64,000 bases of DNA from the IMG/VR virus record IMGVR_UViG_3300002835_000075, positions 1 through 64,000 of that record; one strand, written 5' to 3'. Below are positions 1-64,000 of this stretch, piece after piece. Under the pieces are notes generated by a model. It saw nothing but the letters and a program-made list of their open reading frames with translations. It ran no database searches and was not told the origin of the DNA. Position 1 is the stretch's first letter. The number at the start of each line of letters is the position of its first letter. The stretch comes from a virus. The translations under genes and the position numbers were made by a program.

Positions 1-863
1 TAATATAGAATATCAATCATAATAATATAAATATACGAATATTATTTCACACCATCAAATTAAATATTGGGGGATCAATAATAATATATTAGTGCAGATT
101 GGAGTCTACACTCCAAGAGGTGTTTCTCCCCCAGCCCGAATATGTGATCATCACCTTCAATACAAAGATAGAAATTTATTTTGACATAAACAAATAAACC
201 ATTGATCTTTTTTAAAAGAATAATATATTTATAATAAGAATCTTATTTTCCCCACAGTTGGGAATTAGTTAATCAATGATCCAAGTGACATGTAAAGATT
301 AAGATGAGGTTTAAAACAAATAAGACATACGAACTTCTAACGAGGGGTTCTTTAATCTAATCTCTTTCTAATAGGTGGGGAATTTTTTTATGCTTGTATG
401 TTTCTAAACTATAAGGCAGGATGGAGTCTACTCGGTCCCCCTCGTTAATGAAGGTTACAATACTCAACTGACGTATCGGTCTATGACACAAAGGTAGTGA
501 AAAAAAATGAGATGATCAAATAACGGATCACTTAATTGTCAATTAAAGTTATTAACAAACCACTCCCTCCCTTCTTCTTTGGCATGGGCCCCTACCTTAT
601 TATATACCCCCTCCCCCCTACCGTATTCCCCCCATAAGTGACATTCTGTCAGGGGAAAGGGGGGTTCAATCCCCTCTATAAAGTATTCGTAAAAAAATTT
701 CTGGAAAAAAATTGATATTTTTCCCTATGTCTTATTAAGGGTGGAGGTTTTCTAAAACACGACCCCCCTTTTTGAAAAAAGGTCATATATACTAAAAAAA
801 ATTTTTAGAATTTTATGGGAAAAATTGACCCCTATTTATGTTATATCTATATATTTAAGTTAT
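1..863. other. Leading non-coding region
   Basis: I see no convincing gene here. The stretch holds short palindromes (TTGGAGTCTACACTCCAA at 101-118; a CCCCA/TTGGG hairpin near 250-266), a minus-strand TATCTTTG box near 165-172 that would point out of the window, and a C-rich tract at 550-640. At 744-778 there is a near copy of the sequence at 2554-2588, where it overlaps the end of a gene; the first copy may be a remnant of a duplicated gene end. Confidence 0.5.
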
Positions 864-1487
864 ATGGAAAATAGAAAATGTGTTGATTGTAAAGAGTCTA
901 AACTTAAATGTGATTTCTATGTTAAGAATATAAAGTCGGGGACATTACAGAGTTATTGTAAAATGTGTTCAAACATACGAAGAAGAAAAAGAGATAAAAT
1001 ATTTAGATCTAAAAACCTACATAAAAGAACACCAAATAAAATAGAGTGTTTAACGACTTGTAGTTGTTGTGGTGAAAGAAAAATTACAACTGAAAACTTC
1101 CGTATTCAAACAAACGGGATTAATTATGAAAAGGTTTGTAAGTCCTGTAAAAATGTTAAAAGAAAAGAAAGAATGGATAATGACCCAATCTTTAAATTCA
1201 AAATTCGTCTTAGAAAAACAATAAAGGAATCCGTAAAAAGAAGGGGTTATACAAAAAAATCAAAAACCTATGATATATTGGGAATTGATTTTATGGGTTT
1301 CAGAGCTCACATTGAGAATTTATTCTTGGAGGGGATGACTTGGGATAATCACGGGGAATGGCACTATGATCACATTATTCCATTGTCAACTGCCACCACT
1401 TATGAGGAGGTCATTAAATTAAATCATTATACTAACTTCCAACCCCTATGGGCTGAAGATAATCTAAAGAAAGGATCTAAATTTTAA
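864..1487 (+). CDS. HNH-type endonuclease with zinc fingers
   Basis: 207 residues from the ATG at 864; an in-frame ATG at 825 exists, but the start at 864 follows a TATATTTA box and begins directly with the first zinc finger (CVDCKESK). Two CxxC...CxxC treble-clef units fill the N-terminal half (about residues 5-35 and 65-100). The C-terminus has the HNH core: GEWHYDHIIPLSTA followed by NHYTNFQPLWAEDNLKKGSK, with DH as the metal and base motif. This architecture is common in free-standing phage homing endonucleases. A terminator follows directly. Target unknown. Confidence 0.85.
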   Translation: MENRKCVDCKESKLKCDFYVKNIKSGTLQSYCKMCSNIRRRKRDKIFRSKNLHKRTPNKIECLTTCSCCGERKITTENFRIQTNGINYEKVCKSCKNVKRKERMDNDPIFKFKIRLRKTIKESVKRRGYTKKSKTYDILGIDFMGFRAHIENLFLEGMTWDNHGEWHYDHIIPLSTATTYEEVIKLNHYTNFQPLWAEDNLKKGSKF

Positions 1488-1489
1488 TT

Positions 1490-1521
1490 CTCCCTCCTTT
1501 TAAAGAGGGGGGGTTTTATTT
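1490..1521 (+). terminator. Rho-independent terminator
   Basis: CCCTCCTTTTAAAGAGGGG hairpin followed by a T-rich tract, directly after the HNH gene. Confidence 0.7.
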
Positions 1522-1528
1522 TATCATA

Positions 1529-1535
1529 TATTTAT
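1529..1535 (+). promoter_or_regulatory. TATTTAT box (putative late promoter)
   Basis: TATTTAT 17 bases before the ATG at 1553. The same box stands 4-30 bases before the start codon of most plus-strand genes, for example at 2134, 3257, 4037, 4755, 5873, 7775, 8942, 9324, 13480, 15424, 17174, 18921, 50380, 50907, 51464, 54982, 57719 and 60529. It may be the phage late -10 element (compare TATAAATA in T4). Confidence 0.45.
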
Positions 1536-1552
1536 TACTAAAGAATTTTATT

Positions 1553-2044
1553 ATGAAAAAAATTGTATCTATTACTGAATCACAACTAACCAATATAATT
1601 AAACAAGTTCTCAAAGAAAATGAAACAAAAGATAGTTTAATTGATATGATCAAAGAAGATGGGTGGAAAGAATCATCCGGAATGGTTGGGGGTTCAGATA
1701 ACTTAAAAAAATTGTCTGGTATTGATACCCCAATGAAATACCTTAGTTTATTCAACGACTTAAATAGTATGACCGATGAATTAAGACCTACTTGGAAAAT
1801 GTTTTTTTATCATGAAAATAAACCAACTATGATGTTAATTTCAAATAAAGAAGAAAACAAGGTCTATATGAATATCGGGTTTATGGATCAATTTTTAAGG
1901 GCCTTTAATTTAGATCTTAATGAATCTAGAGAATATATTAAAGATTGGTTGTTAAACTCTTATGATTATGACGTAGATACTTCAAATATTATTATGAGAA
2001 GAGGTTACCCATTTAATAATTTTAGAAGTGAGAGTATGACATAA
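1553..2044 (+). CDS. Leader-bearing phage protein, function unknown
   Basis: 163 residues. The N-terminus (KKIVSITESQLTNIIKQVL, then KENE) is the leader shared by many proteins in this window and ends in the hydrophobic-x-E pattern of T4 gp21 cleavage sites (L-K-E before N). The remainder, from about residue 25, is acidic and soluble with no recognised domain. A TATTTAT box precedes it and a terminator follows. I infer an internal head protein; the enzymatic or structural role is unknown. Confidence 0.8.
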   Translation: MKKIVSITESQLTNIIKQVLKENETKDSLIDMIKEDGWKESSGMVGGSDNLKKLSGIDTPMKYLSLFNDLNSMTDELRPTWKMFFYHENKPTMMLISNKEENKVYMNIGFMDQFLRAFNLDLNESREYIKDWLLNSYDYDVDTSNIIMRRGYPFNNFRSESMT

Positions 2045-2092
2045 TAATATTTTTTTATTTAACTAATAATTTTTAATCCAAAATAAATTATA

Positions 2093-2128
2093 TCCCCCAT
2101 CTCTCAACAGTTGGGGTTTTTTATTTTC
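2093..2128 (+). terminator. Rho-independent terminator
   Basis: CCCC ... TTGGGG hairpin followed by TTTTTTATTTT between two leader-bearing genes. Confidence 0.6.
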
Positions 2129-2145
2129 CATTATATTTATCTAAT

Positions 2146-2565
2146 ATGAAAATCATTATAACTGAAGATCAATACGGACAATTAACTAACCTCGTTAAAC
2201 GAGTGATTCGTGAAAATGACTCTATGTTAGAAAAAAACAAAAAGTTTTTAAAAAACAAGTTGGGTATTGATTTTACAAATGTCATTCAACAAATAACCTC
2301 AACTTATGATATTCCAATGGAATTTGCTGGATATATTTCACCTGGATTGATTAATCGTTATTTAAACAAATATGGACCTATGTATCTTTTTGAACTTGAC
2401 GGGAAAAAATATCTTTATTTAGATGTGGGGGATCATGAGAAGTTTATTGATGAGAATGGAAATATATATATTGAAAATGAAATACCCGAACAACTTGGAA
2501 TCGCAATAATGGGTTTAAGATTCTCAGATATTATTGATCTGTATTTTAAAGAAGAGGATTTCTAA
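2146..2565 (+). CDS. Leader-bearing phage protein, function unknown
   Basis: 139 residues with leader KIIITEDQYGQLTNLVKRVI ending R-E before N-D-S, a second variant of the shared leader (TEDQY instead of TESDL). The body is an alpha/beta-looking acidic domain with no recognised family. TATTTAT box at 2134-2140. The last codons overlap a 35-bp sequence that recurs at 744-778. Inferred capsid cargo. Confidence 0.8.
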   Translation: MKIIITEDQYGQLTNLVKRVIRENDSMLEKNKKFLKNKLGIDFTNVIQQITSTYDIPMEFAGYISPGLINRYLNKYGPMYLFELDGKKYLYLDVGDHEKFIDENGNIYIENEIPEQLGIAIMGLRFSDIIDLYFKEEDF

Positions 2566-2588
2566 AACAAGACCCCCCTTTTTAAAAA
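2554..2588 (+). repeat. Dispersed repeat, copy 2 (copy 1 at 744-778)
   Basis: The core TTTCTAAAACA is followed by one variable base and then GACCCCCCTTTTT; it occurs at 749-773 and 2559-2583. In copy 2 it contains the stop codon of the preceding gene; in copy 1 no gene precedes it. Both copies lie upstream of a long A/T-rich tract and a plus-strand gene. Confidence 0.6.
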
Positions 2589-2668
2589 GAACTGAAATCT
2601 TAAAAAAAAAATTTTGAAAAAATTTCCCTTAATTTGATTAGTGGATTTATTTAAATTACATTTTTATT

Positions 2669-3253
2669 ATGAATCACAACTTGAATTTTGAAATGAAACT
2701 TAGAGATGAGTATGCTACTCATGTGATGAGTCATACCTATAGTTCTTATTCTGAGTTTAAATTAATACAGGAGGAAGAAAAACTTAGATACCTTATCCAT
2801 AGAAAATATCTTAAGTTGTTGGGTAAGTTTATTGAATCTACTTACCCTGGTTTGAAGTTTGATGTTTTTATTAGACACCGAGATCCAAAGATTAAAAATC
2901 CTCAGTGGTATGGTCAAACCTATATGGAACTTAGAATCTATGATATAATTTCTTTACCCTCTTATGCTCCACAAACATTTTCTCAAGTGTATAAAACCCC
3001 ACATTATAATGGGTATATCGGAGGTGAGGAAATATATAATGAAATTGAGAATTTTATTTCTGAACTAAATAAACATATTTTAATCACTTTTAGACCTCTT
3101 ATTTCCCCACATACACCCATTCATAATATTGATATGTTTGATCCTAAACCATTTGAATGTTGGGGGGAATATTTTGCTCGTGAATACCATAGAGCCGCAA
3201 TATCTTCTAGTTACCAAGACAATTGGATCCATCCTGATAGATTTGGTTTGTAG
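2669..3253 (+). CDS. Hypothetical phage protein
   Basis: 194 residues without the shared leader and without a signal peptide. Rich in Tyr, His and Pro, with alpha-helical N-terminal third (EEEKLRYLIHRKYLKLLGKF). No domain recognised. It sits between leader-bearing genes and is followed after 15 bases by the next gene, so it is probably co-expressed. Confidence 0.75.
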   Translation: MNHNLNFEMKLRDEYATHVMSHTYSSYSEFKLIQEEEKLRYLIHRKYLKLLGKFIESTYPGLKFDVFIRHRDPKIKNPQWYGQTYMELRIYDIISLPSYAPQTFSQVYKTPHYNGYIGGEEIYNEIENFISELNKHILITFRPLISPHTPIHNIDMFDPKPFECWGEYFAREYHRAAISSSYQDNWIHPDRFGL

Positions 3254-3268
3254 TAGTATTTATAGAGT

Positions 3269-3718
3269 ATGAAAATAATCATCTCTAAAGATCAGTATAG
3301 AAGAGTTCTTTTAAAATTCCTTGATAGTTTTATTAAAGGTTTCGATGTGGATCCTTACGAAGAAGAAAGTTCGTATAGAAATGTTAAAACTTCTGATGGA
3401 GATGACTTTGCAACTCTTTGGCATGATGAGCCAATTACTAAGGGGTGTAAAAGAGAATTATCATTAGATAACCAATTTACTAATGATTTTGAAAGTTTTA
3501 TTCCCATTAATAGAAAAAAAGTTTTTTCAGAAGTAGTTCTTGAATATTTCACATCAAAAACGGGTATCAAATGTGATTGTGTTGAGTTTAGTTATTTTAC
3601 AGGAAAATATAAAGAATTAGAAAGGTATGATGATGATTCAGATGAGGTAATCTCCTATACTGATAAAGAATTCGATCACTACCATTATAAAAAACCTAAA
3701 AGATCTAAAAAACGATAA
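3269..3718 (+). CDS. Hypothetical phage protein with partial leader
   Basis: 149 residues. Starts KIIISKDQYRRVLLKFLDSF, clearly related to the shared leader (compare KIIITEDQYGQL at 2146) but without a clear x-E cleavage position. Acidic middle and very basic C-terminus (KKPKRSKKR), which could bind DNA. TATTTAT box at 3257-3263, five bases before the ATG. Confidence 0.75.
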   Translation: MKIIISKDQYRRVLLKFLDSFIKGFDVDPYEEESSYRNVKTSDGDDFATLWHDEPITKGCKRELSLDNQFTNDFESFIPINRKKVFSEVVLEYFTSKTGIKCDCVEFSYFTGKYKELERYDDDSDEVISYTDKEFDHYHYKKPKRSKKR

Positions 3719-3754
3719 TTCTTCCTTTTAAATGGGGGCCATATACCGCGGATC

Positions 3755-3776
3755 CCGACTTCGTCGGTTTTTTTTT
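3755..3776 (+). terminator. Rho-independent terminator
   Basis: CCGACTTCGTCGG hairpin (UUCG-type loop) followed by nine T. Confidence 0.85.
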
Positions 3777-3784
3777 ACCGACCG

Positions 3785-3800
3785 AACCCTTCGGGTTTTA
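3785..3800 (+). terminator. Second tandem terminator hairpin
   Basis: AACCCTTCGGGTTTTATTTT directly after the first terminator. Confidence 0.6.
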
Positions 3801-3880
3801 TTTTGTCTTATATAATGTCTTACTTAATAGATCACTTAAAAAAAGGGTCGGTTTTTATTTGTTGATATATTTAAAATTGT

Positions 3881-4015
3881 ATGTCAAAAATAATAAACAA
3901 ACCAAAAATAAGGGAATTCTATTCTTCGGGGATCTCAGAAGATACACTTAAGTTTAAGAAATTCAAAAAAGTTATTAAACCCTCCGATAAGAAAAATGAG
4001 ACAACCACAAAATAA
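3881..4015 (+). CDS. Small basic protein, 44 residues
   Basis: Short open frame from ATG 3881 to TAA, starting MSKIINKPKIREFYSSG and ending in a Lys-rich tail (KKFKKVIKPSDKKNE). It follows a tandem terminator and a TATATTTA box, with only 42 bases to the next gene. No family recognised; composition suggests nucleic-acid binding. Confidence 0.55.
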   Translation: MSKIINKPKIREFYSSGISEDTLKFKKFKKVIKPSDKKNETTTK

Positions 4016-4057
4016 ACCTTTTTTTTCTTTTGACTATATTTATAATTAAAGTTCATT

Positions 4058-4744
4058 ATGAAAAAAATCGTTAGATTGAGTGAGTCAGATTTAACAAGAG
4101 TAGTTAGACGTGTAATAAACGAAGGGTTTTCAGATATCGATTGGACAAACATTTGGTTAAAATTAAGAAGACTTTCTGAAAGTTTTCATTATCCTAATGA
4201 TGACGGAATCATTTTTTCTTATGGGGGACTAGATTTTGAAATTTCAAAAGATGGGGATAGTTTGCATCTTATGGAATTTTATAGAAACCCAAGAGAGTGG
4301 GACTCAAAATATAGAGATGGAGAAGAAGTTTTGGAAAATTATTTTAATAAAATAAAAAAATTTGTTGACGAGTTTAATGATAAATATGATTTCCCTTTTG
4401 AACTTATGTTTGAAATGGGACCACGATTTGAAATGATATTCTATTGTAATTTTGAAAATAATCTATATGAGTCAAATATTACGTCGTCCGTTATTTCGAT
4501 TTTAAACGAAGATCGTAGTAAAACAATTACAAAACCTAGTGGATTTGATAACTATAATAAAAAATGTAAAAATAAAACCAAAGGGATTTTTGACATTGTT
4601 TTAAATAAGGTTAGATTTTCATGTATGACAAGTGAGGATAATACAAACTCATTTAATTCACGTGAATCAAATCCTTTTACGGGAAAAACCAGAGGAAATT
4701 ATAATGTTAATGGAAATAATATTACATTATCAACCACCTTATAA
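4058..4744 (+). CDS. Leader-bearing phage protein, function unknown
   Basis: 228 residues with the most typical form of the shared leader (KKIVRLSESDLTRVVRRVI followed by N-E-G-F), so the predicted gp21-type cut is after I-N-E. The body has a globular N-terminal part and a Ser/Asn-rich C-terminal part, with no recognised domain. TATTTAT box at 4037-4043. Inferred internal head protein. Confidence 0.8.
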   Translation: MKKIVRLSESDLTRVVRRVINEGFSDIDWTNIWLKLRRLSESFHYPNDDGIIFSYGGLDFEISKDGDSLHLMEFYRNPREWDSKYRDGEEVLENYFNKIKKFVDEFNDKYDFPFELMFEMGPRFEMIFYCNFENNLYESNITSSVISILNEDRSKTITKPSGFDNYNKKCKNKTKGIFDIVLNKVRFSCMTSEDNTNSFNSRESNPFTGKTRGNYNVNGNNITLSTTL

Positions 4745-4776
4745 TTTATAATAATATTTATAATTAAACAATTAGT

Positions 4777-5445
4777 ATGAAACATTTATTAAACGATTTA
4801 TCTAACGAAGAAAAAAATAGAATTAGAGAACAATACGAAGGTAGTCTGTTAGTGAATACCTCAAGATTTAAAAAACTTTTGGAATCTCACCTTGGTAATG
4901 TTAAACCATTACTAACCGAAAATCCAACAGGTGACACTGGAAATCAAGAAGTCGTTGGTGGAGGAGGTCAAGGCTCACCACAGGATGTATATTCTGTAAC
5001 CGCAAGAATCCAAAATCAGTGTAGACCCGAGGCAGTAACTGCCTATAAATCCGAAGCACAACAAGCACCTCAATTTGCAACAACAAACAAAGCAGGTCTT
5101 CCAGTTAAAATTGATGAAAAAACAATTGAGTTTACAAAAAAATTATATGATGGTATGACATATAAAGGAAATATAAAATATAGATATAATTGTGTAGATT
5201 TGGATAATTCAGCTACCGCAGTTGGGTTGAATGTTAATGCCGCCAAACCTAATGAATTTACCGCAGTTCCTGCTTGGGTTGGAAATTATAAAACTTCGGT
5301 TATAACTCAGGCAAATCCTAAGGGATTTTTAAGATCTTTTTGCGCATATGCTCTTACTGATATACCAACAATAAATAATGTGAATAAAAAGTTAGAATAT
5401 TGTTGTAAGGATGGATCTGGAGCTCAATCAAGTGTTCCTTGTTAA
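4777..5445 (+). CDS. Leader-bearing phage protein with Cys-rich C-terminus
   Basis: 222 residues. The leader is of the NEEKNRI type (KHLLNDLSNEEKNRIREQYE), with a later L-T-E site near residue 48 before a Gly-rich linker. The C-terminal domain (residues 70-222) has several cysteines, ending CCKDGSGAQSSVPC, suggesting disulfides or metal binding and perhaps an extracytoplasmic site of action. Family not recognised. Confidence 0.8.
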   Translation: MKHLLNDLSNEEKNRIREQYEGSLLVNTSRFKKLLESHLGNVKPLLTENPTGDTGNQEVVGGGGQGSPQDVYSVTARIQNQCRPEAVTAYKSEAQQAPQFATTNKAGLPVKIDEKTIEFTKKLYDGMTYKGNIKYRYNCVDLDNSATAVGLNVNAAKPNEFTAVPAWVGNYKTSVITQANPKGFLRSFCAYALTDIPTINNVNKKLEYCCKDGSGAQSSVPC

Positions 5446-5474
5446 AAAAATATTGTGAATTAAAAAATAATAAC

Positions 5475-5825
5475 ATGTATCTCAACAAAAGAAAAACACA
5501 AAACATACAAAAATCTAATCTTATCTTAGAACAGAGATATTTGAAGGAACAAGCCCCGCCGCCACCTGCACCTCCTGCCGCTCCGGCACCTGCCGCTCCA
5601 GCGGATTCACCTACCACACCATCTAGTAGTTCAACAAGAACTCCAATTAAACCTATGGTAAAAGCATCAGGACCAAAATCAATTAAAGGTAATGATGGTA
5701 AAGTTATTGAATGGGAAAAACAGACTGAAGATCAGAAAAAAAATGTTGCAACTAAATGTGGTCACAAATCCGTGGACGAATATGAAAAGTCTGAATGGAA
5801 ATGTGCGGTCCAAGAGGTTAAATAA
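5475..5825 (+). CDS. Leader-bearing Pro/Ala-rich protein
   Basis: 116 residues from ATG 5475; an upstream ATG at 5439 would overlap the previous gene. The N-terminus contains two possible gp21-type sites (N-L-I-L-E-Q and Y-L-K-E-Q) before a low-complexity PPPPAPPAAPAPAAPAD tract (about residues 30-50), as in T4 internal proteins where flexible segments follow the targeting peptide. The last 60 residues form a small charged domain ending in CAVQEVK. Function unknown. Confidence 0.7.
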   Translation: MYLNKRKTQNIQKSNLILEQRYLKEQAPPPPAPPAAPAPAAPADSPTTPSSSSTRTPIKPMVKASGPKSIKGNDGKVIEWEKQTEDQKKNVATKCGHKSVDEYEKSEWKCAVQEVK

Positions 5826-5882
5826 TTTTTTCATTATTTAAAGAATTTTACATTTATAAAACTATTTATAAAAAAAAGTTTT

Positions 5883-6791
5883 ATGAAAAAGAATTTATTT
5901 GTATTATCGGAAAATGAAAAAAATCGGATTTTAAACATGCACAAATCCGCAACTAAACAAAATTATGTTTTTGAACAAGCCGCACCGGTTGTAGATCCCA
6001 ATAAACCAAATGTAGATGCTGTTACAGGAAACCAAGGAACTCCTGTTGTAGGAGCGGTTACACCTCAATCCTCAGTGTCTAATATCCCAACACAAACAGC
6101 ACCAGCGGCAGGAGCGACTCCAGCGGCAGGAGCGACCCCAGCGGCAGGAGCAACACCCGATAAAAAAACAATAATGTTACATGATCTTGATTATGATTAT
6201 AAAAAAGAAGGTGACAAATACTTCTTTAAAATTAAGGCGGACGCTGTATCACCAAATTTACAAAAACTTTTCAAACAGGGTAAGTTCAAAGATTTTACAG
6301 AGGCTAAACCAGGAACTAAATCATTTGACGCCATCAGCAAACTTAATTGGGCTAAAGGAGATAAACTTGATGTAAAACCGGCGTCCTCAATGAAAGTATC
6401 GTCACCTAGTTTAACCGCATCTCCACAAGGAGGTGCTGCACCCGCAGCCGGATCAAACTCAACAACATTACAAGACCCTGTTGGAGAAGCAAAAAAACTT
6501 ATGCCAAATATTAGTTCATTAGATCCTGCGAAACAAAAAGAAGTTGCCACATGGTCAAAATCACCGGCAGGAGAGTATATTCTAAAACTTCCGCCAGATC
6601 AGAGAGAAAAGGCTTTAGATAATTTAGAAAAGAAAAGTGGTGATCAAACAACAAAGGCATTAAAATCAGATATTAGAACCGCACTTGGAATGGCTGCCGA
6701 CACGGCATTTCAAAGATTAGGTCAAGGAATAAAAGGAGCGGTTGCTGGATTCAAAGCAGGAGCTCAAGGACAACAACCACCAACAGCCTAA
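5883..6791 (+). CDS. Leader-bearing Ala/Pro-rich protein with PAAGAT repeats
   Basis: 302 residues. Leader KKNLFVLSENEKNRILNMH..., with F-E-Q before A-A near residue 34. Residues about 70-95 carry three tandem PAAGAT repeats (18-bp units at 6102-6155). A lysine-rich domain follows and the C-terminus is Gly/Ala-rich. TATTTAT box at 5873-5879. A non-enzymatic, flexible internal head protein is my best guess. Confidence 0.75.
   Translation: MKKNLFVLSENEKNRILNMHKSATKQNYVFEQAAPVVDPNKPNVDAVTGNQGTPVVGAVTPQSSVSNIPTQTAPAAGATPAAGATPAAGATPDKKTIMLHDLDYDYKKEGDKYFFKIKADAVSPNLQKLFKQGKFKDFTEAKPGTKSFDAISKLNWAKGDKLDVKPASSMKVSSPSLTASPQGGAAPAAGSNSTTLQDPVGEAKKLMPNISSLDPAKQKEVATWSKSPAGEYILKLPPDQREKALDNLEKKSGDQTTKALKSDIRTALGMAADTAFQRLGQGIKGAVAGFKAGAQGQQPPTA
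6102..6155 (+). repeat. Three 18-bp tandem repeats inside a gene
   Basis: Unit CCAGCGGCAGGAGCGACT, encoding PAAGAT, repeated three times with one or two differences. Confidence 0.85.
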
Positions 6792-6798
6792 TTAGGGT

Positions 6799-7281
6799 AT
6801 GAAAAGACTTATAATTACAGAAGACGAAAAAAAAAGAATCAAACTTCTTTATGAGCAATCAACTTTTGTGAAAGATATGGCAAAAACTTTTAACTCATCT
6901 GAGGAATCTTTTTTGCCGTTGGATTGGTCGACTTTGGAAAAAACCGATCCTAAAAGGGCTGAGTATGGTCAAAATTTATCTAAAGTAAAAACCGCGTTTC
7001 AAAACTTCACAAATAAGGCGTGGAATGGTAAAACTGATATTTCAAAAACTATATCATATTTACAAAACTATAATATCGATAATAAATACCAAAAACGATG
7101 GTTAGATTCCGCAGTTAAAACTTTACAACATTTACAAAACCAAATAAAAAGTAGCGATAACACCCAAAGTAAAACTAATACTACCACAACAAATACCACA
7201 ACTAATTCTACAAACGTAACAACACCATCGTTTTCGGATTGGAGATCAAAATTAAATCAACAGTTTGGCATAAATTCATAA
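6799..7281 (+). CDS. Leader-bearing phage protein, function unknown
   Basis: 160 residues. Leader KRLIITEDEKKRIKLLYEQ followed by S-T, predicted cut at Y-E-Q. Basic helical middle, then a Thr/Asn-rich linker (residues 125-145) and a short C-terminal segment (FSDWRSKLNQQFGINS). Starts 8 bases after the previous gene, so it is part of the same operon. Confidence 0.75.
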   Translation: MKRLIITEDEKKRIKLLYEQSTFVKDMAKTFNSSEESFLPLDWSTLEKTDPKRAEYGQNLSKVKTAFQNFTNKAWNGKTDISKTISYLQNYNIDNKYQKRWLDSAVKTLQHLQNQIKSSDNTQSKTNTTTTNTTTNSTNVTTPSFSDWRSKLNQQFGINS

Positions 7282-7285
7282 AATA

Positions 7286-7762
7286 ATGTTTACCATCAAA
7301 AAAAGAAACTTATTAAATCTCATAAGTGAATCTTCTAATTACGTTTCCGACATTTACACAGAAGAAAAATTAAGACGAGTTAATAAGATAATTAAAGACA
7401 TGGTTTTTACTTTCGAAGGTCAACTTTCAATAGGTCTCGATTGGAAAGCAAAATTTGATTATCAGTTTCAAATCAAAGGGGTTAGACAAATGATCTCAGT
7501 TGGTGAATTATATGATTATTTAATGGTTGATGTTACAATTATTGATGGAGATAAAATGTTTTTGGTTTCTGCTAAATTGATGGGGTCTTCAATTACTAAT
7601 GAATATCGACTCAAAAATAATTTATCAACTAGTATATCCGAAGAACTCCAATACTTTTTTGGTTCAGATTATGTTAGAGTAACATTAGATAAAGACAAAA
7701 GTTCAATAAAACTAAGTGACGAACTAAAGGAAAAAATAGATAACTTTATTTTTGAAAGATAA
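7286..7762 (+). CDS. Leader-bearing phage protein, function unknown
   Basis: 158 residues starting FTIKKRNLLNLISE before S-S-N, a shorter leader ending in I-S-E. The body looks like a single alpha/beta domain with alternating hydrophobic residues. Four bases separate it from the preceding gene. No family recognised. Confidence 0.7.
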   Translation: MFTIKKRNLLNLISESSNYVSDIYTEEKLRRVNKIIKDMVFTFEGQLSIGLDWKAKFDYQFQIKGVRQMISVGELYDYLMVDVTIIDGDKMFLVSAKLMGSSITNEYRLKNNLSTSISEELQYFFGSDYVRVTLDKDKSSIKLSDELKEKIDNFIFER

Positions 7763-7785
7763 AAAAAAATGAAGTATTTATTAAT

Positions 7786-8130
7786 ATGAAAAATAATTTA
7801 ACAGAATCAGACATCAATAGAATCGTATTTGATGTTATAAATGAATCTGAAGAAGTAAAAGAAGGTTGGTTTAGTAATTTGTTTAAAGATAAATATACAA
7901 TTTACTCGGAGGAGCTTGAAGAAATAATGCAAGATTTAATCAAAAACGTTTACTCCGATCGAGATATTATTTCCAACATCAAAGAACTATATTCCAAAAT
8001 TCAAAGTTCTGATATGGATAGAAGAGACAAGAGAGAATTACTCGAAATAATGTATGAACTTTATCAGTTGATAAATGAAACTCAAACAAAGGTAAATCGA
8101 TATATTCATAGATTACAACGATTAAGATAA
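7786..8130 (+). CDS. Leader-bearing small helical protein
   Basis: 114 residues. Leader KNNLTESDINRIVFDVI then N-E-S, predicted cut at I-N-E. The rest is predicted almost fully helical and charged (ELEEIMQDLIKNVYSD... RRDKRELLEIMYELY). TATTTAT box at 7775-7781. Confidence 0.75.
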   Translation: MKNNLTESDINRIVFDVINESEEVKEGWFSNLFKDKYTIYSEELEEIMQDLIKNVYSDRDIISNIKELYSKIQSSDMDRRDKRELLEIMYELYQLINETQTKVNRYIHRLQRLR

Positions 8131-8135
8131 ATATT

Positions 8136-8606
8136 GTGAAACCATATCAAAAATATTCTGATAGAGCACTCATACCGATTCTCAAAGACATTATTGAATC
8201 TTTAGAATCCAATAATATGTATTTGGAAGATATAGATGATGTTAATCATAACCTTGGAGAGTTGTCAGAAATTATAACAGATGAATTAACTTCTTACTTT
8301 ACAAATGTTGATTTTGAAGATGTGACATTTTTTATGGCACTTATAATAATGAATGATGATTTCGAATCGCCTCTCAAAAGGCCTGAGTTAAGAACATTTG
8401 AAATTACTCATGTTTATCAAAGGGTGGAAACGGTAAATTATACTTATAGAAATGAGATGAAAAGTTTCATACCATTAGATAATTCCATTTTAGGTGAATT
8501 ACAAAGTAGTGGTGAATATGAACCATTTGAAGGTGAATCAATTGACGAAGACACTGTTGATGGTGATTATGGTGATGATTGGATAGAACATATTGAAGAA
8601 ATCTAA
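8136..8606 (+). CDS. Hypothetical acidic protein (GTG start)
   Basis: 156 residues from a GTG at 8136, 6 bases after the previous stop; I see no in-frame ATG near the start. Acidic, ending EDTVDGDYGDDWIEHIEEI. No leader and no recognised domain. Translationally coupled to the upstream gene by position. Confidence 0.65.
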   Translation: MKPYQKYSDRALIPILKDIIESLESNNMYLEDIDDVNHNLGELSEIITDELTSYFTNVDFEDVTFFMALIIMNDDFESPLKRPELRTFEITHVYQRVETVNYTYRNEMKSFIPLDNSILGELQSSGEYEPFEGESIDEDTVDGDYGDDWIEHIEEI

Positions 8607-8614
8607 AAATTTTC

Positions 8615-8622
8615 TATATTTG
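8615..8622 (+). promoter_or_regulatory. Host-type -7 box (TATATTTG) for gene at 8627
   Basis: TTG at 8593-8595, 19 bases, TATATTTG. The box ends 5 bases before the GTG start codon, so the transcript would be leaderless or nearly so. Confidence 0.6.
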
Positions 8623-8626
8623 TATT

Positions 8627-8941
8627 GTGAAAAAAGCAAGTTCCAGTTTATTTGATTTGGTCTATGGAGACCTTATACCCGTAGAGTCAACGATATTTGG
8701 TAAAATGTGTTTTATCTTTTACACGGTGGAGGAGGACTTAAAATCTAAAATCTTATATTACCCCTCCACTAAAGAAGTTAAGACTCTTAGATCCCTTGAA
8801 ATTGAGTTCTCAGAGTTTATACCACTTCATAGAGATGAGTTTATAAAACAATTTTCAGAATGGATGAGATCAAGATACTCTGACGAAATGATTTTTAGAG
8901 GGGTTGAGTATGTGGATTTTTTAGAAGAATTACTTGTGTGA
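8627..8941 (+). CDS. Hypothetical protein (GTG start, leaderless transcript)
   Basis: 104 residues from GTG 8627 immediately behind a Bacteroidota-type promoter box. Mixed alpha/beta composition (LVYGDLIPVESTIFGKMCFIFYTVEEDL), possibly a small beta-barrel. No leader. Its own host-type promoter suggests expression earlier than the surrounding virion-type genes. Confidence 0.65.
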   Translation: MKKASSSLFDLVYGDLIPVESTIFGKMCFIFYTVEEDLKSKILYYPSTKEVKTLRSLEIEFSEFIPLHRDEFIKQFSEWMRSRYSDEMIFRGVEYVDFLEELLV

Positions 8942-8952
8942 TATTTATTTAT

Positions 8953-9294
8953 ATGAAAATCAACGAAGAATTAAACCAAATCAAATATCTTTTAGAGTAT
9001 AAAAGAGGACAAGAAATTAACGAAATGGTTTTTTCTAATTTACCCGGTGTTCAGCCTGATAAAATGGATTATAGAAGACCAATACCTGATCCTGATATTA
9101 TACCTGATTGTTTTACTCAAATGTTAAAATCAGATTTAAACATGGTTTCTTTTGATAAAAACACGTTAAAAGATGAATCACAAAAAAGAGTTAATGGTGT
9201 TGATATGATTTTTAATCCTGATAGTCCATCTGACGAATTGGGTATTACAATAATAAAAGATGGAAAACCTTTTTGTTTTGTAAAAAAATTTTAA
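8953..9294 (+). CDS. Leader-bearing phage protein, function unknown
   Basis: 113 residues from ATG 8953, chosen because a TATTTAT box ends 4 bases upstream; an upstream in-frame ATG at 8938 would overlap the previous gene. Leader of the LNQIKYLLE type (KINEELNQIKYLLEYKRGQ then E-I-N-E), similar to those at 20418 and 24629. The body is Pro/Asp-rich with two cysteines. Confidence 0.75.
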   Translation: MKINEELNQIKYLLEYKRGQEINEMVFSNLPGVQPDKMDYRRPIPDPDIIPDCFTQMLKSDLNMVSFDKNTLKDESQKRVNGVDMIFNPDSPSDELGITIIKDGKPFCFVKKF

Positions 9295-9346
9295 AAAAAA
9301 ATAGTTTTTTATCTGAAATCAAATATTTATAAACAAAACAAAAATT

Positions 9347-9859
9347 ATGGGAAGAAAAATTAGACTTACAGAATCTGAATTTCATTCTTTAGTAAGAAGA
9401 CTTGTTCGTGAGGCTGAAGAAGAAATGATGTCAATTACAATGGATGATGAAGAATCCGAAGGAATGTCAAAAGAAGACACCGTTCATGCGGTTGCTGACT
9501 TCTTTAAAAGAAAATTAAGAAGATTAGATAGTGACGAAATCGAAGAACTTGAGGATATGGTTGTTAATTCTGAAACAGAAGATCTAACTGAAATGTTTTT
9601 AAGAGAAGACATTTCTGATAGAAAAAAATCTTTTAAAGAAAAGGCAATGATTCGTGGTGGAATTGGTATGATGGGAGCAGGAATACTTGGAATGATTAGT
9701 CAAGCAATGGGTTATACTGATGCTGGAGACCTTATGATTGCGGTTCACGATTACGTTGACAAAATGGGTGGTGGTCCTGTGAGCACCGCAGTATTAATTG
9801 CTGGTTTAGTTATGGCACTTAAAGGTGCTGCTGACAGAGGCCTTAGAACAGGAAGATAA
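9347..9859 (+). CDS. Leader-bearing membrane-active protein candidate
   Basis: 170 residues. Leader GRKIRLTESEFHSLVRRLV then R-E-A, which fits the T4 gp21 preference for Ala after Glu. An acidic region (residues 25-90) is followed by two hydrophobic Gly/Ala/Met-rich segments (about 105-125 and 145-162) that could insert in a membrane. A capsid-packed, membrane-inserting protein is one reading. Terminator follows. Confidence 0.75.
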   Translation: MGRKIRLTESEFHSLVRRLVREAEEEMMSITMDDEESEGMSKEDTVHAVADFFKRKLRRLDSDEIEELEDMVVNSETEDLTEMFLREDISDRKKSFKEKAMIRGGIGMMGAGILGMISQAMGYTDAGDLMIAVHDYVDKMGGGPVSTAVLIAGLVMALKGAADRGLRTGR

Positions 9860-9864
9860 TAAAA

Positions 9865-9890
9865 TCCCCTCTATAAAGAGGGGTTTTTTT
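9865..9890. terminator. Bidirectional terminator
   Basis: AAAATCCCCTCTATAAAGAGGGGTTTTTTT between convergent genes. Confidence 0.85.
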
Positions 9891-10215
9891 ATTTCTTTTC
9901 TTTAAGATGTTCTTGTAAGATTTCAATAATCTGATCGATTTCTTCTTTTTCCTTTTTGTCCGAAGACTTAAAGTTTGTCGTTTTATAAAGTATTTCCCAA
10001 TAAAAAATGTAATGTAACAGAAACATTATTAACAGGGAATTATACGAAACTCCAAAAAAGAATAAAAAAGTCCCACCAAAAGTTAAAATCGTATATAAAA
10101 AATAATATAACTCTGAGTTTGTAAAAGACAAAAACTTATATTGTCTAATTATTTTTTTTAACTTTTCTTTTGGTAGGTCTTTGTATAAATCAACCTCTTC
10201 TCTTAATTTTGACAT
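9889..10215 (-). CDS. Small membrane protein
   Basis: 108 residues with two hydrophobic helices (about residues 35-55 and 58-75) flanked by charged helices; the C-terminal half is Lys/Glu-rich (KEKEEIDQIIEILQEHLKEKK). Minus strand; a TATCTTTG box lies upstream near 10250-10257 and a bidirectional terminator downstream. Family not recognised. Confidence 0.65.
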   Translation of the reverse strand: MSKLREEVDLYKDLPKEKLKKIIRQYKFLSFTNSELYYFLYTILTFGGTFLFFFGVSYNSLLIMFLLHYIFYWEILYKTTNFKSSDKKEKEEIDQIIEILQEHLKEKK

Positions 10216-10280
10216 ATCAATAAATATTTTAGTTATCCTGTATTACTACAAAGATAAATAAAAATAATTGATATAAAAAA

Positions 10281-10706
10281 TTAATTTACAGAAACAAGTT
10301 CTAAATCAAAAATTAATTTTTTTCCTGCCAATGGGTGATTAGCGTCCAAAACAACATTAGTTTCGTTTACTTCTTTAACCATAACATTCATAGGTCCTTG
10401 TTGTGTCATAGTTTGTAACATTTGGCCTACCTCAACATTTTCAGGAACTCTGTCTTTTGGAACCTCAACAACTAAATCTTCTCTAAGATCCCCATATGCT
10501 TCAGTATGATCCATCTCAATAGTTTTTTTATCACCTTCTTTCATACCCAAAAGACCTTTTTCAAAACCAGGAATTAAAGAACCTTGACCCAAAGTTGCCG
10601 ATAATGGTTCACGACCTTCCATTAATGAAGTGTCAAAAACAGATCCATCTTCTAATTTTCCCGTGTAATTAACAGTCACGGTGCTGTTTACCTCAACAAT
10701 TTTCAT
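10281..10706 (-). CDS. FKBP-type peptidyl-prolyl isomerase (SlyD-like)
   Basis: 141 residues. N-terminal FKBP half-domain (VNYTGKLEDGSVFDTS), inserted flap region (LIPGFEKGLLGMKEGDK, then AYGDLREDLVVEVPKD), then the closing FKBP strand (NHPLAGKKLIFDLELVSV). This is the SlyD arrangement, but without the His-rich metal tail. It is expected to catalyse cis-trans isomerisation of Xaa-Pro bonds and act as a chaperone. Host-like gene on the minus strand; it joins ClpC and DnaK as a third folding factor in this phage. Confidence 0.93.
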   Translation of the reverse strand: MKIVEVNSTVTVNYTGKLEDGSVFDTSLMEGREPLSATLGQGSLIPGFEKGLLGMKEGDKKTIEMDHTEAYGDLREDLVVEVPKDRVPENVEVGQMLQTMTQQGPMNVMVKEVNETNVVLDANHPLAGKKLIFDLELVSVN

Positions 10707-10766
10707 AAATTTTTTTTTCTAATCATAAAACAAAAAAATGTTTTTGTAAAACTATATTTATAATAT

Positions 10767-10961
10767 ATGTTAGATTTTTTAAAACATTTATATTTAACTC
10801 TTATAAATAAATACGGATCCTTTATGTGGTTTGGAGTCCATATGGGAGTGACACAAGTTGATTGGCATTGGTTTTTAGAATTTTTTTTGTGCGTGTTGAT
10901 TAATTCCATGGTTTTACATACAATTTACCTTGAGTGGAAAGATGCGAAGTCCAAAAATTAG
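10767..10961 (+). CDS. Small membrane protein
   Basis: 64 residues, Trp/Phe-rich, with one or two hydrophobic segments (GSFMWFGVHMGVTQ and WFLEFFLCVLINSMVLH). Divergent from the FKBP gene, which ends its promoter region 60 bases away. TATATTTATAA precedes it at about 10751-10761. Function unknown; size and topology would fit a small holin-like or envelope protein. Confidence 0.55.
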   Translation: MLDFLKHLYLTLINKYGSFMWFGVHMGVTQVDWHWFLEFFLCVLINSMVLHTIYLEWKDAKSKN

Positions 10962-11024
10962 CATTTATATTGATTGGACTTTTATTCAATAACAACTTAA
11001 CAAGATAAATAACGTATTTAAATT

Positions 11025-13475
11025 ATGAAACACATTTTATTTTTATTTTTATTCCCCCTTTTTATTTATTCTCAGTATTGTCCTTATATTGGACCTGACT
11101 TAACTTTACCTTGTGGTGTAAACTCAACAACGTTAACTGCTGATCCATCACAATGTGGTCAAGGAGCCCTTCCTCAAGGAACCTCTAATTACGGAGTTAC
11201 TAACATACCTTATGTTGTACAAGTTAATAACGGAACATTGGTACAACTTAGTGATGATTCACAATCTAATACGTTTAATATTGGGTTTACTTTTTGTTTT
11301 TACGGTTCTAATTATACACAGTTTCGTATAGGATCAAATGGATGGATTTCGTTGGGTGCTGGAGTTCAACCAGCCACTTTTGCCACTCAAGCAATACCTT
11401 CAGCAAATGCCGCAGTTCCCAAAAATTGTATTATGGGTCCGTGGCAAGATTGGAATCCAAGTTTAGGGGGTCAAATTAGATATCAAGTACAAGGAACTGC
11501 CCCTTGTCGTAAATTAGTAGTCAGTTGGATAGGTGTTCCTATGTTTTCTTGTACAAACCTTCAGGGAACTTTTCATATTATTCTTTACGAATCAACTAAC
11601 GTGATTGAAAATCATATTGCAAATAAACCCGCATGTAATCAATGGGCAGGAGGAACCGCAGTTCAGGGTATTCACAACCTTTTAGGAAATGCGGCAGTTC
11701 CTGTTGCAGGTAGAAACTCAACACAATGGACCACTGTTAACAATGCTTATCGTTGGACGCCAAGTGGAGGTGTAATTCAGCCAACATGGACTTGGTATCA
11801 GGTTGGAAACCCTAACCCAATTGGTACGGGATTGAGTATTACTGTTACTCCTCCAATCGGAGGAGCTTATTATACCTGCCAACCAGTGTTCCCTTCTTGT
11901 AATGCTGGTTGGTCCTCTTGTAACGCAGGAGTTGGACAAGGTCCTGATACAATTTTAGTAACACCAACACCAAATTTACCACCTCCCACAATTACTCCAA
12001 CAGATCCTTTGTGTAATAATGGTTGTAATGGATCAATAGTTGTAACTCCTGTTGGCGGATTAGGTCCTTATATTATCAATTGGTCTAATGGGTCAAACAC
12101 TCTAACATTAAATAATTTGTGTTCAGGGACATATAATTTCTCTTTGACCGATGCAAATGGGTGTGTATATAACGGAACTTCAACTTTATTAAACCCACCA
12201 CCATTACAATTACCAACAGTAACGTCAACTAACCCAACTTGTTTTGGTTATTGTGACGGATCATCAATTGTTAATCCTATAGATGGACTTGCACCATACA
12301 CATATCTTTGGAATGATGGTCAAACCACTCAAACGGCAACTAATTTATGTTCGGGAAACTATTCTGTGACTGTTACAGACGCAAATAACTGTCCTGTAAC
12401 TCAAACCACAACGTTAGTTGATCCTCCACTTGTAACAATTAACCCGATTACAGGATCAGACACAGTTTGTTTTAACTCTACAGGTAATTTATACAACGTC
12501 TCAAGTGTTTTTCCTAACCTAAACTACGTATGGACTAACACGATGGGAAATATCTCGTCAGGACAAGGGACAAATCAAATAAATTTGGACGTAACTGGTG
12601 TGAATGGGGGTCTATATTCCAATACTTTATCAGTTATTGGTGTAAATCAAGTTGGATGTCAGTCACAACCTCAAACTTTTTCTATTGTTGTATTGAATAT
12701 ACTACCTGTAATTACACCTATCGGTCCGTTTTGTGAATATGACAACTGTATTAACTTAATTGCAACCCCACCTAATGGAATTTTCAGTGGATTAAACGTT
12801 TGGGGTAATCAATATTGTCCTGACAATGGGTTTATTGGGTTAGATTTTGTAAATTATATGTATTCTCAGTCAGGATGTTGGTTTGATACGTCAATTAACG
12901 TTCAAGTTTATCCACGACCTAACATTTTACCTGTGACAAATGGTGTTGTTGATGAGAATTTAGAGTATCATCAAATATGTGAGGGTGATACTGTATCAGA
13001 TGTGTTTAGTTTATCATCAGTTAGTGGTGGATATAACGAATGGTATGTGTTTGGGGATACAATTACTAACAATACGTTAAATATAACGTGGGATATGGAC
13101 GGTATATTCACTTTTCAGGGAGTAAGATGGGACAATGGGTGTGTTTCTAACCCCCAATCCTTCACCATAACCTTAGAATTGTGTCCAAATGAGATATTTT
13201 ACATCCCAAATGCCTTTACACCCGATGGTGATGAAAGAAATAACATATTAAAACCAATAATCACCTCAGGAGTGGACATTTTTAACTACTCTTTTGTGGT
13301 TTTTAATAGGTGGGGACAGATTGTATGGGAATCTTTTAATACCAATGTGGGTTGGGATGGGACATATAACAATATTCCTTGTCAAGATGGGGTTTATACG
13401 TGGAAATTAAAATTTAAAAGTCCCAAAACCGATGAAATCAAAGAATTTTACGGTAGTTTTACGCTTATTAAGTAA
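11025..13475 (+). CDS. Secreted surface protein with SprB-like repeats and T9SS type-B C-terminal domain
   Basis: 816 residues. Signal peptide at residues 1-17 (KHILFLFLFPLFIYSQ). A beta-rich N-terminal domain is followed by two SprB-type repeats (about 318-390 and 395-470; pattern DPxCxxxCxGSIxxxxxGGxxPYxxxWSNG...LCSGxYxxxxTDxxGC), then further immunoglobulin-like segments. The last 90 residues match the gliding-motility-associated (type B) sorting domain: FYIPNAFTPDGDERNN, FNRWGQIVWES, WDGTYN, DGVYTWKLKF. In Bacteroidota this domain directs secretion through the type IX system to the cell surface. In a phage this implies either a captured host adhesin or a factor that changes the infected cell's surface. 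Confidence 0.9.
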   Translation: MKHILFLFLFPLFIYSQYCPYIGPDLTLPCGVNSTTLTADPSQCGQGALPQGTSNYGVTNIPYVVQVNNGTLVQLSDDSQSNTFNIGFTFCFYGSNYTQFRIGSNGWISLGAGVQPATFATQAIPSANAAVPKNCIMGPWQDWNPSLGGQIRYQVQGTAPCRKLVVSWIGVPMFSCTNLQGTFHIILYESTNVIENHIANKPACNQWAGGTAVQGIHNLLGNAAVPVAGRNSTQWTTVNNAYRWTPSGGVIQPTWTWYQVGNPNPIGTGLSITVTPPIGGAYYTCQPVFPSCNAGWSSCNAGVGQGPDTILVTPTPNLPPPTITPTDPLCNNGCNGSIVVTPVGGLGPYIINWSNGSNTLTLNNLCSGTYNFSLTDANGCVYNGTSTLLNPPPLQLPTVTSTNPTCFGYCDGSSIVNPIDGLAPYTYLWNDGQTTQTATNLCSGNYSVTVTDANNCPVTQTTTLVDPPLVTINPITGSDTVCFNSTGNLYNVSSVFPNLNYVWTNTMGNISSGQGTNQINLDVTGVNGGLYSNTLSVIGVNQVGCQSQPQTFSIVVLNILPVITPIGPFCEYDNCINLIATPPNGIFSGLNVWGNQYCPDNGFIGLDFVNYMYSQSGCWFDTSINVQVYPRPNILPVTNGVVDENLEYHQICEGDTVSDVFSLSSVSGGYNEWYVFGDTITNNTLNITWDMDGIFTFQGVRWDNGCVSNPQSFTITLELCPNEIFYIPNAFTPDGDERNNILKPIITSGVDIFNYSFVVFNRWGQIVWESFNTNVGWDGTYNNIPCQDGVYTWKLKFKSPKTDEIKEFYGSFTLIK

Positions 13476-13490
13476 TAGATATTTATTTAT

Positions 13491-14150
13491 ATGAGTAAAA
13501 AGAAAAATCCTGAGTTAAAAGAGGGTGATCGCATTGTTTTAATCTACATGCCAGGTGAAGATATTGATACAGGAACCAAAGGAAGGGTTAAAAGTATTGG
13601 TCAAGCACCATCTTTCGGGGAATCACCTAGTTATATGTATAATGTAGAGTGGTTAGATGACGATGGTAAGGTAATTAGCACCCTTTCTTTACTTCCTGAG
13701 GCCGATTCTTGGATATTAGATCCCGAATTTACTCAAAATGACCTAAATGAGGCCAAAAATCGTGTAATAACTGACTTAGATGAGTTAATTAGACGACATG
13801 AGTGGTCGAGACTCTTTAAAAAGTCCGATTTGAAGTATATTTTAGACTATTTGGAGGTAATTAGACAGTTAGGTGTGGTAAATATGTTCCAATCAGGTCA
13901 ATTTTTAGGTCAAACTAAAGATTATTTAACAAAATACTTTGATTTATACCGAATGCAACGTGAATTAGACGATAATGATGAAGAAAAAATAGAAAAAATC
14001 TTAGAAATGTCTGAAAACGTAAGAAATATCATGATTTCAGCCGCAATTACCGATTTAGAGCAAAAAAATGTAGAAATTACAGGTAGATCAGCAACAAATA
14101 GGGTAAATAAACTAACAACTGAACTTGTAAAACACTTTATGGGTAGATAA
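13491..14150 (+). CDS. Protein with DUF4314-like N-terminal domain
   Basis: 219 residues. Residues 8-75 (EGDRIVLIYMPGEDIDTGTKGRV ... YNVEWLDDDGKVISTLSLLPEADSW) resemble the small SH3-like DUF4314 domain of phage proteins. The remainder is helical and charged with a C-terminal stretch of basic residues. TATTTAT box ends 4 bases before the ATG. Function unknown. Confidence 0.7.
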   Translation: MSKKKNPELKEGDRIVLIYMPGEDIDTGTKGRVKSIGQAPSFGESPSYMYNVEWLDDDGKVISTLSLLPEADSWILDPEFTQNDLNEAKNRVITDLDELIRRHEWSRLFKKSDLKYILDYLEVIRQLGVVNMFQSGQFLGQTKDYLTKYFDLYRMQRELDDNDEEKIEKILEMSENVRNIMISAAITDLEQKNVEITGRSATNRVNKLTTELVKHFMGR

Positions 14151-14222
14151 TCGTGTTTTTTTTACCTAAAAACTTGATTATATCACAAAAATTGACGATT
14201 TTTTCATAAAAACACACATATT

Positions 14223-14516
14223 ATGACATTATTATCAATTTCTTTATTAGTTTTTAGTATTATTATCCTTTTTACTACCATTTTATTCATTATTTGGTGG
14301 AAAAAATACGGAAAATCACTATTTTCTACCCTAAAAGACCTAAAAAACATGCAAAATCCGTCAAATTTCGTTCAAAATCTTGGAAATTTGGATAATTTAG
14401 AGGATTTTTATCAAAATATTGGTAATTTTGGGGGTCAAATGGGTAATTTTAACGAAAATATTACTAAATTTAACCAAAGAATGAGTGAAATTGGTAAAAA
14501 AATGGGTCAAAAGTAG
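14223..14516 (+). CDS. Membrane-anchored coiled protein
   Basis: 97 residues. One N-terminal transmembrane helix (LLSISLLVFSIIILFTTILF) then a Lys-rich turn and an Asn/Phe/Gly repeat-like helical tail (QNLGNLDNLEDFYQNIGNFGGQMGNFNENITKFN). Similar in shape to phage spanin- or holin-associated proteins, but not assignable. Followed by a terminator. Confidence 0.65.
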   Translation: MTLLSISLLVFSIIILFTTILFIIWWKKYGKSLFSTLKDLKNMQNPSNFVQNLGNLDNLEDFYQNIGNFGGQMGNFNENITKFNQRMSEIGKKMGQK

Positions 14517-14534
14517 ATAAAAACACCGAAAAAA

Positions 14535-14556
14535 GACCTATTTTAGGTCGTTTTTT
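14535..14556 (+). terminator. Terminator after 14516
   Basis: GACCTATTTTAGGTC hairpin followed by TTTTTT; the A-run before it would make it work on both strands. Confidence 0.75.
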
Positions 14557-14577
14557 GTCTCTATATATACAAAAAAA

Positions 14578-14598
14578 CCCCCTATTTTGGGGGTTTTT
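14578..14598. terminator. Bidirectional terminator
   Basis: CCCCCTATTTTGGGGG with A-run before and T-run after, between convergent genes. Confidence 0.8.
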
Positions 14599-14618
14599 AC
14601 GTTAAAATAGGGGTATTT

Positions 14619-14867
14619 TTACTCGTTTTCAGGATTATCTTCTTTAAAGAAATTGGTTAAAAACTTACCAACAACACCAAATATAATAGACGATACTATC
14701 ATAGACTTTATTTCTAAGGGTGTAAATATGTCTTTTAAGTTGTCGAATTGCCATAAACCACCTATCGCAAGAACAGAAGCGATTGCCAATAAAGAATCAC
14801 CCCATTTTCTCCATTTTTTGGGTGTTGGTTTCCAATAATCACTAGTCATTTTTTTTAACTTTGTCAT
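14619..14867 (-). CDS. Small membrane protein
   Basis: 82 residues with two hydrophobic helices (DSLLAIASVLAIGGLW and IKSMIVSSIIFGVVGKFLTNFF) separated by a short loop, and a charged C-terminus. This layout is typical of class II holins, but position and family give no direct support. Its start lies one base from the end of the upstream gene at 14869, suggesting coupled translation. Confidence 0.65.
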   Translation of the reverse strand: MTKLKKMTSDYWKPTPKKWRKWGDSLLAIASVLAIGGLWQFDNLKDIFTPLEIKSMIVSSIIFGVVGKFLTNFFKEDNPENE

Positions 14868-14868
14868 T

Positions 14869-15396
14869 TTAGATTCCTTTAATAAGGTTTATTGATTGTT
14901 TTAGGTATTCTTTAGCTCTTGGGGACGGAGTATATTCATCATCCTTAGTTTGAAGGTTTAAAACCCTTTCAATGTCCTTAACTAACTCAGTTCCGTGTTC
15001 ATTTTCTTTATATAACTCGATGATCTTATCCATGGCTTTATTGCATTCACCTGTAGTCTCGTCATAATAGTTTTTATTCCTAAACTTATTCAAATGATTC
15101 ATCATTTCATATGCCAAATGTGTTCCACCGTCTTTAATGTCTTTAAACAAACGGATATTATTCAAAATCCCTAAAGTATCAACCATAGAGTTAACCCCTG
15201 TAATTCTTTTGGTAATCCCTGGTGTGTATTTATCAAATTCACCCGCTCTCCCGACTATTTCGTCTAGAGGCATAACATTTTCAGGAATACACTTAGGTTT
15301 TTCCTTTTTATTTTTTTTTCCTTCCATTTCGTTTTCTAAAAGAACTTTTCTAATGACTCTATTTAGGTCACGGTTATTAAATTGATTTCGTTTCAT
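14869..15396 (-). CDS. Leader-bearing phage protein (minus strand)
   Basis: 175 residues. Leader KRNQFNNRDLNRVIRKVL then L-E-N, predicted cut at L-L-E. Basic linker, then a helical body (DKIIELYKENEHGTELVKDIERVL). The presence of the leader on a minus-strand gene shows that the leader is a protein feature and not a by-product of one local duplication. No domain recognised. Confidence 0.75.
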   Translation of the reverse strand: MKRNQFNNRDLNRVIRKVLLENEMEGKKNKKEKPKCIPENVMPLDEIVGRAGEFDKYTPGITKRITGVNSMVDTLGILNNIRLFKDIKDGGTHLAYEMMNHLNKFRNKNYYDETTGECNKAMDKIIELYKENEHGTELVKDIERVLNLQTKDDEYTPSPRAKEYLKQSINLIKGI

Positions 15397-15450
15397 CTTA
15401 TAATATATTTTAAAAACTTTAAGTATTTATAATAATAAATATTAGATAAT

Positions 15451-15822
15451 ATGAAAAATATTAATGACATTATAAGGAAAGTATTGATTGAGTCATTTTT
15501 AAGACCTAAGTTTATTTTTGAGGATTTCTATGGGTCGGTTGAAGATGTTGATTTTTTAAATGAAGCCGAATATCAAGGAAGAAAAGTTCAACTTGGTAAA
15601 ATAATGCAGGGTGACGTAAAAAAGTTTAAGGTTTATGTTAAAAATGACAAAGGTAAAGTTGTTAAAGTTAATTTTGGTTTTGGTGGTAAATCAGCAAAAG
15701 GGAAAAGAATGGTTATTAAAAAAAATAACCCAGAAAGACGACGATCTTTCAGAGCAAGACACAATTGCGATAATCCTGGACCAAGATGGAAACCAAGATA
15801 TTGGGCTTGTAGAACTTGGTAA
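15451..15822 (+). CDS. Leader-bearing conserved phage protein (FRARHNCDNPGP motif)
   Basis: 123 residues. Leader KNINDIIRKVLIE before S-F. The C-terminal 70 residues (KVYVKNDKGKVVKVNFG ... RRRSFRARHNCDNPGP ... RYWACRTW) match a small domain that I recognise from many marine and environmental myoviruses, often attached to other head proteins; its conserved His, Cys and Arg residues suggest a metal- or nucleic-acid-binding fold. Function undetermined. TATTTAT box at 15424. Confidence 0.8.
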   Translation: MKNINDIIRKVLIESFLRPKFIFEDFYGSVEDVDFLNEAEYQGRKVQLGKIMQGDVKKFKVYVKNDKGKVVKVNFGFGGKSAKGKRMVIKKNNPERRRSFRARHNCDNPGPRWKPRYWACRTW

Positions 15823-15886
15823 TAAATAACTAAATTAACACAATTTTATTTTGGGTAATTATTTTTTAGCAAAAAAAATAGATTTA

Positions 15887-16474
15887 ATGGAGAGTTATAG
15901 ATATGACTCATTAGTTCGACAGATTATAAAGGATATTGTTCTTATGTATAAAAAAGAATCTGACGGGCATTTTTATTTACCCTACGATGTTGATGAAGAG
16001 TCTGACGAATACGACTTTAAAGACATATTTGTTTCTGTTGAATTAATTTTGGAAGAGTCAAATACGGTTGACGATTTTTTATTAAACGCCGATTTTTATC
16101 CCGATGATGATACTATTGTTGTAAAAATAGTATATAATCCAGAATTTAAAACTAAAAATATCTACAACATGGTCGGAGAATTAAACGAACTCATTGCACA
16201 CGAACTTAGACATAGTCACCAAAAAAATACCGGTCTATTTGATTTGGATTCTGACATGGATGTTGATGAAGAAAAAGGTTTCGAGTATTATACAAGACCT
16301 GAGGAAATTGACGCTCAATATTACGGATTCAAAAGAATGTCAAAAATCACAAAAAAACCTTTCGATGAATTAGTTAAAAATTGGTTCAAAAAGTATAAGG
16401 ATGTTCATCAAATGGATGATTCTGAAGTTGAAGAAACTGTATCGATGATATTAAATTACAGACCTAAGATTTAA
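15887..16474 (+). CDS. HExxH zinc metallopeptidase-like protein
   Basis: 195 residues from ATG 15887; the frame extends upstream only to a TTG at 15851. The motif IAHELRHSHQ (about residues 112-121) is a canonical HExxH zinc-binding helix, with a downstream Glu-rich segment (EEKGFEYYTRPEEIDAQYYG) that could give the third ligand. The N-terminal half is acidic. No known peptidase family can be named. Converges with the next gene, overlapping it by 11 bases. Confidence 0.75.
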   Translation: MESYRYDSLVRQIIKDIVLMYKKESDGHFYLPYDVDEESDEYDFKDIFVSVELILEESNTVDDFLLNADFYPDDDTIVVKIVYNPEFKTKNIYNMVGELNELIAHELRHSHQKNTGLFDLDSDMDVDEEKGFEYYTRPEEIDAQYYGFKRMSKITKKPFDELVKNWFKKYKDVHQMDDSEVEETVSMILNYRPKI

Positions 16475-17084
16475 ACCTATCTATAATCTTTTTGACTAGC
16501 ATATAAACAATATGTGATGTAAAAATCCCGCCTAAATAGTGTCCTACACCCATCGCTAATAATTTAATTTGTTTTTCACCTATTGATAAATCTGAAAGAT
16601 CTTTCAATATTGGAACTAATGGGACCAAAAACGTGTAGGCGATCATATTAGAGACTTTTGAAAAAGTTAAATTCAAACTTTCTAAAAAACCGAAAAGAGC
16701 ATCTCTTAAATCATAGGATTTTGAAAGTGCTCTATCAAAAAACGTAATTAATTTTTTTTCTTTTATTAGTTCTAACACCTCACGTAATTTTTCCTTATTC
16801 GAGGAAAAAAAAGTTAAAATTATACCAAAAGATATTAGGGTTATGTCTGTTTCTGTTAGGTTTGGATATCTACCACTCATATATTTTGAAACAGGTCCCA
16901 CAAATCCCCCTATTACAGAACCCCAAGTTCCCAAAAAAACAAAATCAATTCCAAATTGTTTTTTTACGTCTTCGATAATTTTTTTTGTAAAGTTTTTCGA
17001 ATTAGTAAAAATATCCGACATGGCATTTTCTTTAGATTCTTGTAGAACTTTAATGTATTGCGATTCTGTTAAAATTATATCCAT
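16464..17084 (-). CDS. Leader-bearing membrane protein (minus strand)
   Basis: 206 residues. Leader DIILTESQYIKVLQE before S-K, predicted cut at L-Q-E. Three or four hydrophobic segments follow (about 48-65, 82-95, 140-160, 175-195). A cleaved, capsid-packed protein with several membrane segments would be unusual; it could form a channel in the host membrane on injection. Confidence 0.7.
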   Translation of the reverse strand: MDIILTESQYIKVLQESKENAMSDIFTNSKNFTKKIIEDVKKQFGIDFVFLGTWGSVIGGFVGPVSKYMSGRYPNLTETDITLISFGIILTFFSSNKEKLREVLELIKEKKLITFFDRALSKSYDLRDALFGFLESLNLTFSKVSNMIAYTFLVPLVPILKDLSDLSIGEKQIKLLAMGVGHYLGGIFTSHIVYMLVKKIIDRFKS

Positions 17085-17196
17085 ACTATATGTAAATATC
17101 TTTATATGGAATAATAATTTATAAATTATAAACTTAAATTATATTTCTATTTTAATTTATATCGTAGTTGAGATATTTATATAAAAAAATATAGTT

Positions 17197-17811
17197 ATGA
17201 ATTCATACTTTTTTAAAATGAACAAACAAGAAAGAGAGAACATCTTGGATCAACATAAACATGTATATGATGGTTATGTAACAAAATACAATCAACAATC
17301 AAACCAATATCCTCTTTATGTTCAGGATTTGGCAAATGATAAAAATGGTATTACGGTAAATAATAAAGGATTGGTTAAGACTTATACTAACGTAGGTATT
17401 AATGAAGGTCTTTTAGATATGATTGCCGATGGGCCTATGGACTTAGAAAACGGAACGATAGATATTGATAGTGTGAGTCAAACAAATTCAATCAATAAAA
17501 AAATGTTGGACCAATATTATCCATCACCCAACGAGGAAGAAGAAGAATTTGTAACCTATGGTAAAATCTCAGATGAAGAGGACATACCAAACACAAGCTT
17601 ACAAAACTTAGATAGGTTTGAATATGATATTGACGAACTTGAGGACTATTCAGCGAGCAAAGATTATGACAATACAGACGAAGAATATTTAACTTACAGT
17701 GAAAGACTACAAGATACACTACAAAATGTTGATGAAGAAATACTACCTGAATTAGTTCAACAATTGTATGAGTCGAGACACATGTTCGAAAGATTCAAAA
17801 AATACAACTAA
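17197..17811 (+). CDS. Acidic phage protein with NKQERENIL-type leader
   Basis: 204 residues. N-terminus NSYFFKMNKQERENILDQHK is close to the leaders at 4777, 5883 and 45137. The body is strongly acidic (EEEEEF, DEEDIPNTS, DIDELEDYSAS) and lacks hydrophobic core segments, so it is probably disordered. TATTTAT box at 17174-17180. Could be a scaffold-associated or DNA-mimicking protein; unproven. Confidence 0.7.
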   Translation: MNSYFFKMNKQERENILDQHKHVYDGYVTKYNQQSNQYPLYVQDLANDKNGITVNNKGLVKTYTNVGINEGLLDMIADGPMDLENGTIDIDSVSQTNSINKKMLDQYYPSPNEEEEEFVTYGKISDEEDIPNTSLQNLDRFEYDIDELEDYSASKDYDNTDEEYLTYSERLQDTLQNVDEEILPELVQQLYESRHMFERFKKYN

Positions 17812-17812
17812 A

Positions 17813-18112
17813 ATGGAAATTCAAGAATTGATTTTTTTTTATCTACACGAAAACACAAACACCATAGAAGTTCAATTTAGATTAAATGTCGATTCTGAGG
17901 ATGAAATTAGAATTGATAATATCAATTTAAATGAGGCTTCTGATTTTGGTTATGATTTGATATTAGAGGAAATTGAATCATATGACGATGATGACGAAGA
18001 AAATTTATATTGGTTTGATTCCCCATCAATTGACGAAGACAATCTAATTAGTTTTCTAAATGAATATTATATAGTGAGCCCCGAAAAACTACCAAAACCC
18101 GAGTTAATCTAA
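17813..18112 (+). CDS. Small acidic protein
   Basis: 99 residues from ATG 17813, directly after the previous stop; an ATG at 17768 lies inside the preceding gene. Acidic (ESYDDDDEENLYWFDSPSIDEDNL) with an N-terminal beta-like part. Ends overlapping the stop of the minus-strand lipoprotein gene by 4 bases. Confidence 0.65.
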   Translation: MEIQELIFFYLHENTNTIEVQFRLNVDSEDEIRIDNINLNEASDFGYDLILEEIESYDDDDEENLYWFDSPSIDEDNLISFLNEYYIVSPEKLPKPELI

Positions 18113-18609
18113 GGACCAACTCGAGTTAAAAACATGGTTGTGGTTTCACCACTGCTGTTTGAACCATAATCATAGCTTCCTGATGTTCTAATAACAAGAC
18201 TTTCAGGACCATCATCAATTATTTTCCAAACTCTACGAGTTCCATCGTAATCAAAAACAATATATCCCAAATCATATACGTTTCTTTGACCATGAACGTA
18301 ATATGTGAATTTTTTAGTCCAAGTTGTCCCACCACTGGGTAAATCAATAGGATAGAAATAAATTACAGAATAGTCCAAAGCAAGTCTTGTAAACCCAACC
18401 TCAATAGAATCCAAAGGTTTTGTTTCACTTTCATTTACGTAAAGCGTTCCGGGGTAAAAAACTTGGTTCAACCCTGAATAGTCTCGGTTTTCATAAGTAA
18501 TTTTATCTATACGATATTCTCCACTTAAACTAAGAAGTGGTGGTTGTGCATACTTTACACAAGAGCTTATAACAAGAGATAAAATAAGAATTGATAAAAT
18601 GTTTTTCAT
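18109..18609 (-). CDS. Secreted lipoprotein
   Basis: 166 residues with a lipoprotein signal (KNILSILILSLVISSC, lipobox ISSC at residues 14-17), so it is expected to be lipidated on Cys17. The mature part is beta-rich, with a two-strand repeat pattern like small outer-membrane lipoproteins of Bacteroidota. A host-type promoter stands directly upstream. Possible roles are superinfection exclusion or envelope modification. Confidence 0.8.
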   Translation of the reverse strand: MKNILSILILSLVISSCVKYAQPPLLSLSGEYRIDKITYENRDYSGLNQVFYPGTLYVNESETKPLDSIEVGFTRLALDYSVIYFYPIDLPSGGTTWTKKFTYYVHGQRNVYDLGYIVFDYDGTRRVWKIIDDGPESLVIRTSGSYDYGSNSSGETTTMFLTRVGP

Positions 18610-18625
18610 ATGGTTTTAATTTCTA

Positions 18626-18633
18626 CAAATATA
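18626..18633 (-). promoter_or_regulatory. Host-type promoter of lipoprotein gene
   Basis: On the minus strand TTG (18652-18654), 18 bases, TATATTTG. Confidence 0.6.
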
Positions 18634-18672
18634 AATATATTTTTTTAATTACAAGGACTATTTATTAAAAAA

Positions 18673-18906
18673 ATGGAATTAGACGAAATAATTTATTTAC
18701 TGAAAAGATATACAACAACCGAATCGAAAGATGAGATTGGAGAACAAGATGCTGGAGGATCGGGAGGTGGTGGCGGAGCTGCTTATCCTACGGTTACAAA
18801 ATGGGAAACAGGACTAACGAGAAGTGTTGCAAATCAAATAGATTATAAGGCTAAGTGGAAAGATTTGAACAAACTGACTAGAGGGAAGGCAAATACTTTA
18901 TTATAA
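18673..18906 (+). CDS. Small Gly-rich leader-bearing protein
   Basis: 77 residues. N-terminus ELDEIIYLLKRYTTTE then S-K-D, with G-E-Q-D as another possible site. A poly-Gly stretch (GGSGGGGGAA) separates it from a basic C-terminal domain (WKDLNKLTRGKANTLL). Leader, linker, basic tail is the layout expected of a DNA-associated internal head protein. Confidence 0.6.
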   Translation: MELDEIIYLLKRYTTTESKDEIGEQDAGGSGGGGGAAYPTVTKWETGLTRSVANQIDYKAKWKDLNKLTRGKANTLL

Positions 18907-18936
18907 ACATTTTTTAATGATATTTATAAAAAAACT

Positions 18937-20412
18937 ATGAACTACAATAATTTAAAATTGGTCGGTATATCTCACGATGTAAAATATATTTTTACAAATG
19001 AGGGTATATTAGAGACCAATTCTTTTTTTTCAAATTCCAAAACAAATTTAATCGAATATTCTTACGAAAACCTTCACTTAGGTATTCAAATGTTAAAGGA
19101 ACATTATTCGACATTTTATAAGGCGAATCAAATATCTCTTATAGAGTATTCCAATTCACCTAGAAGATCTTTATATAGATTACTCGAGATCTTTGAATTG
19201 AAAAACTACACAACCATTATAAAGGAATGGGAAGAAGTTTATGGAAACAAATTACTTCTAATCAATGAATCAGTAGATAAACTACTTGTTGAAAGTAGGG
19301 TAAATGATGCTTGGAATAGTATCTCAAACATTTTACATGAAAATATGATTGGGGATTTCTTTAGTGACCCTATTGGATCAATCGGTAGAGGTGTAAAAAA
19401 TGTTGGTAGTTGGGTTTACGATCAAGGAAAAAAGGCCGTTGATTGGACTGTAGATCAGGCAAAACAAATTAGAGATAAAGGATTTTTTACATGGGCAGGA
19501 GAAAAAGTTAGTAACGCTTGGAATTATGTTAAAGATGCGGTTGCAAGGGCATGGAATTGTTTAACAAATAATTTCTTTGAGTGTTTAATGGAGGGAATTA
19601 GAGACGCATCATTTTCTGCCGTGGGAATGGGAGTTATGACCGCAATTTCATTTATTCCTGGTGTGGGTCAAGTGGCGGATGTTATAGTATTTGGTAGTTT
19701 GTTAATTTGGGACATTTACAAAATGTTGAGCGGTAAATACGAATCAGGTAAATACAAATGGAGTTGGATGGAAATAATTATCGACGCCATATGTGCCGTG
19801 TTACCAGCGTTAGGGTTTTTAGCAAAATCGGCTCTTAGAGGAATCAAGGGATTTGCCGAATTGGGAATTAAGGCGGCAACTGAAGGAGGTATTTTTAGAA
19901 GAGTTCTAAACTTTTTCAAGGGAAGCCTTGGTAAAATATTTTCTGCAATAGGAAAATCTATGAAGTTTGTCGGAGAAAAATTAGGATTAACATTTCTTGA
20001 AAAATACGGAGCAAAGGCCGAAACAATTTTAACAAAAGAAGTTGAGGTTGCTGAAAAGGCAGCACAAACAGCCGCTAAGGAAGGTGAAAAGGGCGTTGTA
20101 GGAACAGCAAAAGATTCACTTAAAAAGGCGGGCGAAGGAGTTAAACAATTTACCAAAGATTTCAAATTTACTAAACCAATTCCTGTGGTTTTAAAAAAAT
20201 CGGGAAAAACAGTATTAGTTACCGCGGCTCTTTGTGCCGCTCTTGGTGTTGATGGGTGGACTTGTCAACACAAAATAGAAAATGGTGAGATAAGCGAAGA
20301 ACAAATTAAAAAAGCGGAAGAAGACTTAAAAGCCGGATTAAAATCAGATAAACTAAAACAAGAAATGTCGAAATTAACCGTGCAAGATGCTGAAGCACAG
20401 GGATTATTTTAA
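18937..20412 (+). CDS. Large phage protein with central hydrophobic region
   Basis: 491 residues. N-terminal 120 residues are mixed alpha/beta. Residues about 220-270 and 280-310 are hydrophobic (AVGMGVMTAISFIPGVGQVADVIVFG; IIIDAICAVLPALGFLA) and resemble the membrane segment of toxins and pore formers that carry a VxxxxPGxGxxADxxxFG motif (pre-toxin type). The C-terminal 150 residues are Lys/Ala-rich amphipathic helix. TATTTAT box at 18921. Possibly a pore-forming ejection protein; inference only. Confidence 0.7.
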   Translation: MNYNNLKLVGISHDVKYIFTNEGILETNSFFSNSKTNLIEYSYENLHLGIQMLKEHYSTFYKANQISLIEYSNSPRRSLYRLLEIFELKNYTTIIKEWEEVYGNKLLLINESVDKLLVESRVNDAWNSISNILHENMIGDFFSDPIGSIGRGVKNVGSWVYDQGKKAVDWTVDQAKQIRDKGFFTWAGEKVSNAWNYVKDAVARAWNCLTNNFFECLMEGIRDASFSAVGMGVMTAISFIPGVGQVADVIVFGSLLIWDIYKMLSGKYESGKYKWSWMEIIIDAICAVLPALGFLAKSALRGIKGFAELGIKAATEGGIFRRVLNFFKGSLGKIFSAIGKSMKFVGEKLGLTFLEKYGAKAETILTKEVEVAEKAAQTAAKEGEKGVVGTAKDSLKKAGEGVKQFTKDFKFTKPIPVVLKKSGKTVLVTAALCAALGVDGWTCQHKIENGEISEEQIKKAEEDLKAGLKSDKLKQEMSKLTVQDAEAQGLF

Positions 20413-20417
20413 ATATT

Positions 20418-21710
20418 ATGGAAAATTTAAAAGAACAACTTAACAGAATCAAATTATTATACAACTATAATTTGAACGAAACTTATGAAGAAAACAAAAT
20501 TAAACAGTCGTCCAAAAACTATTTGAATGAGGCTGCTGCCGAGGCCCTAATCGCAGCCAAGGAGTTGGGGAACGCAGAAAGAGCCATCCTACATAATAGT
20601 TTAGAAACTGTAGTTGCCGATATAGGTGCAGTCACTATTAAAAATGAGAAAGGAATTTTTTCATCAACAAAAAATGTCGAAGAAATAGTGTTGGCGATGA
20701 AAGAAGGAAGAATTGCGGGTGCTGAGTTAGGTAATATTGGTAAGTCTCTCTTAAAAAGCCCGGCAACAAGCACAGAGATTAAATCATTAGCAGCCGAACT
20801 GGTAACATCATTTCCATCTTTTGAACAAAAATATGGTATGTTAACAAGAGAACAAGCCGTAAACGAACTAATGAATGGTCCTGGAAAATATACAAAAGGT
20901 GAAGCAGAAACTCTTATGAATAAGTATAAGTCGAGAAAAAGTCGAGTTGATCCAATCGAGCCCCCTAAGACAGGTGAAGGACCGAAACCAAGTGAAGGAC
21001 CGAAACCAAGTGAAGGACCGAAACCAAGTGAAGGACCTGTAAATCAAAATAATATCAACCTCAATATAACTAACCAAGTTCAATCCGAGGGATTTAAAAT
21101 TGCGGAAGAGTATGGACCTCACATGGATGATGCAGCAAGAAAAAGAAAATGGAAAGACTCTCAAGATTGGTTAAAAAATGACGAAAGAGGGTTTATGGAA
21201 GAATATAATAGAGTTAGTAAGGGATCAAGACTTAGAAGAGGTCTTAATTGGGGTCGAAAAATTATGTCTTGGGGAACTCTTTGGGGAATATTTAAAATTG
21301 CGGGAATAGGTCTAACTTTATGGGCCGTATATAGTTTATTTACAGATAGTGGATGGAAAGTTAAAGACGATGATAAAATAGATGATGATGACGGCGGAGG
21401 CGGCGGCGGAGACGATGACGGAGGAGGTGGAGGATCACCTGATGACGACCAAAACCAAGGAGTGTTGATCGACGTTGATGGTAATAAATATATAGAATGC
21501 ACACCACCTTATTATAAGGGTTGTGTCGCTAAAAAAGGAAATGACGACATAAGAAAGGCTCAAGATTGTTTGGGTGTAACACCTAATGGTTTCTTTAATA
21601 AAGAAACAGAAGACGCATTATATAAAAAAATAAACAAGAAAAGTTTTAGTCCATCAGATATGCCATCGATATGTGCGACGAGTTATGGGGCTAGTAGATT
21701 CTCTTATTAA
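20418..21710 (+). CDS. Leader-bearing protein with C-terminal peptidoglycan-binding-like domain
   Basis: 430 residues. Leader ENLKEQLNRIKLLYNYNLN then E-T. Residues about 185-205 are four EGPKPS repeats (18-bp units); one transmembrane helix lies at about 290-310 (IFKIAGIGLTLWAVYSLF); then a DDDDGGGGGGDDD-type linker. The C-terminus (about 370-415: DDIRKAQDCLGVTPNGFFNKETEDALYK) follows the PG_binding_1 pattern. The order targeting peptide, linker, membrane helix, wall-binding domain suggests a protein delivered from the head into the host envelope. Confidence 0.75.
   Translation: MENLKEQLNRIKLLYNYNLNETYEENKIKQSSKNYLNEAAAEALIAAKELGNAERAILHNSLETVVADIGAVTIKNEKGIFSSTKNVEEIVLAMKEGRIAGAELGNIGKSLLKSPATSTEIKSLAAELVTSFPSFEQKYGMLTREQAVNELMNGPGKYTKGEAETLMNKYKSRKSRVDPIEPPKTGEGPKPSEGPKPSEGPKPSEGPVNQNNINLNITNQVQSEGFKIAEEYGPHMDDAARKRKWKDSQDWLKNDERGFMEEYNRVSKGSRLRRGLNWGRKIMSWGTLWGIFKIAGIGLTLWAVYSLFTDSGWKVKDDDKIDDDDGGGGGGDDDGGGGGSPDDDQNQGVLIDVDGNKYIECTPPYYKGCVAKKGNDDIRKAQDCLGVTPNGFFNKETEDALYKKINKKSFSPSDMPSICATSYGASRFSY
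20973..21036 (+). repeat. 18-bp tandem repeats inside a gene
   Basis: Three and a half copies of GTGAAGGACCGAAACCAA, in frame, encoding EGPKPS. Coding repeat, not CRISPR. Confidence 0.9.
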
Positions 21711-21724
21711 AAAATATAAAAAAA

Positions 21725-23488
21725 ATGGATATTTCAAAAAAACTAACACAAATCCTATTAGAACAAGAAGCTAGTAAAGAAACTAAAGGAGTTAATGTCT
21801 CCGATACAGGTAAAGTATTGCAAAATACTATTAATTTTTGCCAAGGTATATCTTTTCTAAAAGATAAGGCGATTAAGTCTATGAGTAGAACATCACCAAA
21901 AGATACAACTAGCGGACAACCATTAATGGCTAAATTCAAAGATGTTTATAACTCGGGTAAAGAAAGTGTTGCCTTTGCTTCCGGAGACGATGGTAGTGGA
22001 AATATTATAGTTGTTTTTGGTATGCAAGATCCGAACTTAACAGATCAAGCATTATTAGGATACAGAGTTACAACAGGAGCAGTTGCCGACAGGATAACTG
22101 ACGGTATTGCAAAAGGGTGTCAATATTTACAAAAAATAGAAGATGTGGGACAAGCACAACTTTCGGCTTATGATAGATCTAGACTTGATGCTTTTATTAA
22201 AAAACAAGGTGGTTTATTTACCTCAACTGATCCGAAAGATCCGTTGAACTATAGAGAATATAAAATGAAGAATCTCAAAGACGCTGACGGATTACCTTTA
22301 TTACAAAGTCCAGGTGAAGGTATTGTTTGGAAAAAAGTCGAACAAGATCAAGGAACTATGGGTGATGTTGCAGGTGAAGTTGATGACTTTATGAAAGAAC
22401 AAGGATTTACAAAAAACAAACCAAAGGCAGGAACCGATGAAGCAAATTATGGGTTTTATCTAAAAGACGTTCAAGGAGATTTACCATCATTAAGTATTGA
22501 TCCTGATATCAGAAATACAGGAATATATTTCCCTGACCCAAGTTATACAAGTGAATACGGTGGTTCAGTTTTGACTCCTGATAGAAAGGCTTGTAAATCT
22601 GTAATTAAAAGACTTTACGATTGCAAAACAAAAACAAACAAAGCAGGATGTTCCGCAAATCTATTTAGAGATAAGTTTATTGCTCTTTCGTGTGGTGATA
22701 AAAACTTTATCGAAGGTCCTTTTGGAAAAGGAGATGAATATAAGGCAATTTTTTCAGATCCAGGTCCATACGGATTGGCAAATCTAAACAGAGCAAGAGG
22801 TAAAGCGAAGTATTCTTCAATGACAGAATCTCTTAACAAAAAAATCAACAAAAGATTAAACGAAGATTTCAAAAGACTTTCTTTTAATAAAAAAAAAATT
22901 CAATTTGACAATCAACTAGTTGAGTCATTAGCAGATCAGTTGGTTGTAAGTGCATTATTCGACTTACAAAAAGATTTCAAAAAATTCCAAAGATTGGATG
23001 AAAATGCAATAACCGATTTTCTATCTAGTGCTGGAAGTAAAGCTTTAGAAGGCGGAAAAAACTTAGTTAGTAATTTAGGAAGTAAATTGGGAACGGGTCT
23101 AAGTCAAGGATTTAAAGAGACGATCGCAAAAAAAATAATTGGCTGGGCAGGTTTCGACCCAAATGGTTATTTCGCTCTTTTAATCGCTAATATTTTTGCA
23201 AATCTTGAATTTAAGGATTATATGAATTTTATTAGTGATTGTGAAAAGTTTAGTGAAATTATTACAAAATCAGCGTTAGAGGCGTGGTTAGATAAAGCAG
23301 TTGTATCAATGAAAGGTGGTGAAGCTGGAACTATATCAACTTTTGTTTATACGGCCCTAAAAAATACCGTAACTGAGGCAGCAGCAAACACACCAGCATT
23401 TAGAGCATTAGAAGGGATGGCAACCAAAATTGTTTGTGGAATTATAGAAGGTGTAAAAGAGAGCGGGATTATTACAAGTTTTTTCTAA
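21725..23488 (+). CDS. Large leader-bearing phage protein
   Basis: 587 residues. Leader DISKKLTQILLEQ then E-A-S, with a gp21-like L-L-E-Q end. Long soluble N-terminal region with cysteines (about residues 270-340), an internal second leader-like segment (residues 355-375, MTESLNKKINKRLNEDF), and a C-terminal half with Gly/Ala-rich helices. The three genes 18937-23488 are tightly spaced and probably act together. Function unknown. Confidence 0.75.
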   Translation: MDISKKLTQILLEQEASKETKGVNVSDTGKVLQNTINFCQGISFLKDKAIKSMSRTSPKDTTSGQPLMAKFKDVYNSGKESVAFASGDDGSGNIIVVFGMQDPNLTDQALLGYRVTTGAVADRITDGIAKGCQYLQKIEDVGQAQLSAYDRSRLDAFIKKQGGLFTSTDPKDPLNYREYKMKNLKDADGLPLLQSPGEGIVWKKVEQDQGTMGDVAGEVDDFMKEQGFTKNKPKAGTDEANYGFYLKDVQGDLPSLSIDPDIRNTGIYFPDPSYTSEYGGSVLTPDRKACKSVIKRLYDCKTKTNKAGCSANLFRDKFIALSCGDKNFIEGPFGKGDEYKAIFSDPGPYGLANLNRARGKAKYSSMTESLNKKINKRLNEDFKRLSFNKKKIQFDNQLVESLADQLVVSALFDLQKDFKKFQRLDENAITDFLSSAGSKALEGGKNLVSNLGSKLGTGLSQGFKETIAKKIIGWAGFDPNGYFALLIANIFANLEFKDYMNFISDCEKFSEIITKSALEAWLDKAVVSMKGGEAGTISTFVYTALKNTVTEAAANTPAFRALEGMATKIVCGIIEGVKESGIITSFF

Positions 23489-23515
23489 TTTTTTTGGTGG
23501 TATAGTTTTTTTGTT

Positions 23516-23523
23516 TATCTTTG
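23516..23523 (+). promoter_or_regulatory. Host-type promoter
   Basis: TTG (23494-23496), 19 bases, TATCTTTG, 17 bases before the ATG at 23541. Confidence 0.65.
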
Positions 23524-23540
23524 TATCAAATAATAGAAAA

Positions 23541-24284
23541 ATGAAAAATCCAATCAAAAGTTTAATTAGTGTTTTAGTTTTATGTCTAATCGTTTTTTGT
23601 CTATTAAATGATAAAATGCAAATTGCCATTTTAGAAAAGGTAGAAAAAATATTCAAAACAGATTTATCCACACTCAAACAAAATATCAAAAACGATGATT
23701 TATCGATTGGTGGTGGAAATACGGCCGAACCTTTTGATGAAAACAAATACAAATCTTATTCTGCCGAGTCGGTCGAGTATTTCAAGGAAATCGCTTTAGG
23801 TCGTGAATTTAAAAGTGATAGTGAAGTTCTTAAGCGTTGGGACAAGGACATGAAAATATATGTTGGAGGAAACACCAATGAAGTTTTGAATAGTGAGTTG
23901 GAACGAATTGTATTGGAATTGAACAACATAATTGATCCCATCAATATCGAAATCGTTTCTGATTCATCATTATCCAATATGTATATTTATTTTGGATCTT
24001 ACAAAGATTTTAGTTTGATTAAACCAAACATTGATTATGGATTACTAAAGTCAAATTGGGGTCTTTTTATAGTTAAACAAAATTCAGGTTGTATGTATGT
24101 TGATATTCATAGGGCTAATGAACTCGAGCAAAAACATTTACTTCGTGAAGAATTAACACAATCTTTAGGTTTATGTGATGATTCTTACAAATATCCTGAA
24201 AGTATTTTTTATCAAGGTTGGACAACAACAACAGAATACGCACCGATTGATAGAGAACTAATTGACATGTTATACAATAATTAG
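23541..24284 (+). CDS. Membrane-anchored DUF2927-like protein
   Basis: 247 residues from ATG 23541, chosen because the promoter box overlaps the alternative upstream start. N-terminal membrane helix or uncleaved signal (IKSLISVLVLCLIVFCLL). The region about residues 200-235 (HLLREELTQSLGLCDDSYKYPESIFYQ) fits the DUF2927 pattern E-L-x-Q-x-L-G-L-x-x-D, a family of putative envelope-associated hydrolases. Own host-type promoter. Confidence 0.7.
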   Translation: MKNPIKSLISVLVLCLIVFCLLNDKMQIAILEKVEKIFKTDLSTLKQNIKNDDLSIGGGNTAEPFDENKYKSYSAESVEYFKEIALGREFKSDSEVLKRWDKDMKIYVGGNTNEVLNSELERIVLELNNIIDPINIEIVSDSSLSNMYIYFGSYKDFSLIKPNIDYGLLKSNWGLFIVKQNSGCMYVDIHRANELEQKHLLREELTQSLGLCDDSYKYPESIFYQGWTTTTEYAPIDRELIDMLYNN

Positions 24285-24311
24285 TATATTTATAATAGTT
24301 CTTTGAATGTT

Positions 24312-24396
24312 AGAGGAGTGTCAGAGCGGTCGAATGAGGCGGTCTTGAAAACCGTTGATCTTTACGGATCCGGGGGTTCGAATCCCTCCTCCTCTG
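24312..24396 (+). tRNA. tRNA-Ser(UGA)
   Basis: Acceptor AGAGGAG/CTCCTCT, anticodon loop CTTGAAA, long variable arm, T loop TTCGAAT. Followed by CA, so CCA is not fully encoded. Confidence 0.9.
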
Positions 24397-24411
24397 CAAA
24401 ATGTGAAATAT

Positions 24412-24483
24412 GGGTCCATAGTTAAACGGATATAACCCTAGCCTTCTAAGCTTGTATTCCTGGTTCGATTCCAGGTGGACCTA
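24412..24483 (+). tRNA. tRNA-Arg(UCU)
   Basis: Acceptor GGGTCCA/TGGACCT, anticodon loop CTTCTAA, T loop TTCGATT. Confidence 0.85.
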
Positions 24484-24546
24484 CTACTTTCCCATGAATT
24501 TCCCTGTGACAATTAGAACAAACTAAAATATATTTATATTAGTATT

Positions 24547-24660
24547 ATGGAAGACATACATCAACAAATTCACGAGGAGTTTATTAACTCTGAAGATTAT
24601 GATAAGTATCTTTATGATATTTATAATTATGAACCTCAACGAACAGATCCACAGGATTAA
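24547..24660 (+). CDS. Small acidic protein, 37 residues
   Basis: MEDIHQQIHEEFINSEDYD... ending EPQRTDPQD. TATTTATA-type box just before it. Its end overlaps the start of the acetyltransferase gene by 32 bases in another frame, suggesting translational coupling. Unrecognised. Confidence 0.45.
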   Translation: MEDIHQQIHEEFINSEDYDKYLYDIYNYEPQRTDPQD

Positions 24661-25099
24661 AAACTTGATGTATGAACAACCACAAGTCCAAATTGTATAT
24701 AAAGGTGATTTAGATGGATACTTTGGAAAAAACATTGAGTTAACGTCTCCTGATAATAATACTATTGGTTTTATCCATATATCCAAAATGAATGATGGTG
24801 AAAATTTAGATCTGAACTTCAATACTTTATATGACGAATCCAAGTTTCAAACCATTCCATTAAATTATGATAATTGTCTTTTTATGCACACTTTAGAGGT
24901 GGATGAAAACCATAGAAAACAGGGACATGGGTCACACTTATTAGATTTGGCACATGAATTTGCAAAAAATAACGGATATAATTATCTATCTTTTATTTCT
25001 GATAATGATAATGAAATTGCAAACAACATTTATCAAAAAAGAGGTTATAAGTCATTAAATTCTAATGACAATTCTAGTTTTTATTTTGTTGAATTGTAA
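24629..25099 (+). CDS. GNAT acetyltransferase with capsid-targeting-like leader
   Basis: 156 residues from ATG 24629 (earlier in-frame ATGs at 24599 and 24614 would lie in the upstream frame). Residues 1-18 (NLNEQIHRIKNLMYEQ then P-Q-V) are the shared leader of the LNxIKxLL type. The C-terminal domain is GNAT: LEVDENHRKQGHGSHLLDLA supplies the acetyl-CoA-binding R/Q-x-x-G-x-G/S loop, followed by NEIANNIYQKRGYK (motif B). An enzyme fused to the leader is the best evidence that the leader addresses cargo. The acetylated target is unknown. Confidence 0.85.
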   Translation: MNLNEQIHRIKNLMYEQPQVQIVYKGDLDGYFGKNIELTSPDNNTIGFIHISKMNDGENLDLNFNTLYDESKFQTIPLNYDNCLFMHTLEVDENHRKQGHGSHLLDLAHEFAKNNGYNYLSFISDNDNEIANNIYQKRGYKSLNSNDNSSFYFVEL

Positions 25100-25107
25100 A
25101 AATTACT

Positions 25108-25115
25108 TATCTTTA
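25108..25115 (+). promoter_or_regulatory. Weak host-type promoter
   Basis: TTG (25086-25088), 19 bases, TATCTTTA, 5 bases before the ATG at 25120; last base of the box deviates from TAnnTTTG. Confidence 0.45.
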
Positions 25116-25119
25116 CAGT

Positions 25120-25617
25120 ATGACAAACAAATTACCATACGAAAAAACAGGAAATGCGATTAAAGGATATAGTGATTCTGCCATCGCCAAAGGAGAAACA
25201 AATGATTGTGTTGTTAGAGCATTTGCATCTTCATTCGATGTGTCTTATGATTACGCTCACAAATACGTTGCAGATGAGTTTGGAAGAAAACCAAGAAAAG
25301 GAACTTACGGGACTATAACAACTCTTGTTAAAATGGCCGACAGTTTGATCAAGGTTAACGGTAAAAAAGTTTGTCCTCTTGGAGTAAGACACAACGATCA
25401 TTTGTTAAGATCATTAATGTATGATGTTAAAGTAAAAGGTGAGACTAAAAAAAGAAACATGACCGTTGGAACATTTGTTAAACAAAACCCAAAAGGAACT
25501 TTCTTTGTATTGGTTAGAAGACACGCTTTTACAATCAAAGACGGTGTTGTAATTGGAAACCCTGAAGATTCAATTAAAACAAAACGACCTATGAGGTGTG
25601 CATTTGAGATAAAATAA
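25120..25617 (+). CDS. Papain-like cysteine protease fold protein
   Basis: 165 residues. N-terminal TNDCVVRAFASSFDVSYD places a Cys at the start of a helix (about residue 30), and the C-terminal half has GTFFVLVRRHAFTIKDGVVIGNPED, giving a His (about 139) and Asn/Asp. Order Cys, His, Asn/Asp fits the C39/papain-like proteins common in phages. It could process a peptide or act as a deubiquitinase-like hydrolase; substrate unknown. Confidence 0.7.
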   Translation: MTNKLPYEKTGNAIKGYSDSAIAKGETNDCVVRAFASSFDVSYDYAHKYVADEFGRKPRKGTYGTITTLVKMADSLIKVNGKKVCPLGVRHNDHLLRSLMYDVKVKGETKKRNMTVGTFVKQNPKGTFFVLVRRHAFTIKDGVVIGNPEDSIKTKRPMRCAFEIK

Positions 25618-25621
25618 TATT

Positions 25622-26002
25622 ATGAAAACAATTTTTATTACTCTTTTATTTTTTACCTTCATTGGTTATTCTCAACCTTTGATGAGACAATATTCAAATA
25701 TGGATTATCAGTCAATTGCGGAATCCAACTTTAAAAAAATAACCTTTAAACCAAAAAATGATTATGTTTATAAACTTGATTATGGACAATTCCAATTGTC
25801 GGTAAGCACCAAATTAAAAAGGGTTCCCTTCCAGGATAAATTCTCTGATCTAACCGTGGACGATATTTTATTTGCAGGTTCTTACGACATAAGGGCAAGA
25901 TTTTACATATCTCCAAATGTTAAGGTGTTTCAACGAGCCTTTATCACAGGATTAAGTAATGGTCAAGTTTTTCATACGACAGGAGTTATAATAAAATTTT
26001 AG
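25622..26002 (+). CDS. Secreted protein with signal peptide
   Basis: 126 residues. Cleavable signal KTIFITLLFFTFIGYSQP (about residues 2-18), then a beta-rich mature domain. Starts 4 bases after the protease gene and is probably in the same operon. No family recognised. Confidence 0.7.
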   Translation: MKTIFITLLFFTFIGYSQPLMRQYSNMDYQSIAESNFKKITFKPKNDYVYKLDYGQFQLSVSTKLKRVPFQDKFSDLTVDDILFAGSYDIRARFYISPNVKVFQRAFITGLSNGQVFHTTGVIIKF

Positions 26003-26032
26003 AAAAAAACTTGTCAATTAAAAAAAGATTAC

Positions 26033-26040
26033 TATATTTG
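26033..26040 (+). promoter_or_regulatory. Host-type promoter of a mini-operon
   Basis: TTG (26011-26013), 19 bases, TATATTTG. Terminator lies only 190 bases downstream. Confidence 0.7.
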
Positions 26041-26086
26041 TAAAGAAATTGAAACTTTTTAAAAAAACGATATAATTATAATAAAA

Positions 26087-26191
26087 ATGAAAAATACACT
26101 CAAACATATGGTCAATTGTCTACCGAGCAATCAGTGGTCGTTTAGCTATATTACGCGAAATCAGTCGAGGGTATTTTCACTTATGAGTTAA
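26087..26191 (+). CDS. Small ORF of 34 residues, or small RNA
   Basis: Between a strong host-type promoter and a strong terminator lies about 185 bases that encode MKNTLKHMVNCLPSNQW... (34 residues). The transcript could be a small RNA instead. Its isolation as one complete unit before the tRNA cluster is notable. Confidence 0.45.
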   Translation: MKNTLKHMVNCLPSNQWSFSYITRNQSRVFSLMS

Positions 26192-26225
26192 AAACGTTTA
26201 ACTAACATAATAAAAGGAATGTAAA

Positions 26226-26254
26226 ACCCGAGACTTAAAAATCTCGGGTTTTTT
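26226..26254 (+). terminator. Rho-independent terminator
   Basis: ACCCGAGA ... TCTCGGGT hairpin followed by six T. Confidence 0.85.
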
Positions 26255-26264
26255 GTTTTATATT

Positions 26265-26338
26265 GGCTCTGTAAGCATTGATGGCGATGCGTCTGACTTG
26301 TAATCAGAAGAAATCAGTTCGAATCTGGTACGGAGCTC
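26265..26338 (+). tRNA. tRNA-Thr(UGU)
   Basis: Acceptor GGCTCTG/CGGAGCT, anticodon loop CTTGTAA with TCTGA/TCAGA stem, T loop TTCGAAT. Confidence 0.9.
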
Positions 26339-26343
26339 AAAAA

Positions 26344-26360
26344 GGTTCTTTGACATATTG
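26344..26360 (+). promoter_or_regulatory. boxA-like antitermination leader
   Basis: GGTTCTTTGACATATTG, matching the boxA-like sequence in Bacteroidota rRNA leaders. It recurs at 29411 (GGTTCTTTGACATAATG), 29642 (AGTTCATTGACATATT), 40345 (GTTCTTTGA) and, on the minus strand before the tmRNA, at 41793-41801. Confidence 0.6.
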
Positions 26361-26371
26361 GTTTCATAAAT

Positions 26372-26442
26372 TGTCTCGTAGCCTAAAGGCAGGGCACCGG
26401 ATTTTGACTCCGGGTGTGTTGGTTCGAGTCCAGCCGAGACAA
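26372..26442 (+). tRNA. tRNA-Gln(UUG)
   Basis: Acceptor TGTCTCG/CGAGACA, anticodon stem CCGGA/TCCGG with loop TTTTGAC, T loop TTCGAGT. Confidence 0.9.
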
Positions 26443-26449
26443 CGATAAT

Positions 26450-26536
26450 GGAAGAGTAATCACAACGGCTTGTGACTCCGTCTTGAAAACGGCAGGTACT
26501 GAAAGGTATGGGGATCGACACCTCACTCTTCCTCCA
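26450..26536 (+). tRNA. tRNA-Ser-like (UGA), atypical
   Basis: Acceptor GGAAGAG/CTCTTCC with encoded CCA. Anticodon loop CTTGAAA with a 4-bp stem; D arm replaced by a 6-bp stem with CGGC loop (TCACAA/TTGTGA); T loop ATCGACA instead of TTCGAnT. It duplicates the anticodon of the tRNA at 24312. Confidence 0.65.
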
Positions 26537-26539
26537 TAT

Positions 26540-26612
26540 AGGGTAGTTGACTAATTGGTAAGTCACCACGTTTGGGACGTGGACGATGCAAGTTCGAGTC
26601 TTGTCTACCCTA
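26540..26612 (+). tRNA. tRNA-Pro(UGG)
   Basis: Acceptor AGGGTAG/CTACCCT, anticodon stem CCACG/CGTGG with loop TTTGGGA, T loop TTCGAGT. Confidence 0.9.
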
Positions 26613-26672
26613 CTATAAATAAACAAATAAAAAAACAAGTATCATGGAAAGTGACAAGTATGACAAACAAAA

Positions 26673-26745
26673 CCCCTCGTAGCTTAATCGGGAAAGCACC
26701 ATACTTTTAATATGGGGAGAGTCGGATCGTAACCGGCCGGGGGGA
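26673..26745 (+). tRNA. tRNA-Lys(UUU)
   Basis: Acceptor CCCCTCG/CGGGGGG, anticodon stem CCATA/TATGG with loop CTTTTAA. T loop is ATCGTAA, not TTCGAnT. Confidence 0.8.
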
Positions 26746-26817
26746 CAAAAAAAATTTAGTAAAACTGAGCGTTCATTACCAAAAAGTGGTTACTTTTGTT
26801 CTGAAAAACTAAAACAA

Positions 26818-26891
26818 GCACCTTTAGCTCAGCAGGTAGTAGCGGTTGTTTTACATACAACAGGTCACAGGTTCGATCCCTGTAGGGTGCA
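26818..26891 (+). tRNA. tRNA-Val(UAC)
   Basis: Acceptor GCACCTT/AGGGTGC, anticodon stem GTTGT/ACAAC with loop TTTACAT. Confidence 0.9.
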
Positions 26892-26954
26892 CGAGGAGAC
26901 TGTTACTAATTCATAGACCTTATGTGGACGACGGTATCATAGAATTAGATTTTT

Positions 26955-27035
26955 GGGAGAGTTGAGCAATTGGTTGGCTCAGCAGACTGTAAATCTGTCG
27001 CGAAAGCCTTGGGGGTTCGAGTCCCTCCTCTCCCA
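26955..27035 (+). tRNA. tRNA-Tyr(GUA)
   Basis: Acceptor GGGAGAG/CTCTCCC, anticodon loop CTGTAAA, long variable arm as in bacterial tRNA-Tyr. Confidence 0.9.
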
Positions 27036-27039
27036 CACT

Positions 27040-27111
27040 GGACTGGTAGCTCAGAGGCAGAGCAAAACCCTGTTAAGGTTGAGGTCGAGATATCGTAATT
27101 CTCCCAGTCCG
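27040..27111 (+). tRNA. tRNA-Asn(GUU)
   Basis: Acceptor GGACTGG/CCAGTCC, anticodon stem AACC/GGTT with loop CTGTTAA. T region degenerate (GAGATATCGTAATTCTC; loop lacks the TTC motif). Confidence 0.75.
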
Positions 27112-27121
27112 CAAAAAACTA

Positions 27122-27198
27122 CGGCACATATACCCTCCGTCTGATACGCGGTTGAAAGGTTAATAGGTCCCATGTAGGTTCGATTCCTACTGTGCCGA
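27122..27198 (+). tRNA. tRNA-like, possibly Ile(GAU), lacking a normal D arm
   Basis: Acceptor CGGCACA/TGTGCCG and a good T arm (GTAGG TTCGATT CCTAC). The best anticodon candidate is loop CTGATAC in a 4-bp CCGT/GCGG stem, which leaves only six bases between acceptor and anticodon stem and about 21 bases before the T arm. Anticodon uncertain. Confidence 0.5.
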
Positions 27199-27201
27199 CT
27201 A

Positions 27202-27287
27202 CGGAAGATAAACCTTGATGGAGATAGGGTCCGCCTGCTAAGCGAGATGTACCTTCGGGTATTTGGTTCGATTCCAATGTCTTCCGC
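27202..27287 (+). tRNA. tRNA-Ser(GCU)
   Basis: Acceptor CGGAAGA/TCTTCCG, anticodon loop CTGCTAA, long variable arm with GTACC/GGGTA pairing, T loop TTCGATT. Confidence 0.85.
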
Positions 27288-27311
27288 AACTTATGACAAA
27301 AAATAATTCAT

Positions 27312-27665
27312 ATGAATGACAGATATAAAAAAATAGATGAAAAATCAAAAATAGTTACAGATGGATTGGGTTGTAAAATTGACGATGGTATAAGAGAGTT
27401 AATTGTTTTACTTAATTATAATAACATCGGAACAACACAATCTTGTTGGGGACACAAAAATTGGGGTGAAAAATTTCCTTGGTTTGACATTAAGAATGAA
27501 TATCATAAGAATATAGAAAACATTATTTTTGATTTAGAAATTGAATTTGAGAAACTTGGTGATGATACAATAAGATTTTACCCAAAGTGTAAAAAATTGA
27601 TAAAGGGTAGAAAAGAGTTTAACAAGTTAAAAGACAAACTAAAACAAATTAGTAATTTTTTATAA
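27312..27665 (+). CDS. Hypothetical protein within tRNA cluster
   Basis: 117 residues. Basic, with TTQSCWGHKNWGE near the middle (a Cys/His/Trp patch) and a helical Lys-rich C-terminus. No family recognised. It is one of several small genes inserted between tRNA genes. Confidence 0.65.
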   Translation: MNDRYKKIDEKSKIVTDGLGCKIDDGIRELIVLLNYNNIGTTQSCWGHKNWGEKFPWFDIKNEYHKNIENIIFDLEIEFEKLGDDTIRFYPKCKKLIKGRKEFNKLKDKLKQISNFL

Positions 27666-27669
27666 TCTG

Positions 27670-27737
27670 CCGATAGGAAAGGTTTCCGGTCCGGGCTCAT
27701 ATCCTGGATGTCATTTGGTTCGATACCCTTTATCGGT
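27670..27737 (+). tRNA. tRNA-like with CAU anticodon (Met or Ile2), reduced D and T arms
   Basis: Acceptor CCGATAG/TTATCGG, anticodon stem CCGGG/CCTGG with loop CTCATAT. D arm is reduced to about 12 bases and the T stem is poorly paired around TTCGATA. Confidence 0.6.
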
Positions 27738-27745
27738 ACTACATG

Positions 27746-27818
27746 GTGTATGTAGCTCAGTTGGCAGAGTGCTTGATTGTGGGTCAAGAGGTCATGGGTT
27801 CGACCCCCATCATACACA
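27746..27818 (+). tRNA. tRNA-His(GUG)
   Basis: Acceptor GTGTATG/CATACAC, anticodon stem CTTGA/TCAAG with loop TTGTGGG, T loop TTCGACC. Confidence 0.9.
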
Positions 27819-27823
27819 CAAAA

Positions 27824-27898
27824 TACCTTCGTAGTTCAATTGAAAAGAACCTGTGACTACGGATCACAAGATGGGAGTTTGAGTCTCTCCGAAGGTAC
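27824..27898 (+). tRNA. tRNA-Arg(ACG)
   Basis: Acceptor TACCTTC/GAAGGTA, anticodon stem TGTGA/TCACA with loop CTACGGA, T loop TTTGAGT. Confidence 0.85.
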
Positions 27899-27904
27899 AA
27901 TATT

Positions 27905-27980
27905 TGCGTCGTAGCTTATGGAAGCGGCAGGCCTCCAAAACCTCGCATAGACATGGGTTCGATTCCCTGACGACGCGCCA
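27905..27980 (+). tRNA. tRNA-Trp(CCA)
   Basis: Acceptor TGCGTCG/CGACGCG followed by CCA. Anticodon loop CTCCAAA with a C-A mismatch closing the stem (AGG/CCT core). T stem weak. Confidence 0.7.
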
Positions 27981-27985
27981 AATAA

Positions 27986-28058
27986 GGACCGGTAGCTCAG
28001 TTGGTAGAGCGCTAGACTGAAGATCTAGGCGTGGATGGTTCGATTCCGTCCCGGTCCA
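27986..28058 (+). tRNA. tRNA-Phe(GAA)
   Basis: Acceptor GGACCGG/CCGGTCC, anticodon stem CTAGA/TCTAG with loop CTGAAGA. Confidence 0.93.
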
Positions 28059-28070
28059 CAAACAATTAAA

Positions 28071-28076
28071 AAGGAG
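28071..28076 (+). promoter_or_regulatory. Shine-Dalgarno-like site AAGGAG
   Basis: AAGGAG six bases before ATG 28082. Nearly all other genes here have A-rich leaders without such a site, as in Bacteroidota. Confidence 0.55.
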
Positions 28077-28081
28077 ATAAA

Positions 28082-28537
28082 ATGAACCGAGTATTTAGAA
28101 AGGTTGATGGAAATCCAGTTTCTGACATATCAAAACACACTTTGGATATTTTAAATGAATGTCCTTATGTTGAAATTCATGTTGGAACTGATTCTCAAAA
28201 CCACAGAAGATCGACTGTATATGTAACCGCAATAGCATATCGGTATGGAAACCGCGGAGTTCACTATATATATCACAAACATAAGGTTAAAAAAATTCGT
28301 GATAAGTGGACAAGGTTATGGAATGAAGCCGATTATTCAATTGAGGTTGCAAACTTTTTAACAAGTAAGGTGAATGTTAAACTTGAGATTGATCTTGATT
28401 ATAACGCTCAAGAACAACACTTTAGTTCAAAGTTGGTTGGTCCTGCGGTTGGGTGGGTTAATTCTTTGGGTTATAAGGCGAATATTAAACCTGATAACCA
28501 AATTGCAACAAAGGCGGCAGATTTTCATTGTCGTTAA
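28082..28537 (+). CDS. RNase H-like protein of DUF458 (YkuK) type
   Basis: 151 residues. EIHVGTDSQ starts the first beta strand with the metal-binding Asp, VYVTAIAYRYGNRG gives the following hairpin, and the C-terminal LDYNAQEQHFSSKLVGPAVGWVNSLGYKANIKP...ATKAADFHC matches the conserved end of the family. Likely a nuclease-fold protein acting on RNA or RNA:DNA. The start has AAGGAG 7-12 bases upstream, one of very few Shine-Dalgarno-like sites in this window. Confidence 0.75.
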   Translation: MNRVFRKVDGNPVSDISKHTLDILNECPYVEIHVGTDSQNHRRSTVYVTAIAYRYGNRGVHYIYHKHKVKKIRDKWTRLWNEADYSIEVANFLTSKVNVKLEIDLDYNAQEQHFSSKLVGPAVGWVNSLGYKANIKPDNQIATKAADFHCR

Positions 28538-28539
28538 TT

Positions 28540-28611
28540 GGTCGGGTGTCTGATAGGTAAAGTCCAGATCTGCAAAATCTCGGTATGTGGGTTCGAATCC
28601 CACCCTGACCT
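28540..28611 (+). tRNA. tRNA-Cys(GCA)
   Basis: Acceptor GGTCGGG/CCTGACC, anticodon stem AGAT/ATCT with loop CTGCAAA, T arm GTGGG/CCCAC. Confidence 0.9.
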
Positions 28612-28619
28612 CAACAAAT

Positions 28620-28693
28620 GCCCCTATGGCGGAATTGGCATACGCATGTGATTTAGGATCACAATTTTGCAGGTTCGAGTCCTGCTGGGGGCA
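28620..28693 (+). tRNA. tRNA-Leu(UAG)
   Basis: Acceptor GCCCCTA/TGGGGGC, Leu-type D arm, anticodon stem TGTGA/TCACA with loop TTTAGGA. Variable arm is short for a tRNA-Leu. Confidence 0.85.
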
Positions 28694-28765
28694 CAAAAAA
28701 TAGTATATATACTAAATTTTAGATTTTTTCTAAAATAATAACTTTTTGATCTCATATTTATTAAT

Positions 28766-29155
28766 ATGAAAAAAATAATAAGAATTACAGAATCTGATTT
28801 GACTAACATAGTTAAACGAGTGATTAAAGAAAATGAAAATAATAGATTAGGTAAAGTTTATTTCAATAACGAGAATTATCCTGGATTTATGTATGTTAAA
28901 GAAATATTACCTAAATATCAAATGTATTGGGTTGGGACTATGACAAATGAAGTATTACCTACTGAATTAATAAAAGATGATGATATGGATATCTATTGGT
29001 TAGAATCACCCGATGGTAAAACATTTGGTTACGAACTTTTTGAAGATGATTTAAAAGGTAAAAAATATTTAGTTTTAGATTTAGTTGACCCACAAGAAAT
29101 TGAGAAATATCTAAGAAATGGCGGTGAATGGTTCCCAAGTCACTACGAGGCGTAA
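28766..29155 (+). CDS. Leader-bearing phage protein within tRNA cluster
   Basis: 129 residues. Leader KKIIRITESDLTNIVKRVI then K-E-N-E, a near-consensus form. The body has a small-barrel look (GKVYFNNENYPGFMYVKEIL ... YWLESPDGKTFGYELFEDDL). TATTTAT box just upstream. Inferred internal head protein located far from the other clusters. Confidence 0.8.
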   Translation: MKKIIRITESDLTNIVKRVIKENENNRLGKVYFNNENYPGFMYVKEILPKYQMYWVGTMTNEVLPTELIKDDDMDIYWLESPDGKTFGYELFEDDLKGKKYLVLDLVDPQEIEKYLRNGGEWFPSHYEA

Positions 29156-29230
29156 ATTAAAAAAATAATCCATAAAACTTGACACTTTCTAAAAGTATCA
29201 TATATTTATAACAAAACTTAAAAACCGCAA

Positions 29231-29299
29231 ATGAAAAATTTACACATATTATTGATAGGGGGCGATTTAGCTGAGGCAACTTTCAAGAGGAGGGTGTAA
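29231..29299 (+). CDS. Possible 22-residue peptide
   Basis: MKNLHILLIGGDLAEATFKRRV between a promoter-like TTGACA ... TATATTTA and a terminator. Could equally be a small RNA. Confidence 0.3.
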   Translation: MKNLHILLIGGDLAEATFKRRV

Positions 29300-29322
29300 T
29301 ATTTTATACATATAATATTTAG

Positions 29323-29352
29323 AACCCCTCCCCAAAAAAGAGGGGTTTTTTT
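29323..29352 (+). terminator. Rho-independent terminator
   Basis: AACCCCTCCCCAAAAAAG then AGGGGTTTTTTT hairpin. Confidence 0.8.
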
Positions 29353-29386
29353 GTGAATATAAGTTTGGTAGTTTCAAAAAGATCAC

Positions 29387-29394
29387 TATCTTTG
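29387..29394 (+). promoter_or_regulatory. Host-type promoter of tRNA-Leu(UAA)
   Basis: TTG (29365-29367), 19 bases, TATCTTTG; followed by a boxA-like GGTTCTTTGACATAATG at 29411-29427. Confidence 0.7.
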
Positions 29395-29435
29395 TGAAAC
29401 AAAAGACAAAGGTTCTTTGACATAATGGTGAAAAT

Positions 29436-29516
29436 GGTTCGGTGTTGGAATCGGTATACACGTTCGGCTTAAGATCGAATGCGCAATGCGTGAGGGTTCG
29501 AGTCCCTCCCGGACTA
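29436..29516 (+). tRNA. tRNA-Leu(UAA)
   Basis: Acceptor GGTTCGG/CCGGACT, anticodon stem TTCGG/TCGAA with loop CTTAAGA, variable arm GCGCAATGCG, T loop TTCGAGT. Confidence 0.88.
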
Positions 29517-29571
29517 CAGAAAAAAATAAAAAATATTTTACAAAGTGTTTGGCAGATCAAAATAAAGTTCT

Positions 29572-29579
29572 TATATTTG
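29572..29579 (+). promoter_or_regulatory. Host-type promoter of structured-RNA operon
   Basis: TTG (29549-29551), 20 bases, TATATTTG; boxA-like AGTTCATTGACATATT at 29642. Confidence 0.7.
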
Positions 29580-29639
29580 TAAAACAAACAACGGGGGTGA
29601 GAAAATGTGATGGTGGACTCACCCCCACACAAAAGAGAA

Positions 29640-30290
29640 AAAGTTCATTGACATATTAGATTGGTAAGATAGCAGATAGACCTATATCGGCAGAATCCCA
29701 TAGGGAGTCAGAAATGACGAGCAAAACGGAGCCCCTATCAGACTAATGGATTGAGGAGGTACTCAAAGTTTTCCGAAAGGTTAACAGGTAAAAACGATGG
29801 TTTGGGTAGAACGGATGTTAAAGGCGAGGTATAGGTAGTACGGATGGGGTGACCCACGAATGAGTAAATCTTAAGGTCTTACCATTTTTTAAGATATTAA
29901 GTGTTTAACGGCAAAGTATTGATAAAGTGTTAGAGAGGATAAAAATCTGTGAAACTTAAAAGACAATTAGGAAGAGTGATCTTTACGTTGGGAACTAAAA
30001 GTGGAGATAATAAAGTATCTATAACCGTTAAACATTTTAAAATATTGATAGTGGTTTTCCCCACTCAACGGATGTCGACAATCCAGAGTGGATCAGGAAT
30101 TCATCACCGTTTCTGCCGAGGCCTCGTAAAACTACGATTAAGCAGTTAAGATTGGAGCGAGATGGGTACTCCAACACTATCGACAATATTGTGTTGTTCC
30201 CTTGAGAAAGGAATTGTAAAGAAGAGTGACATTACTTGAATTACAAAAATTGTAATCGCACACTACAACACAGAGGACCTCTCATTCTCA
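29640..30290 (+). ncRNA. Multi-domain structured non-coding RNA candidate
   Basis: No supported gene in 650 bases, but successive long-range helices: GGTAAGA (29663-29669) with TCTTACC (29877-29883); TGTTTAACGG (29902-29911) with CCGTTAAACA (30025-30034); AATATTGATAGTG (30041-30053) with CACTATCGACAATATT (30175-30190); GTGTTGT (30191-30197) with ACAACAC (30265-30271). Host-type promoter and boxA-like leader precede it, and a tRNA-like element follows. Size and the link to phage tRNAs resemble the GOLLD and ROOL giant RNA classes, but I cannot assign it. Confidence 0.6.
30191..30290 (+). repeat. Leader module preceding tRNA-like element, copy 1
   Basis: GTGTTGTTCCCTTGAGAAAG ... ACAACACAGAGGACCTC followed by a tRNA-like element with GTCAGG acceptor. 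Copy 2 at 30418-30545; a diverged copy (shared CTTGAGAAAG at 31535 and a closing stem) at 31514-31724. Confidence 0.65.
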
Positions 30291-30293
30291 AAT

Positions 30294-30414
30294 GGTCAGG
30301 TGGCGAAACGGTTGCCAATAGTTCAAAGTGTTCTCGTATAAAATTCGAGATATAGGTCGCAGGTAGAATAGCCTGCCACAATGACAATACAGGTTCGAAT
30401 CCTGTCCTGACTAC
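30294..30414 (+). tRNA. tRNA-like element, anticodon unresolved, about 120 nt
   Basis: Acceptor GGTCAGG/CCTGACT and a perfect T arm (ACAGG TTCGAAT CCTGT), with a Leu-type D-arm start (GTGGCGAAACGGT). Between them lie a TCTCG/CGAGA hairpin and a GCAGG/CCTGC hairpin, so the molecule is about 40 bases longer than a class II tRNA. Confidence 0.5.
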
Positions 30415-30417
30415 AAA

Positions 30418-30545
30418 GTGTTGTTCCCTTGAGAAAGGAAGACTGAACAGACGCTACGTATGAAACTGATTACATTAAAAGTAATGTCAATCGTTTGATT
30501 GGGGGTAAAACAGTACAGACAACACAGAGGAACTCAACCTCAAAT
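30418..30545 (+). repeat. Leader module preceding tRNA-like element, copy 2
   Basis: GTGTTGT (30418-30424) pairs with ACAACAC (30519-30525); shares CTTGAGAAAG (30428-30437) and ACACAGAGGA with copy 1. The sequence between the shared parts differs. Confidence 0.6.
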
Positions 30546-30649
30546 AGTCAGGTGGCGGAATGGTAGACGCATCGGAAGAGTGGTGTGGGTTCAAGTCCCA
30601 AGTAATTAAGTCGGTCACCAATACAGGTTCAAATCCTGTCCTGACTACA
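30546..30649 (+). tRNA. tRNA-like element, anticodon unresolved
   Basis: Acceptor AGTCAGG/CCTGACT, typical Leu D arm (TGGCGGAATGGTAGACGC) and T arm (ACAGG TTCAAAT CCTGT). The anticodon arm is replaced by a segment containing a second T-arm-like piece (GTGGGTTCAAGTCCCA). Confidence 0.5.
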
Positions 30650-30727
30650 AAAGACACAAAAAGTATATTTTTTTTTACTAAAAGTGTGTCTTTTCTATTT
30701 TTTCTTGATATTTATTAATAAAGAGAT

Positions 30728-31237
30728 ATGAAGAAAACAGAAAAAGAATTAGAGGTTATTAGGTTGTATACCGAAAAAAAAACACCGACCGAAATATCTA
30801 ATGACTTAGGTATTGGAAGAAGAACGGTTTATAGAATAATAAATAGAAACGGAATTGAGTATAACAAAAAGGAAGAAACTTGTTGTAAACTTTGTGGAAA
30901 AACAATAACAAGTAAGAATTTTTGTCAAATGTGTTCTGTAAACATACGAAGGTATAGAGTTAAGGAATACGCGGTTAAATATTTGGGTGGTGAATGTGTT
31001 AAGTGTGGGTGGAAAGGTGATTTATCAGGATATGACCTTCATCATAGAGACCCAGAAGAAAAAGATTTTAACTCAAGTGCCCTCAACATGGCAAATATGA
31101 GTTGGGATAAAGTGAAAAATGAGTTAGATAAATGTGATTTGTTATGTGCGTTGTGTCACAGATTAGAACACTCAAACTACTCAAATGAAAAATTAAAAGA
31201 AGTTGCTAAAAATTATCAAGGTAAGTTGTTTAAATAA
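30728..31237 (+). CDS. HNH endonuclease with N-terminal helix-turn-helix
   Basis: 169 residues. Residues 3-45 form a helix-turn-helix (ELEVIRLYTEKKTPTEISNDLGIGRRTVYRI). Zinc-binding CKLCGK ... CQMC (about 55-75) precedes the HNH core: CVKCGWKGDLSGYDLHHRDPEEK, then CDLLCALCHRLEHS. Typical of mobile endonucleases inserted near phage tRNA genes. TATTTAT box upstream. Confidence 0.85.
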   Translation: MKKTEKELEVIRLYTEKKTPTEISNDLGIGRRTVYRIINRNGIEYNKKEETCCKLCGKTITSKNFCQMCSVNIRRYRVKEYAVKYLGGECVKCGWKGDLSGYDLHHRDPEEKDFNSSALNMANMSWDKVKNELDKCDLLCALCHRLEHSNYSNEKLKEVAKNYQGKLFK

Positions 31238-31264
31238 TATATTTTTAGTAATTTTACATAAAAT

Positions 31265-31339
31265 GGTGTGGTAGCTCAGTAGGTAGAGCAAAGGGACGGA
31301 AACCCCTTGTGCCGATGGTTCGATTCCATTCCCATACCA
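31265..31339 (+). tRNA. tRNA-like, anticodon loop without U33
   Basis: Acceptor GGTGTGG/CCATACC, good D arm (AGCTCAGTAGGTAGAGC) and T arm (GATGG TTCGATT CCATT). Anticodon arm AAGGG ... CCCTT encloses ACGGAAAC, an 8-base loop without T at position 33, so the anticodon (GGA or CGG) is uncertain. Confidence 0.6.
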
Positions 31340-31347
31340 CAAATAAG

Positions 31348-31428
31348 GCGGGATAGTAAGTAGTTGGTAGCTGGCGAGGCTCATAACCTCGTGTCTTTGA
31401 CCCCGGTGGTTCGAGCCCACCTCCCGCA
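31348..31428 (+). tRNA. tRNA with CAU anticodon (Met or Ile2)
   Basis: Acceptor GCGGGA/TCCCGC, anticodon stem CGAGG/CCTCG with loop CTCATAA, T arm GGTGG TTCGAGC CCACC. The stem lacks the three G-C pairs of initiator tRNA. Confidence 0.85.
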
Positions 31429-31435
31429 ACTATAA

Positions 31436-31510
31436 TGCTGATGTAGCTCAATGGTGAGAGCAGGACGCTTATATCGTCAAGGCTATGGGTTCAAGTCCCT
31501 TCATCAGCAC
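31436..31510 (+). tRNA. tRNA-Ile(UAU)
   Basis: Acceptor TGCTGAT/ATCAGCA, anticodon stem GACG/CGTC with loop CTTATAT, T loop TTCAAGT. Confidence 0.85.
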
Positions 31511-31726
31511 GGGAGTGTCGACAGTAGAGTTCTACTTGAGAAAGAGGTAACACGCACTTAAAATGGGGGTTACAAAATAGTCAAGTCGTTTATAAAGTTT
31601 TGGTTGATAAAAACTTTCGTTTTGTGGAGATGGTTTAATGTGAAAAACCAACACCCGTGATGTTAGTGGGTTTGATCACCCCATTCACGTAAAAGTGATA
31701 ACCGACCCCAAAGGTTGTCACACTTT
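31511..31726 (+). ncRNA. Structured RNA element between tRNA genes
   Basis: No gene seen. AGTGTCGACA (31514-31523) can pair with TGTCACACT (31716-31724), enclosing about 190 bases and the CTTGAGAAAG motif (31535-31544) shared with the modules at 30191 and 30418. It ends directly before tRNA-Gly. Confidence 0.5.
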
Positions 31727-31799
31727 GCGGAAGTAGCTCAATTGGTAGAGCTCCTGCCTTCCAAGCAGGTTGTTGAGAGTTCGAGTCTCTTCTTCCGCT
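31727..31799 (+). tRNA. tRNA-Gly(UCC)
   Basis: Acceptor GCGGAAG/CTTCCGC, anticodon stem CCTGC/GCAGG with loop CTTCCAA. Confidence 0.93.
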
Positions 31800-31876
31800 C
31801 ATCTTATCTTCCATTCGAAAGAAGTAAGTGGAGAAAAAGTTAAAAAGTCGTTACTTATAATAGCGACTTTGGTTAT

Positions 31877-31950
31877 GGGGGTATAGCTCAGTTGGCTAGA
31901 GCATCTGCCTTGCACGCAGAGGGTCATGGGTTCGAATCCCTTTACCTCCA
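31877..31950 (+). tRNA. tRNA-Ala(UGC)
   Basis: Acceptor GGGGGTA/TACCTCC with the G3-U70 alanine identity pair; anticodon loop TTGCACG in the CTGCC/GCAG region. Confidence 0.92.
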
Positions 31951-31956
31951 CAACTT

Positions 31957-32030
31957 GGTCTGGTAGTTCAGTTGGTTAGAATACCTGCCTGTCACGCAGG
32001 GGGTCGCGGGTTCGAGTCCCGTCCAGACCG
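31957..32030 (+). tRNA. tRNA-Asp(GUC), copy 1
   Basis: Acceptor GGTCTGG/CCAGACC, anticodon stem CCTGC/GCAGG with loop CTGTCAC. Confidence 0.93.
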
Positions 32031-32074
32031 CAAAAAAAGTTAAAAAAAGATTTGTTAAATTGAAATATTCTACT

Positions 32075-32082
32075 TATCTTTG
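32075..32082 (+). promoter_or_regulatory. Host-type promoter inside tRNA cluster
   Basis: TTG (32052-32054), 20 bases, TATCTTTG; points to the tRNA-like element at 32095. Confidence 0.65.
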
Positions 32083-32094
32083 TTTTAACAATAT

Positions 32095-32247
32095 GACTCC
32101 ATAGTCGGTTATGGTTCGCTACCATGGCGATAAGTGGGTGAATGAGGGTAATTTGCGAGTAACTCTCCTTAATACTAGGATCGGAGTATCAAAGTTGAAG
32201 CTTATTACATGTAGTTCACAAGGTGGGTTCGATTCCCACTGGGGTTA
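32095..32247 (+). tRNA. tRNA-like element with large insertion
   Basis: Ends pair as an acceptor (GACTCCA/TGGGGTT) and there is a perfect T arm (GTGGG TTCGATT CCCAC), but the element is about 153 nt long. The interior has no clear anticodon arm; it could hold an intron or belong to a larger structured RNA. Confidence 0.4.
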
Positions 32248-32276
32248 CTAAGAGAAAAGCGGAAAGTAAATATCTA

Positions 32277-32349
32277 CGGCTTTTAGCTCGAGCGGTTAGA
32301 GCGTCGGCACACAAGCCGAAGGACACAGGTTCGAATCCTGTATGGTCGT
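32277..32349 (+). tRNA. tRNA-like with 6-base anticodon loop
   Basis: Good D arm (AGCTCGAGCGGTTAGAGC) and T arm (ACAGG TTCGAAT CCTGT). Anticodon stem TCGGC/GCCGA encloses only ACACAA, so no standard anticodon can be read. Acceptor CGGCTTT/ATGGTCG contains a T-T mismatch. Confidence 0.5.
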
Positions 32350-32490
32350 AGTAAACACTGAAAGCAGTAAAAGGTTCTGTATGAGTAGTAACCTGACAAT
32401 CTGATGAGTTGCAAATCAACAGATTGGTAAAGTTAAGTCTTATGGGGATCCGCGGTCTTAGGTAAGACGAATCTTTTACACTCTTAATTT

Positions 32491-32562
32491 GGCCCATTCG
32501 TCTAAAAGTAAGGACATTTGGTTTTCAACCAAAAAATCTCGGAGCGTTACCGGGATGGGCTA
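32491..32562 (+). tRNA. tRNA-Glu(UUC)
   Basis: Acceptor GGCCCAT/ATGGGCT, Glu-type D arm (TCGTCTAAAAGTAAGGAC), anticodon stem TTTGG/CCAAA with loop TTTTCAA. T loop is AGCGTTA instead of TTCGAnT. Confidence 0.8.
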
Positions 32563-32565
32563 CAA

Positions 32566-33468
32566 TTATAATCCTTTTTGGTAAGACTTTACCCATTTAC
32601 GAATTGCAGTATCTGAAACACCAAACATTTTTCCGGTTGACCTAAAACCGTTATCTTCAATCAATTTAAGTAAGTCTTCATGATTCGGCCTTTCAACCTT
32701 TCTCTGACTCTTCATTGATTGGATTTGTTTTTCTGTAAAACCAAATTCATTTCTGTCTTTTTTCTTGTGTTTTTTAGGGTGAACTACCATACCAATTCTT
32801 ATATTATTTATTTTTGGTTTTTTATTCAGTATTGAAACAATTTCATCAAAAACATTATTAATATTAGTTTTAATTTCTTTTTCCGAAACTCTGATAACTA
32901 ACCAACCTAATTCATTTAATAATTTATCTTTTTTATCGTCTCTTTCTTTTCTTTCGGGTAAAAGATGTTGAGATCCATCAATTTCAATAGCAACCATTTG
33001 ATTTACAAACGCAAAATCAATAAAATAAGGAAAAACCGAATATTCTCTAACTATTGCATATTTTTTATCTAAACCATTTTTTTCAATATATTCAATACAT
33101 AATTTTTCTGGGTAGGAAACATTGGATAATCTCCAAGCAGTTTTTTCAGGATTATTTTTCATAAACTCCAATCTTTTTTCTCGCATTATTTTTTTACTTT
33201 CTTCAGTATGTTTGAAGTTTTCTGGATATTTTTTATGGGCTAATTTATTGGCCACGGATGCCGATCTGACTTTATCTCCTAATATTATTTTTATGTCATC
33301 AGATTGTAATTTAAATTTTTTTCTTAAATCTTTAACACTATAAGATTCATCAATATATAATCTAATAAGTTCATCTTTTATTAGATGTAATTTTTCACAT
33401 TTTTTAATGTGTTGGTTAAGATTACCAAGATTATCAATATAACGATTACAAATTTTACATTCAAACAT
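32566..33468 (-). CDS. PD-(D/E)xK (DUF559/Vsr-like) endonuclease with zinc finger
   Basis: 300 residues. N-terminal C2H2-like finger (CKICNRYIDNLGNLNQHIKKC), helical linker, then a nuclease core at about 130-220: SYPEKLCIEYI, FPYFIDFAFVNQMVAIEIDGSQH (D and E-x-D catalytic positions), RDDKKDKLLNELGWLVIRV. The C-terminus (SMKSQRKVERPNHEDLLKLIEDNGF..., VSDTAIRKWVKSY) is a helix-turn-helix. This is a homing-type nuclease. It lies antisense in the tRNA cluster, directly against tRNA-Glu. Confidence 0.85.
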   Translation of the reverse strand: MFECKICNRYIDNLGNLNQHIKKCEKLHLIKDELIRLYIDESYSVKDLRKKFKLQSDDIKIILGDKVRSASVANKLAHKKYPENFKHTEESKKIMREKRLEFMKNNPEKTAWRLSNVSYPEKLCIEYIEKNGLDKKYAIVREYSVFPYFIDFAFVNQMVAIEIDGSQHLLPERKERDDKKDKLLNELGWLVIRVSEKEIKTNINNVFDEIVSILNKKPKINNIRIGMVVHPKKHKKKDRNEFGFTEKQIQSMKSQRKVERPNHEDLLKLIEDNGFRSTGKMFGVSDTAIRKWVKSYQKGL

Positions 33469-33577
33469 AATAACTTCCTTTATATATAAATATCACGAAC
33501 CCACAAAAAAGTCATACGAACTAACCCTAAATTATATTTTTTTTTTAAAAAAATTTGATTAGTCTAAATATATGTCT

Positions 33578-33585
33578 TACATTTG
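33578..33585 (+). promoter_or_regulatory. Host-type promoter
   Basis: TTG (33555-33557), 20 bases, TACATTTG; 12 bases before the tRNA-like element at 33598. Confidence 0.65.
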
Positions 33586-33597
33586 TAAAAAAAGGTT

Positions 33598-33681
33598 AGT
33601 CAGGAGTGTAAAGAGACCTGGTGTTGAATCCATTTTGTTAAAAATGGTTGCTCATTGTAGGTTCGAATCCTACCCTGACTT
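33598..33681 (+). tRNA. tRNA-like with 8-base anticodon loop (Asn or Thr?)
   Basis: Acceptor AGTCAGG/CCTGACT and T arm GTAGG TTCGAAT CCTAC. Anticodon stem CCATT/AATGG encloses TTGTTAAA (8 bases), readable as GUU or UGU. Acceptor shared with 28540, 30294 and 30546. Confidence 0.55.
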
Positions 33682-34138
33682 CAAAAGACCCCACGATTAA
33701 CAGAAGTATCCGGCTGTTATGGGTGTGAACCTGACTTGAAGGCTTCAAGGCTATGGGGGAGGCTACACGAACAAACAAGGGTTCCCCATTATGGATGGAG
33801 GGGGTTAGGGGTCTTAAGTGATCGTAATACAATCCACAAGTTGTAAGAACACTGAACAATCTTACAATATACACTCGTCTTCCGAGTGAGACCCACCACG
33901 TAACTTTGGGGGTATGGTGAAGATGTTCTGAGGATAACACTGAACGCTGAGTTTGATTCCACCCGACACGATGGTGAGATAGAATAAGGACGGAGTGTGA
34001 AAGTATAAACCCACCGTGGATGGTTACTATGGACTAACGAATCTTAGTCATATCGGTGAGGGATATTATGTCGTCAAATATTAAAACTTGAAAGGTTCTC
34101 CCAAACTGGCGTGGGGATGATTCAGAACCTTTTTTAAT
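33682..34138 (+). ncRNA. Structured non-coding RNA candidate
   Basis: No gene seen in 450 bases. AGACCCC (33686-33692) pairs with GGGGTCT (33808-33814) to close a first domain; a second, G-rich domain with several internal hairpins follows. It ends in a GGTTCT/AGAACC hairpin with a T-run (34094-34135). Transcribed from the promoter at 33555-33585, with the tRNA-like element as its first part. Confidence 0.5.
34094..34135 (+). terminator. Terminator of structured RNA
   Basis: GGTTCT (34094-34099) / AGAACC (34124-34129) followed by six T. Confidence 0.7.
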
Positions 34139-34210
34139 GGTCCATTGGTGTAGTGGCTAACATTCATCCCTGTCACGGATGAGCCGCGAGTTCGATTCTC
34201 GCATGGACCG
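34139..34210 (+). tRNA. tRNA-Asp(GUC), copy 2
   Basis: Acceptor GGTCCAT/ATGGACC, anticodon stem TCATC/GATGA region with loop CTGTCAC, T loop TTCGATT. Diverged from the copy at 31957. Confidence 0.88.
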
Positions 34211-34240
34211 CTAAAATTATTAAAATTAAATCAGAATAAT

Positions 34241-34444
34241 ATGAAAGCAAAACTAACATTTAACCTACCCGAAGACGAACACGAATTTTACTGCGTAACA
34301 AGTAAAACAAAAAGAAAAGAGTATATGAAAAAACTAAATTACGGAATTGAACCGTACCCGAAAGGAGAAAATAAAAAATACGAATTAGGGACTTTTATTG
34401 AGCCGATTATAATTGACACCAATGTTGCTCAAAATAGCCACTAA
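34241..34444 (+). CDS. Small protein, possibly chimeric
   Basis: 67 residues. The first 17 (KAKLTFNLPEDEHEFY) look like the start of a widespread phage protein family that normally continues differently; from about residue 18 the sequence is unrelated (CVTSKTKRKEYMKKL...). Its stop codon lies in the left arm of the first attC-like element. May be a gene broken by cassette insertion. Confidence 0.5.
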   Translation: MKAKLTFNLPEDEHEFYCVTSKTKRKEYMKKLNYGIEPYPKGENKKYELGTFIEPIIIDTNVAQNSH

Positions 34445-34570
34445 CGGTTGCAGATATACCCAGTTTGGGATTAAATAATAAAAACTTTAAATTATAAACA
34501 AAATGACAAAAAAAGCAGAAAATCCAAATGAAACACAGAACCCCAAATTGGGTATATCTGTTGTTAGCGG
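34437..34570 (+). repeat. attC-like element 1
   Basis: GCCACTAACGGTTGCAGATA... (34437-) pairs with the segment ending TATATCTGTTGTTAGCGG (34553-34570): CACTAAC/GTTAGCG outer boxes, GCAGATATACCCA/TGGGTATATCTG inner arms, about 75-base loop. Confidence 0.6.
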
Positions 34571-34715
34571 TTCGTTGCCTTCGGTTGATGAAGCAGGGGT
34601 AATGGCTGTAAAAATTTCAGAAATGGTAGAACCACCGTTGACAGCACAGGAACAATCGTTCTTTATTGCTGGATTTTGCGAATGCGTAAAGTGGCTTGGT
34701 AGCAATGACCGCTAA
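34503..34715 (+). CDS. Cassette protein 1
   Basis: 70 residues. The start codon lies in the loop of attC-like element 1, and residues 14-24 (NPKLGISVVSGS) are encoded by the element's right arm. The same arrangement is seen at 35587 (QSCQTDVSGS). The rest (MAVKISEMVEPPLTAQEQSFFIAGFCECVKWLG) is a short helical domain; an internal Met could be the true start. Confidence 0.5.
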   Translation: MTKKAENPNETQNPKLGISVVSGSLPSVDEAGVMAVKISEMVEPPLTAQEQSFFIAGFCECVKWLGSNDR

Positions 34716-34763
34716 CACAAAAGCAGGTGCAGTTTCAATTGCACTTGCTAACTGTTAACCGCC
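34709..34763 (+). repeat. attC-like element 2 and 81-bp exact repeat, copy 1
   Basis: GCTAAC ... AGCAGGTGCA-GTTTCAAT-TGCACTTGCT ... GTTAAC. The 81 bases 34713-34793 are identical to 36556-36636 (element 7). Confidence 0.7.
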
Positions 34764-34803
34764 GTTTTAATGGCGTAAATTATTAAAATTAAATAAAAAT
34801 AAT

Positions 34804-35070
34804 ATGAAAACAAAATCAGGTTACGAAACAAATGGAGATTACATTAAATTCAAAAGCGGGTTTACTGGAAATTATGCGGTTGAAACACAAAACGACATTA
34901 AACACTTTAAAAATGAATATGAAGCAGATATGCACATAATCACTAAAGTTATCGGTTGTGAAAAGGCATATCCAATCTGTAAGCACTTTGCTGAACAATC
35001 AGAAGGTTGTAATAATTGTGCTTTTGGATTTAATAGTAATTGTTCAAATCATAGAGCTGCTGCTATTTAA
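34804..35070 (+). CDS. Cassette protein 2, Cys-rich
   Basis: 88 residues. N-terminal beta-like domain, then ICKHFAEQSEGCNNCAFGFNSNC, with four Cys and one His that could bind zinc. Bounded by attC-like elements 2 and 3. No family recognised. Confidence 0.6.
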   Translation: MKTKSGYETNGDYIKFKSGFTGNYAVETQNDIKHFKNEYEADMHIITKVIGCEKAYPICKHFAEQSEGCNNCAFGFNSNCSNHRAAAI

Positions 35071-35073
35071 AAT

Positions 35074-35132
35074 GGCACATAACGGTTGAGAATATGTGTT
35101 CGTTTTAATGACACATATTCTTTGTTATAAGT
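35074..35132 (+). repeat. attC-like element 3
   Basis: CACATAACGG, arm GAGAATATGTGT, loop TCGTTTTAATG, arm ACACATATTCTTT, GTTATAA. Near-perfect hairpin with extra bases on one side. Confidence 0.7.
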
Positions 35133-35172
35133 ATGTAAAACAAAAATTATACAAATTAAAAAATAAAAAATC

Positions 35173-35487
35173 ATGGAAAAATTAAACGGAGAACAAATAG
35201 AACCAATAAAAATCACGACTGCTGTTGAAGATATTATTAATGTAATCAAGATGAATGAAAAATCAGAAAAGAAAGCTGATTTATTATTAGTTGCAGAAGA
35301 AAAATTGAAAAAGGAAACAAACCAACGATTTATAGCACACCGTATAGGTAAAATTGATGTTATTAAAGATGTATTAATGAAACAATCTTTTTCAATTAAA
35401 GAAATGTTTGATGAATTGAAAACTCTTACTGAACCTTCTGAATATGACAAGATATTGAATGATTTTTTAAATAAAATAAATTCATAA
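35173..35487 (+). CDS. Cassette protein 3
   Basis: 104 residues, helical and charged (EKSEKKADLLLVAEEKLKKETNQRF). No family recognised. Lies between attC-like elements 3 and 4. Confidence 0.6.
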   Translation: MEKLNGEQIEPIKITTAVEDIINVIKMNEKSEKKADLLLVAEEKLKKETNQRFIAHRIGKIDVIKDVLMKQSFSIKEMFDELKTLTEPSEYDKILNDFLNKINS

Positions 35488-35502
35488 ATTTTGTTTTTAT
35501 TA

Positions 35503-35637
35503 CTTATAACGGTTCTCGGCTTGGCGAGGTTGGGGACTAAAAGCACAATCGCTAAAATTAATTACAAATTTTAATAAATAGAACAAATGAACAATTCAGA
35601 ACAAAACCCCCAATCTTGCCAAACCGATGTTAGTGGC
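35503..35637 (+). repeat. attC-like element 4
   Basis: TATAACGG with arm CTCGGCTTGGCGAGGTTGGGG pairs with CCCCCAATCTTGCCAAACCG followed by GTTAGTGG; long loop contains the start codon of cassette protein 4. Confidence 0.6.
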
Positions 35638-35814
35638 AGTGCTTGGTTTGAAACAGAACAAATCGAAACTTTTGTTGGTGAAATGGATAATGGTGGAGAA
35701 CGTAAGAAATTAGTTGTTTTACATCAATGCGGTGAAGATAAAAAAGCATTGATAGAACAATTAAAAACGATGATAAGTGGTTTAGAAACTAATTTCGATT
35801 GGTTTGCTTCGTAG
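35587..35814 (+). CDS. Cassette protein 4
   Basis: 75 residues. Start codon in the loop of attC-like element 4 and residues 7-18 (NPQSCQTDVSGS) encoded by its right arm. Remainder (FVGEMDNGGERKKLVVLHQCGEDKKALIEQLKTMI) is a small alpha/beta unit. No family recognised. Confidence 0.5.
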   Translation: MNNSEQNPQSCQTDVSGSAWFETEQIETFVGEMDNGGERKKLVVLHQCGEDKKALIEQLKTMISGLETNFDWFAS

Positions 35815-35818
35815 TATT

Positions 35819-35872
35819 GCCACTAACACAAAGCTAAATGACGTTTTAATGTCTTTTAGCAACTGTTATGCG
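35819..35872 (+). repeat. attC-like element 5
   Basis: GCCACTAACAC, arm AAGCTAAATGAC, loop GTTTTAAT, arm GTCTTTTAGC, AACTGTTATGCGG. Confidence 0.7.
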
Positions 35873-35900
35873 GAATGTAAAACCTTAAACAACAAGAACA

Positions 35901-35942
35901 ATGAAACAGACAGCAGTAGATTGGTTGGAAGATAACGTCTGA
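35901..35942 (+). pseudogene. Truncated gene start of 13 codons
   Basis: MKQTAVDWLEDNV then stop. The sequence looks like the N-terminus of a widespread phage/Bacteroidota protein beginning MKQTAVxWL; here the frame runs into attC-like element 6 and ends. Probably a cassette carrying only a gene fragment. Confidence 0.45.
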
Positions 35943-35983
35943 TGATAAACAATCGTTTTAATGTTGTTTATCATTTGTTATAC
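35929..35983 (+). repeat. attC-like element 6
   Basis: GATAACG, arm TGATGATAAACAAT, loop CGTTTTAATG, arm TTGTTTATCATT, TGTTATACA. Confidence 0.7.
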
Positions 35984-36012
35984 ACAGTACATTTTAAATT
36001 AAAAATAAATAT

Positions 36013-36546
36013 ATGAAAGAAAAATTAGAAAATGAGAGACCAACACCTATAGAACAAAAAGATGTTGTTTGGGGTGAGCGTGAAAGAAAAGAGAAAGTAA
36101 GTGTTTTAATAGGACTTAGTCGCTCACCAAATTTCAAACCGATTTCTGATATGGAAACAGGTGAATATGAGTATTGGTTAAGGAGTAATGAAGATTTATT
36201 TGATGTTATACCAAAATTAGGTTTGGGACTATCAAACTTTTTCAACCAACATAAGTATGGTAACGAAGAAATAACATACTTAGACTTTCAACAAATGGGA
36301 TTCACAGTTAAACATTATGACGAAGATTGGTGTACATTCAAAAAAAGGATGAATAATTGTGAAGTTAGTGGTAAGTTTTATTTTAAGACAAACCATCTAA
36401 TGATTGCAAATTGGATTAATAATGAAGGAGAAAATTGTTTTAATGGGACTATCCATAACAAAAGATTTCTATTTGAGGTATTAACATCATTAAGTGCTGT
36501 TTCACGAGAAGAAATTTTAGGTATTGGTCGAAAATATATGGATTAG
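36013..36546 (+). CDS. Cassette protein 5
   Basis: 177 residues, the largest in the array. Globular, with DVIPKLGLGLSNFFNQHKYGNEEITYLDFQQMGF and a conserved-looking Cys/Trp patch (DEDWCTFKKRMNNCEVSG). No family recognised. Flanked by attC-like elements 6 and 7. Confidence 0.65.
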   Translation: MKEKLENERPTPIEQKDVVWGERERKEKVSVLIGLSRSPNFKPISDMETGEYEYWLRSNEDLFDVIPKLGLGLSNFFNQHKYGNEEITYLDFQQMGFTVKHYDEDWCTFKKRMNNCEVSGKFYFKTNHLMIANWINNEGENCFNGTIHNKRFLFEVLTSLSAVSREEILGIGRKYMD

Positions 36547-36550
36547 TATT

Positions 36551-36606
36551 GTGTATAACACAAAAGCAGGTGCAGTTTCAATTGCACTTGCTAACTGTTA
36601 ACCGCC
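36551..36606 (+). repeat. attC-like element 7 and 81-bp exact repeat, copy 2
   Basis: Identical to element 2 over 36556-36636, except that the left box is TATAAC (from the preceding cassette) rather than GCTAAC. A change of only the outer left box is what site-specific recombination at GTT would produce. Confidence 0.7.
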
Positions 36607-36640
36607 GTTTTAATGGCGTAAATTATTAAAATTAAAAACT

Positions 36641-36913
36641 ATGAAAACTTTCCAAGATTTAGAATTCGAGCAAATCAATGATGCACCGTTTATGGTCGGT
36701 AAAAAAACCCGTATGCATTTTGATAATGGATATGGTGTATCTGTTGTATCACACTCTCATTCATATGGTGGTCGTGATGGTCTTTATGAGATTGCGGTAT
36801 TGGATTCTGACGATAAACTTACTTATGATACTCCTGTGACAAATGACGTAATTGGTTACTTGAGTGAAGAAGATGTAACCGATGTTATGAAACAAGTTCA
36901 AGAATTAAAGTAA
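36641..36913 (+). CDS. Hypothetical phage protein
   Basis: 90 residues, beta-rich (RMHFDNGYGVSVVSHSHSYGGRDGLYEIAVL), acidic C-terminus. The stop overlaps the next start by one base, so it is coupled to 36913. It follows attC-like element 7 and may be a cassette gene or the first gene of the normal phage backbone. Confidence 0.65.
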   Translation: MKTFQDLEFEQINDAPFMVGKKTRMHFDNGYGVSVVSHSHSYGGRDGLYEIAVLDSDDKLTYDTPVTNDVIGYLSEEDVTDVMKQVQELK

Positions 36914-37191
36914 TGAAAAAGAAACAACAAAAAGCAATTGACAAGATTATGGATTGGTTTGACTTTTCTAAAGTTCATCGAACTATGGTTGCGTTAGACT
37001 GGAAATGGGCGTCTGCTGAAGATGGAATCCCAACTGAACCTGAAATAAGGGAAACTGCAAGAAGATTAATGGAAGATGCTATTAATCAAAAAATTAGTAT
37101 TGGAACCGGAGGATTTAGAGTTCATTATGATAAAAAAGATGATTTTATTTCATTATCGTTTGTTATTTCAGAATGGGATGAAACTTTTTAA
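36913..37191 (+). CDS. Hypothetical phage protein
   Basis: 92 residues. KAIDKIMDWFDFSKVHRTMVALDWKWASAEDGIPTEPEIRETARRLMEDAI, then a short beta part (GGFRVHYDKKDDFISLSFVI). I recognise this layout as a frequent small phage protein of unknown function. Starts within the stop of the preceding gene (taATG). Confidence 0.75.
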   Translation: MKKKQQKAIDKIMDWFDFSKVHRTMVALDWKWASAEDGIPTEPEIRETARRLMEDAINQKISIGTGGFRVHYDKKDDFISLSFVISEWDETF

Positions 37192-37264
37192 TAAAAAATT
37201 TGGTTATTTAAAATAAAATCACTATATTTATATTATTGTTTAACTTAAAAATCTAAAAAAAACT

Positions 37265-37507
37265 ATGGCAACAAAATCAGGAAACAAAGGACGTTACGTC
37301 TGTAAAGTGGGGTATTTCGACATTTATGCAAAAGACACTTTAAAGCCCGCTAAAACTTCAAAATACAAATGGACTAAAGGTGAAGTAAAATCAACCGAAT
37401 ATGTTTTGTATCACTCTAAAAAAGTTGTGGATAAAGGATTCCAAACAAAAGATTTGGCCGTAGCCAAAGCTTCTGAGTTAATGTCAAAACATAAAGTTTC
37501 CGCCTAA
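37265..37507 (+). CDS. Small basic protein
   Basis: 80 residues, Lys-rich, predicted beta (GRYVCKVGYFDIYAKDTL... TEYVLYHSKKVVDKGFQTKDLAVAKASELM). TATTTATAT box about 40 bases upstream. Possibly nucleic-acid binding; unassigned. Confidence 0.65.
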   Translation: MATKSGNKGRYVCKVGYFDIYAKDTLKPAKTSKYKWTKGEVKSTEYVLYHSKKVVDKGFQTKDLAVAKASELMSKHKVSA

Positions 37508-37517
37508 TTAAAAAAAT

Positions 37518-37718
37518 ATGAGTATTATAATTAATTTTTTAAAAGGTGTTGTGTCCACCATTTTTGTTATGATTGGTTGTTTTTTGGTAACTTTTTATAT
37601 GAAAGAACCATTTAGCATCGTTAGTCTCTTTTGTGGTCTTTTAGGGTTTTTTATTCTGTATCCCGCAGTTGATAAATGGAAAGAAACCTTAAAGTTTCGA
37701 AAAAATAGATCAAAGTAG
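37518..37718 (+). CDS. Small membrane protein with two helices
   Basis: 66 residues with hydrophobic segments at about 5-26 and 33-52 and a very basic C-terminus (KWKETLKFRKNRSK). Start 11 bases after the preceding gene. Could be a holin or antiholin; only topology supports this. Confidence 0.6.
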   Translation: MSIIINFLKGVVSTIFVMIGCFLVTFYMKEPFSIVSLFCGLLGFFILYPAVDKWKETLKFRKNRSK

Positions 37719-37774
37719 GTAAATGCTAATTTAGCATTACTTTTAGTAAAAAAAAACGTTTTAAAATAAAAAAA

Positions 37775-37864
37775 ATGAACCCATCAATTTTAGTTGCAAT
37801 TTCGGTTCCAGTTACTCTGGTGTTGATTTTGGTAATCATGTCACTTAAAGGACAAAAAGAATAA
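37775..37864 (+). CDS. 29-residue membrane peptide
   Basis: MNPSILVAISVPVTLVLIL... one transmembrane helix with a short basic tail (SLKGQKE). A-rich leader. Lies in a series of small membrane proteins upstream of the endolysin. Confidence 0.5.
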   Translation: MNPSILVAISVPVTLVLILVIMSLKGQKE

Positions 37865-37949
37865 GGAACTAATCTTTACTTTTTTTGTTTGTTTTGTAAA
37901 CGGACAAGTATTTATAGAATAAATAATTCTATTTAAAACTCGAACAAAA

Positions 37950-38123
37950 ATGAAATTAACAAAAGAACAAATTTTAGGAATTACAAGACACGGGCTTACG
38001 TTTATTGGTGGTATTTTGGTAATGAAAGGTCTCGTTGACGAAACAACTGTTACTGAAATCGTTGGTGGTGTAATCACTTTAACAGGAACAATTTGGTCCA
38101 TCATTGTTAAAAAACAAGCTTAA
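37950..38123 (+). CDS. Small membrane protein, holin candidate
   Basis: 57 residues. KLTKEQILGITRHGLTFIGGILVMKGLVDE, TVTEIVGGVITLTGTIWSIIVKK: two hydrophobic helices, short turn, Lys-rich C-terminus. This matches the small class II holins of Bacteroidota phages. The VanY-type endolysin lies 1.2 kb downstream on the same strand. TATTTATA box upstream at 37909-37916. Confidence 0.65.
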   Translation: MKLTKEQILGITRHGLTFIGGILVMKGLVDETTVTEIVGGVITLTGTIWSIIVKKQA

Positions 38124-38135
38124 TCTTAACAAAAA

Positions 38136-38160
38136 TATATCCCCCTTCTTTATGTTGGGG
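38136..38160 (+). terminator. Hairpin, probable terminator
   Basis: ATATCCCCCTTCTTTATGTTGGGGGATAT, followed by TTTATTATA; the right arm merges with a TATTTAT box for the next gene. Confidence 0.5.
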
Positions 38161-38190
38161 GATATTTATTATATATAAAAAAATTCATAT

Positions 38191-38793
38191 ATGTCTGAAA
38201 TTGTAATCGCATTCATCACAGGGGTTTTAGGACCAATTTTACTAATTTACATCAAACATCTTTTGGATAAAAAGAAGAAAAAACCTGATATGGTAATGGA
38301 TACATTAAGGGTTAGTGAGTTGATAAATTCCAAAATTGAGCACATCAAAGAAGAATTTGATGCTGATAGAGTTTGGGTTTCACAATTTCACAATGGAGGT
38401 AATTTTTATCCAACTGGAAAATCTATGGCGAAGTTTTCGATTATGTATGAAACAGTTGGACAATATGGTCAATCAGTTCAGACTAATTTTAAAAACATTC
38501 CTGTTAATTTATTTTCTAAATCAATAAATGAATTATTAAATAATGATTCAATTGAAATACCCGACTATACGGACGAAAAGATTCCAACTTTTGGATTGAA
38601 GTATGTTGCCGAAGAAACAGGATGTAAGTCTTCTTATTTATTTGCAATTAAAACAATTGAGGATAGATTCATTGGGATTTTATCGGTTGATTACACAAGA
38701 GATAAAAAAAGTCTAACTTCTGAAGAAATTATCCATCTTCAAGTTCATGCATCATCAATCGGTGGTGTTTTAATGAGTTATTTGAATCAGTAA
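38191..38793 (+). CDS. Membrane-anchored GAF-like sensor protein
   Basis: 200 residues. N-terminal transmembrane helix (IVIAFITGVLGPILLIYI) and Lys-rich stop-transfer (KKKKKPD), then an alpha/beta domain of about 150 residues with GAF-like features (FDADRVWVSQFHNGG ... SSYLFAIKTIEDRFIGILSVDYTRD ... LQVHASSIGGVLM). No output domain, so it may bind a small ligand or be a structural part of the envelope. Confidence 0.65.
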   Translation: MSEIVIAFITGVLGPILLIYIKHLLDKKKKKPDMVMDTLRVSELINSKIEHIKEEFDADRVWVSQFHNGGNFYPTGKSMAKFSIMYETVGQYGQSVQTNFKNIPVNLFSKSINELLNNDSIEIPDYTDEKIPTFGLKYVAEETGCKSSYLFAIKTIEDRFIGILSVDYTRDKKSLTSEEIIHLQVHASSIGGVLMSYLNQ

Positions 38794-38804
38794 AGATTTT
38801 TTCA

Positions 38805-38812
38805 TATCTTTG
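38805..38812 (+). promoter_or_regulatory. Host-type promoter, leaderless
   Basis: TTG (38782-38784), 20 bases, TATCTTTG, 4 bases before the ATG at 38817. Confidence 0.65.
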
Positions 38813-38816
38813 TGAT

Positions 38817-39305
38817 ATGAATATTTTCTTTTTAGATTTTGACACCAACAAATGTGCGAAATATCATTGTGATAAACACGTAGTTAAAATGATATTGGAA
38901 ACCGCGCAACTTTTATGTGGCGTTCACCACACTACCCCCCAAGTCACCCCCCAAGTTCCCTACAAGTTATCACACAAAAATCATCCTTGTGCTATTTGGG
39001 CTCGTGAGAGTTTGTCTAATTACTTATATCTATGTGATCTTGGTTTAGAGTTATGTAAAGAATATACTTATCGTTATGGTAAGAGACACAAATCTCAAGA
39101 TGTTATTGAGTGGTGTTTAATTAATAAGCCAAACATCGTTGATAAAAACTTCACCACACCACCAAAGGCAATGCCTGACGAATATAAAACAGGTGATGTT
39201 ATTGAGTCCTACCGAAATTACTATCGTGGTGCCAAACGTGATTTTTGTAAATGGAAAAATAGAGAGGTTCCTGAATGGTTTTTAAATACTGAAGTATTTA
39301 TATAG
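38817..39305 (+). CDS. Conserved phage protein (DKHVVKM motif)
   Basis: 162 residues. NIFFLDFDTNKCAKYHCDKHVVKMILETAQLL is the hallmark N-terminus of a protein family found widely in T4-like and cyanophages; the middle contains YKLSHKNHPCAIWARES and the end EWFL. Conserved Cys/His/Asp residues suggest an enzyme or metal-binding protein. Function not established. Likely leaderless and expressed from a host-type promoter. Confidence 0.8.
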   Translation: MNIFFLDFDTNKCAKYHCDKHVVKMILETAQLLCGVHHTTPQVTPQVPYKLSHKNHPCAIWARESLSNYLYLCDLGLELCKEYTYRYGKRHKSQDVIEWCLINKPNIVDKNFTTPPKAMPDEYKTGDVIESYRNYYRGAKRDFCKWKNREVPEWFLNTEVFI

Positions 39306-39321
39306 AAATATATTTTCTATA

Positions 39322-40056
39322 ATGGTTTCAAGATCAGAATGCAGTAGTTCAAACCCATGTTCAAAATTTGGATCCACCGATAATGGGTGTCTTCAAAATT
39401 TAAAAAAAGGTGAGGTTGGTTCAAGCAAATATGAATTGGCTTCTGAGGCTGCAGACGCACTCGAGATAATGTATGAAGACATGCCCGAAGACGTTCAAAA
39501 AGATTTAAAAATCTCAGATTCTTATCGTCCATTAAAAATCCAATGTAATATTTTCAATTTTGACACTTATGAAGAAACAGGAAAGAGAATTAAAATTGGG
39601 ACTTCTAATGTTGCTGTGGCGGCTCCTGGAACGTCAAATCATGGTTGGGGTAGAGCATTAGACTTGTCGTCAAGAAAGGCTCAACAGTGGATCAAAGACA
39701 ATGGATATAAGTATGGTTGGTGTTGGGGTGAGGTTACATCGGAACCATGGCATTTTACTTACTGCGGACCAGGACCAAATAGATCATCAAGATGTGATAG
39801 TTTTTGTAAGGGTAAAATGGAAATATCATCAACCGATACTTCCATTGATGACGAAGAAGAAGAAGGATCAATTGAAAAGGAAACCACAACTGACAAAAAA
39901 ACCAAATCTAACCAATCTTCATCAGCTTTGGGACCTATTGGTGATTTTTTAAATTTTCTTGGTATTGTAGGTGAGATGAAAGAGTCGATTGAAGAAAATG
40001 AAAATTTGAATGAAGAATTAAATAGAATTCACGATATTTTTAAAAAAATTCTTTAA
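39322..40056 (+). CDS. VanY-type (M15) peptidase, probable endolysin
   Basis: 244 residues. The core at about 60-150 has SDSYRPLKIQCNIF, GTSNHGWGRALDL (zinc-binding His and Asp) and GWCWGEVTSEPWHF (catalytic Glu and zinc-binding His), the M15/VanY layout that cuts the peptide stems of peptidoglycan. Four cysteines in the first 30 residues. The C-terminal 90 residues are an acidic linker ending in NEELNRIHDIFKKIL, similar to the shared N-terminal leader but placed at the C-terminus. Confidence 0.88.
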   Translation: MVSRSECSSSNPCSKFGSTDNGCLQNLKKGEVGSSKYELASEAADALEIMYEDMPEDVQKDLKISDSYRPLKIQCNIFNFDTYEETGKRIKIGTSNVAVAAPGTSNHGWGRALDLSSRKAQQWIKDNGYKYGWCWGEVTSEPWHFTYCGPGPNRSSRCDSFCKGKMEISSTDTSIDDEEEEGSIEKETTTDKKTKSNQSSSALGPIGDFLNFLGIVGEMKESIEENENLNEELNRIHDIFKKIL

Positions 40057-40112
40057 CTTTGTTGACACAACGAAATATTTATATTATCATTTCACTATAA
40101 ATAAAAAAGATT

Positions 40113-40259
40113 ATGAGTGAAGAACCAAAATTAGTTGAAATTTATTACTACTATAACAACGGAGTTCAAGTATGGACATCAAATGAGACTTTCGCTAAAA
40201 TAAGAGCGGTCCAATGTGGTAGTAAATTATATTTTGAAACCGTAGAAATTGCGGAATAA
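40113..40259 (+). CDS. Small protein of 48 residues
   Basis: MSEEPKLVEIYYYYNNGVQVW... beta-like small domain (WTSNETFAKIRAVQCGSKLYFETVEIAE). TATTTATATTAT box upstream. Not recognised. Confidence 0.5.
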   Translation: MSEEPKLVEIYYYYNNGVQVWTSNETFAKIRAVQCGSKLYFETVEIAE

Positions 40260-40310
40260 AAAAAATAAAAAAAAAATCACAAAGTGCTTGACAGATTAAA
40301 ATAAATGTCT

Positions 40311-40318
40311 TAACTTTG
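40311..40318 (+). promoter_or_regulatory. Strong host-type promoter of large RNA
   Basis: TTGACA at 40288-40293, TAACTTTG at 40311-40318 (20 bases after TTG), followed by an ATCGGA/TCCGAT hairpin and boxA-like GTTCTTTGA at 40345. Confidence 0.75.
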
Positions 40319-40319
40319 T

Positions 40320-41253
40320 AAAACAAATCGGAAAAGTCCGATACGTTCTTTGAAAAAATAGATTATCCATTCAGGTAAAAGTTTTGTCAGATTATTTGAC
40401 AAGTAATTGGAATGAAATTTTCATCTTTTAACTGATAAAGATATTGGGCCGTGTATAGTCCATAAATAATCTACGAAAGTAGGATAAAGTGAGTCATTTG
40501 TGTTAGATGATTTGCGGCTTCTTCGGGAGCTCGAGTACACAAGCGGGATACCGTTTAACCTTTAGTACCGAGGGCAACGCTGTAGGGAAAGTGGTTAGGT
40601 GATTTGGCGATGTGGGTCGTCAAATTGAGGTGGGAACACCAATAGGAATAACTCGTAGGAATATTTGCAAAACATGATATTATCCAATTTCATTATTGCG
40701 TGTTCCAATATAAAAGGATACTTAAAGCCGAAAGGTATGTTAGTGTACGAGTGGTGTCGTTACTAACCTTAATTTACTTCTACCAAGGAGTTAGTTTCGA
40801 AGTAGTCTTGAAATATGGAGATGGGGACATTTCACGGAGTAGTTGAGTATCGACTCGTTCAAAAGATGGGTTGGCTCGGTTGGCGGACCACTACTTCGAT
40901 AATCCACGACACAAAACTTATTATTATTAATAACCATTAAGAATAAATTAAGGAAAAGTGTCCGTCAGGTTTGGATGAAAGGTGACTACATAGTAATGAG
41001 CCGTTCATTGCACACAGAGATCCCAAGTCGATGTGTAATTATCCGAAAAACCTTTAGTCCCGCAAGGACGAGTTGGGGAGGCATCCTCGAGAAGAGTAGA
41101 TTAGGATGAGAGTAATTCAAACCTCAAGGAATGGTATACCTAAAAGACCGTCACTGAGAAATACTTCTCAAAAGGAAGTGGATAAGAGTAGAAACAATAA
41201 TGACTCTAAAGGTTCTCACACAAACGTGTAATCTCAGCGTTTCTTTTTTTTAA
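40320..41253 (+). ncRNA. Giant structured non-coding RNA candidate (about 930 nt)
   Basis: No supported gene. The stretch has its own host-type promoter, boxA-like site and a T-run end (ACACAAACGTGT hairpin, then TTTCTTTTTTTT). It is dense in stable tetraloop hairpins: CTAC-GAAA-GTAG (about 40472), GGCTTC-TTCG-GGAGCT (about 40515), a GCC-GAAA-GGT type loop (about 40728), GTCC-CGCAA-GGAC (about 41059), and CACACA...TGTGT (about 41010-41037). Size, phage setting, tRNA link and base composition fit GOLLD- or ROOL-type RNAs, but I cannot assign it to a class. Confidence 0.65.
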
Positions 41254-41278
41254 AATGGAGCCACCGGTAAAAAACATT

Positions 41279-41302
41279 AGGGACGAATCGTCCCTTTTTT
41301 TA
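41279..41302 (+). terminator. Terminator
   Basis: AGGGACGAATCGTCCCT hairpin followed by T7, downstream of the giant RNA. Confidence 0.85.
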
Positions 41303-41322
41303 TGCCCAAAAATTTAAGTATA

Positions 41323-41349
41323 AAAAAACCCCATCCGAAGATGAGGTTT
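41323..41349 (-). terminator. Terminator of tmRNA
   Basis: Read on the minus strand: AACCTCATC-TTCG-GATGGGGTT followed by T5-7, starting 5 bases after the CCA end. Confidence 0.85.
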
Positions 41350-41353
41350 CAAT

Positions 41354-41771
41354 TGGTGGACCTAGAGGGCTCCGACTCCCTCGTCCGGCTCGTTTTGTCA
41401 AAAAGACAACTACATGTTTAGGTTAAGGTTTTTCATACCTTCCAAAATATTTGGTTCCTATTTTGACATTGTCACCAAAAACTGTGTCGAGTTCACTTTT
41501 GTTACGGTAGCCCTCTGAACGAGACCGTTGTTTCCTTTTAGAGTGAAAACCAACTCATCTACGACTTCTGTTACTAGGTATCTGTCTGACCGACCCTCCG
41601 TTTCCGTATCTTATTAAGCTACAGTAACTTCAGAACCTCTTAGTAAACCAAGAGTTTCCATTTTGTTTAGCACATTGCCAGTTGTTTTCTAAGTCAGTTT
41701 TTAAAGAGATTAACTTAGTCCCTACATGCTTCTTTTATCCAACCAACGCCCGTCAAATCCGATATAGGCCC
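41354..41771 (-). ncRNA. ssrA: tmRNA (ssrA)
   Basis: 418 nt. The 5' end GGGCCTA pairs with 3' TAGGTCC, followed by A and an encoded CCA; the third pair is G-U, the alanine identity element. The 5' part has GGATTTGACGGG (E. coli GGATTCGACGGG). A CTAAGT/ACTTAG helix (PK1 position) precedes the tag frame. The tag most likely starts at GGC (41679), runs 21 codons, begins GNVLNK, ends SEVTVA and closes with tandem TAA TAA (E. coli ANDENYALAA, same GCTTAATAA end). The 3' part has ACATGTAG and CCGGACGAGGG as in bacterial tmRNA. It rescues stalled ribosomes; the non-LAA tag end may alter tag degradation. Confidence 0.9.
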
Positions 41772-41792
41772 ATATATCTTTAATGACTATTT

Positions 41793-41816
41793 TCAAAGAA
41801 CTATAGAACAAATATA
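41793..41816 (-). promoter_or_regulatory. Promoter and boxA-like site of tmRNA
   Basis: Minus strand: TTG (41837-41839), 20 bases, TATATTTG (41809-41816), then boxA-like GTTCTTTGA (41793-41801). Confidence 0.75.
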
Positions 41817-41854
41817 ATACAAAGATTTCACTTTGACAATATATTTATAAATAC

Positions 41855-42988
41855 ATGAGAAAAAGACTATTAATAGAAGAAGATATTGATGAACTTGAAG
41901 ATTTCAGAAAAATTCTACTTTTAAATAAAAGAAAGTTAGACCATAATGATGTTGTTTTTTACAATTCTGAAGGTAAAGATTTCAGTGATATTATTGAAGT
42001 AACTCCCCATGGTCTATTGTTTCATTTTAATGATTTAGAAGAATTTTTAAAGTTTTTCTTTCAAGAAACATATAAAGAAGGTACTGATGGTGAGTGGGAC
42101 GCTGGAAATTACGATAGAATGTATTACGGAAATTGGGACTTTTATAGTGAGTGTCAAGATAGGGCGTACGATGATTGGGATGAAGGATATCAATTAAATT
42201 ATTTTTGTGATTCTGCAATGTTAAAACTAAAACAACTTGCCGAGTTTTTAGACCCATCTACAAGTAAATATTTTGTAAAAACAAATAATCGTGGTATAAG
42301 ATATGATGGTGAAGGTAAACTACCAACGATATTGGATAAGTTTTTTCCTGGTCTTGGTGATAAAATTGATGAAATAGTTTGTAGAGGAAAAGATAGTGCA
42401 GTTTCTAGTGGAGCTCAAGAATTGATAGAAAATACTTATTGTGATGGTCTAAAACAATTTGGTATTGAAAATTGGGGTAGTAGTAGACTTACAAATTGTT
42501 TTAAAACTTACTTTATAAGTTGGGGTAATCTTGTTCAGTTGTATATAGATAAAGGGGACTTTGATGAGAATGTATTGGATCTATTATTTAGCACAATCGA
42601 AAGGGGTTTTAATAATCATCCACCTGAGTATTATGAAATTGAATATAGTGTTTGGGATAATGAAATTTTTGAAAGTGAGACTTGTGAGAAACTTGAGGAT
42701 CTGATGGATGAGTATATTGAAAAGGCTCACGAAGAAATTAACTCAGATTATATTGAGATAATGAGAAAACTTGGAGAATTGAAATTATTTGTATTCAAAC
42801 AATTACCTGATAAAAAACATTACCTTAAAGTTGAGAAAGTTGACCCTGAAACCCTTAAAGTGACATTTAGAGTTGGGACCTCACGACAAAATTGGAACTC
42901 TAAAATGGGTGTTTCTGATGTTGATAGTGTGATTGCAATGGCAACTCAGCCAGGTTTATTTAACCCGACTGAGTATAGAATTAGTTAA
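41855..42988 (+). CDS. Large hypothetical protein with partial leader
   Basis: 377 residues. Starts RKRLLIEEDIDELEDFRKIL, a distant form of the shared leader. Acidic and rich in Trp/Tyr/Asp (GNYDRMYYGNWDFYSECQDRAYDDWDEGY). No domain recognised. TATTTATAA box about 14 bases before the ATG. Its stop overlaps the stop of the convergent M20-type peptidase gene by 4 bases. Confidence 0.75.
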   Translation: MRKRLLIEEDIDELEDFRKILLLNKRKLDHNDVVFYNSEGKDFSDIIEVTPHGLLFHFNDLEEFLKFFFQETYKEGTDGEWDAGNYDRMYYGNWDFYSECQDRAYDDWDEGYQLNYFCDSAMLKLKQLAEFLDPSTSKYFVKTNNRGIRYDGEGKLPTILDKFFPGLGDKIDEIVCRGKDSAVSSGAQELIENTYCDGLKQFGIENWGSSRLTNCFKTYFISWGNLVQLYIDKGDFDENVLDLLFSTIERGFNNHPPEYYEIEYSVWDNEIFESETCEKLEDLMDEYIEKAHEEINSDYIEIMRKLGELKLFVFKQLPDKKHYLKVEKVDPETLKVTFRVGTSRQNWNSKMGVSDVDSVIAMATQPGLFNPTEYRIS

Positions 42989-44019
42989 TATTCGTCTAAA
43001 GAGTAACGGTTTTTTAAAATCTCATATAATTTATAACCATCTTCATTGTCAATATAAAGTTGGTTTTCGTCGTATAGATCTGAAATTATTATACCATTCT
43101 TTTCTTCTATTACATCAACTGTGGATAATTGATGAACTTCATCATAAAAAGGTTTATCATCTTGAAAATCAAAAATGCTTGGTTGGGGTTTAATTTCTTC
43201 TTTGAACTCATATTTTTTTAAACCCAATTTATCAACCATGTTTTTTCCTGCAACAATTGCTCTTTCTACATCAGAAATACAAACAAACTCATTTGACGTA
43301 TGCATGTTATAATAACCACATGACATATTGATACAAGAAAAATCACCATATTGTTTAACCATCATAATATCGGTGTAAGGGTGGGATTGGACCATCATTT
43401 CATTTTCGAATCCTTCTGAGATTGCTTGTAACGCCAATGGAAAAAACTCACCATTCTTATCAAATAATACCGTTCCTGAACAACTATAAGAAATCAAGTG
43501 ATCACCAGGGGCATCATATTGGGTGCAATATCCAACATCTTTTAAAAAGTCCTTATCTAAGTTTCTTGACCCATGACAACCTGTTTCTTCGGAGACAAAA
43601 AATGCAACTTTTACTTTATCTAATTGTTTAAGTAATTCTAAACAAATAAAAATTCCACACTTATCGTCACCACCAATACCTGTTGGTTTATTTTCTTTTG
43701 TGTATGCCTTTAAACATAAAACTTGATCGGATCCAAAATCTTTTCCAAATGTGTATGGTCTAACAAGATATTCTTCTTCAACGATAATCTCATCAACAAG
43801 ATTATGAACCGTGTCGGTGTGTGAAATAAACATGGGATAAAATTCACTTTCATCTAATATTCCTTTTGTTACGTAGATGTTTTTATGACCATCACATGCA
43901 ATTTCAATACCTTCTATGTGTGAAAGTTCATTTAATATATAATCTACCATCTTATCTTCTTGATAAGTTTTGGTTGGAACCGATAATAGTTCTTTGAGTT
44001 TTGTTGTGTTCATATTCAT
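42985..44019 (-). CDS. M20-type metallopeptidase
   Basis: 344 residues. Zinc-ligand motifs in order: SHTDT (about 68), GIGGDDKCG (about 117), SEETGCHGS (catalytic Glu, about 142), and a C-terminal GYYNMHTSNEF (His, about 262). This is the M20 family of di-/tripeptidases and deacetylases, nearest to peptidase T in feel, without a full lid domain. Expected to be cytoplasmic. A host-like metabolic gene; possible roles are peptide recycling or removal of a peptide signal. Confidence 0.88.
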   Translation of the reverse strand: MNMNTTKLKELLSVPTKTYQEDKMVDYILNELSHIEGIEIACDGHKNIYVTKGILDESEFYPMFISHTDTVHNLVDEIIVEEEYLVRPYTFGKDFGSDQVLCLKAYTKENKPTGIGGDDKCGIFICLELLKQLDKVKVAFFVSEETGCHGSRNLDKDFLKDVGYCTQYDAPGDHLISYSCSGTVLFDKNGEFFPLALQAISEGFENEMMVQSHPYTDIMMVKQYGDFSCINMSCGYYNMHTSNEFVCISDVERAIVAGKNMVDKLGLKKYEFKEEIKPQPSIFDFQDDKPFYDEVHQLSTVDVIEEKNGIIISDLYDENQLYIDNEDGYKLYEILKNRYSLDEY

Positions 44020-44078
44020 TTATACAAAAATAAATAAAATTTTTCAACTTAACAAAGTATTTATCAAATAAATTAGTT

Positions 44079-44576
44079 ATGAATAGAAGTTTTAGTAAAA
44101 TTAGACACATCCAAGAAGCAAACTTGATGTTGGAAAACAGAAGATTAGTGGAAAATAATAGATCATTTTTGACTGAACAAACTATCGCAAACAACATAGC
44201 ACCTTTGTTTGTGAATGAGTTTAATAGAGTTATGGCCGCATATAAAAAAGGAGACGCCAAAATACCAACTTATACAGCAAAATATGAAAAAACTGATGAC
44301 TATAAAGGAAAAATTGGTATTTATGCTGACGGCAAACTACAACTTACGTCTTTAAAAGATTTTGGAGTTGCGGTAACCGCACCATTTTCAACAGGAACTA
44401 AAGATGAATATGGAACAGATATTGGTGTGTTAGATAAATTGATGTTATTTAGCACTGGATTACAAAGTCAAATAGATGGAATTCAAAATATTGATAATAC
44501 TGTTAAATCATATTTGAAGACTGCGGTTAGAAGTGGTATAGACACAACTAAACTTAATTTCACACAAAAAAAATAA
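44079..44576 (+). CDS. Leader-bearing phage protein
   Basis: 165 residues. N-terminal 33 residues contain repeated candidate cleavage sites (N-L-M-L-E before N, S-F-L-T-E before Q). Mature part is a soluble alpha/beta domain (KYEKTDDYKGKIGIYADGKLQLTSLKDFGV). TATTTAT box upstream. Similar in layout to the protein at 45137. Confidence 0.75.
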   Translation: MNRSFSKIRHIQEANLMLENRRLVENNRSFLTEQTIANNIAPLFVNEFNRVMAAYKKGDAKIPTYTAKYEKTDDYKGKIGIYADGKLQLTSLKDFGVAVTAPFSTGTKDEYGTDIGVLDKLMLFSTGLQSQIDGIQNIDNTVKSYLKTAVRSGIDTTKLNFTQKK

Positions 44577-44605
44577 ACCCCAATCCAAAACAGATCAGGG
44601 TTTAA
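44575..44605. terminator. Terminator between convergent genes
   Basis: AAACCCCAATCC ... AGGGTTT hairpin; weaker than others. Confidence 0.45.
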
Positions 44606-44608
44606 GGT

Positions 44609-45031
44609 TTAACAAGATTTAAAAATTTTAAATCTGTTTGCTTTCATAATTGTTGTTGAGAATTCAAAAAAACAATACCAAGTAACACTTTCATTGGTTG
44701 GGTCCATGTTTATCAATAGACCATAATTAAGACCTTCTTGTAAAATCTGAACTTGTAAGAGATCTTCAGAAATCTTTTCAAATGATATAGGTAACACACT
44801 TACGATCTCGTCTTCTCTATAAAATGAAGAGGTTTTTTCATTTAAGTCAAAAACATATTTTGTTTTAGAGTTGTCAATTTCAAATATATAATCGGGATTC
44901 ATTAACACAGAATCAACCGTGGTGTTTCTATAAGAAACAAAGTCCTGTTTTTCATATAACTCAACAATTAACTTTTGAGAGAAAGAAAAAAAAGAAAATG
45001 ATAAAAGAATTAATAAAAGGTAAGTTTTCAT
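44609..45031 (-). CDS. Secreted protein with signal peptide
   Basis: 140 residues. Signal KTYLLLILLSFSFFSFSQ, then a beta-rich mature domain (about 120 residues) ending in KANRFKIFKSC. A minus-strand TATCTTTG box lies at 45060-45067. Host-like secreted protein of unknown role. Confidence 0.7.
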   Translation of the reverse strand: MKTYLLLILLSFSFFSFSQKLIVELYEKQDFVSYRNTTVDSVLMNPDYIFEIDNSKTKYVFDLNEKTSSFYREDEIVSVLPISFEKISEDLLQVQILQEGLNYGLLINMDPTNESVTWYCFFEFSTTIMKANRFKIFKSC

Positions 45032-45059
45032 AGATATTGTTTTTTTGATGTTATTACTA

Positions 45060-45067
45060 CAAAGATA
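45060..45067 (-). promoter_or_regulatory. Host-type -7 box (TATCTTTG)
   Basis: Minus strand, 29 bases before the start of the secreted protein gene; I see no clear TTG at the -33 position. Confidence 0.45.
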
Positions 45068-45136
45068 TATAAAAGTTTGAATAAAAAAAAAACTTTTTCT
45101 TTTTTTTTGTGTATTATATAATTAAATAAAAAACAT

Positions 45137-45640
45137 ATGAAAAAATTTTTAATATCAGAATCAGAAAAACAACGAATTTTGGGAATGCACAAAAATGCAA
45201 TTAGAAAAGAATATTTGACGGAGGATGATGTGGCTGCAAAACTTTCAGGTTTAATGAACAATATAGTTTCGGCTGCGAATACTGCAATAAACACGTATAA
45301 TGGAGCTAATAATTCTAAAGTTCCAAATGTTACAATTACATCTCAAAATGACCCTAGTGAAATTAATTCTTTATTATATTCATTCAATATGAGTAATCAG
45401 TCGATTGGTGAGGTTAGTGATAAATACACTATTGGTAATTTATATCCCGCTGGTTGGCCCGAATTTGAAAAGAAAATTTATAAGTCGTTTAAACCTAGTG
45501 TAAATACGTTTTTATCAGATAAATTGGCAGCTAATGGGGTTCCAAAAGGAAATCAAACTGATTGGCAAAATAACGTCACTGGTGCTATATTTAAAGTCCT
45601 AAATAATTTTCAAGGTTTTAATAAACCTACTCAAAAATAA
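45137..45640 (+). CDS. Leader-bearing phage protein
   Basis: 167 residues. Leader KKFLISESEKQRILGMHKNA... with L-T-E before D-D near residue 31; nearly the same leader as 5883 (NEKNRILNMHKSA). The mature part has an N-terminal helical segment and no recognised domain (NLYPAGWPEFEKKIYKSFKPSVNTFLSDKL). Confidence 0.75.
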   Translation: MKKFLISESEKQRILGMHKNAIRKEYLTEDDVAAKLSGLMNNIVSAANTAINTYNGANNSKVPNVTITSQNDPSEINSLLYSFNMSNQSIGEVSDKYTIGNLYPAGWPEFEKKIYKSFKPSVNTFLSDKLAANGVPKGNQTDWQNNVTGAIFKVLNNFQGFNKPTQK

Positions 45641-45648
45641 AAAAACAA

Positions 45649-45682
45649 AAAACCCCATCCTTTAAGGTGGGGTTTCTTTTTA
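45649..45682. terminator. Bidirectional terminator
   Basis: AAACCCCATCCTTTAAGGTGGGGTTT followed by CTTTTT, between convergent genes. Confidence 0.8.
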
Positions 45683-46192
45683 TTTATACATTGTCAAAAC
45701 ACAGTAAAAGGTGGGATTATTTTGATAGAACACATCCCCATAATAAATTGTGTTTGATACTTTAGACCCAACACAAACACCATCGTATTTTGTATCAAGT
45801 AAAAGCGCGTTATGTGATGGAGAATTTTTCCATATTTCTAAAACTCGATTAGCTCTTTCTTCATCTGTTTTTTTATCATCGAATGTGCATAAATTTTCAC
45901 CAATGTAATTATAGTTATAACCGTATAGGTAGGTAATTCGATCTATAAAATTATCAAAAGTTTGACCAAAGGACGATTGTAACCTTTGTGAGTGATCGAA
46001 AGGCATCGTCGATGTCTCAACCATGTAAGTAAGCATTTGTGTATTTGCCAACTTTGCTTCAGGGGAATACTTTAATGGTGTAAGACCATATTCTTTTCGG
46101 TATTGGTTAACTTTTTTAATGATTAGATCATTTACGGTCTGACCAAAACTGTTAAAGAAAATAAAGAAGATAAAAATTGATATTGTTTTCAT
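45680..46192 (-). CDS. Secreted CAP-domain (SCP/PR1) protein
   Basis: 170 residues. Signal peptide KTISIFIFFIFFNSFGQ, then a CAP domain: NQYRKEYGLTPLKYSPEAKLANTQ, MPFDHSQRLQSS (His), YIGENLCTF (Glu), EIWKNSPSHNALLLDTKYDGVCVG (Ser-His). Residue pattern matches bacterial YkwD-like CAP proteins. Exported; the role in a phage is unknown. Minus-strand TACATTTG box at 46210-46217. Confidence 0.9.
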   Translation of the reverse strand: MKTISIFIFFIFFNSFGQTVNDLIIKKVNQYRKEYGLTPLKYSPEAKLANTQMLTYMVETSTMPFDHSQRLQSSFGQTFDNFIDRITYLYGYNYNYIGENLCTFDDKKTDEERANRVLEIWKNSPSHNALLLDTKYDGVCVGSKVSNTIYYGDVFYQNNPTFYCVLTMYK

Positions 46193-46209
46193 TTGTTAGA
46201 TTTATACTA

Positions 46210-46217
46210 CAAATGTA
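46210..46217 (-). promoter_or_regulatory. Host-type -7 box (TACATTTG)
   Basis: Minus strand, 18 bases before the CAP gene start; -33 element not clear. Confidence 0.45.
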
Positions 46218-46255
46218 AAATTAATTTCTCTAATAAAAAAACTAAATCAATATTT

Positions 46256-48343
46256 TTATTCAGTTTTTTTTCTTCCCCTTCTTTTTGGTTTTTCTTCTTT
46301 ATTTGTCACAATAATTTCGTCGTTTTCAACAACCAACATATATTCCTCGTTCTCCTCAATTTCAGACATCAATATTTTTTCTGAAATCAAATCTTCAATT
46401 TTGTCTTGAATCGCTCGTTTTATAGGTCTTGCCCCAAATGTTTCATCAAATCCGACCTTTGATATAAAGTCAATTAAATCTTGGTTATATGAAAAGATAT
46501 AATGTTTTTCTAGAACTCTACTTAACAATTTATCAACCTCAAGTTTTGTGATCTGATCAATATGACTTTTTTCTAAACTATTAAATATAATTACATCATC
46601 AATTCTATTCAAAAATTCAGGAGCAAAAAACTTCTTTAATTCTTTCTTTAATACTTCTTGTTTTTCTTCTTCTAGAACAACATCACTTTTTGTGGTTTTA
46701 AACCCGACACCTGTTCCGAAGTCTTGAAGTTTTTTAACCCCAATGTTAGAAGTCATAATAATCAAACAATTTTTGAAGTTGATTTTACGACCCAAAGAAT
46801 CTGTAATGTGACCATCATCCAATAATTGAAGAAGAGTTGAAAATATGTCTTTGTGTGCCTTTTCGATCTCATCAAATAATACCACCGAATATGGTTTGTT
46901 TTTAACTTGTTCTGTCAATTGACCACCCTCATCATGTCCAACATATCCCGGAGGAGATCCAATAAGACGAGATATTGTATGTTTTTCTTGATATTCACTC
47001 ATATCAACTCTAATCATATTATCAGGACTTCCAAAGATTTCTTTTGCCAATTGTTTTGCCAAATAAGTTTTTCCAACTCCGGTGGAACCAAGAAAAATAA
47101 ATGATCCGATTGGTTTATTTGGATCTTTGATCCCCATACGATTTCTTCTGATTGCCTTTGAAATTTTATTGACCGCCTCTTCTTGACCGATAACTTTGGA
47201 ATTCAAATTTGAATTCAAACTAATCAAACTATTTCTTTCATCGACGTTGATATTTGAGATTGGAATTTTAGTCATATTTGACACGACTTCATAAATCAAT
47301 TCTTCAGGGATATTTCTTTTACTACTTCTTAAGTGTTCCTCAAATTTCTTTTTTTCTTCTTCTAATTTGGACAACACACTTCTTTCACGATCTCGTAATT
47401 CGGCCGCTTGTTCGTAGTTTTGTTTTTTAATTACATTAAATTTTTCTTGTTTGATTTGGTTTGCTTGTTCTTTCAAATCTTCAATTTCCTTTGGTAATTT
47501 AATGTCAATTTGCATTCTTGCTCCAACTTCATCTAAAATATCAAAGGCCTTATCAGGAAACTCACGATCTGTGATATATCGGTCTGCTAACTCAACAAAT
47601 ATTTTTAATGTCTCATCGTCGTATGAAACTTTATGGTGATCCTCATATTTTAATTTACTCAACTTTAAAATCTCCAACGTTTCTTCTTTTGTTGCAGGAT
47701 CTACGATGACTTTTTGAAACCTTCTTTCTAATGCTCCATCTTTTTCAAAGTTTGTTCGATATTCGTCTAAGGTTGTTGCTCCAATACATTGGATTTCACC
47801 TCTTGATAGTGCCGGTTTAAATATGTTTGAAGCGTCTAACGATCCTGAACTATTCCCTGCTCCAACTATTGTGTGAATTTCATCAATAAATAAAATAATA
47901 TTTGGTGAGTTTTGTAATTCCTCAATAATAACTTTCATTCTTTCTTCAAACTGACCACGGTATTTTGTTCCTGCAACCAAAGAATTCATATCTAAAGATA
48001 CGATTCTTTTATCCATAAGGTTTTTTGGACATTCTCCATCGTGAATCATCATCGCAAGACCCTCAACGATCGCAGTTTTACCCGCTCCTGGTTCTCCAAT
48101 AATAATCGGGTTATTTTTTTTCCTACGAGAAAGAATCTGAGCAATTCTCAATATTTCCTTCTTTCTTCCAATTACAGGATCAAGTTTCCCGTCTTGTGCT
48201 AACTTATTTAAATCTTTACTGAAATTATCCAAAACAGGTGTTGTGCTGTCGGGTTTCTTTTTTGATTTGTCGTTTCCTTCATCCATAAATTCTAACATAA
48301 CTTTTTTTTTCAAATTATAGAAATAACTTTTTATAAAGTCCAT
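46256..48343 (-). CDS. ClpC-like AAA+ unfoldase
   Basis: 695 residues from ATG 48343 (the frame stays open further but runs into the divergent dnaK leader; later Met codons at 48298 and 48286 are possible). Two AAA+ modules: D1 with [13 protein letters not shown] and [10 protein letters not shown]2 with [15 protein letters not shown] and [15 protein letters not shown] motif ([28 protein letters not shown]) sits in the middle domain as in ClpC. GVGF in D2 is in the position of the ClpP-docking loop. The N-terminal Clp_N repeat domain is missing. Likely partner: host ClpP. Confidence 0.92.
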
Positions 48344-48473
48344 AACTGAACACTTGTCAGGTTTTTTATTTGTTATATGACAAATTGTCAGTATATTTAT
48401 TTTTTCTAAAAATGGCACACTATTGGTGTTCAATGGCGAAAAAATAAACTTAAAAACAAAATGTATTAAAAAA
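48344..48473. promoter_or_regulatory. Divergent promoter region clpC / dnaK
   Basis: 130 bases between the divergent chaperone genes, with TGACAAATTGTCA (palindrome at about 48378-48390) and TATATTTATT; candidate control site for both genes. Confidence 0.45.
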
Positions 48474-50327
48474 ATGGGAAAAATTATTGGGATAGATTTA
48501 GGAACTACTAATTCTTGCGTGGCAGTAATGGAAGGTCGCGAACCTGTGGTAATCACAAACAGCGAAGGTAAAAGGACAACACCATCTGTTGTTGGATTTA
48601 TTAAAGATGGGGAAAGAAAGATTGGAGATCCTGCAAAACGTCAGGCCGTAACAAATCCAAATAAAACGATCTACTCAATTAAAAGATTTATGGGTAGTAA
48701 GTTTGAGGAAACTAAAAGTGAAATATCAAAAGTTCCTTATGAAATTATAAATGAAAATCAAACACCAAAAGTTAAAATTGATGATAGAAGTTTTTCTCCA
48801 CAAGAAATTTCAGCGGCAATTCTTCAAAAAATGAAACAAACCGCCGAAGACTACTTGGGTGAAAAGGTTACTGATGCTGTAATTACGGTTCCTGCTTACT
48901 TTAACGACGCACAAAGACAAGCGACAAAAGAGGCCGGTGAAATTGCAGGTCTAAATGTTAAAAGAATTATTAATGAACCAACGGCAGCGGCTTTGGCGTA
49001 TGGTTTGGATAAAATGTCAAGAGACATGAAAATTGTGGTATTTGACTGCGGTGGTGGAACACATGACGTATCTGTATTGGAACTTGGTGATGGTGTATTT
49101 GAAGTATTATCTACAGATGGTGATACTCATTTAGGTGGTGATGACTTCGATCAAGTGATTATTGATTTTTTAGCGTCTGAATTTAAACAAAATACAGGAA
49201 TTGACGCAACAAAAGATCCAATGGCTCTTCAAAGACTTAAAGAAGCCGGTGAAAAGGCCAAAATCGAATTATCTTCATCTCCACAAACAGAGGTTAATCT
49301 TCCATATTTATCGGCAGACTCATCAGGTCCTAAACACCTTGTTGTGACAATTACAAAATCAAAATTCGATCAACTAACAGAAGACTTGGTAAAAAGAACA
49401 ATTAAACCGTGTGAATCTGCTTTAAAAAATGCTGGTTTAAAACCAAGTGATATTGATGAGATTATTTTGGTGGGTGGATCAACACGAATTCCCGCCATTC
49501 AAGAGGCCGTTAAAAAATTCTTCGGTAAAGATCCGTCAAAAGGGGTGAATCCTGATGAAGTAGTTGCTTTAGGTGCTGCAATTCAAGGTGGTGTTTTGGG
49601 TGGTGATGTTACTGATGTATTATTATTAGATGTTACACCACTTTCTTTAGGTATTGAAACTATGGGGGGAGTATTCACCAAACTAATTAGTGCAAATACA
49701 ACAATCCCAACAAAAAAATCTGAAGTATTTTCAACCGCATCCGACAATCAACCTACAGTTGAAATTCATGTTCTTCAGGGTGAAAGATCAATGGCGAAGG
49801 ATAATAAAACAATTGGAAAGTTTAACTTGGATGGTATTCCACCGGCAAGAAGGGGAACTCCACAGATTGAGGTTATTTTTGATATTGATGCTAATGGTAT
49901 TATTAATGTTTCGGCCGTAGATAAGGCAACAAACAAACAACAATCAATCAGAATCGAATCGTCATCAGGTTTATCAAAAGAAGAAATTCAAAGAATGAAA
50001 GAAGAAGCCGAAATGAACGCTGAAGCCGACAAAAAATTAAAAGAAGATGCTGACACATTAAATTCTGCGGATTCATTAATTTTCCAAGTTGAAAAATCTT
50101 TAACAGATTTGGAAGATAAAATTACTGAAGATGAGAAACAAAACATAACTTCCAAAATTGATAAGTTAAAGGTTGCACATAGTAATAAAAATATAGATGA
50201 CGTGAAAAAATTTACAGATGAACTCAATTCTGAATTTCAATCAATTAGTCAAAAATTATACAGCATGTCAAATGAAACAAGTTCCGATGAAGAAGTGACA
50301 AATGTGGAGTTTGAGGAAGTAAAATAA
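48474..50327 (+). CDS. dnaK: DnaK (Hsp70) chaperone
   Basis: 617 residues from ATG 48474. ATPase domain: [65 protein letters not shown]. Substrate domain: [12 protein letters not shown]. The C-terminus ends VEFEEVK, like bacterial DnaK. Odd feature: the phosphate-2 loop reads [15 protein letters not shown] instead of the usual DLGGGTFDVSILE. Shorter than typical DnaK (about 635). No dnaJ or grpE seen in the window. It would fold virion or host proteins, probably with the host co-chaperones. Confidence 0.97.
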
Positions 50328-50344
50328 AAGTAATTTTTACCAAA

Positions 50345-50374
50345 ATCACCGAGAAATCGGTGATTTTTTTTTTT
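50345..50374 (+). terminator. Terminator of dnaK
   Basis: ATCACCGAGAAATCGGTGAT hairpin followed by T11. Confidence 0.9.
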
Positions 50375-50398
50375 AAGTATATTTATTAAATAAAAAGT

Positions 50399-50854
50399 AT
50401 GAAAAGAATTATAAAATTAACAGAATCAGATTTAGCTCGTATCGTAAGAAGAGTTATTAGTGAGCAACAAGCTTATACTATTATACCAATAACCATAGAC
50501 ATACCAGCGCAAAAAGACGAAGAGGGTGTTTTAAAAGCCATTCCAAATGCTAGATTAACATTTCAAATTATCAACCAAAAAGGGACAGATGGGAGTATGA
50601 CTGATGACCTTGACACAGTTTCGCAAGTTCATTGGGATAGTGGCACTGCAAAAGCAGTGTCAAAAAAAGATGATAAGGGAAACATTATTGGATCTTTTGT
50701 GCCTGATGAATCGGGATTAAAAGTATTATCAAGATTAGTTGGTAAAAAAGATATGACCGGTACTTCAGGTATTAAAGTAACAATACAACCACAAAATCGA
50801 CTCATTCCTGCACCAGCAACGGTTAGGTTTAAAGAGCGACCAATTCAAAAATAA
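50399..50854 (+). CDS. Leader-bearing phage protein
   Basis: 151 residues. Leader KRIIKLTESDLARIVRRVI then S-E-Q-Q, the consensus form. The body is beta-rich (YTIIPITIDIPAQKDEEGVLKAIPNARLTFQII ... ITVTIQPQNRL-like C-terminus), perhaps a small Ig-like fold. TATTTAT box at 50380. Confidence 0.78.
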   Translation: MKRIIKLTESDLARIVRRVISEQQAYTIIPITIDIPAQKDEEGVLKAIPNARLTFQIINQKGTDGSMTDDLDTVSQVHWDSGTAKAVSKKDDKGNIIGSFVPDESGLKVLSRLVGKKDMTGTSGIKVTIQPQNRLIPAPATVRFKERPIQK

Positions 50855-50875
50855 AACAAAAATCACAAATTATGA

Positions 50876-50902
50876 AATCCACCTCTTTGGTGGATTTTTT
50901 TT
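50876..50902 (+). terminator. Terminator
   Basis: AATCCACCTCTTTGGTGGATT hairpin followed by T7. Confidence 0.85.
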
Positions 50903-50917
50903 CGTATATTTATAGTT

Positions 50918-51226
50918 ATGAAAGCTTGGAAAAAATTTGCGGATAGTTTGGAATTGACAAAGGACTTAGAAGAAATTTATTTTGAAATGAGAAAAATTTT
51001 TCAAAGAGAAGGTTGGACACAAGAGGAGTTATATAGTCCGAGATACTTTCCACGAGATTTATTAAAATTACATTCTAAATTCGATCCTAAAGTATCTGAG
51101 ATTATACAAACAATTAGAGATTATGGTTTTGATGTTGATAAAAGTGAGGTTAATAAATATATTATAAATAAACTCAGTCATATAGATGACATAACCCCAT
51201 TAAAAGATTCAGATGGCGATAACTAG
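50918..51226 (+). CDS. Hypothetical helical protein
   Basis: 102 residues. KAWKKFADSLELTKDLEEIYFEMRKIFQREGWTQEELYS, helical with a C-terminal acidic tail. TATTTAT box 4 bases before ATG. Overlaps the KTSC gene by 14 bases, so the two are coupled. Confidence 0.7.
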   Translation: MKAWKKFADSLELTKDLEEIYFEMRKIFQREGWTQEELYSPRYFPRDLLKLHSKFDPKVSEIIQTIRDYGFDVDKSEVNKYIINKLSHIDDITPLKDSDGDN

Positions 51227-51458
51227 TGAAATTATAAGTGGGACTACAATTTTAAATGAAGTCCAATCCTCAAATATTGTTAGAACACAATACGATACAA
51301 TAACAAAAAAAATGATCGCAGAGTTTAAAAACGGTGCAAGATATGAGTATGTGGATATTCCACATGAAAAATATACTCAATTTAGAATGGCACAATCACA
51401 AGGAAATTACTTCAATTTAAACATTTCAAAGATACATAAATACACAAAACTAATCTGA
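51213..51458 (+). CDS. KTSC-domain protein
   Basis: 81 residues. SSNIVRTQYDTITKKMIAEFKNGARYEYVDIPHEKYTQFRMAQSQGNYFNLNISKIHKYTK follows the KTSC pattern (Ser-Ser near start, beta strands, GNYFNxxI, terminal aromatic). Such small domains are found in phages and in bacteria next to nucleic-acid proteins; biochemical role unknown. Confidence 0.85.
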   Translation: MAITSEIISGTTILNEVQSSNIVRTQYDTITKKMIAEFKNGARYEYVDIPHEKYTQFRMAQSQGNYFNLNISKIHKYTKLI

Positions 51459-51474
51459 TTGGGTATTTATATAT

Positions 51475-52209
51475 ATGGAATACAAAAACATTCTAAAGTC
51501 TTTCGAACAACAAGACGAGTTAAATCCCAAAATATGGAATAAAGAGAAAACTTTTTATTCTATGAAACCTGAGGTTAGAGAACGTTTATTAGAAATTGCA
51601 AATCAATTTTTAGATTTTATTGGTGTTGAAATTTTGGTGACAGATATTGTTTTAACAGGTTCTTTGGCAAACTACAACTGGTCAAAATATTCTGACTTTG
51701 ATATTCACATTATAGTAAATTATAATCAATTTCCCACTTCAAATGTGGAATTATATAAAGAGTTATTTAACTTGAAAAAAGTGTTATTTAACAATAATCA
51801 CGATATAACTCTTTTTGGTTATGAAACCGAACTTTATGTTGAGGGTGAGGAAGATGCCCATTTCTCTACTGGAGTCTATTCATTACTTTATGATGATTGG
51901 CAAAACAAACCTAAAAAAGAAGATGTCAAAATAGACAAACCTACCGTTGAAAGGAAGGCAAAACAATGGATGGAAATAATTGATAGTGTATTAGAAAACA
52001 TCAAAGATGAAGATGTGGATGTTGCCAAATCTTTAATTGAAAAATATAAAGAGAAGTTAAGGAAATTTAGAACGTGTGGACTTCAAAAAAACGGAGAATA
52101 TTCTTCGGAAAATTTGGTATTTAAAATATTGAGAAGAAATGGTTATTTAGAAAAACTACGAAACTCTTCTAACGAAATTTTAGATAAAAAACTATCAATG
52201 AAACAATAA
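51475..52209 (+). CDS. Nucleotidyltransferase-fold protein
   Basis: 244 residues. VLTGSLANYNWSKYSDFDIHIIV (residues 60-82) has the GS...DxD active-site motif of the Pol beta-type nucleotidyltransferase fold; the later GVYSLLYDDWQNKPK and helical C-terminus follow the pattern of phage NTases. Could transfer nucleotides to protein or tRNA; substrate unknown. TATTTAT box at 51464. Confidence 0.85.
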   Translation: MEYKNILKSFEQQDELNPKIWNKEKTFYSMKPEVRERLLEIANQFLDFIGVEILVTDIVLTGSLANYNWSKYSDFDIHIIVNYNQFPTSNVELYKELFNLKKVLFNNNHDITLFGYETELYVEGEEDAHFSTGVYSLLYDDWQNKPKKEDVKIDKPTVERKAKQWMEIIDSVLENIKDEDVDVAKSLIEKYKEKLRKFRTCGLQKNGEYSSENLVFKILRRNGYLEKLRNSSNEILDKKLSMKQ

Positions 52210-52285
52210 ATAGATCTAAATCAAAATAATTTAATATTTTGATATATTTATTAAGAAAAAATAATTTCTATTAAAATAAAAAAAC

Positions 52286-53725
52286 ATGGGAGGAATAAAA
52301 CCTATTGGAAGTGAAAGACTTGAGGGGATGGATAAACTTAGACGAATCATGGAAATTGCTCGTTATAAAGAAAATATCCCTCAACAAGTAAATGAAACTA
52401 AATCCACAGAATATAGTATCAACTTGGCTGACGGTAATGTTTATCGTATTGAAAAAGAAAGACAAGGTTATATAATCAAATTGGCGATTAATGAATCTGA
52501 GTCTGAATATATTGAACCTATGAAGGCAAGAAGATATTATAACGCATACTCACAAGCTCTTAAACGATTGAACTTGATGACCAAAGAAATCAACGTTCTA
52601 CACGAAAATGAAGAAGGAACCTCGCTAATTGGCGAGCAAAAAAAAAAGTTCGTTCTAAAGACTAAAAAAAAGAAAGAATCTGATGAAGGTGGGGACACTA
52701 CACCCCCTCCTCCACCTGCCGATATGGGAGCAACACCTCCTCCACCTGCCGATATGGGAGCAACACCTCCTCCACCGGCAGACATGGGTGCTGGAGCACC
52801 TCCACCGGCAGACATGGGTGCTGGAGCACCTCCTGAAATGGGTGGTGAAATGCCAACTGATATGGGTGGTGAAGAAAGTGGTGAAATGCCAACCGAAATG
52901 CCAACTGAAATGCCAACTGAAATAGAATCTGAAGAAGAAATTGATGTTGAGGAAAAACCAAAAGAAAAAAAAGTTTCAGATTTAAAACGAATTCAAATTT
53001 TGGTTGGAAAATTGGCACAAAAAATTAGATCCTACGAGGAAGAAAAGGATCTCTCAAACAAAGAAATCAAGTATATTATCAACTCTATATTATCGGCAAT
53101 TGATGTGGATGCCTTAGATGAAGATGACGTTGAGCAAATAATTTCTAAATTGGAAGGGTCAGAAGAAGAAGGTGAGGAAGAGGTTTCATTTGAAGAAGAA
53201 GATACTGAAGTTGAACCTGGCGTCTCTCCTGAACCACCACAAGAACCTGAAATGACCGAAGGTTACCCAAAATTTGTTGATGCGTTTAATGATTATATGG
53301 GTGGAGCCTTGGCTTCTGGTATGTCAAAAAAATTACAACACGAGGATATTTCAGAATTTGATGATGACGAATATGGTCGTGAAAGAAGAAAAGGAAGAAA
53401 ACATTATCCAAACGTCGATAGATTTGAACACGGAACATTTGCAGAATCAAAGGTGGATAAGTTATTATCGAAGTATTTTATATTTACTGAATCCGAAGTA
53501 AAAAATTATGGGTTAAAAAAAGAAAGAAAAACAAATGAGACTTACAAATTAAACAAACAAAATATTGTAAGATTATCTGAATCTACCGAACAATTAAATA
53601 CCGCATTAGATTATATTAGAGAAAACCCAAGAGTGAAACTTATGGGTCTATCAACAAAAGGTAATTTGATTTTTAAAGAAGGTATCAACGAAGTAAAAAT
53701 AACTAAATCGGGTAAATTGATATGA
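52286..53725 (+). CDS. Structural phage protein with Pro/Met-rich repeats
   Basis: 479 residues. Residues 1-110 are a mixed domain with MGGIKPIGSERLEGMDKLRRIMEIARYKENIPQQ (similar to the shared leader in its helical pattern). Residues about 135-200 are PPPPADMGAT-type repeats (30-bp units) and GEMPTDMGGE, then an acidic region and a helical C-terminal domain. It stands directly upstream of the terminase block and could be the head scaffold or neck partner. Stop overlaps the next start by 4 bases. Confidence 0.7.
   Translation: MGGIKPIGSERLEGMDKLRRIMEIARYKENIPQQVNETKSTEYSINLADGNVYRIEKERQGYIIKLAINESESEYIEPMKARRYYNAYSQALKRLNLMTKEINVLHENEEGTSLIGEQKKKFVLKTKKKKESDEGGDTTPPPPPADMGATPPPPADMGATPPPPADMGAGAPPPADMGAGAPPEMGGEMPTDMGGEESGEMPTEMPTEMPTEIESEEEIDVEEKPKEKKVSDLKRIQILVGKLAQKIRSYEEEKDLSNKEIKYIINSILSAIDVDALDEDDVEQIISKLEGSEEEGEEEVSFEEEDTEVEPGVSPEPPQEPEMTEGYPKFVDAFNDYMGGALASGMSKKLQHEDISEFDDDEYGRERRKGRKHYPNVDRFEHGTFAESKVDKLLSKYFIFTESEVKNYGLKKERKTNETYKLNKQNIVRLSESTEQLNTALDYIRENPRVKLMGLSTKGNLIFKEGINEVKITKSGKLI
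52709..52820 (+). repeat. Coding tandem repeats (PPPPADMGAT units)
   Basis: 30-bp units rich in CCTCCTCCACCTGCCGAT, about 3.5 copies, in frame. Confidence 0.8.
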
Positions 53726-54129
53726 ATTATTTAGTTTATATAAATGGACTTGGACCCAACTATAAGGGTGATAATATTTATGAATTTATATTTTCTGATA
53801 CGTTAGAAGTTTTTGGTGAAAATTGGGAATCAAAACCTGCTAATGGTTATCCATCACCTCCCGATTTAGAATATATTAAAAAAGTTGGAACCTTAATTAA
53901 TGAGAAAGTTGAGTTTGACTTGGTTCAAGACTCTGATGTATTTTCGGTGATCGATTCCATGGATGGAGTAATTGCATTAGGGTGGGAAAAAGAAGACAAC
54001 GAAAAAGATTTTTCAATAATTAAAAGATTGGTTTTTCATTTCGGAGAAAACGAAAATAGTGTTAAAGACAAACTATATGAAAGAGATATAGTATTACAAT
54101 TTGAAAAAGAAGTTGTTTATGAAAAATAA
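53722..54129 (+). CDS. Hypothetical phage protein
   Basis: 135 residues, alpha/beta (NYLVYINGLGPNYKGDNIYEFIF), with SIIKRLVFHFGENE near the end. ATG overlaps the stop of 52286, so translationally coupled. Its position in the late operon suggests a virion-assembly role. Unrecognised. Confidence 0.75.
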   Translation: MNYLVYINGLGPNYKGDNIYEFIFSDTLEVFGENWESKPANGYPSPPDLEYIKKVGTLINEKVEFDLVQDSDVFSVIDSMDGVIALGWEKEDNEKDFSIIKRLVFHFGENENSVKDKLYERDIVLQFEKEVVYEK

Positions 54130-54955
54130 TAAAAAAATTAATTTTCTTATTGAAAGTGGGGTGTCCAAAAACACCATTTCAAAAATGAATGAAAATCAAA
54201 TAAACCTTATGGTTGAAAGATTTAAAAAGTTAAAAAAACAGGAAAATAAAGAAGCGGTTGTCAAGACCACAATTCCTCCTGGTGAAAAAATTACTGCCGA
54301 TTTAGCAGACGTTCAAAAAACAGGTATTAGTGTTGATGGGACAAATATATCAATGCAAGGTGGTAAAGTTGTTATTAGAAAAGGTGGTGAAAAAACAGAA
54401 GAAATAACGGAAGGTGATGTTGATAATGTTTCGTCAGCAAACGCTCAAGGTGATGTTGAGTTACAAAAATATACAGGTCAAGAAGCCCCACATATGGCAA
54501 GTGATATGGCCCCCGATGGTATGGATGACGATTCAGATACTGATAGATCTGATATGGGTATGTCAGAATCTACATTAAACGAAAAGTTCGAATCTAAGGC
54601 TCAACAAGGTTTATTTTGGGCACGATGTAATAAGTGTTCTTCAAAAGATTGTAAGTGGTGTAAAATGGCAAAAGAATTTTCTGACTCAACGTCAAAAAAA
54701 CAATACAAGACCATGCCGGAAAAAAAACACCCCGAAAAAACGGTAAAATACAAAAAGAAAAAAACAAACGAGGAAACACAAAAATTTCTTGAAAATCAAA
54801 TATTAAAAATGTTGGAGGAAGAAAAAAGAAAACAAACGAAAAAAAAGAAATCTGAAAATATGATTTTAAAAAACCCAAAAAAAGTAACGATGTTTTCCGA
54901 CGAAGCCCCAATGCAATTACCATTAGGTAAAATGTTCTCTATTGGTTTTAAGTAA
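54119..54955 (+). CDS. Small terminase subunit candidate
   Basis: 278 residues from ATG 54119, overlapping the previous gene by 11 bases. Residues 1-35 (NNKKINFLIESGVSKNTISKMNENQINLMVERF) are helical and related to the leader pattern. A CNKCSSKDCKWC zinc knuckle lies near residues 164-175. The C-terminus is Lys-rich. Position directly before the large terminase (as gp16 before gp17 in T4) is the main reason for the call; no domain match seen. Confidence 0.45.
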   Translation: MKNNKKINFLIESGVSKNTISKMNENQINLMVERFKKLKKQENKEAVVKTTIPPGEKITADLADVQKTGISVDGTNISMQGGKVVIRKGGEKTEEITEGDVDNVSSANAQGDVELQKYTGQEAPHMASDMAPDGMDDDSDTDRSDMGMSESTLNEKFESKAQQGLFWARCNKCSSKDCKWCKMAKEFSDSTSKKQYKTMPEKKHPEKTVKYKKKKTNEETQKFLENQILKMLEEEKRKQTKKKKSENMILKNPKKVTMFSDEAPMQLPLGKMFSIGFK

Positions 54956-54993
54956 TCTTTACAACAAAAGTCCTGAAATGATATTTATATCAT

Positions 54994-56772
54994 ATGGGTT
55001 TAACTAAAGAACAAGTAATGATCGAATATGTGAAGTGTCTTCAAGATACCCCATATGCTCTTCGAACATACTTACAAACATACGACAATACGGTTTCTAA
55101 ATACGTTCCTTTGGAATTGTTTCCAGATCAAATTTCACTTCTAAAAGACTATGAGGATTACGAAGAAAATATTGCCTTGAAATATAGACAAGCTGGAGTT
55201 TCTACCGTAACCGCAGCTTGGATTTCAAAAAGATTGGTATTTGCCAAGAAAAATCAACCTGAAAAAATATTGATTATTGCCAACAAACTTGATACGTCAA
55301 TGGAAATGGCAAATAAAATTAGAGCATTTGTTGATCAATGGCCATCTTGGGTTGGCGCTGGTTTTGCTGCCGAAAAAAATTCACAAAGACATTACAAACT
55401 AACAAATGGGTCCGAAGTTAAGGCGGTTGCAACATCAAAAGATGCACTTCGTGGATTTACACCAACTATTCTTGTATTCGATGAGGCGGCGTTTATTGAG
55501 GCCGATAGTGATTTCTGGGCTGCCTGTATGGCGTCCTTATCTACGGGTGGTAAGGTAATCGTGGTTTCTACTCCTAACGGATACGACCCAATTTATTATG
55601 AAATATATGATCAGTCATTAAAGGGAATGAACAATTTCAAAATCTCTGAAATGTTTTGGTATAGAGACCCAAGATATGCAAAAGATCTTTATTTAGTTCC
55701 CACCGATGATTTGATACATTACCTTTTAAATAAAGAAGAATTTGATGATTCAAAAAATGTTTCTTTTGCACATGTCGATCCATATGAGAGAGATTATCAA
55801 GAATTACAAATGTTTTTTAATCAAGGATATAAACCATGTTCATCTTGGTATGAAAAAATGGTTAAAAAACTTAAATACGATAAAAGAAAAATTAATCAGG
55901 AGTTAAATTGTGAGTTTCTTGGGTCGGGAGATAATGTTTTTGATAACAAACAACTTGAAGATATTAAAAATAACTCGTTAATGGATGCCCCTTCTAAATT
56001 AATGGGTAACGCTTTATGGATATGGAAAGAACCGATAGAAGGTCATAAATACATTATGGGGGTCGACGTTTCTCGTGGGGATAGTGAAGACTTTTCATCA
56101 ATTCAAGTTATCGATTTTGATGAGAGAGAACAAGTTTTAGAATATGTTGGAAAAATACCTCCTGATACTTTGGCTGAGGTTGCTTATAAGTGGGGAATGA
56201 TGTATAACGCCTTTGTGGTTGTCGATATTACCGGAGGTATGGGTATAACAACGGTTAGAAAAATGCAAGAACTTGGATACAAAAGTTTATATGTTGATGG
56301 GATTGATCCGTTTAATGTGTGGGCGGTAAATAAAACTTCTGCAGAAAAAATTCCTGGCATAAACTTTAATAATAAACGAGTTCAAATAATTGCCGCTTTT
56401 GAGGAGTGGGTTAGACACAAATTTAAAATAAGAAGTATTCGTTTGTATAACGAGATGAATACTTTCGTATATATCAACGGAAGACCAGACCATCAAAAAG
56501 GACAGCATGATGACCTTATTATGGGTATATCTATGGCAATTTATATTGCAGAATCTTCCTTTTCTAAATTAGAAAAGGCGACTGAACAAGCAAAAATTAT
56601 GATCGATTCATGGGCAATTGTAAATAACGAATCAGTTAAAAAGGAAACACATTTTGACCCCATGATTCCAAATCAAAACTTTTTGAATGAAAGGTCATCA
56701 ATAAACAATAATGGTGCATCAAAGGACGACTATCAAAAATACGGATGGTTATTTGGTGGTATAATAAGATAA
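54994..56772 (+). CDS. Terminase large subunit (T4 gp17-like)
   Basis: 592 residues. ATPase half: [14 protein letters not shown] (Walker-A variant, about residues 63-76; T4 gp17 has SRQLGKT), [12 protein letters not shown] (Walker B, about 160-171), STPNGYDPI (coupling motif). Nuclease half: [19 protein letters not shown] (catalytic Asp pair), [25 protein letters not shown] (late Asp). Packages concatemeric DNA into the prohead with the portal. TATTTAT box ahead. Confidence 0.95.
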
Positions 56773-56776
56773 AAAA

Positions 56777-57697
56777 ATGGGATTAGATTTTAGAAAAACT
56801 TCAGGACGAATTGCTAATGGGTCAAAACTTGTTGTGCCAGGACAAATCACTACAGGACAAAAGGTATTTCAACCTACGTTTCAATACAAAAAATCTGCCC
56901 CAAGAGATATCGTTTTATTAGAACAAATATTACCATTTTTAACACCAGACCCAACTCCAACACCAACTATAACACCGACTAAAACCCCAACACCTACACC
57001 AAGTGTGACATCAACAATAACTCCTACCCCAACTATAACTCCAACAGTAACACCTTCAATCACACTAACTAGCACACCAACCCTTACACCAACACCAACT
57101 GTCACATTAACACCAACGAATTCACCGACCCTTACACCTACCCCGACCCTTACACCAACACCAACCGTTACATTAACACCAACAAATACACCAACCGTTA
57201 CACCAACTATTACACCAACAAATACAGTTACACCAACTATTACACCAACAAATACAGTCACACCAACAAATACAGTCACACCAACACCAAGCCCTATTGT
57301 AGGATATCTCAGTGTTCGAGTTGCCGCGGACTCATTTATTCCATCCACAGATGCGACTGTATGGTATGCAATATCTGCAACATATGACGGAACGCAACCA
57401 TTCCCACTTGGACAAACATGGTTACAGTTAGGCTTATCACAAACTTTACCTTTTTGTCCATCTAACACTTTATATGGAACAATAACGGTTCCTGTTGGTT
57501 CGTTTGTTTATGTCCAAGTAAGAGATAGTTCAGGAACTAATATATATTTGACAACAAATAACTTTACGAGTTCGAATCCATGTTTATTCCCATCGTTTAC
57601 TACACCTTATACAGACGGTTTTTCTATGGGAAGCCCAAGTTCGAGTAGTAAAACATATAAAATTTCAAATCCAATAACAACAACACCCGCACCATAA
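56777..57697 (+). CDS. Thr/Pro-repeat protein (TPTP) with small C-terminal domain
   Basis: 306 residues. N-terminal 55 residues: a short segment ([23 protein letters not shown]). Residues about 60-175 are low-complexity Thr/Pro repeats (TPTPT, TPTNT, TITPT units). The C-terminal 130 residues are a beta-rich globular domain ([24 protein letters not shown] ...). Located between terminase and portal, which suggests a head-decoration or fibre-like protein. 4 bases after terL. Confidence 0.75.
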
Positions 57698-57746
57698 TTA
57701 TATAAAACACTATTGAAATATTTATATCTATAGTTAAATTATTAAT

Positions 57747-60515
57747 ATGGAAAATAACAATCAAAATCTAACAGTTTGGCAAAAACTTTCCAAGACTTTT
57801 GGTCCTGATAGCACCTTAGGTCAAGGAAGACCAGACTACAAACTAGATAAAAAAGAAATTTTAAAAACTCAAGATAAAGCTGAGTATGAAAGGGCAAAAC
57901 TCCAAAATCAACAATCTTTATATCTAAGCACCAATTGGGCGAAAGTTGAAAACAATTTATATACCCAAGCGGTTTATTATGAACCAACAAGATTGGCGGC
58001 GTTTTACGATTACGAATCAATGGAATATTGTTTGGCGGGAGATACTAAAATTGCAACCCCGAACGGTTTTATCACAATTAAAGAGTTATCGGAAAAAGGT
58101 AGGGATTATGAATTTATTACTTATGCATATGATCATAACCTTAAAAAAGTAGTTCCCGCAGTAGCTAGAAACGCCCATTATACTAGAGATGAAATGACAT
58201 ATAAAGTCACGTTTGATGACGGTAGTCATATTATTGCAACATGGGAACACCAATTTATGAAAAGAGATGGTTCATTTGAACGGGTTATGAATTTAAAGCC
58301 TGGAGATTCAATGATGCCATTTTATCGTAAATCTTTTTATAATAACAAGAAATATAATTGGGTTTACACTTGTAATTCTGTAGAGGGTCATAATGGTTGG
58401 GTTTCAGAACACAATTTAGTTGCTGAATGGTTTTATGATGTTAAAGTAAACGAAGACGAGGAAGTGCATCATATTGATTTTGATGGTAAAAATAATTTAC
58501 CTGAAAACCTACAAATAATGAAGATATCTGAACACAGAGCATATCATGCAAGACTAAATAACGAAAAATTATGGTCTAATCCTGATTATAGAAACAAAAT
58601 GTCTGAAGTCGCAAAAAGAAAGGGTAAATTAGTTTGGGGTGGAAGACGAAGTGGTGATAAAAATCCAGCTTACATAAAAATAGGTTGGGATAACATTATT
58701 GAAACTGCAAGAAAAATAAAAACCTTGAAGGGAACCGCTAAACAATTAAATGTATCTTACCGAAAGTTACAAAGAGAAATCGTTTCAAATGGATATCAAG
58801 ATTGGGGAACTTTTTTAACCGCATACGGAATACAGAAATCACCATACTCAACAGCTAAAGCAAAAAAAGATATAATTAACTTAAACCATAAAATAGTATC
58901 AATTGAACCTCATGGTGTTGTGCCTGTTTATGATTTGACTGTTCCTGGATATAAAAATTTTGCTACAGACTCAATTTTTTCACATAACACTCCCGAAATC
59001 TCAACCGCACTTGACATATACGCTGAAGAATCAACTACCCCAGATCAAAATGGTTATATTTTACAAGTATATTCTGAATCAAAAAGAATCAAAAGTATTT
59101 TAGTTGATTTATTTGTTAATACATTAGACATAAACACTAATTTACCGATGTGGATTAGAAACATGTGTAAATATGGTGATAATTTTGTTTATCTGAAATT
59201 AGACCCTGAAAAAGGGGTTACAGGATGCCTTCAATTACCAAACATCGAAATCGAAAGATTAGAAAGAGGTATTGATTCAAGAACATATAACGCGACAATT
59301 AATGTTAATAGAAAGGCCTTGAAATTTGCGTGGAAAGCAAGGGAAGCCGAATTTAATACTTGGGAGGTTGCCCACTTTAGATTGTTGGGTGATGATAGAA
59401 AACTTCCTTATGGAACATCAATGTTAGAAAAGGCTCGTCGTATTTGGAAACAATTAGTATTGTCTGAAGATGCGATGTTAATCTATAGAACATCAAGAGC
59501 ACCCGAAAGGAGAGTTTTCAAAGTTTTCGTTGGTAACATGGATGACAAAGATGTTGAGCCATATGTTCAAAGAGTTGCAAACAAATTTAAAAGAGATCAA
59601 ATTGTTGATAGAAAAACAGGAAATGTGGATTTAAGATTTAACCAAATGGCAGTGGATCAAGATTATTTTATTCCTGTAAGAGACGCCGCTCAAGCAAGTC
59701 CAATTGAGACATTACCGGGAGCAACTAACCTTTCAGAAATCGCAGATATTGAGTATATCCAAAAGAAATTGGTTACAGCACTTCGTATTCCTAAAGCGTA
59801 TTTAGGTTTTGAGGAACCTGTAGGTGATGGTAAAAACTTATCACTATTGGATATTCGTTTTGCAAGAACAATCAATAGAATTCAAAAATCGGCAATTGCT
59901 GAGATGAATAAAATTGCAATCATTCACTTATTTCTTATGGGATTTGAGGATGAGTTATCAAACTTTACGTTACAACTTACAAACCCATCTAAACAAGCAG
60001 ATTTATTAATGATTGACGTTTGGAAAGAAAAGGTGATATTATATAAAGATATGGTGTCTGAAATTGCTAAATCAATTCAGCCTACTTCAGCAACATGGGC
60101 GAAAAAACATATTTTTGGTTTTTCTGATGATGAAATCAAAGTCGAACTTAACCAAATCAGAATGGAACGAGCAGTTGCCGCTGAACTTGATAATACGGCA
60201 ACTATTATTACAAAAACAGGTATTTTTGATACGGTTGATAGATTATACAAAACCGTAACTGGAGGAACTGCATCTGCAGGAGGAGCTGCCGCTCCACCAG
60301 CGGGAGGAGAAGGAGGAGCACCACCTCCACCACCAGCGGGAGGAGAAGAAGGAGGAGCACCCCCAATTCCTGAATCAATAAGAAAGGATAAAAACAAACT
60401 CATATTAGAATCAGAAATTGATGATTTTGATGAAGACGAATTTTTAGATTTTCAAAAAGTTAATAACACTTTAGGTGAGGTAACCGATGAATTATCAAAA
60501 CTTTTAGGTGATTAA
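57747..60515 (+). CDS. Portal protein (T4 gp20-like) containing an intein
   Basis: 922 residues; the intein (residues 95-414) leaves a 602-residue portal. Extein: NLTVWQKLSKTFGPDST and, after the intein, TPEISTALDIYAEESTTPDQNG, YKLDPEKGVTG, LEKARRIWKQLVLSEDAMLIYRTSRAPERRVF, KNLSLLDIRFARTINRIQ; these are T4-like portal regions. The C-terminus is a Gly/Pro/Ala-rich linker with acidic tail. Forms the dodecamer vertex through which DNA is packaged. Confidence 0.93.
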   Translation: MENNNQNLTVWQKLSKTFGPDSTLGQGRPDYKLDKKEILKTQDKAEYERAKLQNQQSLYLSTNWAKVENNLYTQAVYYEPTRLAAFYDYESMEYCLAGDTKIATPNGFITIKELSEKGRDYEFITYAYDHNLKKVVPAVARNAHYTRDEMTYKVTFDDGSHIIATWEHQFMKRDGSFERVMNLKPGDSMMPFYRKSFYNNKKYNWVYTCNSVEGHNGWVSEHNLVAEWFYDVKVNEDEEVHHIDFDGKNNLPENLQIMKISEHRAYHARLNNEKLWSNPDYRNKMSEVAKRKGKLVWGGRRSGDKNPAYIKIGWDNIIETARKIKTLKGTAKQLNVSYRKLQREIVSNGYQDWGTFLTAYGIQKSPYSTAKAKKDIINLNHKIVSIEPHGVVPVYDLTVPGYKNFATDSIFSHNTPEISTALDIYAEESTTPDQNGYILQVYSESKRIKSILVDLFVNTLDINTNLPMWIRNMCKYGDNFVYLKLDPEKGVTGCLQLPNIEIERLERGIDSRTYNATINVNRKALKFAWKAREAEFNTWEVAHFRLLGDDRKLPYGTSMLEKARRIWKQLVLSEDAMLIYRTSRAPERRVFKVFVGNMDDKDVEPYVQRVANKFKRDQIVDRKTGNVDLRFNQMAVDQDYFIPVRDAAQASPIETLPGATNLSEIADIEYIQKKLVTALRIPKAYLGFEEPVGDGKNLSLLDIRFARTINRIQKSAIAEMNKIAIIHLFLMGFEDELSNFTLQLTNPSKQADLLMIDVWKEKVILYKDMVSEIAKSIQPTSATWAKKHIFGFSDDEIKVELNQIRMERAVAAELDNTATIITKTGIFDTVDRLYKTVTGGTASAGGAAAPPAGGEGGAPPPPPAGGEEGGAPPIPESIRKDKNKLILESEIDDFDEDEFLDFQKVNNTLGEVTDELSKLLGD
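58029..58988 (+). other. Intein in portal protein, 320 residues, with HNH-type insert
   Basis: Starts CLAGDTKIATPNGFITIKEL (block A, Cys1) after extein MEY, and ends VYDLTVPGYKNFATDSIFSHN (blocks F and G) before Thr+1. Block B-like part: FDDGSHIIATWEHQFM (T-x-x-H variant). The middle (EVHHIDFDGKNNLPENLQIM) is an HNH endonuclease core. Thr+1 with terminal His-Asn fits a splicing-competent intein. Confidence 0.92.
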
Positions 60516-60551
60516 TTTTTTTATTAGATATTTATATAACAAAAAGAAATT

Positions 60552-61265
60552 ATGATTGGGGAATTAAAATCAAAAATAGAAAAATATTTAACGGAATCTT
60601 ATAAAAAAAATAATTTAAAAGATAATTTATTTGTCTTTGAGGAATTAGTCCTTAAAAACAAAAATATTTCCAAAATATTTTATTTATATGATGAACTACA
60701 ACAACCAAAGGGTTTGTCTGAGTCATTAGCCAACGAATTTATTTTTGAATCAATAACGGCATACGAAAATTTAATTAACAAAGTAACACCAACACAAATT
60801 AGAGAAATAAAAGCTTGGGTTGGTCATGTTAAATGTGAAAACAAATACAAAAATATTGATGATCTTTTCTCAAAGAACGTCCTAACTTTAGAAAACAAAA
60901 TTAAAAGTAAAAAAGTAATCTTGGAAAGTCTAAAATCAAAAGGACAAACCCAAAAAGAAATAATCAATGTTCCTTTAAAATCTATGGTGAATGTTGCAAA
61001 TAAAACAATTGATAGTTTTTTATCTTCTTTAAATGAAAATGAAAGAAAAGAATTGAAGGTTTTGTTATCAACGCCAAAAGAAACTTTGATAGAAAACTAT
61101 AACAAAGAGAAAAAAATAGTTTTAGAAAAATTATCGAACAAAAAACAAAATGAAACAGATAAAGAAACTATAAACACGATCGATCAAGTGTTAAGTAAAA
61201 TTCAAACAGAATCTTTTTCAGAACTTAATTATTACAAATTAAAAAATTTAAACGAAGGTCTTTAA
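60552..61265 (+). CDS. Late-operon helical protein
   Basis: 237 residues, almost wholly helical and Lys/Glu-rich (SKIEKYLTESYKKNN ... KKVILESLKSKGQ ... SSLNENERKELKVLL). Between portal and protease, in the place where T4 has the gp67/gp68 head-core genes; I infer a head-core or scaffold-associated role. Its C-terminal LTES/LNEN words match gp21-type sites. TATTTAT box at 60529. Confidence 0.7.
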   Translation: MIGELKSKIEKYLTESYKKNNLKDNLFVFEELVLKNKNISKIFYLYDELQQPKGLSESLANEFIFESITAYENLINKVTPTQIREIKAWVGHVKCENKYKNIDDLFSKNVLTLENKIKSKKVILESLKSKGQTQKEIINVPLKSMVNVANKTIDSFLSSLNENERKELKVLLSTPKETLIENYNKEKKIVLEKLSNKKQNETDKETINTIDQVLSKIQTESFSELNYYKLKNLNEGL

Positions 61266-61433
61266 TTTTTGATTAAAAATTGCCCGTTTTAATTTTAATC
61301 TTTTTTTTATAGATTTTTTTACAAATTCTTTCCTTTCAAAAAGAATCAGATTTTGTTTCGTCTTATTTACCTTTGATTTTAAGTCTTTAATTGACTTTTC
61401 AACATTTCCTTTTTTTACCTCAACTTTCAACAT
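61248..61433 (-). CDS. rpsU: Ribosomal protein bS21 homologue
   Basis: 61 residues from ATG 61433. LKVEVKKGNVEKSIKDLKSKV resembles the bS21 start (I-x-V-K-x-G-E-x-I-E-x-A-L-K-x-x-K), followed by a basic helical part (RKEFVKKSIKKRLKLKRAIFNQKL). In Bacteroidota bS21 helps to hide the anti-Shine-Dalgarno sequence; the phage copy has Phe where I recall a Tyr in the host motif KAVYVQ. Opposite in strand to all neighbouring late genes; overlaps 60552 by 18 bases; own host-type promoter. Alternative start at 61493 is less likely. Confidence 0.85.
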   Translation of the reverse strand: MLKVEVKKGNVEKSIKDLKSKVNKTKQNLILFERKEFVKKSIKKRLKLKRAIFNQKLKTFV

Positions 61434-61451
61434 ACAATTAAATATTTGATT

Positions 61452-61459
61452 CAAATATA
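61452..61459 (-). promoter_or_regulatory. Host-type promoter of rpsU
   Basis: Minus strand: TTG (61479-61481), 19 bases, TATATTTG. Confidence 0.65.
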
Positions 61460-61510
61460 ATATTTGTTTATAATTTAACAAAATAAACAACACAAATATG
61501 AAAAATTTTT

Positions 61511-61978
61511 ATGAAAAAAGGGAAGACCGTAAAATTGGTTGGATATAAATCCTTTAAATCACAATTTGGAACGATTGATTCCACAAACTTAAAATCAATC
61601 TTTATTAATATTCAAACTTGGGTAGAACCAAAAGATGAATTCGAAAATTGGAACCGAATAATTTTAAACATGACAAGGTCGGTTAAACACACAATTTTAG
61701 AAAATATAAACAAAGAATTTTTTGACACAAAATTTATTGTAGATTTTGATCTGAGAACAAGTGGTCTACAAACAAAAAAGAAATCATTTTTAAACTTAGA
61801 AATGAATCTATTCTTAATAGAAGAAATTGATTTCAAATCACCAAAACTTAAAAAACTTGTAAAAAATTTGGTTAAATGTATATATTCAGACGTGATGAAT
61901 AAAAACAAATATTTCAAATTTTATCTAACTAAAAACGGAAATCTAAAACCCCTTAAAAAAGAAACTGAAACTCTTTAG
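61511..61978 (+). CDS. Late-operon phage protein
   Basis: 155 residues. Mixed alpha/beta (VKLVGYKSFKSQFGTIDSTNLKSIFINIQTWVEP ... FIVDFDLRTSGLQTKKKSFLNLEMNLFLIEE), Lys-rich C-terminus. In the packaging block, before the prohead protease. No family recognised; a head-assembly role is inferred from position only. Confidence 0.75.
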   Translation: MKKGKTVKLVGYKSFKSQFGTIDSTNLKSIFINIQTWVEPKDEFENWNRIILNMTRSVKHTILENINKEFFDTKFIVDFDLRTSGLQTKKKSFLNLEMNLFLIEEIDFKSPKLKKLVKNLVKCIYSDVMNKNKYFKFYLTKNGNLKPLKKETETL

Positions 61979-62005
61979 TATTTATATATAAAAATACATG
62001 TCAAT

Positions 62006-62683
62006 ATGAATGATCAATCAACAATTATTAGTTATATATATTGCTTGAAAGATCCTATAAACTTTAGTATTAAATATATTGGTAAATCGGATAACCCACC
62101 TAAAAGGTATATTGAACATATAAGAAAACACAAACATACTATTACAAAAAAAAATAATTGGATTAAAAAATTAATTTCGATAGATAAAAAACCAATTTTA
62201 GAAATATTAGATGTTATTCCGTTTTCAGAATGGTCATTTTGGGAAAAATATTGGATTGGGTTATTTAAATCGTGGGGATTTAATTTATATAATTTAACTA
62301 ACGGTGGTGATGGGGGTAATTATGGCCCTGAATCAAATAGAAAAATATCCGAGAAATTAAAAAATAGAAAATTTTCTGATGAAACTATTAAATTGATGTC
62401 GGAATCGGCGAAAAAAAGAAAATTAACAGAAGAAGGTAGAAAAAAACTATCTAAAAGTAGAACAGGGGGTAAAAATCCTATGTTTGGTAAAAAACAATCA
62501 TTATTTTGTGTTGAGTCTAAATATAAACCAGTTATTCAACTTACAATAGATGGTGAATTTGTTGCTGAATGGAAGTCATTAAAAGAAGTATCTGAATATT
62601 TATTAATTAACCGAAACACAATTAGGATGGTTTGTAATAACCAAAGACGAAGTGCGGGAGGATATAAATGGAAATTTAAATAG
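62006..62683 (+). CDS. GIY-YIG homing endonuclease with NUMOD domains
   Basis: 225 residues. SYIYCLKDP and IKYIGKSDNP (GIY-YIG strands), RYIEHIRKHK (Arg/His), EKYWIGLFKSWG with catalytic Glu. C-terminal NUMOD-type DNA-binding modules: RKISEKLKNRKFSDETIKLMS, GGKNPMFGKK, VIQLTIDGEFVAEWKSLKEVSEYLLINRNTIRMVCNNQRRSAGGYKWKF. Free-standing, inserted directly before the prohead protease gene (3-base gap). Confidence 0.92.
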   Translation: MNDQSTIISYIYCLKDPINFSIKYIGKSDNPPKRYIEHIRKHKHTITKKNNWIKKLISIDKKPILEILDVIPFSEWSFWEKYWIGLFKSWGFNLYNLTNGGDGGNYGPESNRKISEKLKNRKFSDETIKLMSESAKKRKLTEEGRKKLSKSRTGGKNPMFGKKQSLFCVESKYKPVIQLTIDGEFVAEWKSLKEVSEYLLINRNTIRMVCNNQRRSAGGYKWKFK

Positions 62684-62686
62684 ATA

Positions 62687-63409
62687 ATGAAAGTCAATAT
62701 AACAAATGAATTAGATAAAAAAATGATCCTTGTCGAATATGACGCTGGATATATTGATCCAAACGAAAGAAGAAACTTGTCTATGATTAGAGAAAATCGA
62801 GATATGTTGGATCACTCCAAACCATTTGAGTTCTATGCGGTTCTTCAAAAATATAATACACCAAATAGAAACGGAAGAATATATCCTGAAAAGATATTAA
62901 AAAGAGAAGCCGAGAATTATAAAAAAATGATTCAAAAGGGAACGGCTCTTTCTGAGTTAAATCACCCTGAATCTTCACTTATAGATCTTGATCGTGTATC
63001 ACATGCAATTACTGATATATGGTGGGAAGGTCCTGTATTGTTAGGTAAATTAAAACTTCTTACAAGTCCTGGTTTTCACGAAAGAGGGATTGTATCAACA
63101 AAAGGTGACTTAGCAGCAAACTATCTTCGTCAGGGTGTTACATTGGGGATTTCTTCTCGTGGAGTAGGTTCCCTTAAAAAAGTTGGTGAACAAAATGAAG
63201 TTCAGGATGATTTTGAATTAATTTGTTTCGATTTAGTTTCATCACCATCAACACCAGGGGCATATCTTTTTAGAGATAAAGATGAAAGATCTCGGTTTGA
63301 AGAAAACTTAGATGAAGAGAAAAAAATGCACGCAGAAAGACATGTTGGTGAAGCTGGATCAAAATCACTTGACTTAATGAATAGATTATCCGATTATTTG
63401 AATAAATAA
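62687..63409 (+). CDS. Prohead core protease (T4 gp21-like)
   Basis: 240 residues. Core: FYAVLQKYNTPNRNGRIYP, SELNHPESSLIDLDRVSH (catalytic His), GVTLGISSRGVG (catalytic Ser), DDFELICFDLVSSPSTPGAY (Asp). This is the S80/U9 serine protease family. It cleaves scaffold and internal proteins after hydrophobic-x-Glu during head maturation, which fits the leaders described above. Itself preceded by a scaffold-interacting N-terminus. Confidence 0.94.
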   Translation: MKVNITNELDKKMILVEYDAGYIDPNERRNLSMIRENRDMLDHSKPFEFYAVLQKYNTPNRNGRIYPEKILKREAENYKKMIQKGTALSELNHPESSLIDLDRVSHAITDIWWEGPVLLGKLKLLTSPGFHERGIVSTKGDLAANYLRQGVTLGISSRGVGSLKKVGEQNEVQDDFELICFDLVSSPSTPGAYLFRDKDERSRFEENLDEEKKMHAERHVGEAGSKSLDLMNRLSDYLNK

Positions 63410-63421
63410 AAAAAAATAATT

Positions 63422-63634
63422 ATGGACGAAAAGTATTTTATTGCGAGAATCACAACTGATATTGTTGATGAGAACACCGGAAAGGTAAAGAAAATGAAAG
63501 AAGAAAAATTGGTCAGAGGATATTCACCGACTGATGTTGAGGCTAAAGTTACAAAGGTATATGAAAATTATACTATGGATTGGCGAATTACCGCTATTGT
63601 TGAATCAAAAATTGATGAGGTAATCGAAGGGTAA
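63422..63634 (+). CDS. Small late-operon protein
   Basis: 70 residues: DEKYFIARITTDIVDENTGKVKKMKEEKLVRGYSPTDVEAKVTKVYENYTMDWRITAIVESKIDEVIE. Small beta-rich domain that I recognise as common next to prohead protease genes in T4-like phages; function unknown. Confidence 0.75.
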   Translation: MDEKYFIARITTDIVDENTGKVKKMKEEKLVRGYSPTDVEAKVTKVYENYTMDWRITAIVESKIDEVIEG

Positions 63635-63652
63635 ACTCAAGAAAATTTTAAT

Positions 63653-63692
63653 TAAAAAGGGAAAAGGAAAAAAATCTTTTTCCCTTTTTTTA
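63653..63692 (+). terminator. Terminator
   Basis: AAAAAGGGAAAAGGAAAAAA ... TTTTTCCCTTTTTTT hairpin. Confidence 0.75.
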
Positions 63693-63763
63693 TGCCCAAT
63701 CGTGTAAAATACAGAACTTTTTGAAAAATGTGAATATTTATTAGAAAAACTATTTAAAAAAAA

Positions 63764-64000
63764 ATGAGTTACAACAAAAATGTAGTAGAAGATGCTCTAT
63801 TTCAAATTAAGAATTTGGAAGAGACTCTACAAGAAAATGCAAAAGGAATACTTCAGTCTACAATGAGTGAAGAAATCAGACAATTGGTAAAAGAATCTTT
63901 GAAAGAACAAGATGAGATTGAACAACCCGCAACCGATGACGAAATCGAAGTCGATGATGAAATGGACATGGGTCCTGAAGAAATGGACGATGAGGACATG
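63764..64000 (+). CDS. Prohead scaffold protein (T4 gp22-like), truncated by window end
   Basis: 79 residues visible. SYNKNVVEDALFQIKNLEETLQENAKGILQSTMSEEIRQLVKESLKEQ then a very acidic Asp/Glu/Met-rich tail (DDEIEVDDEMDMGPEEMDDEDM). Helical, acidic and behind the protease, it matches the position of T4 gene 22. LVKES and LKEQ words again fit gp21 cleavage. TATTTAT box before it. Confidence 0.75.
   Translation, partial: MSYNKNVVEDALFQIKNLEETLQENAKGILQSTMSEEIRQLVKESLKEQDEIEQPATDDEIEVDDEMDMGPEEMDDEDM

Follow-up and report, generated by a model that had tools for sequence, protein, structure and literature searches.

Shared N-terminal leaders on unrelated proteins of a large phage record as candidate T4-kind capsid-targeting sequences

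In the 64,000-nucleotide stretch of viral DNA analysed here (the window; positions 1 to 64,000 of IMG/VR record IMGVR_UViG_3300002835_000075), proteins with unlike bodies begin with similar short peptides, and the question arises whether these leaders form a true family and what they do. The first-pass annotation had listed 24 such starts and had read them as capsid-targeting sequences (CTS) of the type found in phage T4. We give a probability of roughly 0.8 to the reading that the leaders are T4-kind capsid-targeting sequences; packaging, cleavage and injection of the tagged proteins are what we infer from their sequences.

The family was examined with iterated profiles built over 2,324 proteins (this record, G000, its relatives G001 to G006, phage immuto and 74 other loci), with the cut-off chosen to hold controls at or below 2%; gene calls came from a simple ORF caller. 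Nineteen of the 24 starts were recovered by a class profile (I-IV) or the class V pattern: 1553, 2146, 3269, 4058, 4777, 5883, 6799, 7786, 8953, 9347, 14869(-), 15451, 16464(-), 17197, 20418, 24629 (called from 24599 by the ORF caller), 28766, 45137 and 50399. Those at 3269 and 17197 are weak and are without a clear hydrophobic-x-E (phi-x-E) motif. The remaining five (5475, 7286, 18673, 21725 and 44079) were recovered by neither class profile nor class V pattern, and that part of the list is unsupported. By eye these five are plausible, for example 21725, MDISKKLTQILLE/Q. The features are as follows (a slash marks the predicted cut).

1553..1618, plus strand: class I leader MKKIVSITESQLTNIIKQVLKE/N of protein 1553-2044, by profile
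2146..2214, plus strand: class II/I leader MKIIITEDQYGQLTNLVKRVIRE/N of protein 2146-2565, by profile; 98% identical counterpart in G001
3269..3331, plus strand: weak class II start (MKIIISKDQY)
4037..4043, plus strand: promoter-like TATTTAT element, 14 nt upstream of the 4058 start codon
4058..4123, plus strand: class I leader MKKIVRLSESDLTRVVRRVINE/G of protein 4058-4744
4777..4920, plus strand: class III leader (NEEKNRI core) of protein 4777-5445, cut site uncertain, PLLTE/N at the latest
5883..5975, plus strand: class III leader ending YVFE/Q, protein 5883-6791
6799..6855, plus strand: class III leader MKRLIITEDEKKRIKLLYE/Q of protein 6799-7281
7786..7845, plus strand: class I leader MKNNLTESDINRIVFDVINE/S of protein 7786-8130
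8953..9024, plus strand: class IV leader of protein 8953-9294, probably ending EINE/M (compare the G001 relative at 230063)
9347..9412, plus strand: class I leader MGRKIRLTESEFHSLVRRLVRE/A of protein 9347-9859
15334..15396, minus strand: class I/V leader MKRNQFNNRDLNRVIRKVLLE/N of protein 14869-15396
15451..15492, plus strand: class V leader MKNINDIIRKVLIE/S of protein 15451-15822
17037..17084, minus strand: class II leader MDIILTESQYIKVLQE/S of protein 16464-17084
17197..17268, plus strand: weak class III start of protein 17197-17811
20418..20480, plus strand: class IV leader MENLKEQLNRIKLLYNYNLNE/T of protein 20418-21710
24629..24676, plus strand: class IV leader MNLNEQIHRIKNLMYE/Q of a GNAT acetyltransferase that ends at 25099
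28766..28831, plus strand: class I leader MKKIIRITESDLTNIVKRVIKE/N of protein 28766-29155
39997..40053, plus strand: class IV-like core NENLNEELNRIHDIFKKIL at the C-terminus of VanY/M15 peptidase 39322-40056
45137..45223, plus strand: class III leader ending EYLTE/D, protein 45137-45640
50380..50386, plus strand: TATTTAT element upstream of the 50399 start codon
50399..50464, plus strand: class I leader MKRIIKLTESDLARIVRRVISE/Q of protein 50399-50854

That short N-terminal leaders are shared by unlike proteins was confirmed by profiles, patterns and controls. Among 108 proteins, N-terminal 40-mers gave 21 pairs scoring at least 45, compared with 2 when residues 42-81 were used, 0 with C-termini and 2 with N-termini after shuffling. 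In proteins of at least 150 aa, the class I profile matched 57 N-termini, 1 internal window and 0 shuffled sequences, and the class IV profile 30, 0 and 0, respectively. Fixed regexes, composed after the leaders had been seen, matched 58 N-termini, 0 mid-regions and 3 C-termini (class I) and 19, 0 and 4 (class IV) among 2156 proteins. When three regexes were applied to single phages, 13/116 were matched in this record, 0/58 in T4 (49 kb), 0/41 in crAss001 (50 kb) and 0/57 in phi14:2 (50 kb); given that they miss T4's own CTS, they test the present leaders alone. No PHROGs or Pfam family was found for the leader itself. The bodies are unrelated, as had been claimed, with the 21 leader proteins of the whole record falling into 21 clusters, and the leader does occur on both strands (18 plus, 3 minus). 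Two of these proteins, 67520(+) and 69015(-), lie past the end of the window, close to the gene of the major capsid protein. The description of the tag as N-terminal was too narrow, since leader cores were found at some C-termini as well; a good phi-x-E is often absent alongside these C-terminal cores.

The leader's end was then compared with the gp21-type cut motif; the L/I-x-E rule of T4 and the role of its CTS are described in a T4 review (PMC9026906). Phi (I, L, V, M, F or Y, a broader set than the L/I of T4) was sought in phi-x-E within a window of 19 residues starting three before the core end. The predicted motif held up, following 43/44 class III cores (8, 11 and 8 in control windows taken inside those proteins) and 34/37 class IV cores (14, 15 and 13). 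Class II cores gave 19/19 (controls 4, 3 and 13), with the E on late, weakly weighted profile columns, many of the 19 being G002 paralogues, and phi-x-K enriched too (15/19; controls 7, 4 and 6). The class I count of 63/63 is circular, because the E belongs to the profile. The corresponding counts for phi-x-D were 4/44 (class III), 10/37 (class IV) and 6/19 (class II). In G006, five proteins of the MKINITKTQRARLVK[DE]W type begin like leader proteins yet lack phi-x-E. In the capsid protein, INE/A stands at residue 60 in 77/77 relatives identified by their common start. When bodies that start differently are compared, their homology sets in at the phi of phi-x-E on 88/344 sides (25.6%; null 3.1%), a test dominated by the 67520 family, and examples of leader change at the motif occur in at least five body families. 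Within the 67520 family, the site pattern is conserved in 43/47 members although the remainder of the N-terminus differs, and some members have no core at either terminus. Read in the same way, T4 proteins gave MKTYQEFIAE/A (ipIII), ...ITE/A (ipI), LIAE/A (gp22), LLRE/S (gp24) and FLTE/A (gp23).

These data bear on the strongest alternative, an unlikely one, in which the leader helix serves for assembly or docking at another virion part (a baseplate, tail or membrane-proximal complex) and phi-x-E is a fortuitous helix end. Some of the proteins with a leader at the N- or C-terminus have matches to wall hydrolases (VanY, Phage_lysozyme, PG_binding), a class often present in tails, and cores at C-termini would likewise suit docking. 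A fortuitous end fits poorly with the keeping of E rather than D after the leader, with homology tending to start at the motif, with a site pattern retained in the 67520 family amid otherwise variable N-termini, and with the same I-x-E/A in the capsid protein.

The leader was next followed through relatives and was found on 176 of 1,323 proteins in seven related records, forming 120 body clusters; each record has 6-49 leader proteins, roughly 4-22% of those predicted in it. The predicted cargo set, already suspected to be large, exceeds the original list and is common to a wide phage clade. The class I pattern occurs in at least 120 IMG/VR stretches, its scrambled version in 0, and the class I pattern was present in 0 of the 84,980 cellular genomes scanned. 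When 50,697 phage records were searched by tblastn with the class I consensus, nothing was found at E <= 10; with a query of 23 aa this is a weak search.

Pfam matches among 121 leader proteins (of 142 listed) comprised 27 families, and 24 of the 25 displayed had a single member; dUTPase, kinase, SET and DHH are among them. The leader on the dUTPase match may be false. An earlier wall-binding call for the protein at 20418 found no Pfam support. For the largest cargo family (14 sequences), the best model had a mean pLDDT of 82.8 (the other four, 65-73); comparison with the PDB found nothing at E <= 0.001 (VIA Z 3.2 at best), and there was one viral match (9.4e-4), an uncharacterised phage protein.

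Among genes with their own upstream gap, a TATTTAT element preceded 80/89 leader genes, 22/34 virion genes, 0/6 early genes (the whole early sample) and 151/415 (36%) other genes. When no spacing rule was applied, it was found for 117/176 leader genes, one third lacking it; it is also missing before some virion genes, including gp21 and gp23 of this record. The T4 late promoter word TATAAATA was not enriched on the coding strand (6/162 vs 30/926), TATTTAT being the element that is. It is quite improbable that the leader is unrelated to the virion and that this N-terminal helix instead serves oligomerisation, localisation or turnover inside infected cells. The dUTPase, kinase, SET and DHH bodies would suit such a role and are not known as typical internal head proteins; yet TATTTAT is shared between leader and virion genes and not with the few early genes tested, the cut motif is shared with the capsid protein, and the class I pattern is absent from the cellular genomes scanned.

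The suggestion that the leader is gained by fusion was borne out in the DNA, where unrelated bodies carry copied promoter-plus-leader segments. In some within-genome pairs, DNA identity spans promoter and leader, and in two pairs it stops abruptly past the cut codon; 56 pairs have at least 80% identical leader DNA, many of them real paralogues. The class I leader is conserved at the protein level, with codon choice near random for identical residues (identical-codon share 57.2% vs 51.9% expected, over 53 distinct leader DNAs). A further alternative takes the common start as a signal in the DNA or for translation initiation, or as simple paralogy among proteins whose bodies diverge quickly; it can draw on the identity across promoter and leader and on the real paralogues, but is scarcely credible against that codon choice, the 120 body clusters and the break in identity in two pairs.

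The head module, with a candidate processing enzyme, is as follows.

54994..56772, plus strand: presumably the gp17-type large terminase, by position; two large relatives have genes 64-65% identical to it
57747..60515, plus strand: gp20, T4-type portal, intein-split (Portal_T4 1.1e-72; Intein_splicing 2.9e-15)
62687..63409, plus strand: gp21-type prohead protease (PF03420), candidate processing enzyme
63764..64000, plus strand: start of the gp22-type scaffold, by position; ends at 65248 in the record
65281-67212, past the window: gp23, with INE/A at residue 60; tblastn to T4-like capsid genes

The protease already proposed at 62687 was verified by a PF03420 match at 62840-63268 (E 5.9e-24), and the T4-superfamily order gp17, gp20, gp21, gp22, gp23 is present, gp17 and gp22 being assigned by position and relatives. 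Gp21 was found in 13/16 records >100 kb, a sample of leader-bearing records alone, and, in a separate tally, in 9/10 relatives; G004, without gp21, stops 1.3 kb upstream of its own capsid gene. Gp21, gp23 and gp17 were not found in G014, G016 and G017, the gp23 result being weak because the same search matched no control genome. G014 opens with a 69015-family gene, which in this record sits near the capsid gene, and for G016 no homologue falls in the head-gene bins of G001; both therefore look cut, without their head module. Scaffold mimicry, in which class I and IV leaders would copy gp22, was rejected, since the gp22 N-terminus is at background for both classes (14% and 25% of other N-termini, respectively, score equally high). 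The gp22 C-terminus is not above background against class I. Against class IV it stands out (0.1% of 987 background segments), among four comparisons made, and is taken as no more than a lead.

Among known systems, the T4 CTS (on IPI, IPII, IPIII and Alt) is likewise a short N-terminal peptide on unlike proteins with an L/I-x-E end, in a phage encoding gp21, gp22 and gp23 as here. According to the T4 review, the CTS may serve to carry a variety of proteins into the head, and its account gives about four cargo proteins (three IPs plus Alt; PMC9026906) against 6-49 leader proteins per record here. The CTS of T4 IPs is 10-19 residues, whereas the present leaders are often longer, come in several classes, travel as a portable promoter-leader cassette and have cores at C-termini too. 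Between the T4 CTS MKTYQEFIAE and class II, only a Y..phi-phi-x-E likeness was seen by eye, with a class II Y-to-E spacing of mostly 5 (one shorter), sometimes 6 as in IPIII. In phage P1 DarB, the first 30 residues are described as sending a reporter to the capsid (PMC9024508). In phiKZ and SPN3US a gp21-like protease cuts many head proteins after E; as far as the text available to us of PMC10052503 and PMC9026906 goes, the phiKZ motif is S/A-x-E, SPN3US has N-terminal propeptides, six of them 111-254 residues long and two with 20 and 24, and no short leader common to dozens of bodies is described. The nearest isolates by capsid protein are Flavobacterium phage vB_FspM_immuto_2-6A (42% identity, over half the protein) and Microcystis phage Mel-JY01 (44%). 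Immuto has repeated starts of its own (MKKSQLRxIIKExL; MKKQILSEQFxRMQxLAGIITE/S), far fewer by the same test (7/180) and with a leader unlike those here.

The leader, its motif, the change of leader at that motif, the upstream element, the cassette copying and the gp21 link are seen in the sequence. From these we infer docking, cutting, packaging, injection and body function: the tag probably loads proteins into the head and delivers them with the DNA, and the predicted system operates as the T4 CTS does but on a far larger scale. Leader genes would be expressed late in infection, alongside head genes, from a TATTTAT-type promoter, and the amphipathic leader helix would dock each protein onto the scaffold core being built from gp22 and its partners. 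After closure of the shell, the gp21-type protease would cleave after hydrophobic-x-E, the leader would be lost and the freed body would remain in the head beside the DNA; at the next infection, the bodies would accompany the DNA into the cell, where they would act. Promoter plus leader forms a portable module copied onto unrelated bodies, and the cargo list is thus open-ended. Whether the leaders amount to a delivery code across a widespread, uncultured T4-like clade, with mobile promoter-leader cassettes of several interchangeable classes at either protein end that draw new genes into the virion, dozens of injected proteins per head and turnover like that of an effector arsenal, is a proposition on which we are evenly divided.

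If the capsid-targeting reading holds, one could read from sequence which proteins a large group of uncultured phages injects, by locating the leader, cutting after phi-x-E and listing the cargo. The 176 proteins of the seven records, few of them named by Pfam, would become probable first-contact proteins, with envisaged roles against host defence, in take-over and in wall passage. A phage could then recruit new cargo by a single recombination step, and for protein delivery the leader classes would provide several head-loading tags that are natural and exchangeable.

G000, the virus record that holds the window, was read past the window to its end (100,367 bases), and six large related records were read whole: G001 (272 kb), G002 (296 kb), G003 (229 kb), G004 (152 kb), G005 (104 kb) and G006 (90 kb). 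Another 74 loci from a capsid search were also used (80 loci kept of at least 599), and gene calls came from a simple script that scores codons. When N-terminal 40-mers of G000 were compared, 21 pairs scored 45 or more, compared with 2 internal, 0 C-terminal and 2 shuffled pairs. Iterated profiles, with cut-offs derived from controls, yielded four overlapping leader classes, of which classes II and III drift into one another. A short class V was found at residues 2-26 of 41/873 proteins by a regular expression written after the data had been seen; the four following windows gave 0, 6, 0 and 0.

Leader classes and their definition
Class I: L-T-E-S-D-L-x-R-I-V-K-R-V-I-x-E; iterated profile
Class II: I-T-E-S-Q-Y; iterated profile
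Class III: E-E-K-x-R-I-L; iterated profile
Class IV: N-E-E-I-x-R-I-K-x-L-M; iterated profile
Class V: short form, phi-phi-basic-x-phi-phi-x-E; regular expression (phi, hydrophobic)

Leader proteins by the combined rule
G000: 21/116
G001: 40/293
G002: 49/338
G003: 26/218
G004: 6/140
G005: 7/94
G006: 27/124

Leaders were thus carried by 176/1,323 proteins in the seven records, with some false calls certain to be among them, such as five G006 proteins that lack phi-x-E. The first-pass annotation had described one leader family on unlike bodies, and this was upheld: the bodies of the 176 proteins fell into 120 clusters, 96 with one member, and the 21 leader proteins of G000 into 21. Its proposed search of relatives returned leaders in all six (6-49 per record), and an alignment of 121 leader proteins from G001-G006 showed a consensus of any length at the start only. 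Few bodies were named by Pfam (peptidoglycan-binding, VanY, lysozyme, PAP2, SET, kinase-like, DHH, IrrE-type peptidase, dUTPase and, at 24629, a GNAT enzyme). For the body family with the most copies, structure prediction gave a fair model (best mean pLDDT 82.8), and a structure search with it returned no clear relative. By analogy with T4 IPI, our guess is that the cargo might defend against host restriction.

Other features of the window
11025-13475: protein of a type usual on Bacteroidota cell surfaces, here encoded by the phage, with SprB repeats and a CHU_C type IX secretion signal
24312-34211: 25 genes for tRNAs, the anticodon of one being unclear; because of these, many ORFs here are probably spurious
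46256-50327: ClpB/ClpC-like AAA ATPase adjoining a full DnaK (HSP70), on opposite strands
57747-60515: T4-type portal gene with an intein (Intein_splicing 2.9e-15, residues 109-414) and an HNH-like stretch judged by eye

The nearest isolates by capsid protein were two, Flavobacterium phage vB_FspM_immuto_2-6A (immuto) and Microcystis phage Mel-JY01; the isolate comparison rests on the former (150 of 160 kb). The SprB/type IX secretion protein and the Flavobacterium host of one of these isolates make a Bacteroidota host probable.

The review PMC9026906 places the T4 gp21 cut behind L/I-x-E and gives core targeting as the role of the internal-protein leader. The predicted phi-x-E at the leader end was found around or just past the conserved leader core in 43/44 unique class III leaders (8-11 in internal windows) and 34/37 of class IV (13-15 in internal windows). 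The 19/19 of class II (3-13 in internal windows) is partly circular, as E sits on profile columns of low weight; G002 paralogues also make up many of its members. The 63/63 of class I is no proof, as E belongs to the profile itself; the cut-motif argument is carried by classes III and IV. In the same region phi-x-D occurred in 4 class III, 10 class IV and 6 class II leaders, and phi-x-K was also enriched in class II (15/19). INE|A at residue 60 was present in 77/77 capsid proteins recognised through their common start; its T4 gp23 counterpart is LTE|A at residue 65.

Homologous bodies with unlike starts began to align at the phi of phi-x-E in 88/344 sides (25.6%; random position, 3.1%), which are not independent, the family of protein 67520 dominating the count. 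In that family, encoded near the capsid gene, the site pattern lay within the first 60 residues in 43/47 members (39/42 distinct; doubtful in locus L046), and the stretch ahead of it varied, with a full leader at one extreme and a short, unrelated sequence at the other. G002|95498 and G001|248141 are 61% identical, with a tandem class V-type start in one and a class IV leader in the other, and join at E|Q before ISLP. G001|251189 and G003|216449, which may be the DHH match, are 56% identical with unlike leaders and E|SGIR in both. Leaders also changed at E|AP in the APIDYxGPERM family and before RYMFFSN in the 69015 family, and G002|43343 with its relatives was a further clear case of alignment onset at the motif.

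Within genomes, leader DNA reached 80% identity or more in 56 pairs, many of them true paralogues, and three pairs were compared base by base. For the G001 neighbours 235132 and 235706, 14-15/15 bases per block were alike across promoter and leader, identity dropping to chance two or three codons beyond the predicted cut codon. G002 144682 and 280211, whose bodies are unrelated, have common DNA from just ahead of the start codon to just beyond the cut codon; in G003 50164 and 50713 the likeness runs a few more codons. Such identity, lost past the cut codon, shows the tag being copied in one piece, and the G001 and G002 pairs agree with the earlier proposal of gain by fusion. Across the clade, conservation lies in the peptide and not in the DNA: identical residues of class I leaders had identical codons in 57.2% of comparisons (expected 51.9%). 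As a separate observation, G002 carries a paralogous family, MKIIITESQYKLIKEN..., in several adjacent copies (76.5-79 kb, 238-242 kb and 283 kb), with related stretches also inside larger proteins.

Of all 7-letter words ahead of leader genes, TATTTAT gave the strongest signal (114/162, versus 250/926 others, in five records); it mostly lay no more than 20 bases before the start codon, as at 4037-4043. When only genes with an upstream gap of their own exceeding 40 bases were counted (seven records), it preceded 80/89 leader genes, 22/34 homologues of immuto virion genes, 0/6 homologues of immuto early/metabolic genes and 151/415 others; without this spacing rule the counts were 117/176, 29/59, 1/15 and 254/1,073, respectively. 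In the window it stands upstream of gp17, gp20 and gp22, and is absent before gp21; gp23 has none ahead. This association suggests a late-type promoter. On the opposite strand, TATTTAT matches part of the T4 late promoter word TATAAATA.

The N-terminal position reported by the first-pass annotation held for many proteins, but not exclusively: of 2156 C-termini searched with fixed regular expressions, 3 had a class I core and 4 a class IV core, and neither core was found mid-protein. Many C-terminal cores lack a good adjacent cut site; in T4, Alt too is processed close to its C-terminal end (PMC9026906). A class IV-like core closes both the VanY/M15 peptidase 39322 of G000 and its relative in G001. 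In the leader-bearing record G016, a distant M15 match has an N-terminal leader, and one in immuto has neither leader nor C-terminal core. In the 67520 family, the N-terminal helix is missing from members such as loci L056, L054, L042 and L062, which have a C-terminal one; L014, L021, L022 and L067 have no helix at either end. Separately, the gp22 scaffold C-terminus (record ~65,174-65,245) scores on the class IV profile and has a near-invariant end, LIESKTYENPQF[LAM]RMKDLM, among 25/74 relatives listed.

The class I DNA pattern occurred in at least 120 IMG/VR stretches (80 listed), its scrambled form in 0 IMG/VR records, and the pattern itself in 0 of 84,980 bacterial and archaeal genomes, in keeping with a leader tied to phage. 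Among the loci listed, 17 records exceeded 100 kb: G002, which has gp21, and 16 others, 13 with gp21, a share that stands without a random-record control. In the other three, gp23 and gp17 searches were also blank, and two look like fragments that lack the head module. Among ten records chosen via the capsid gene, nine had gp21; in the tenth, G004, the contig ends 1.3 kb upstream of that gene. The 269-kb leader-bearing record G024 has two gp21-type proteases (31291-31773 and 233494-233940), from a mixed assembly or as a true pair.

Literature searches for LTESDL, RIVKRV and RIVRRVI, and of capsid-targeting and head-protein work (T4, P1, P22 and giant phages) by title and opening lines of the abstract, did not find the leader, subscription papers and preprints being thinly covered in both. 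Taken together, in the sequence tests run, the leaders behave like T4 capsid-targeting sequences. What looks new, against a principle already known, is the scale, along with the several leader classes, the portability of the cassette and the copies at C-termini.
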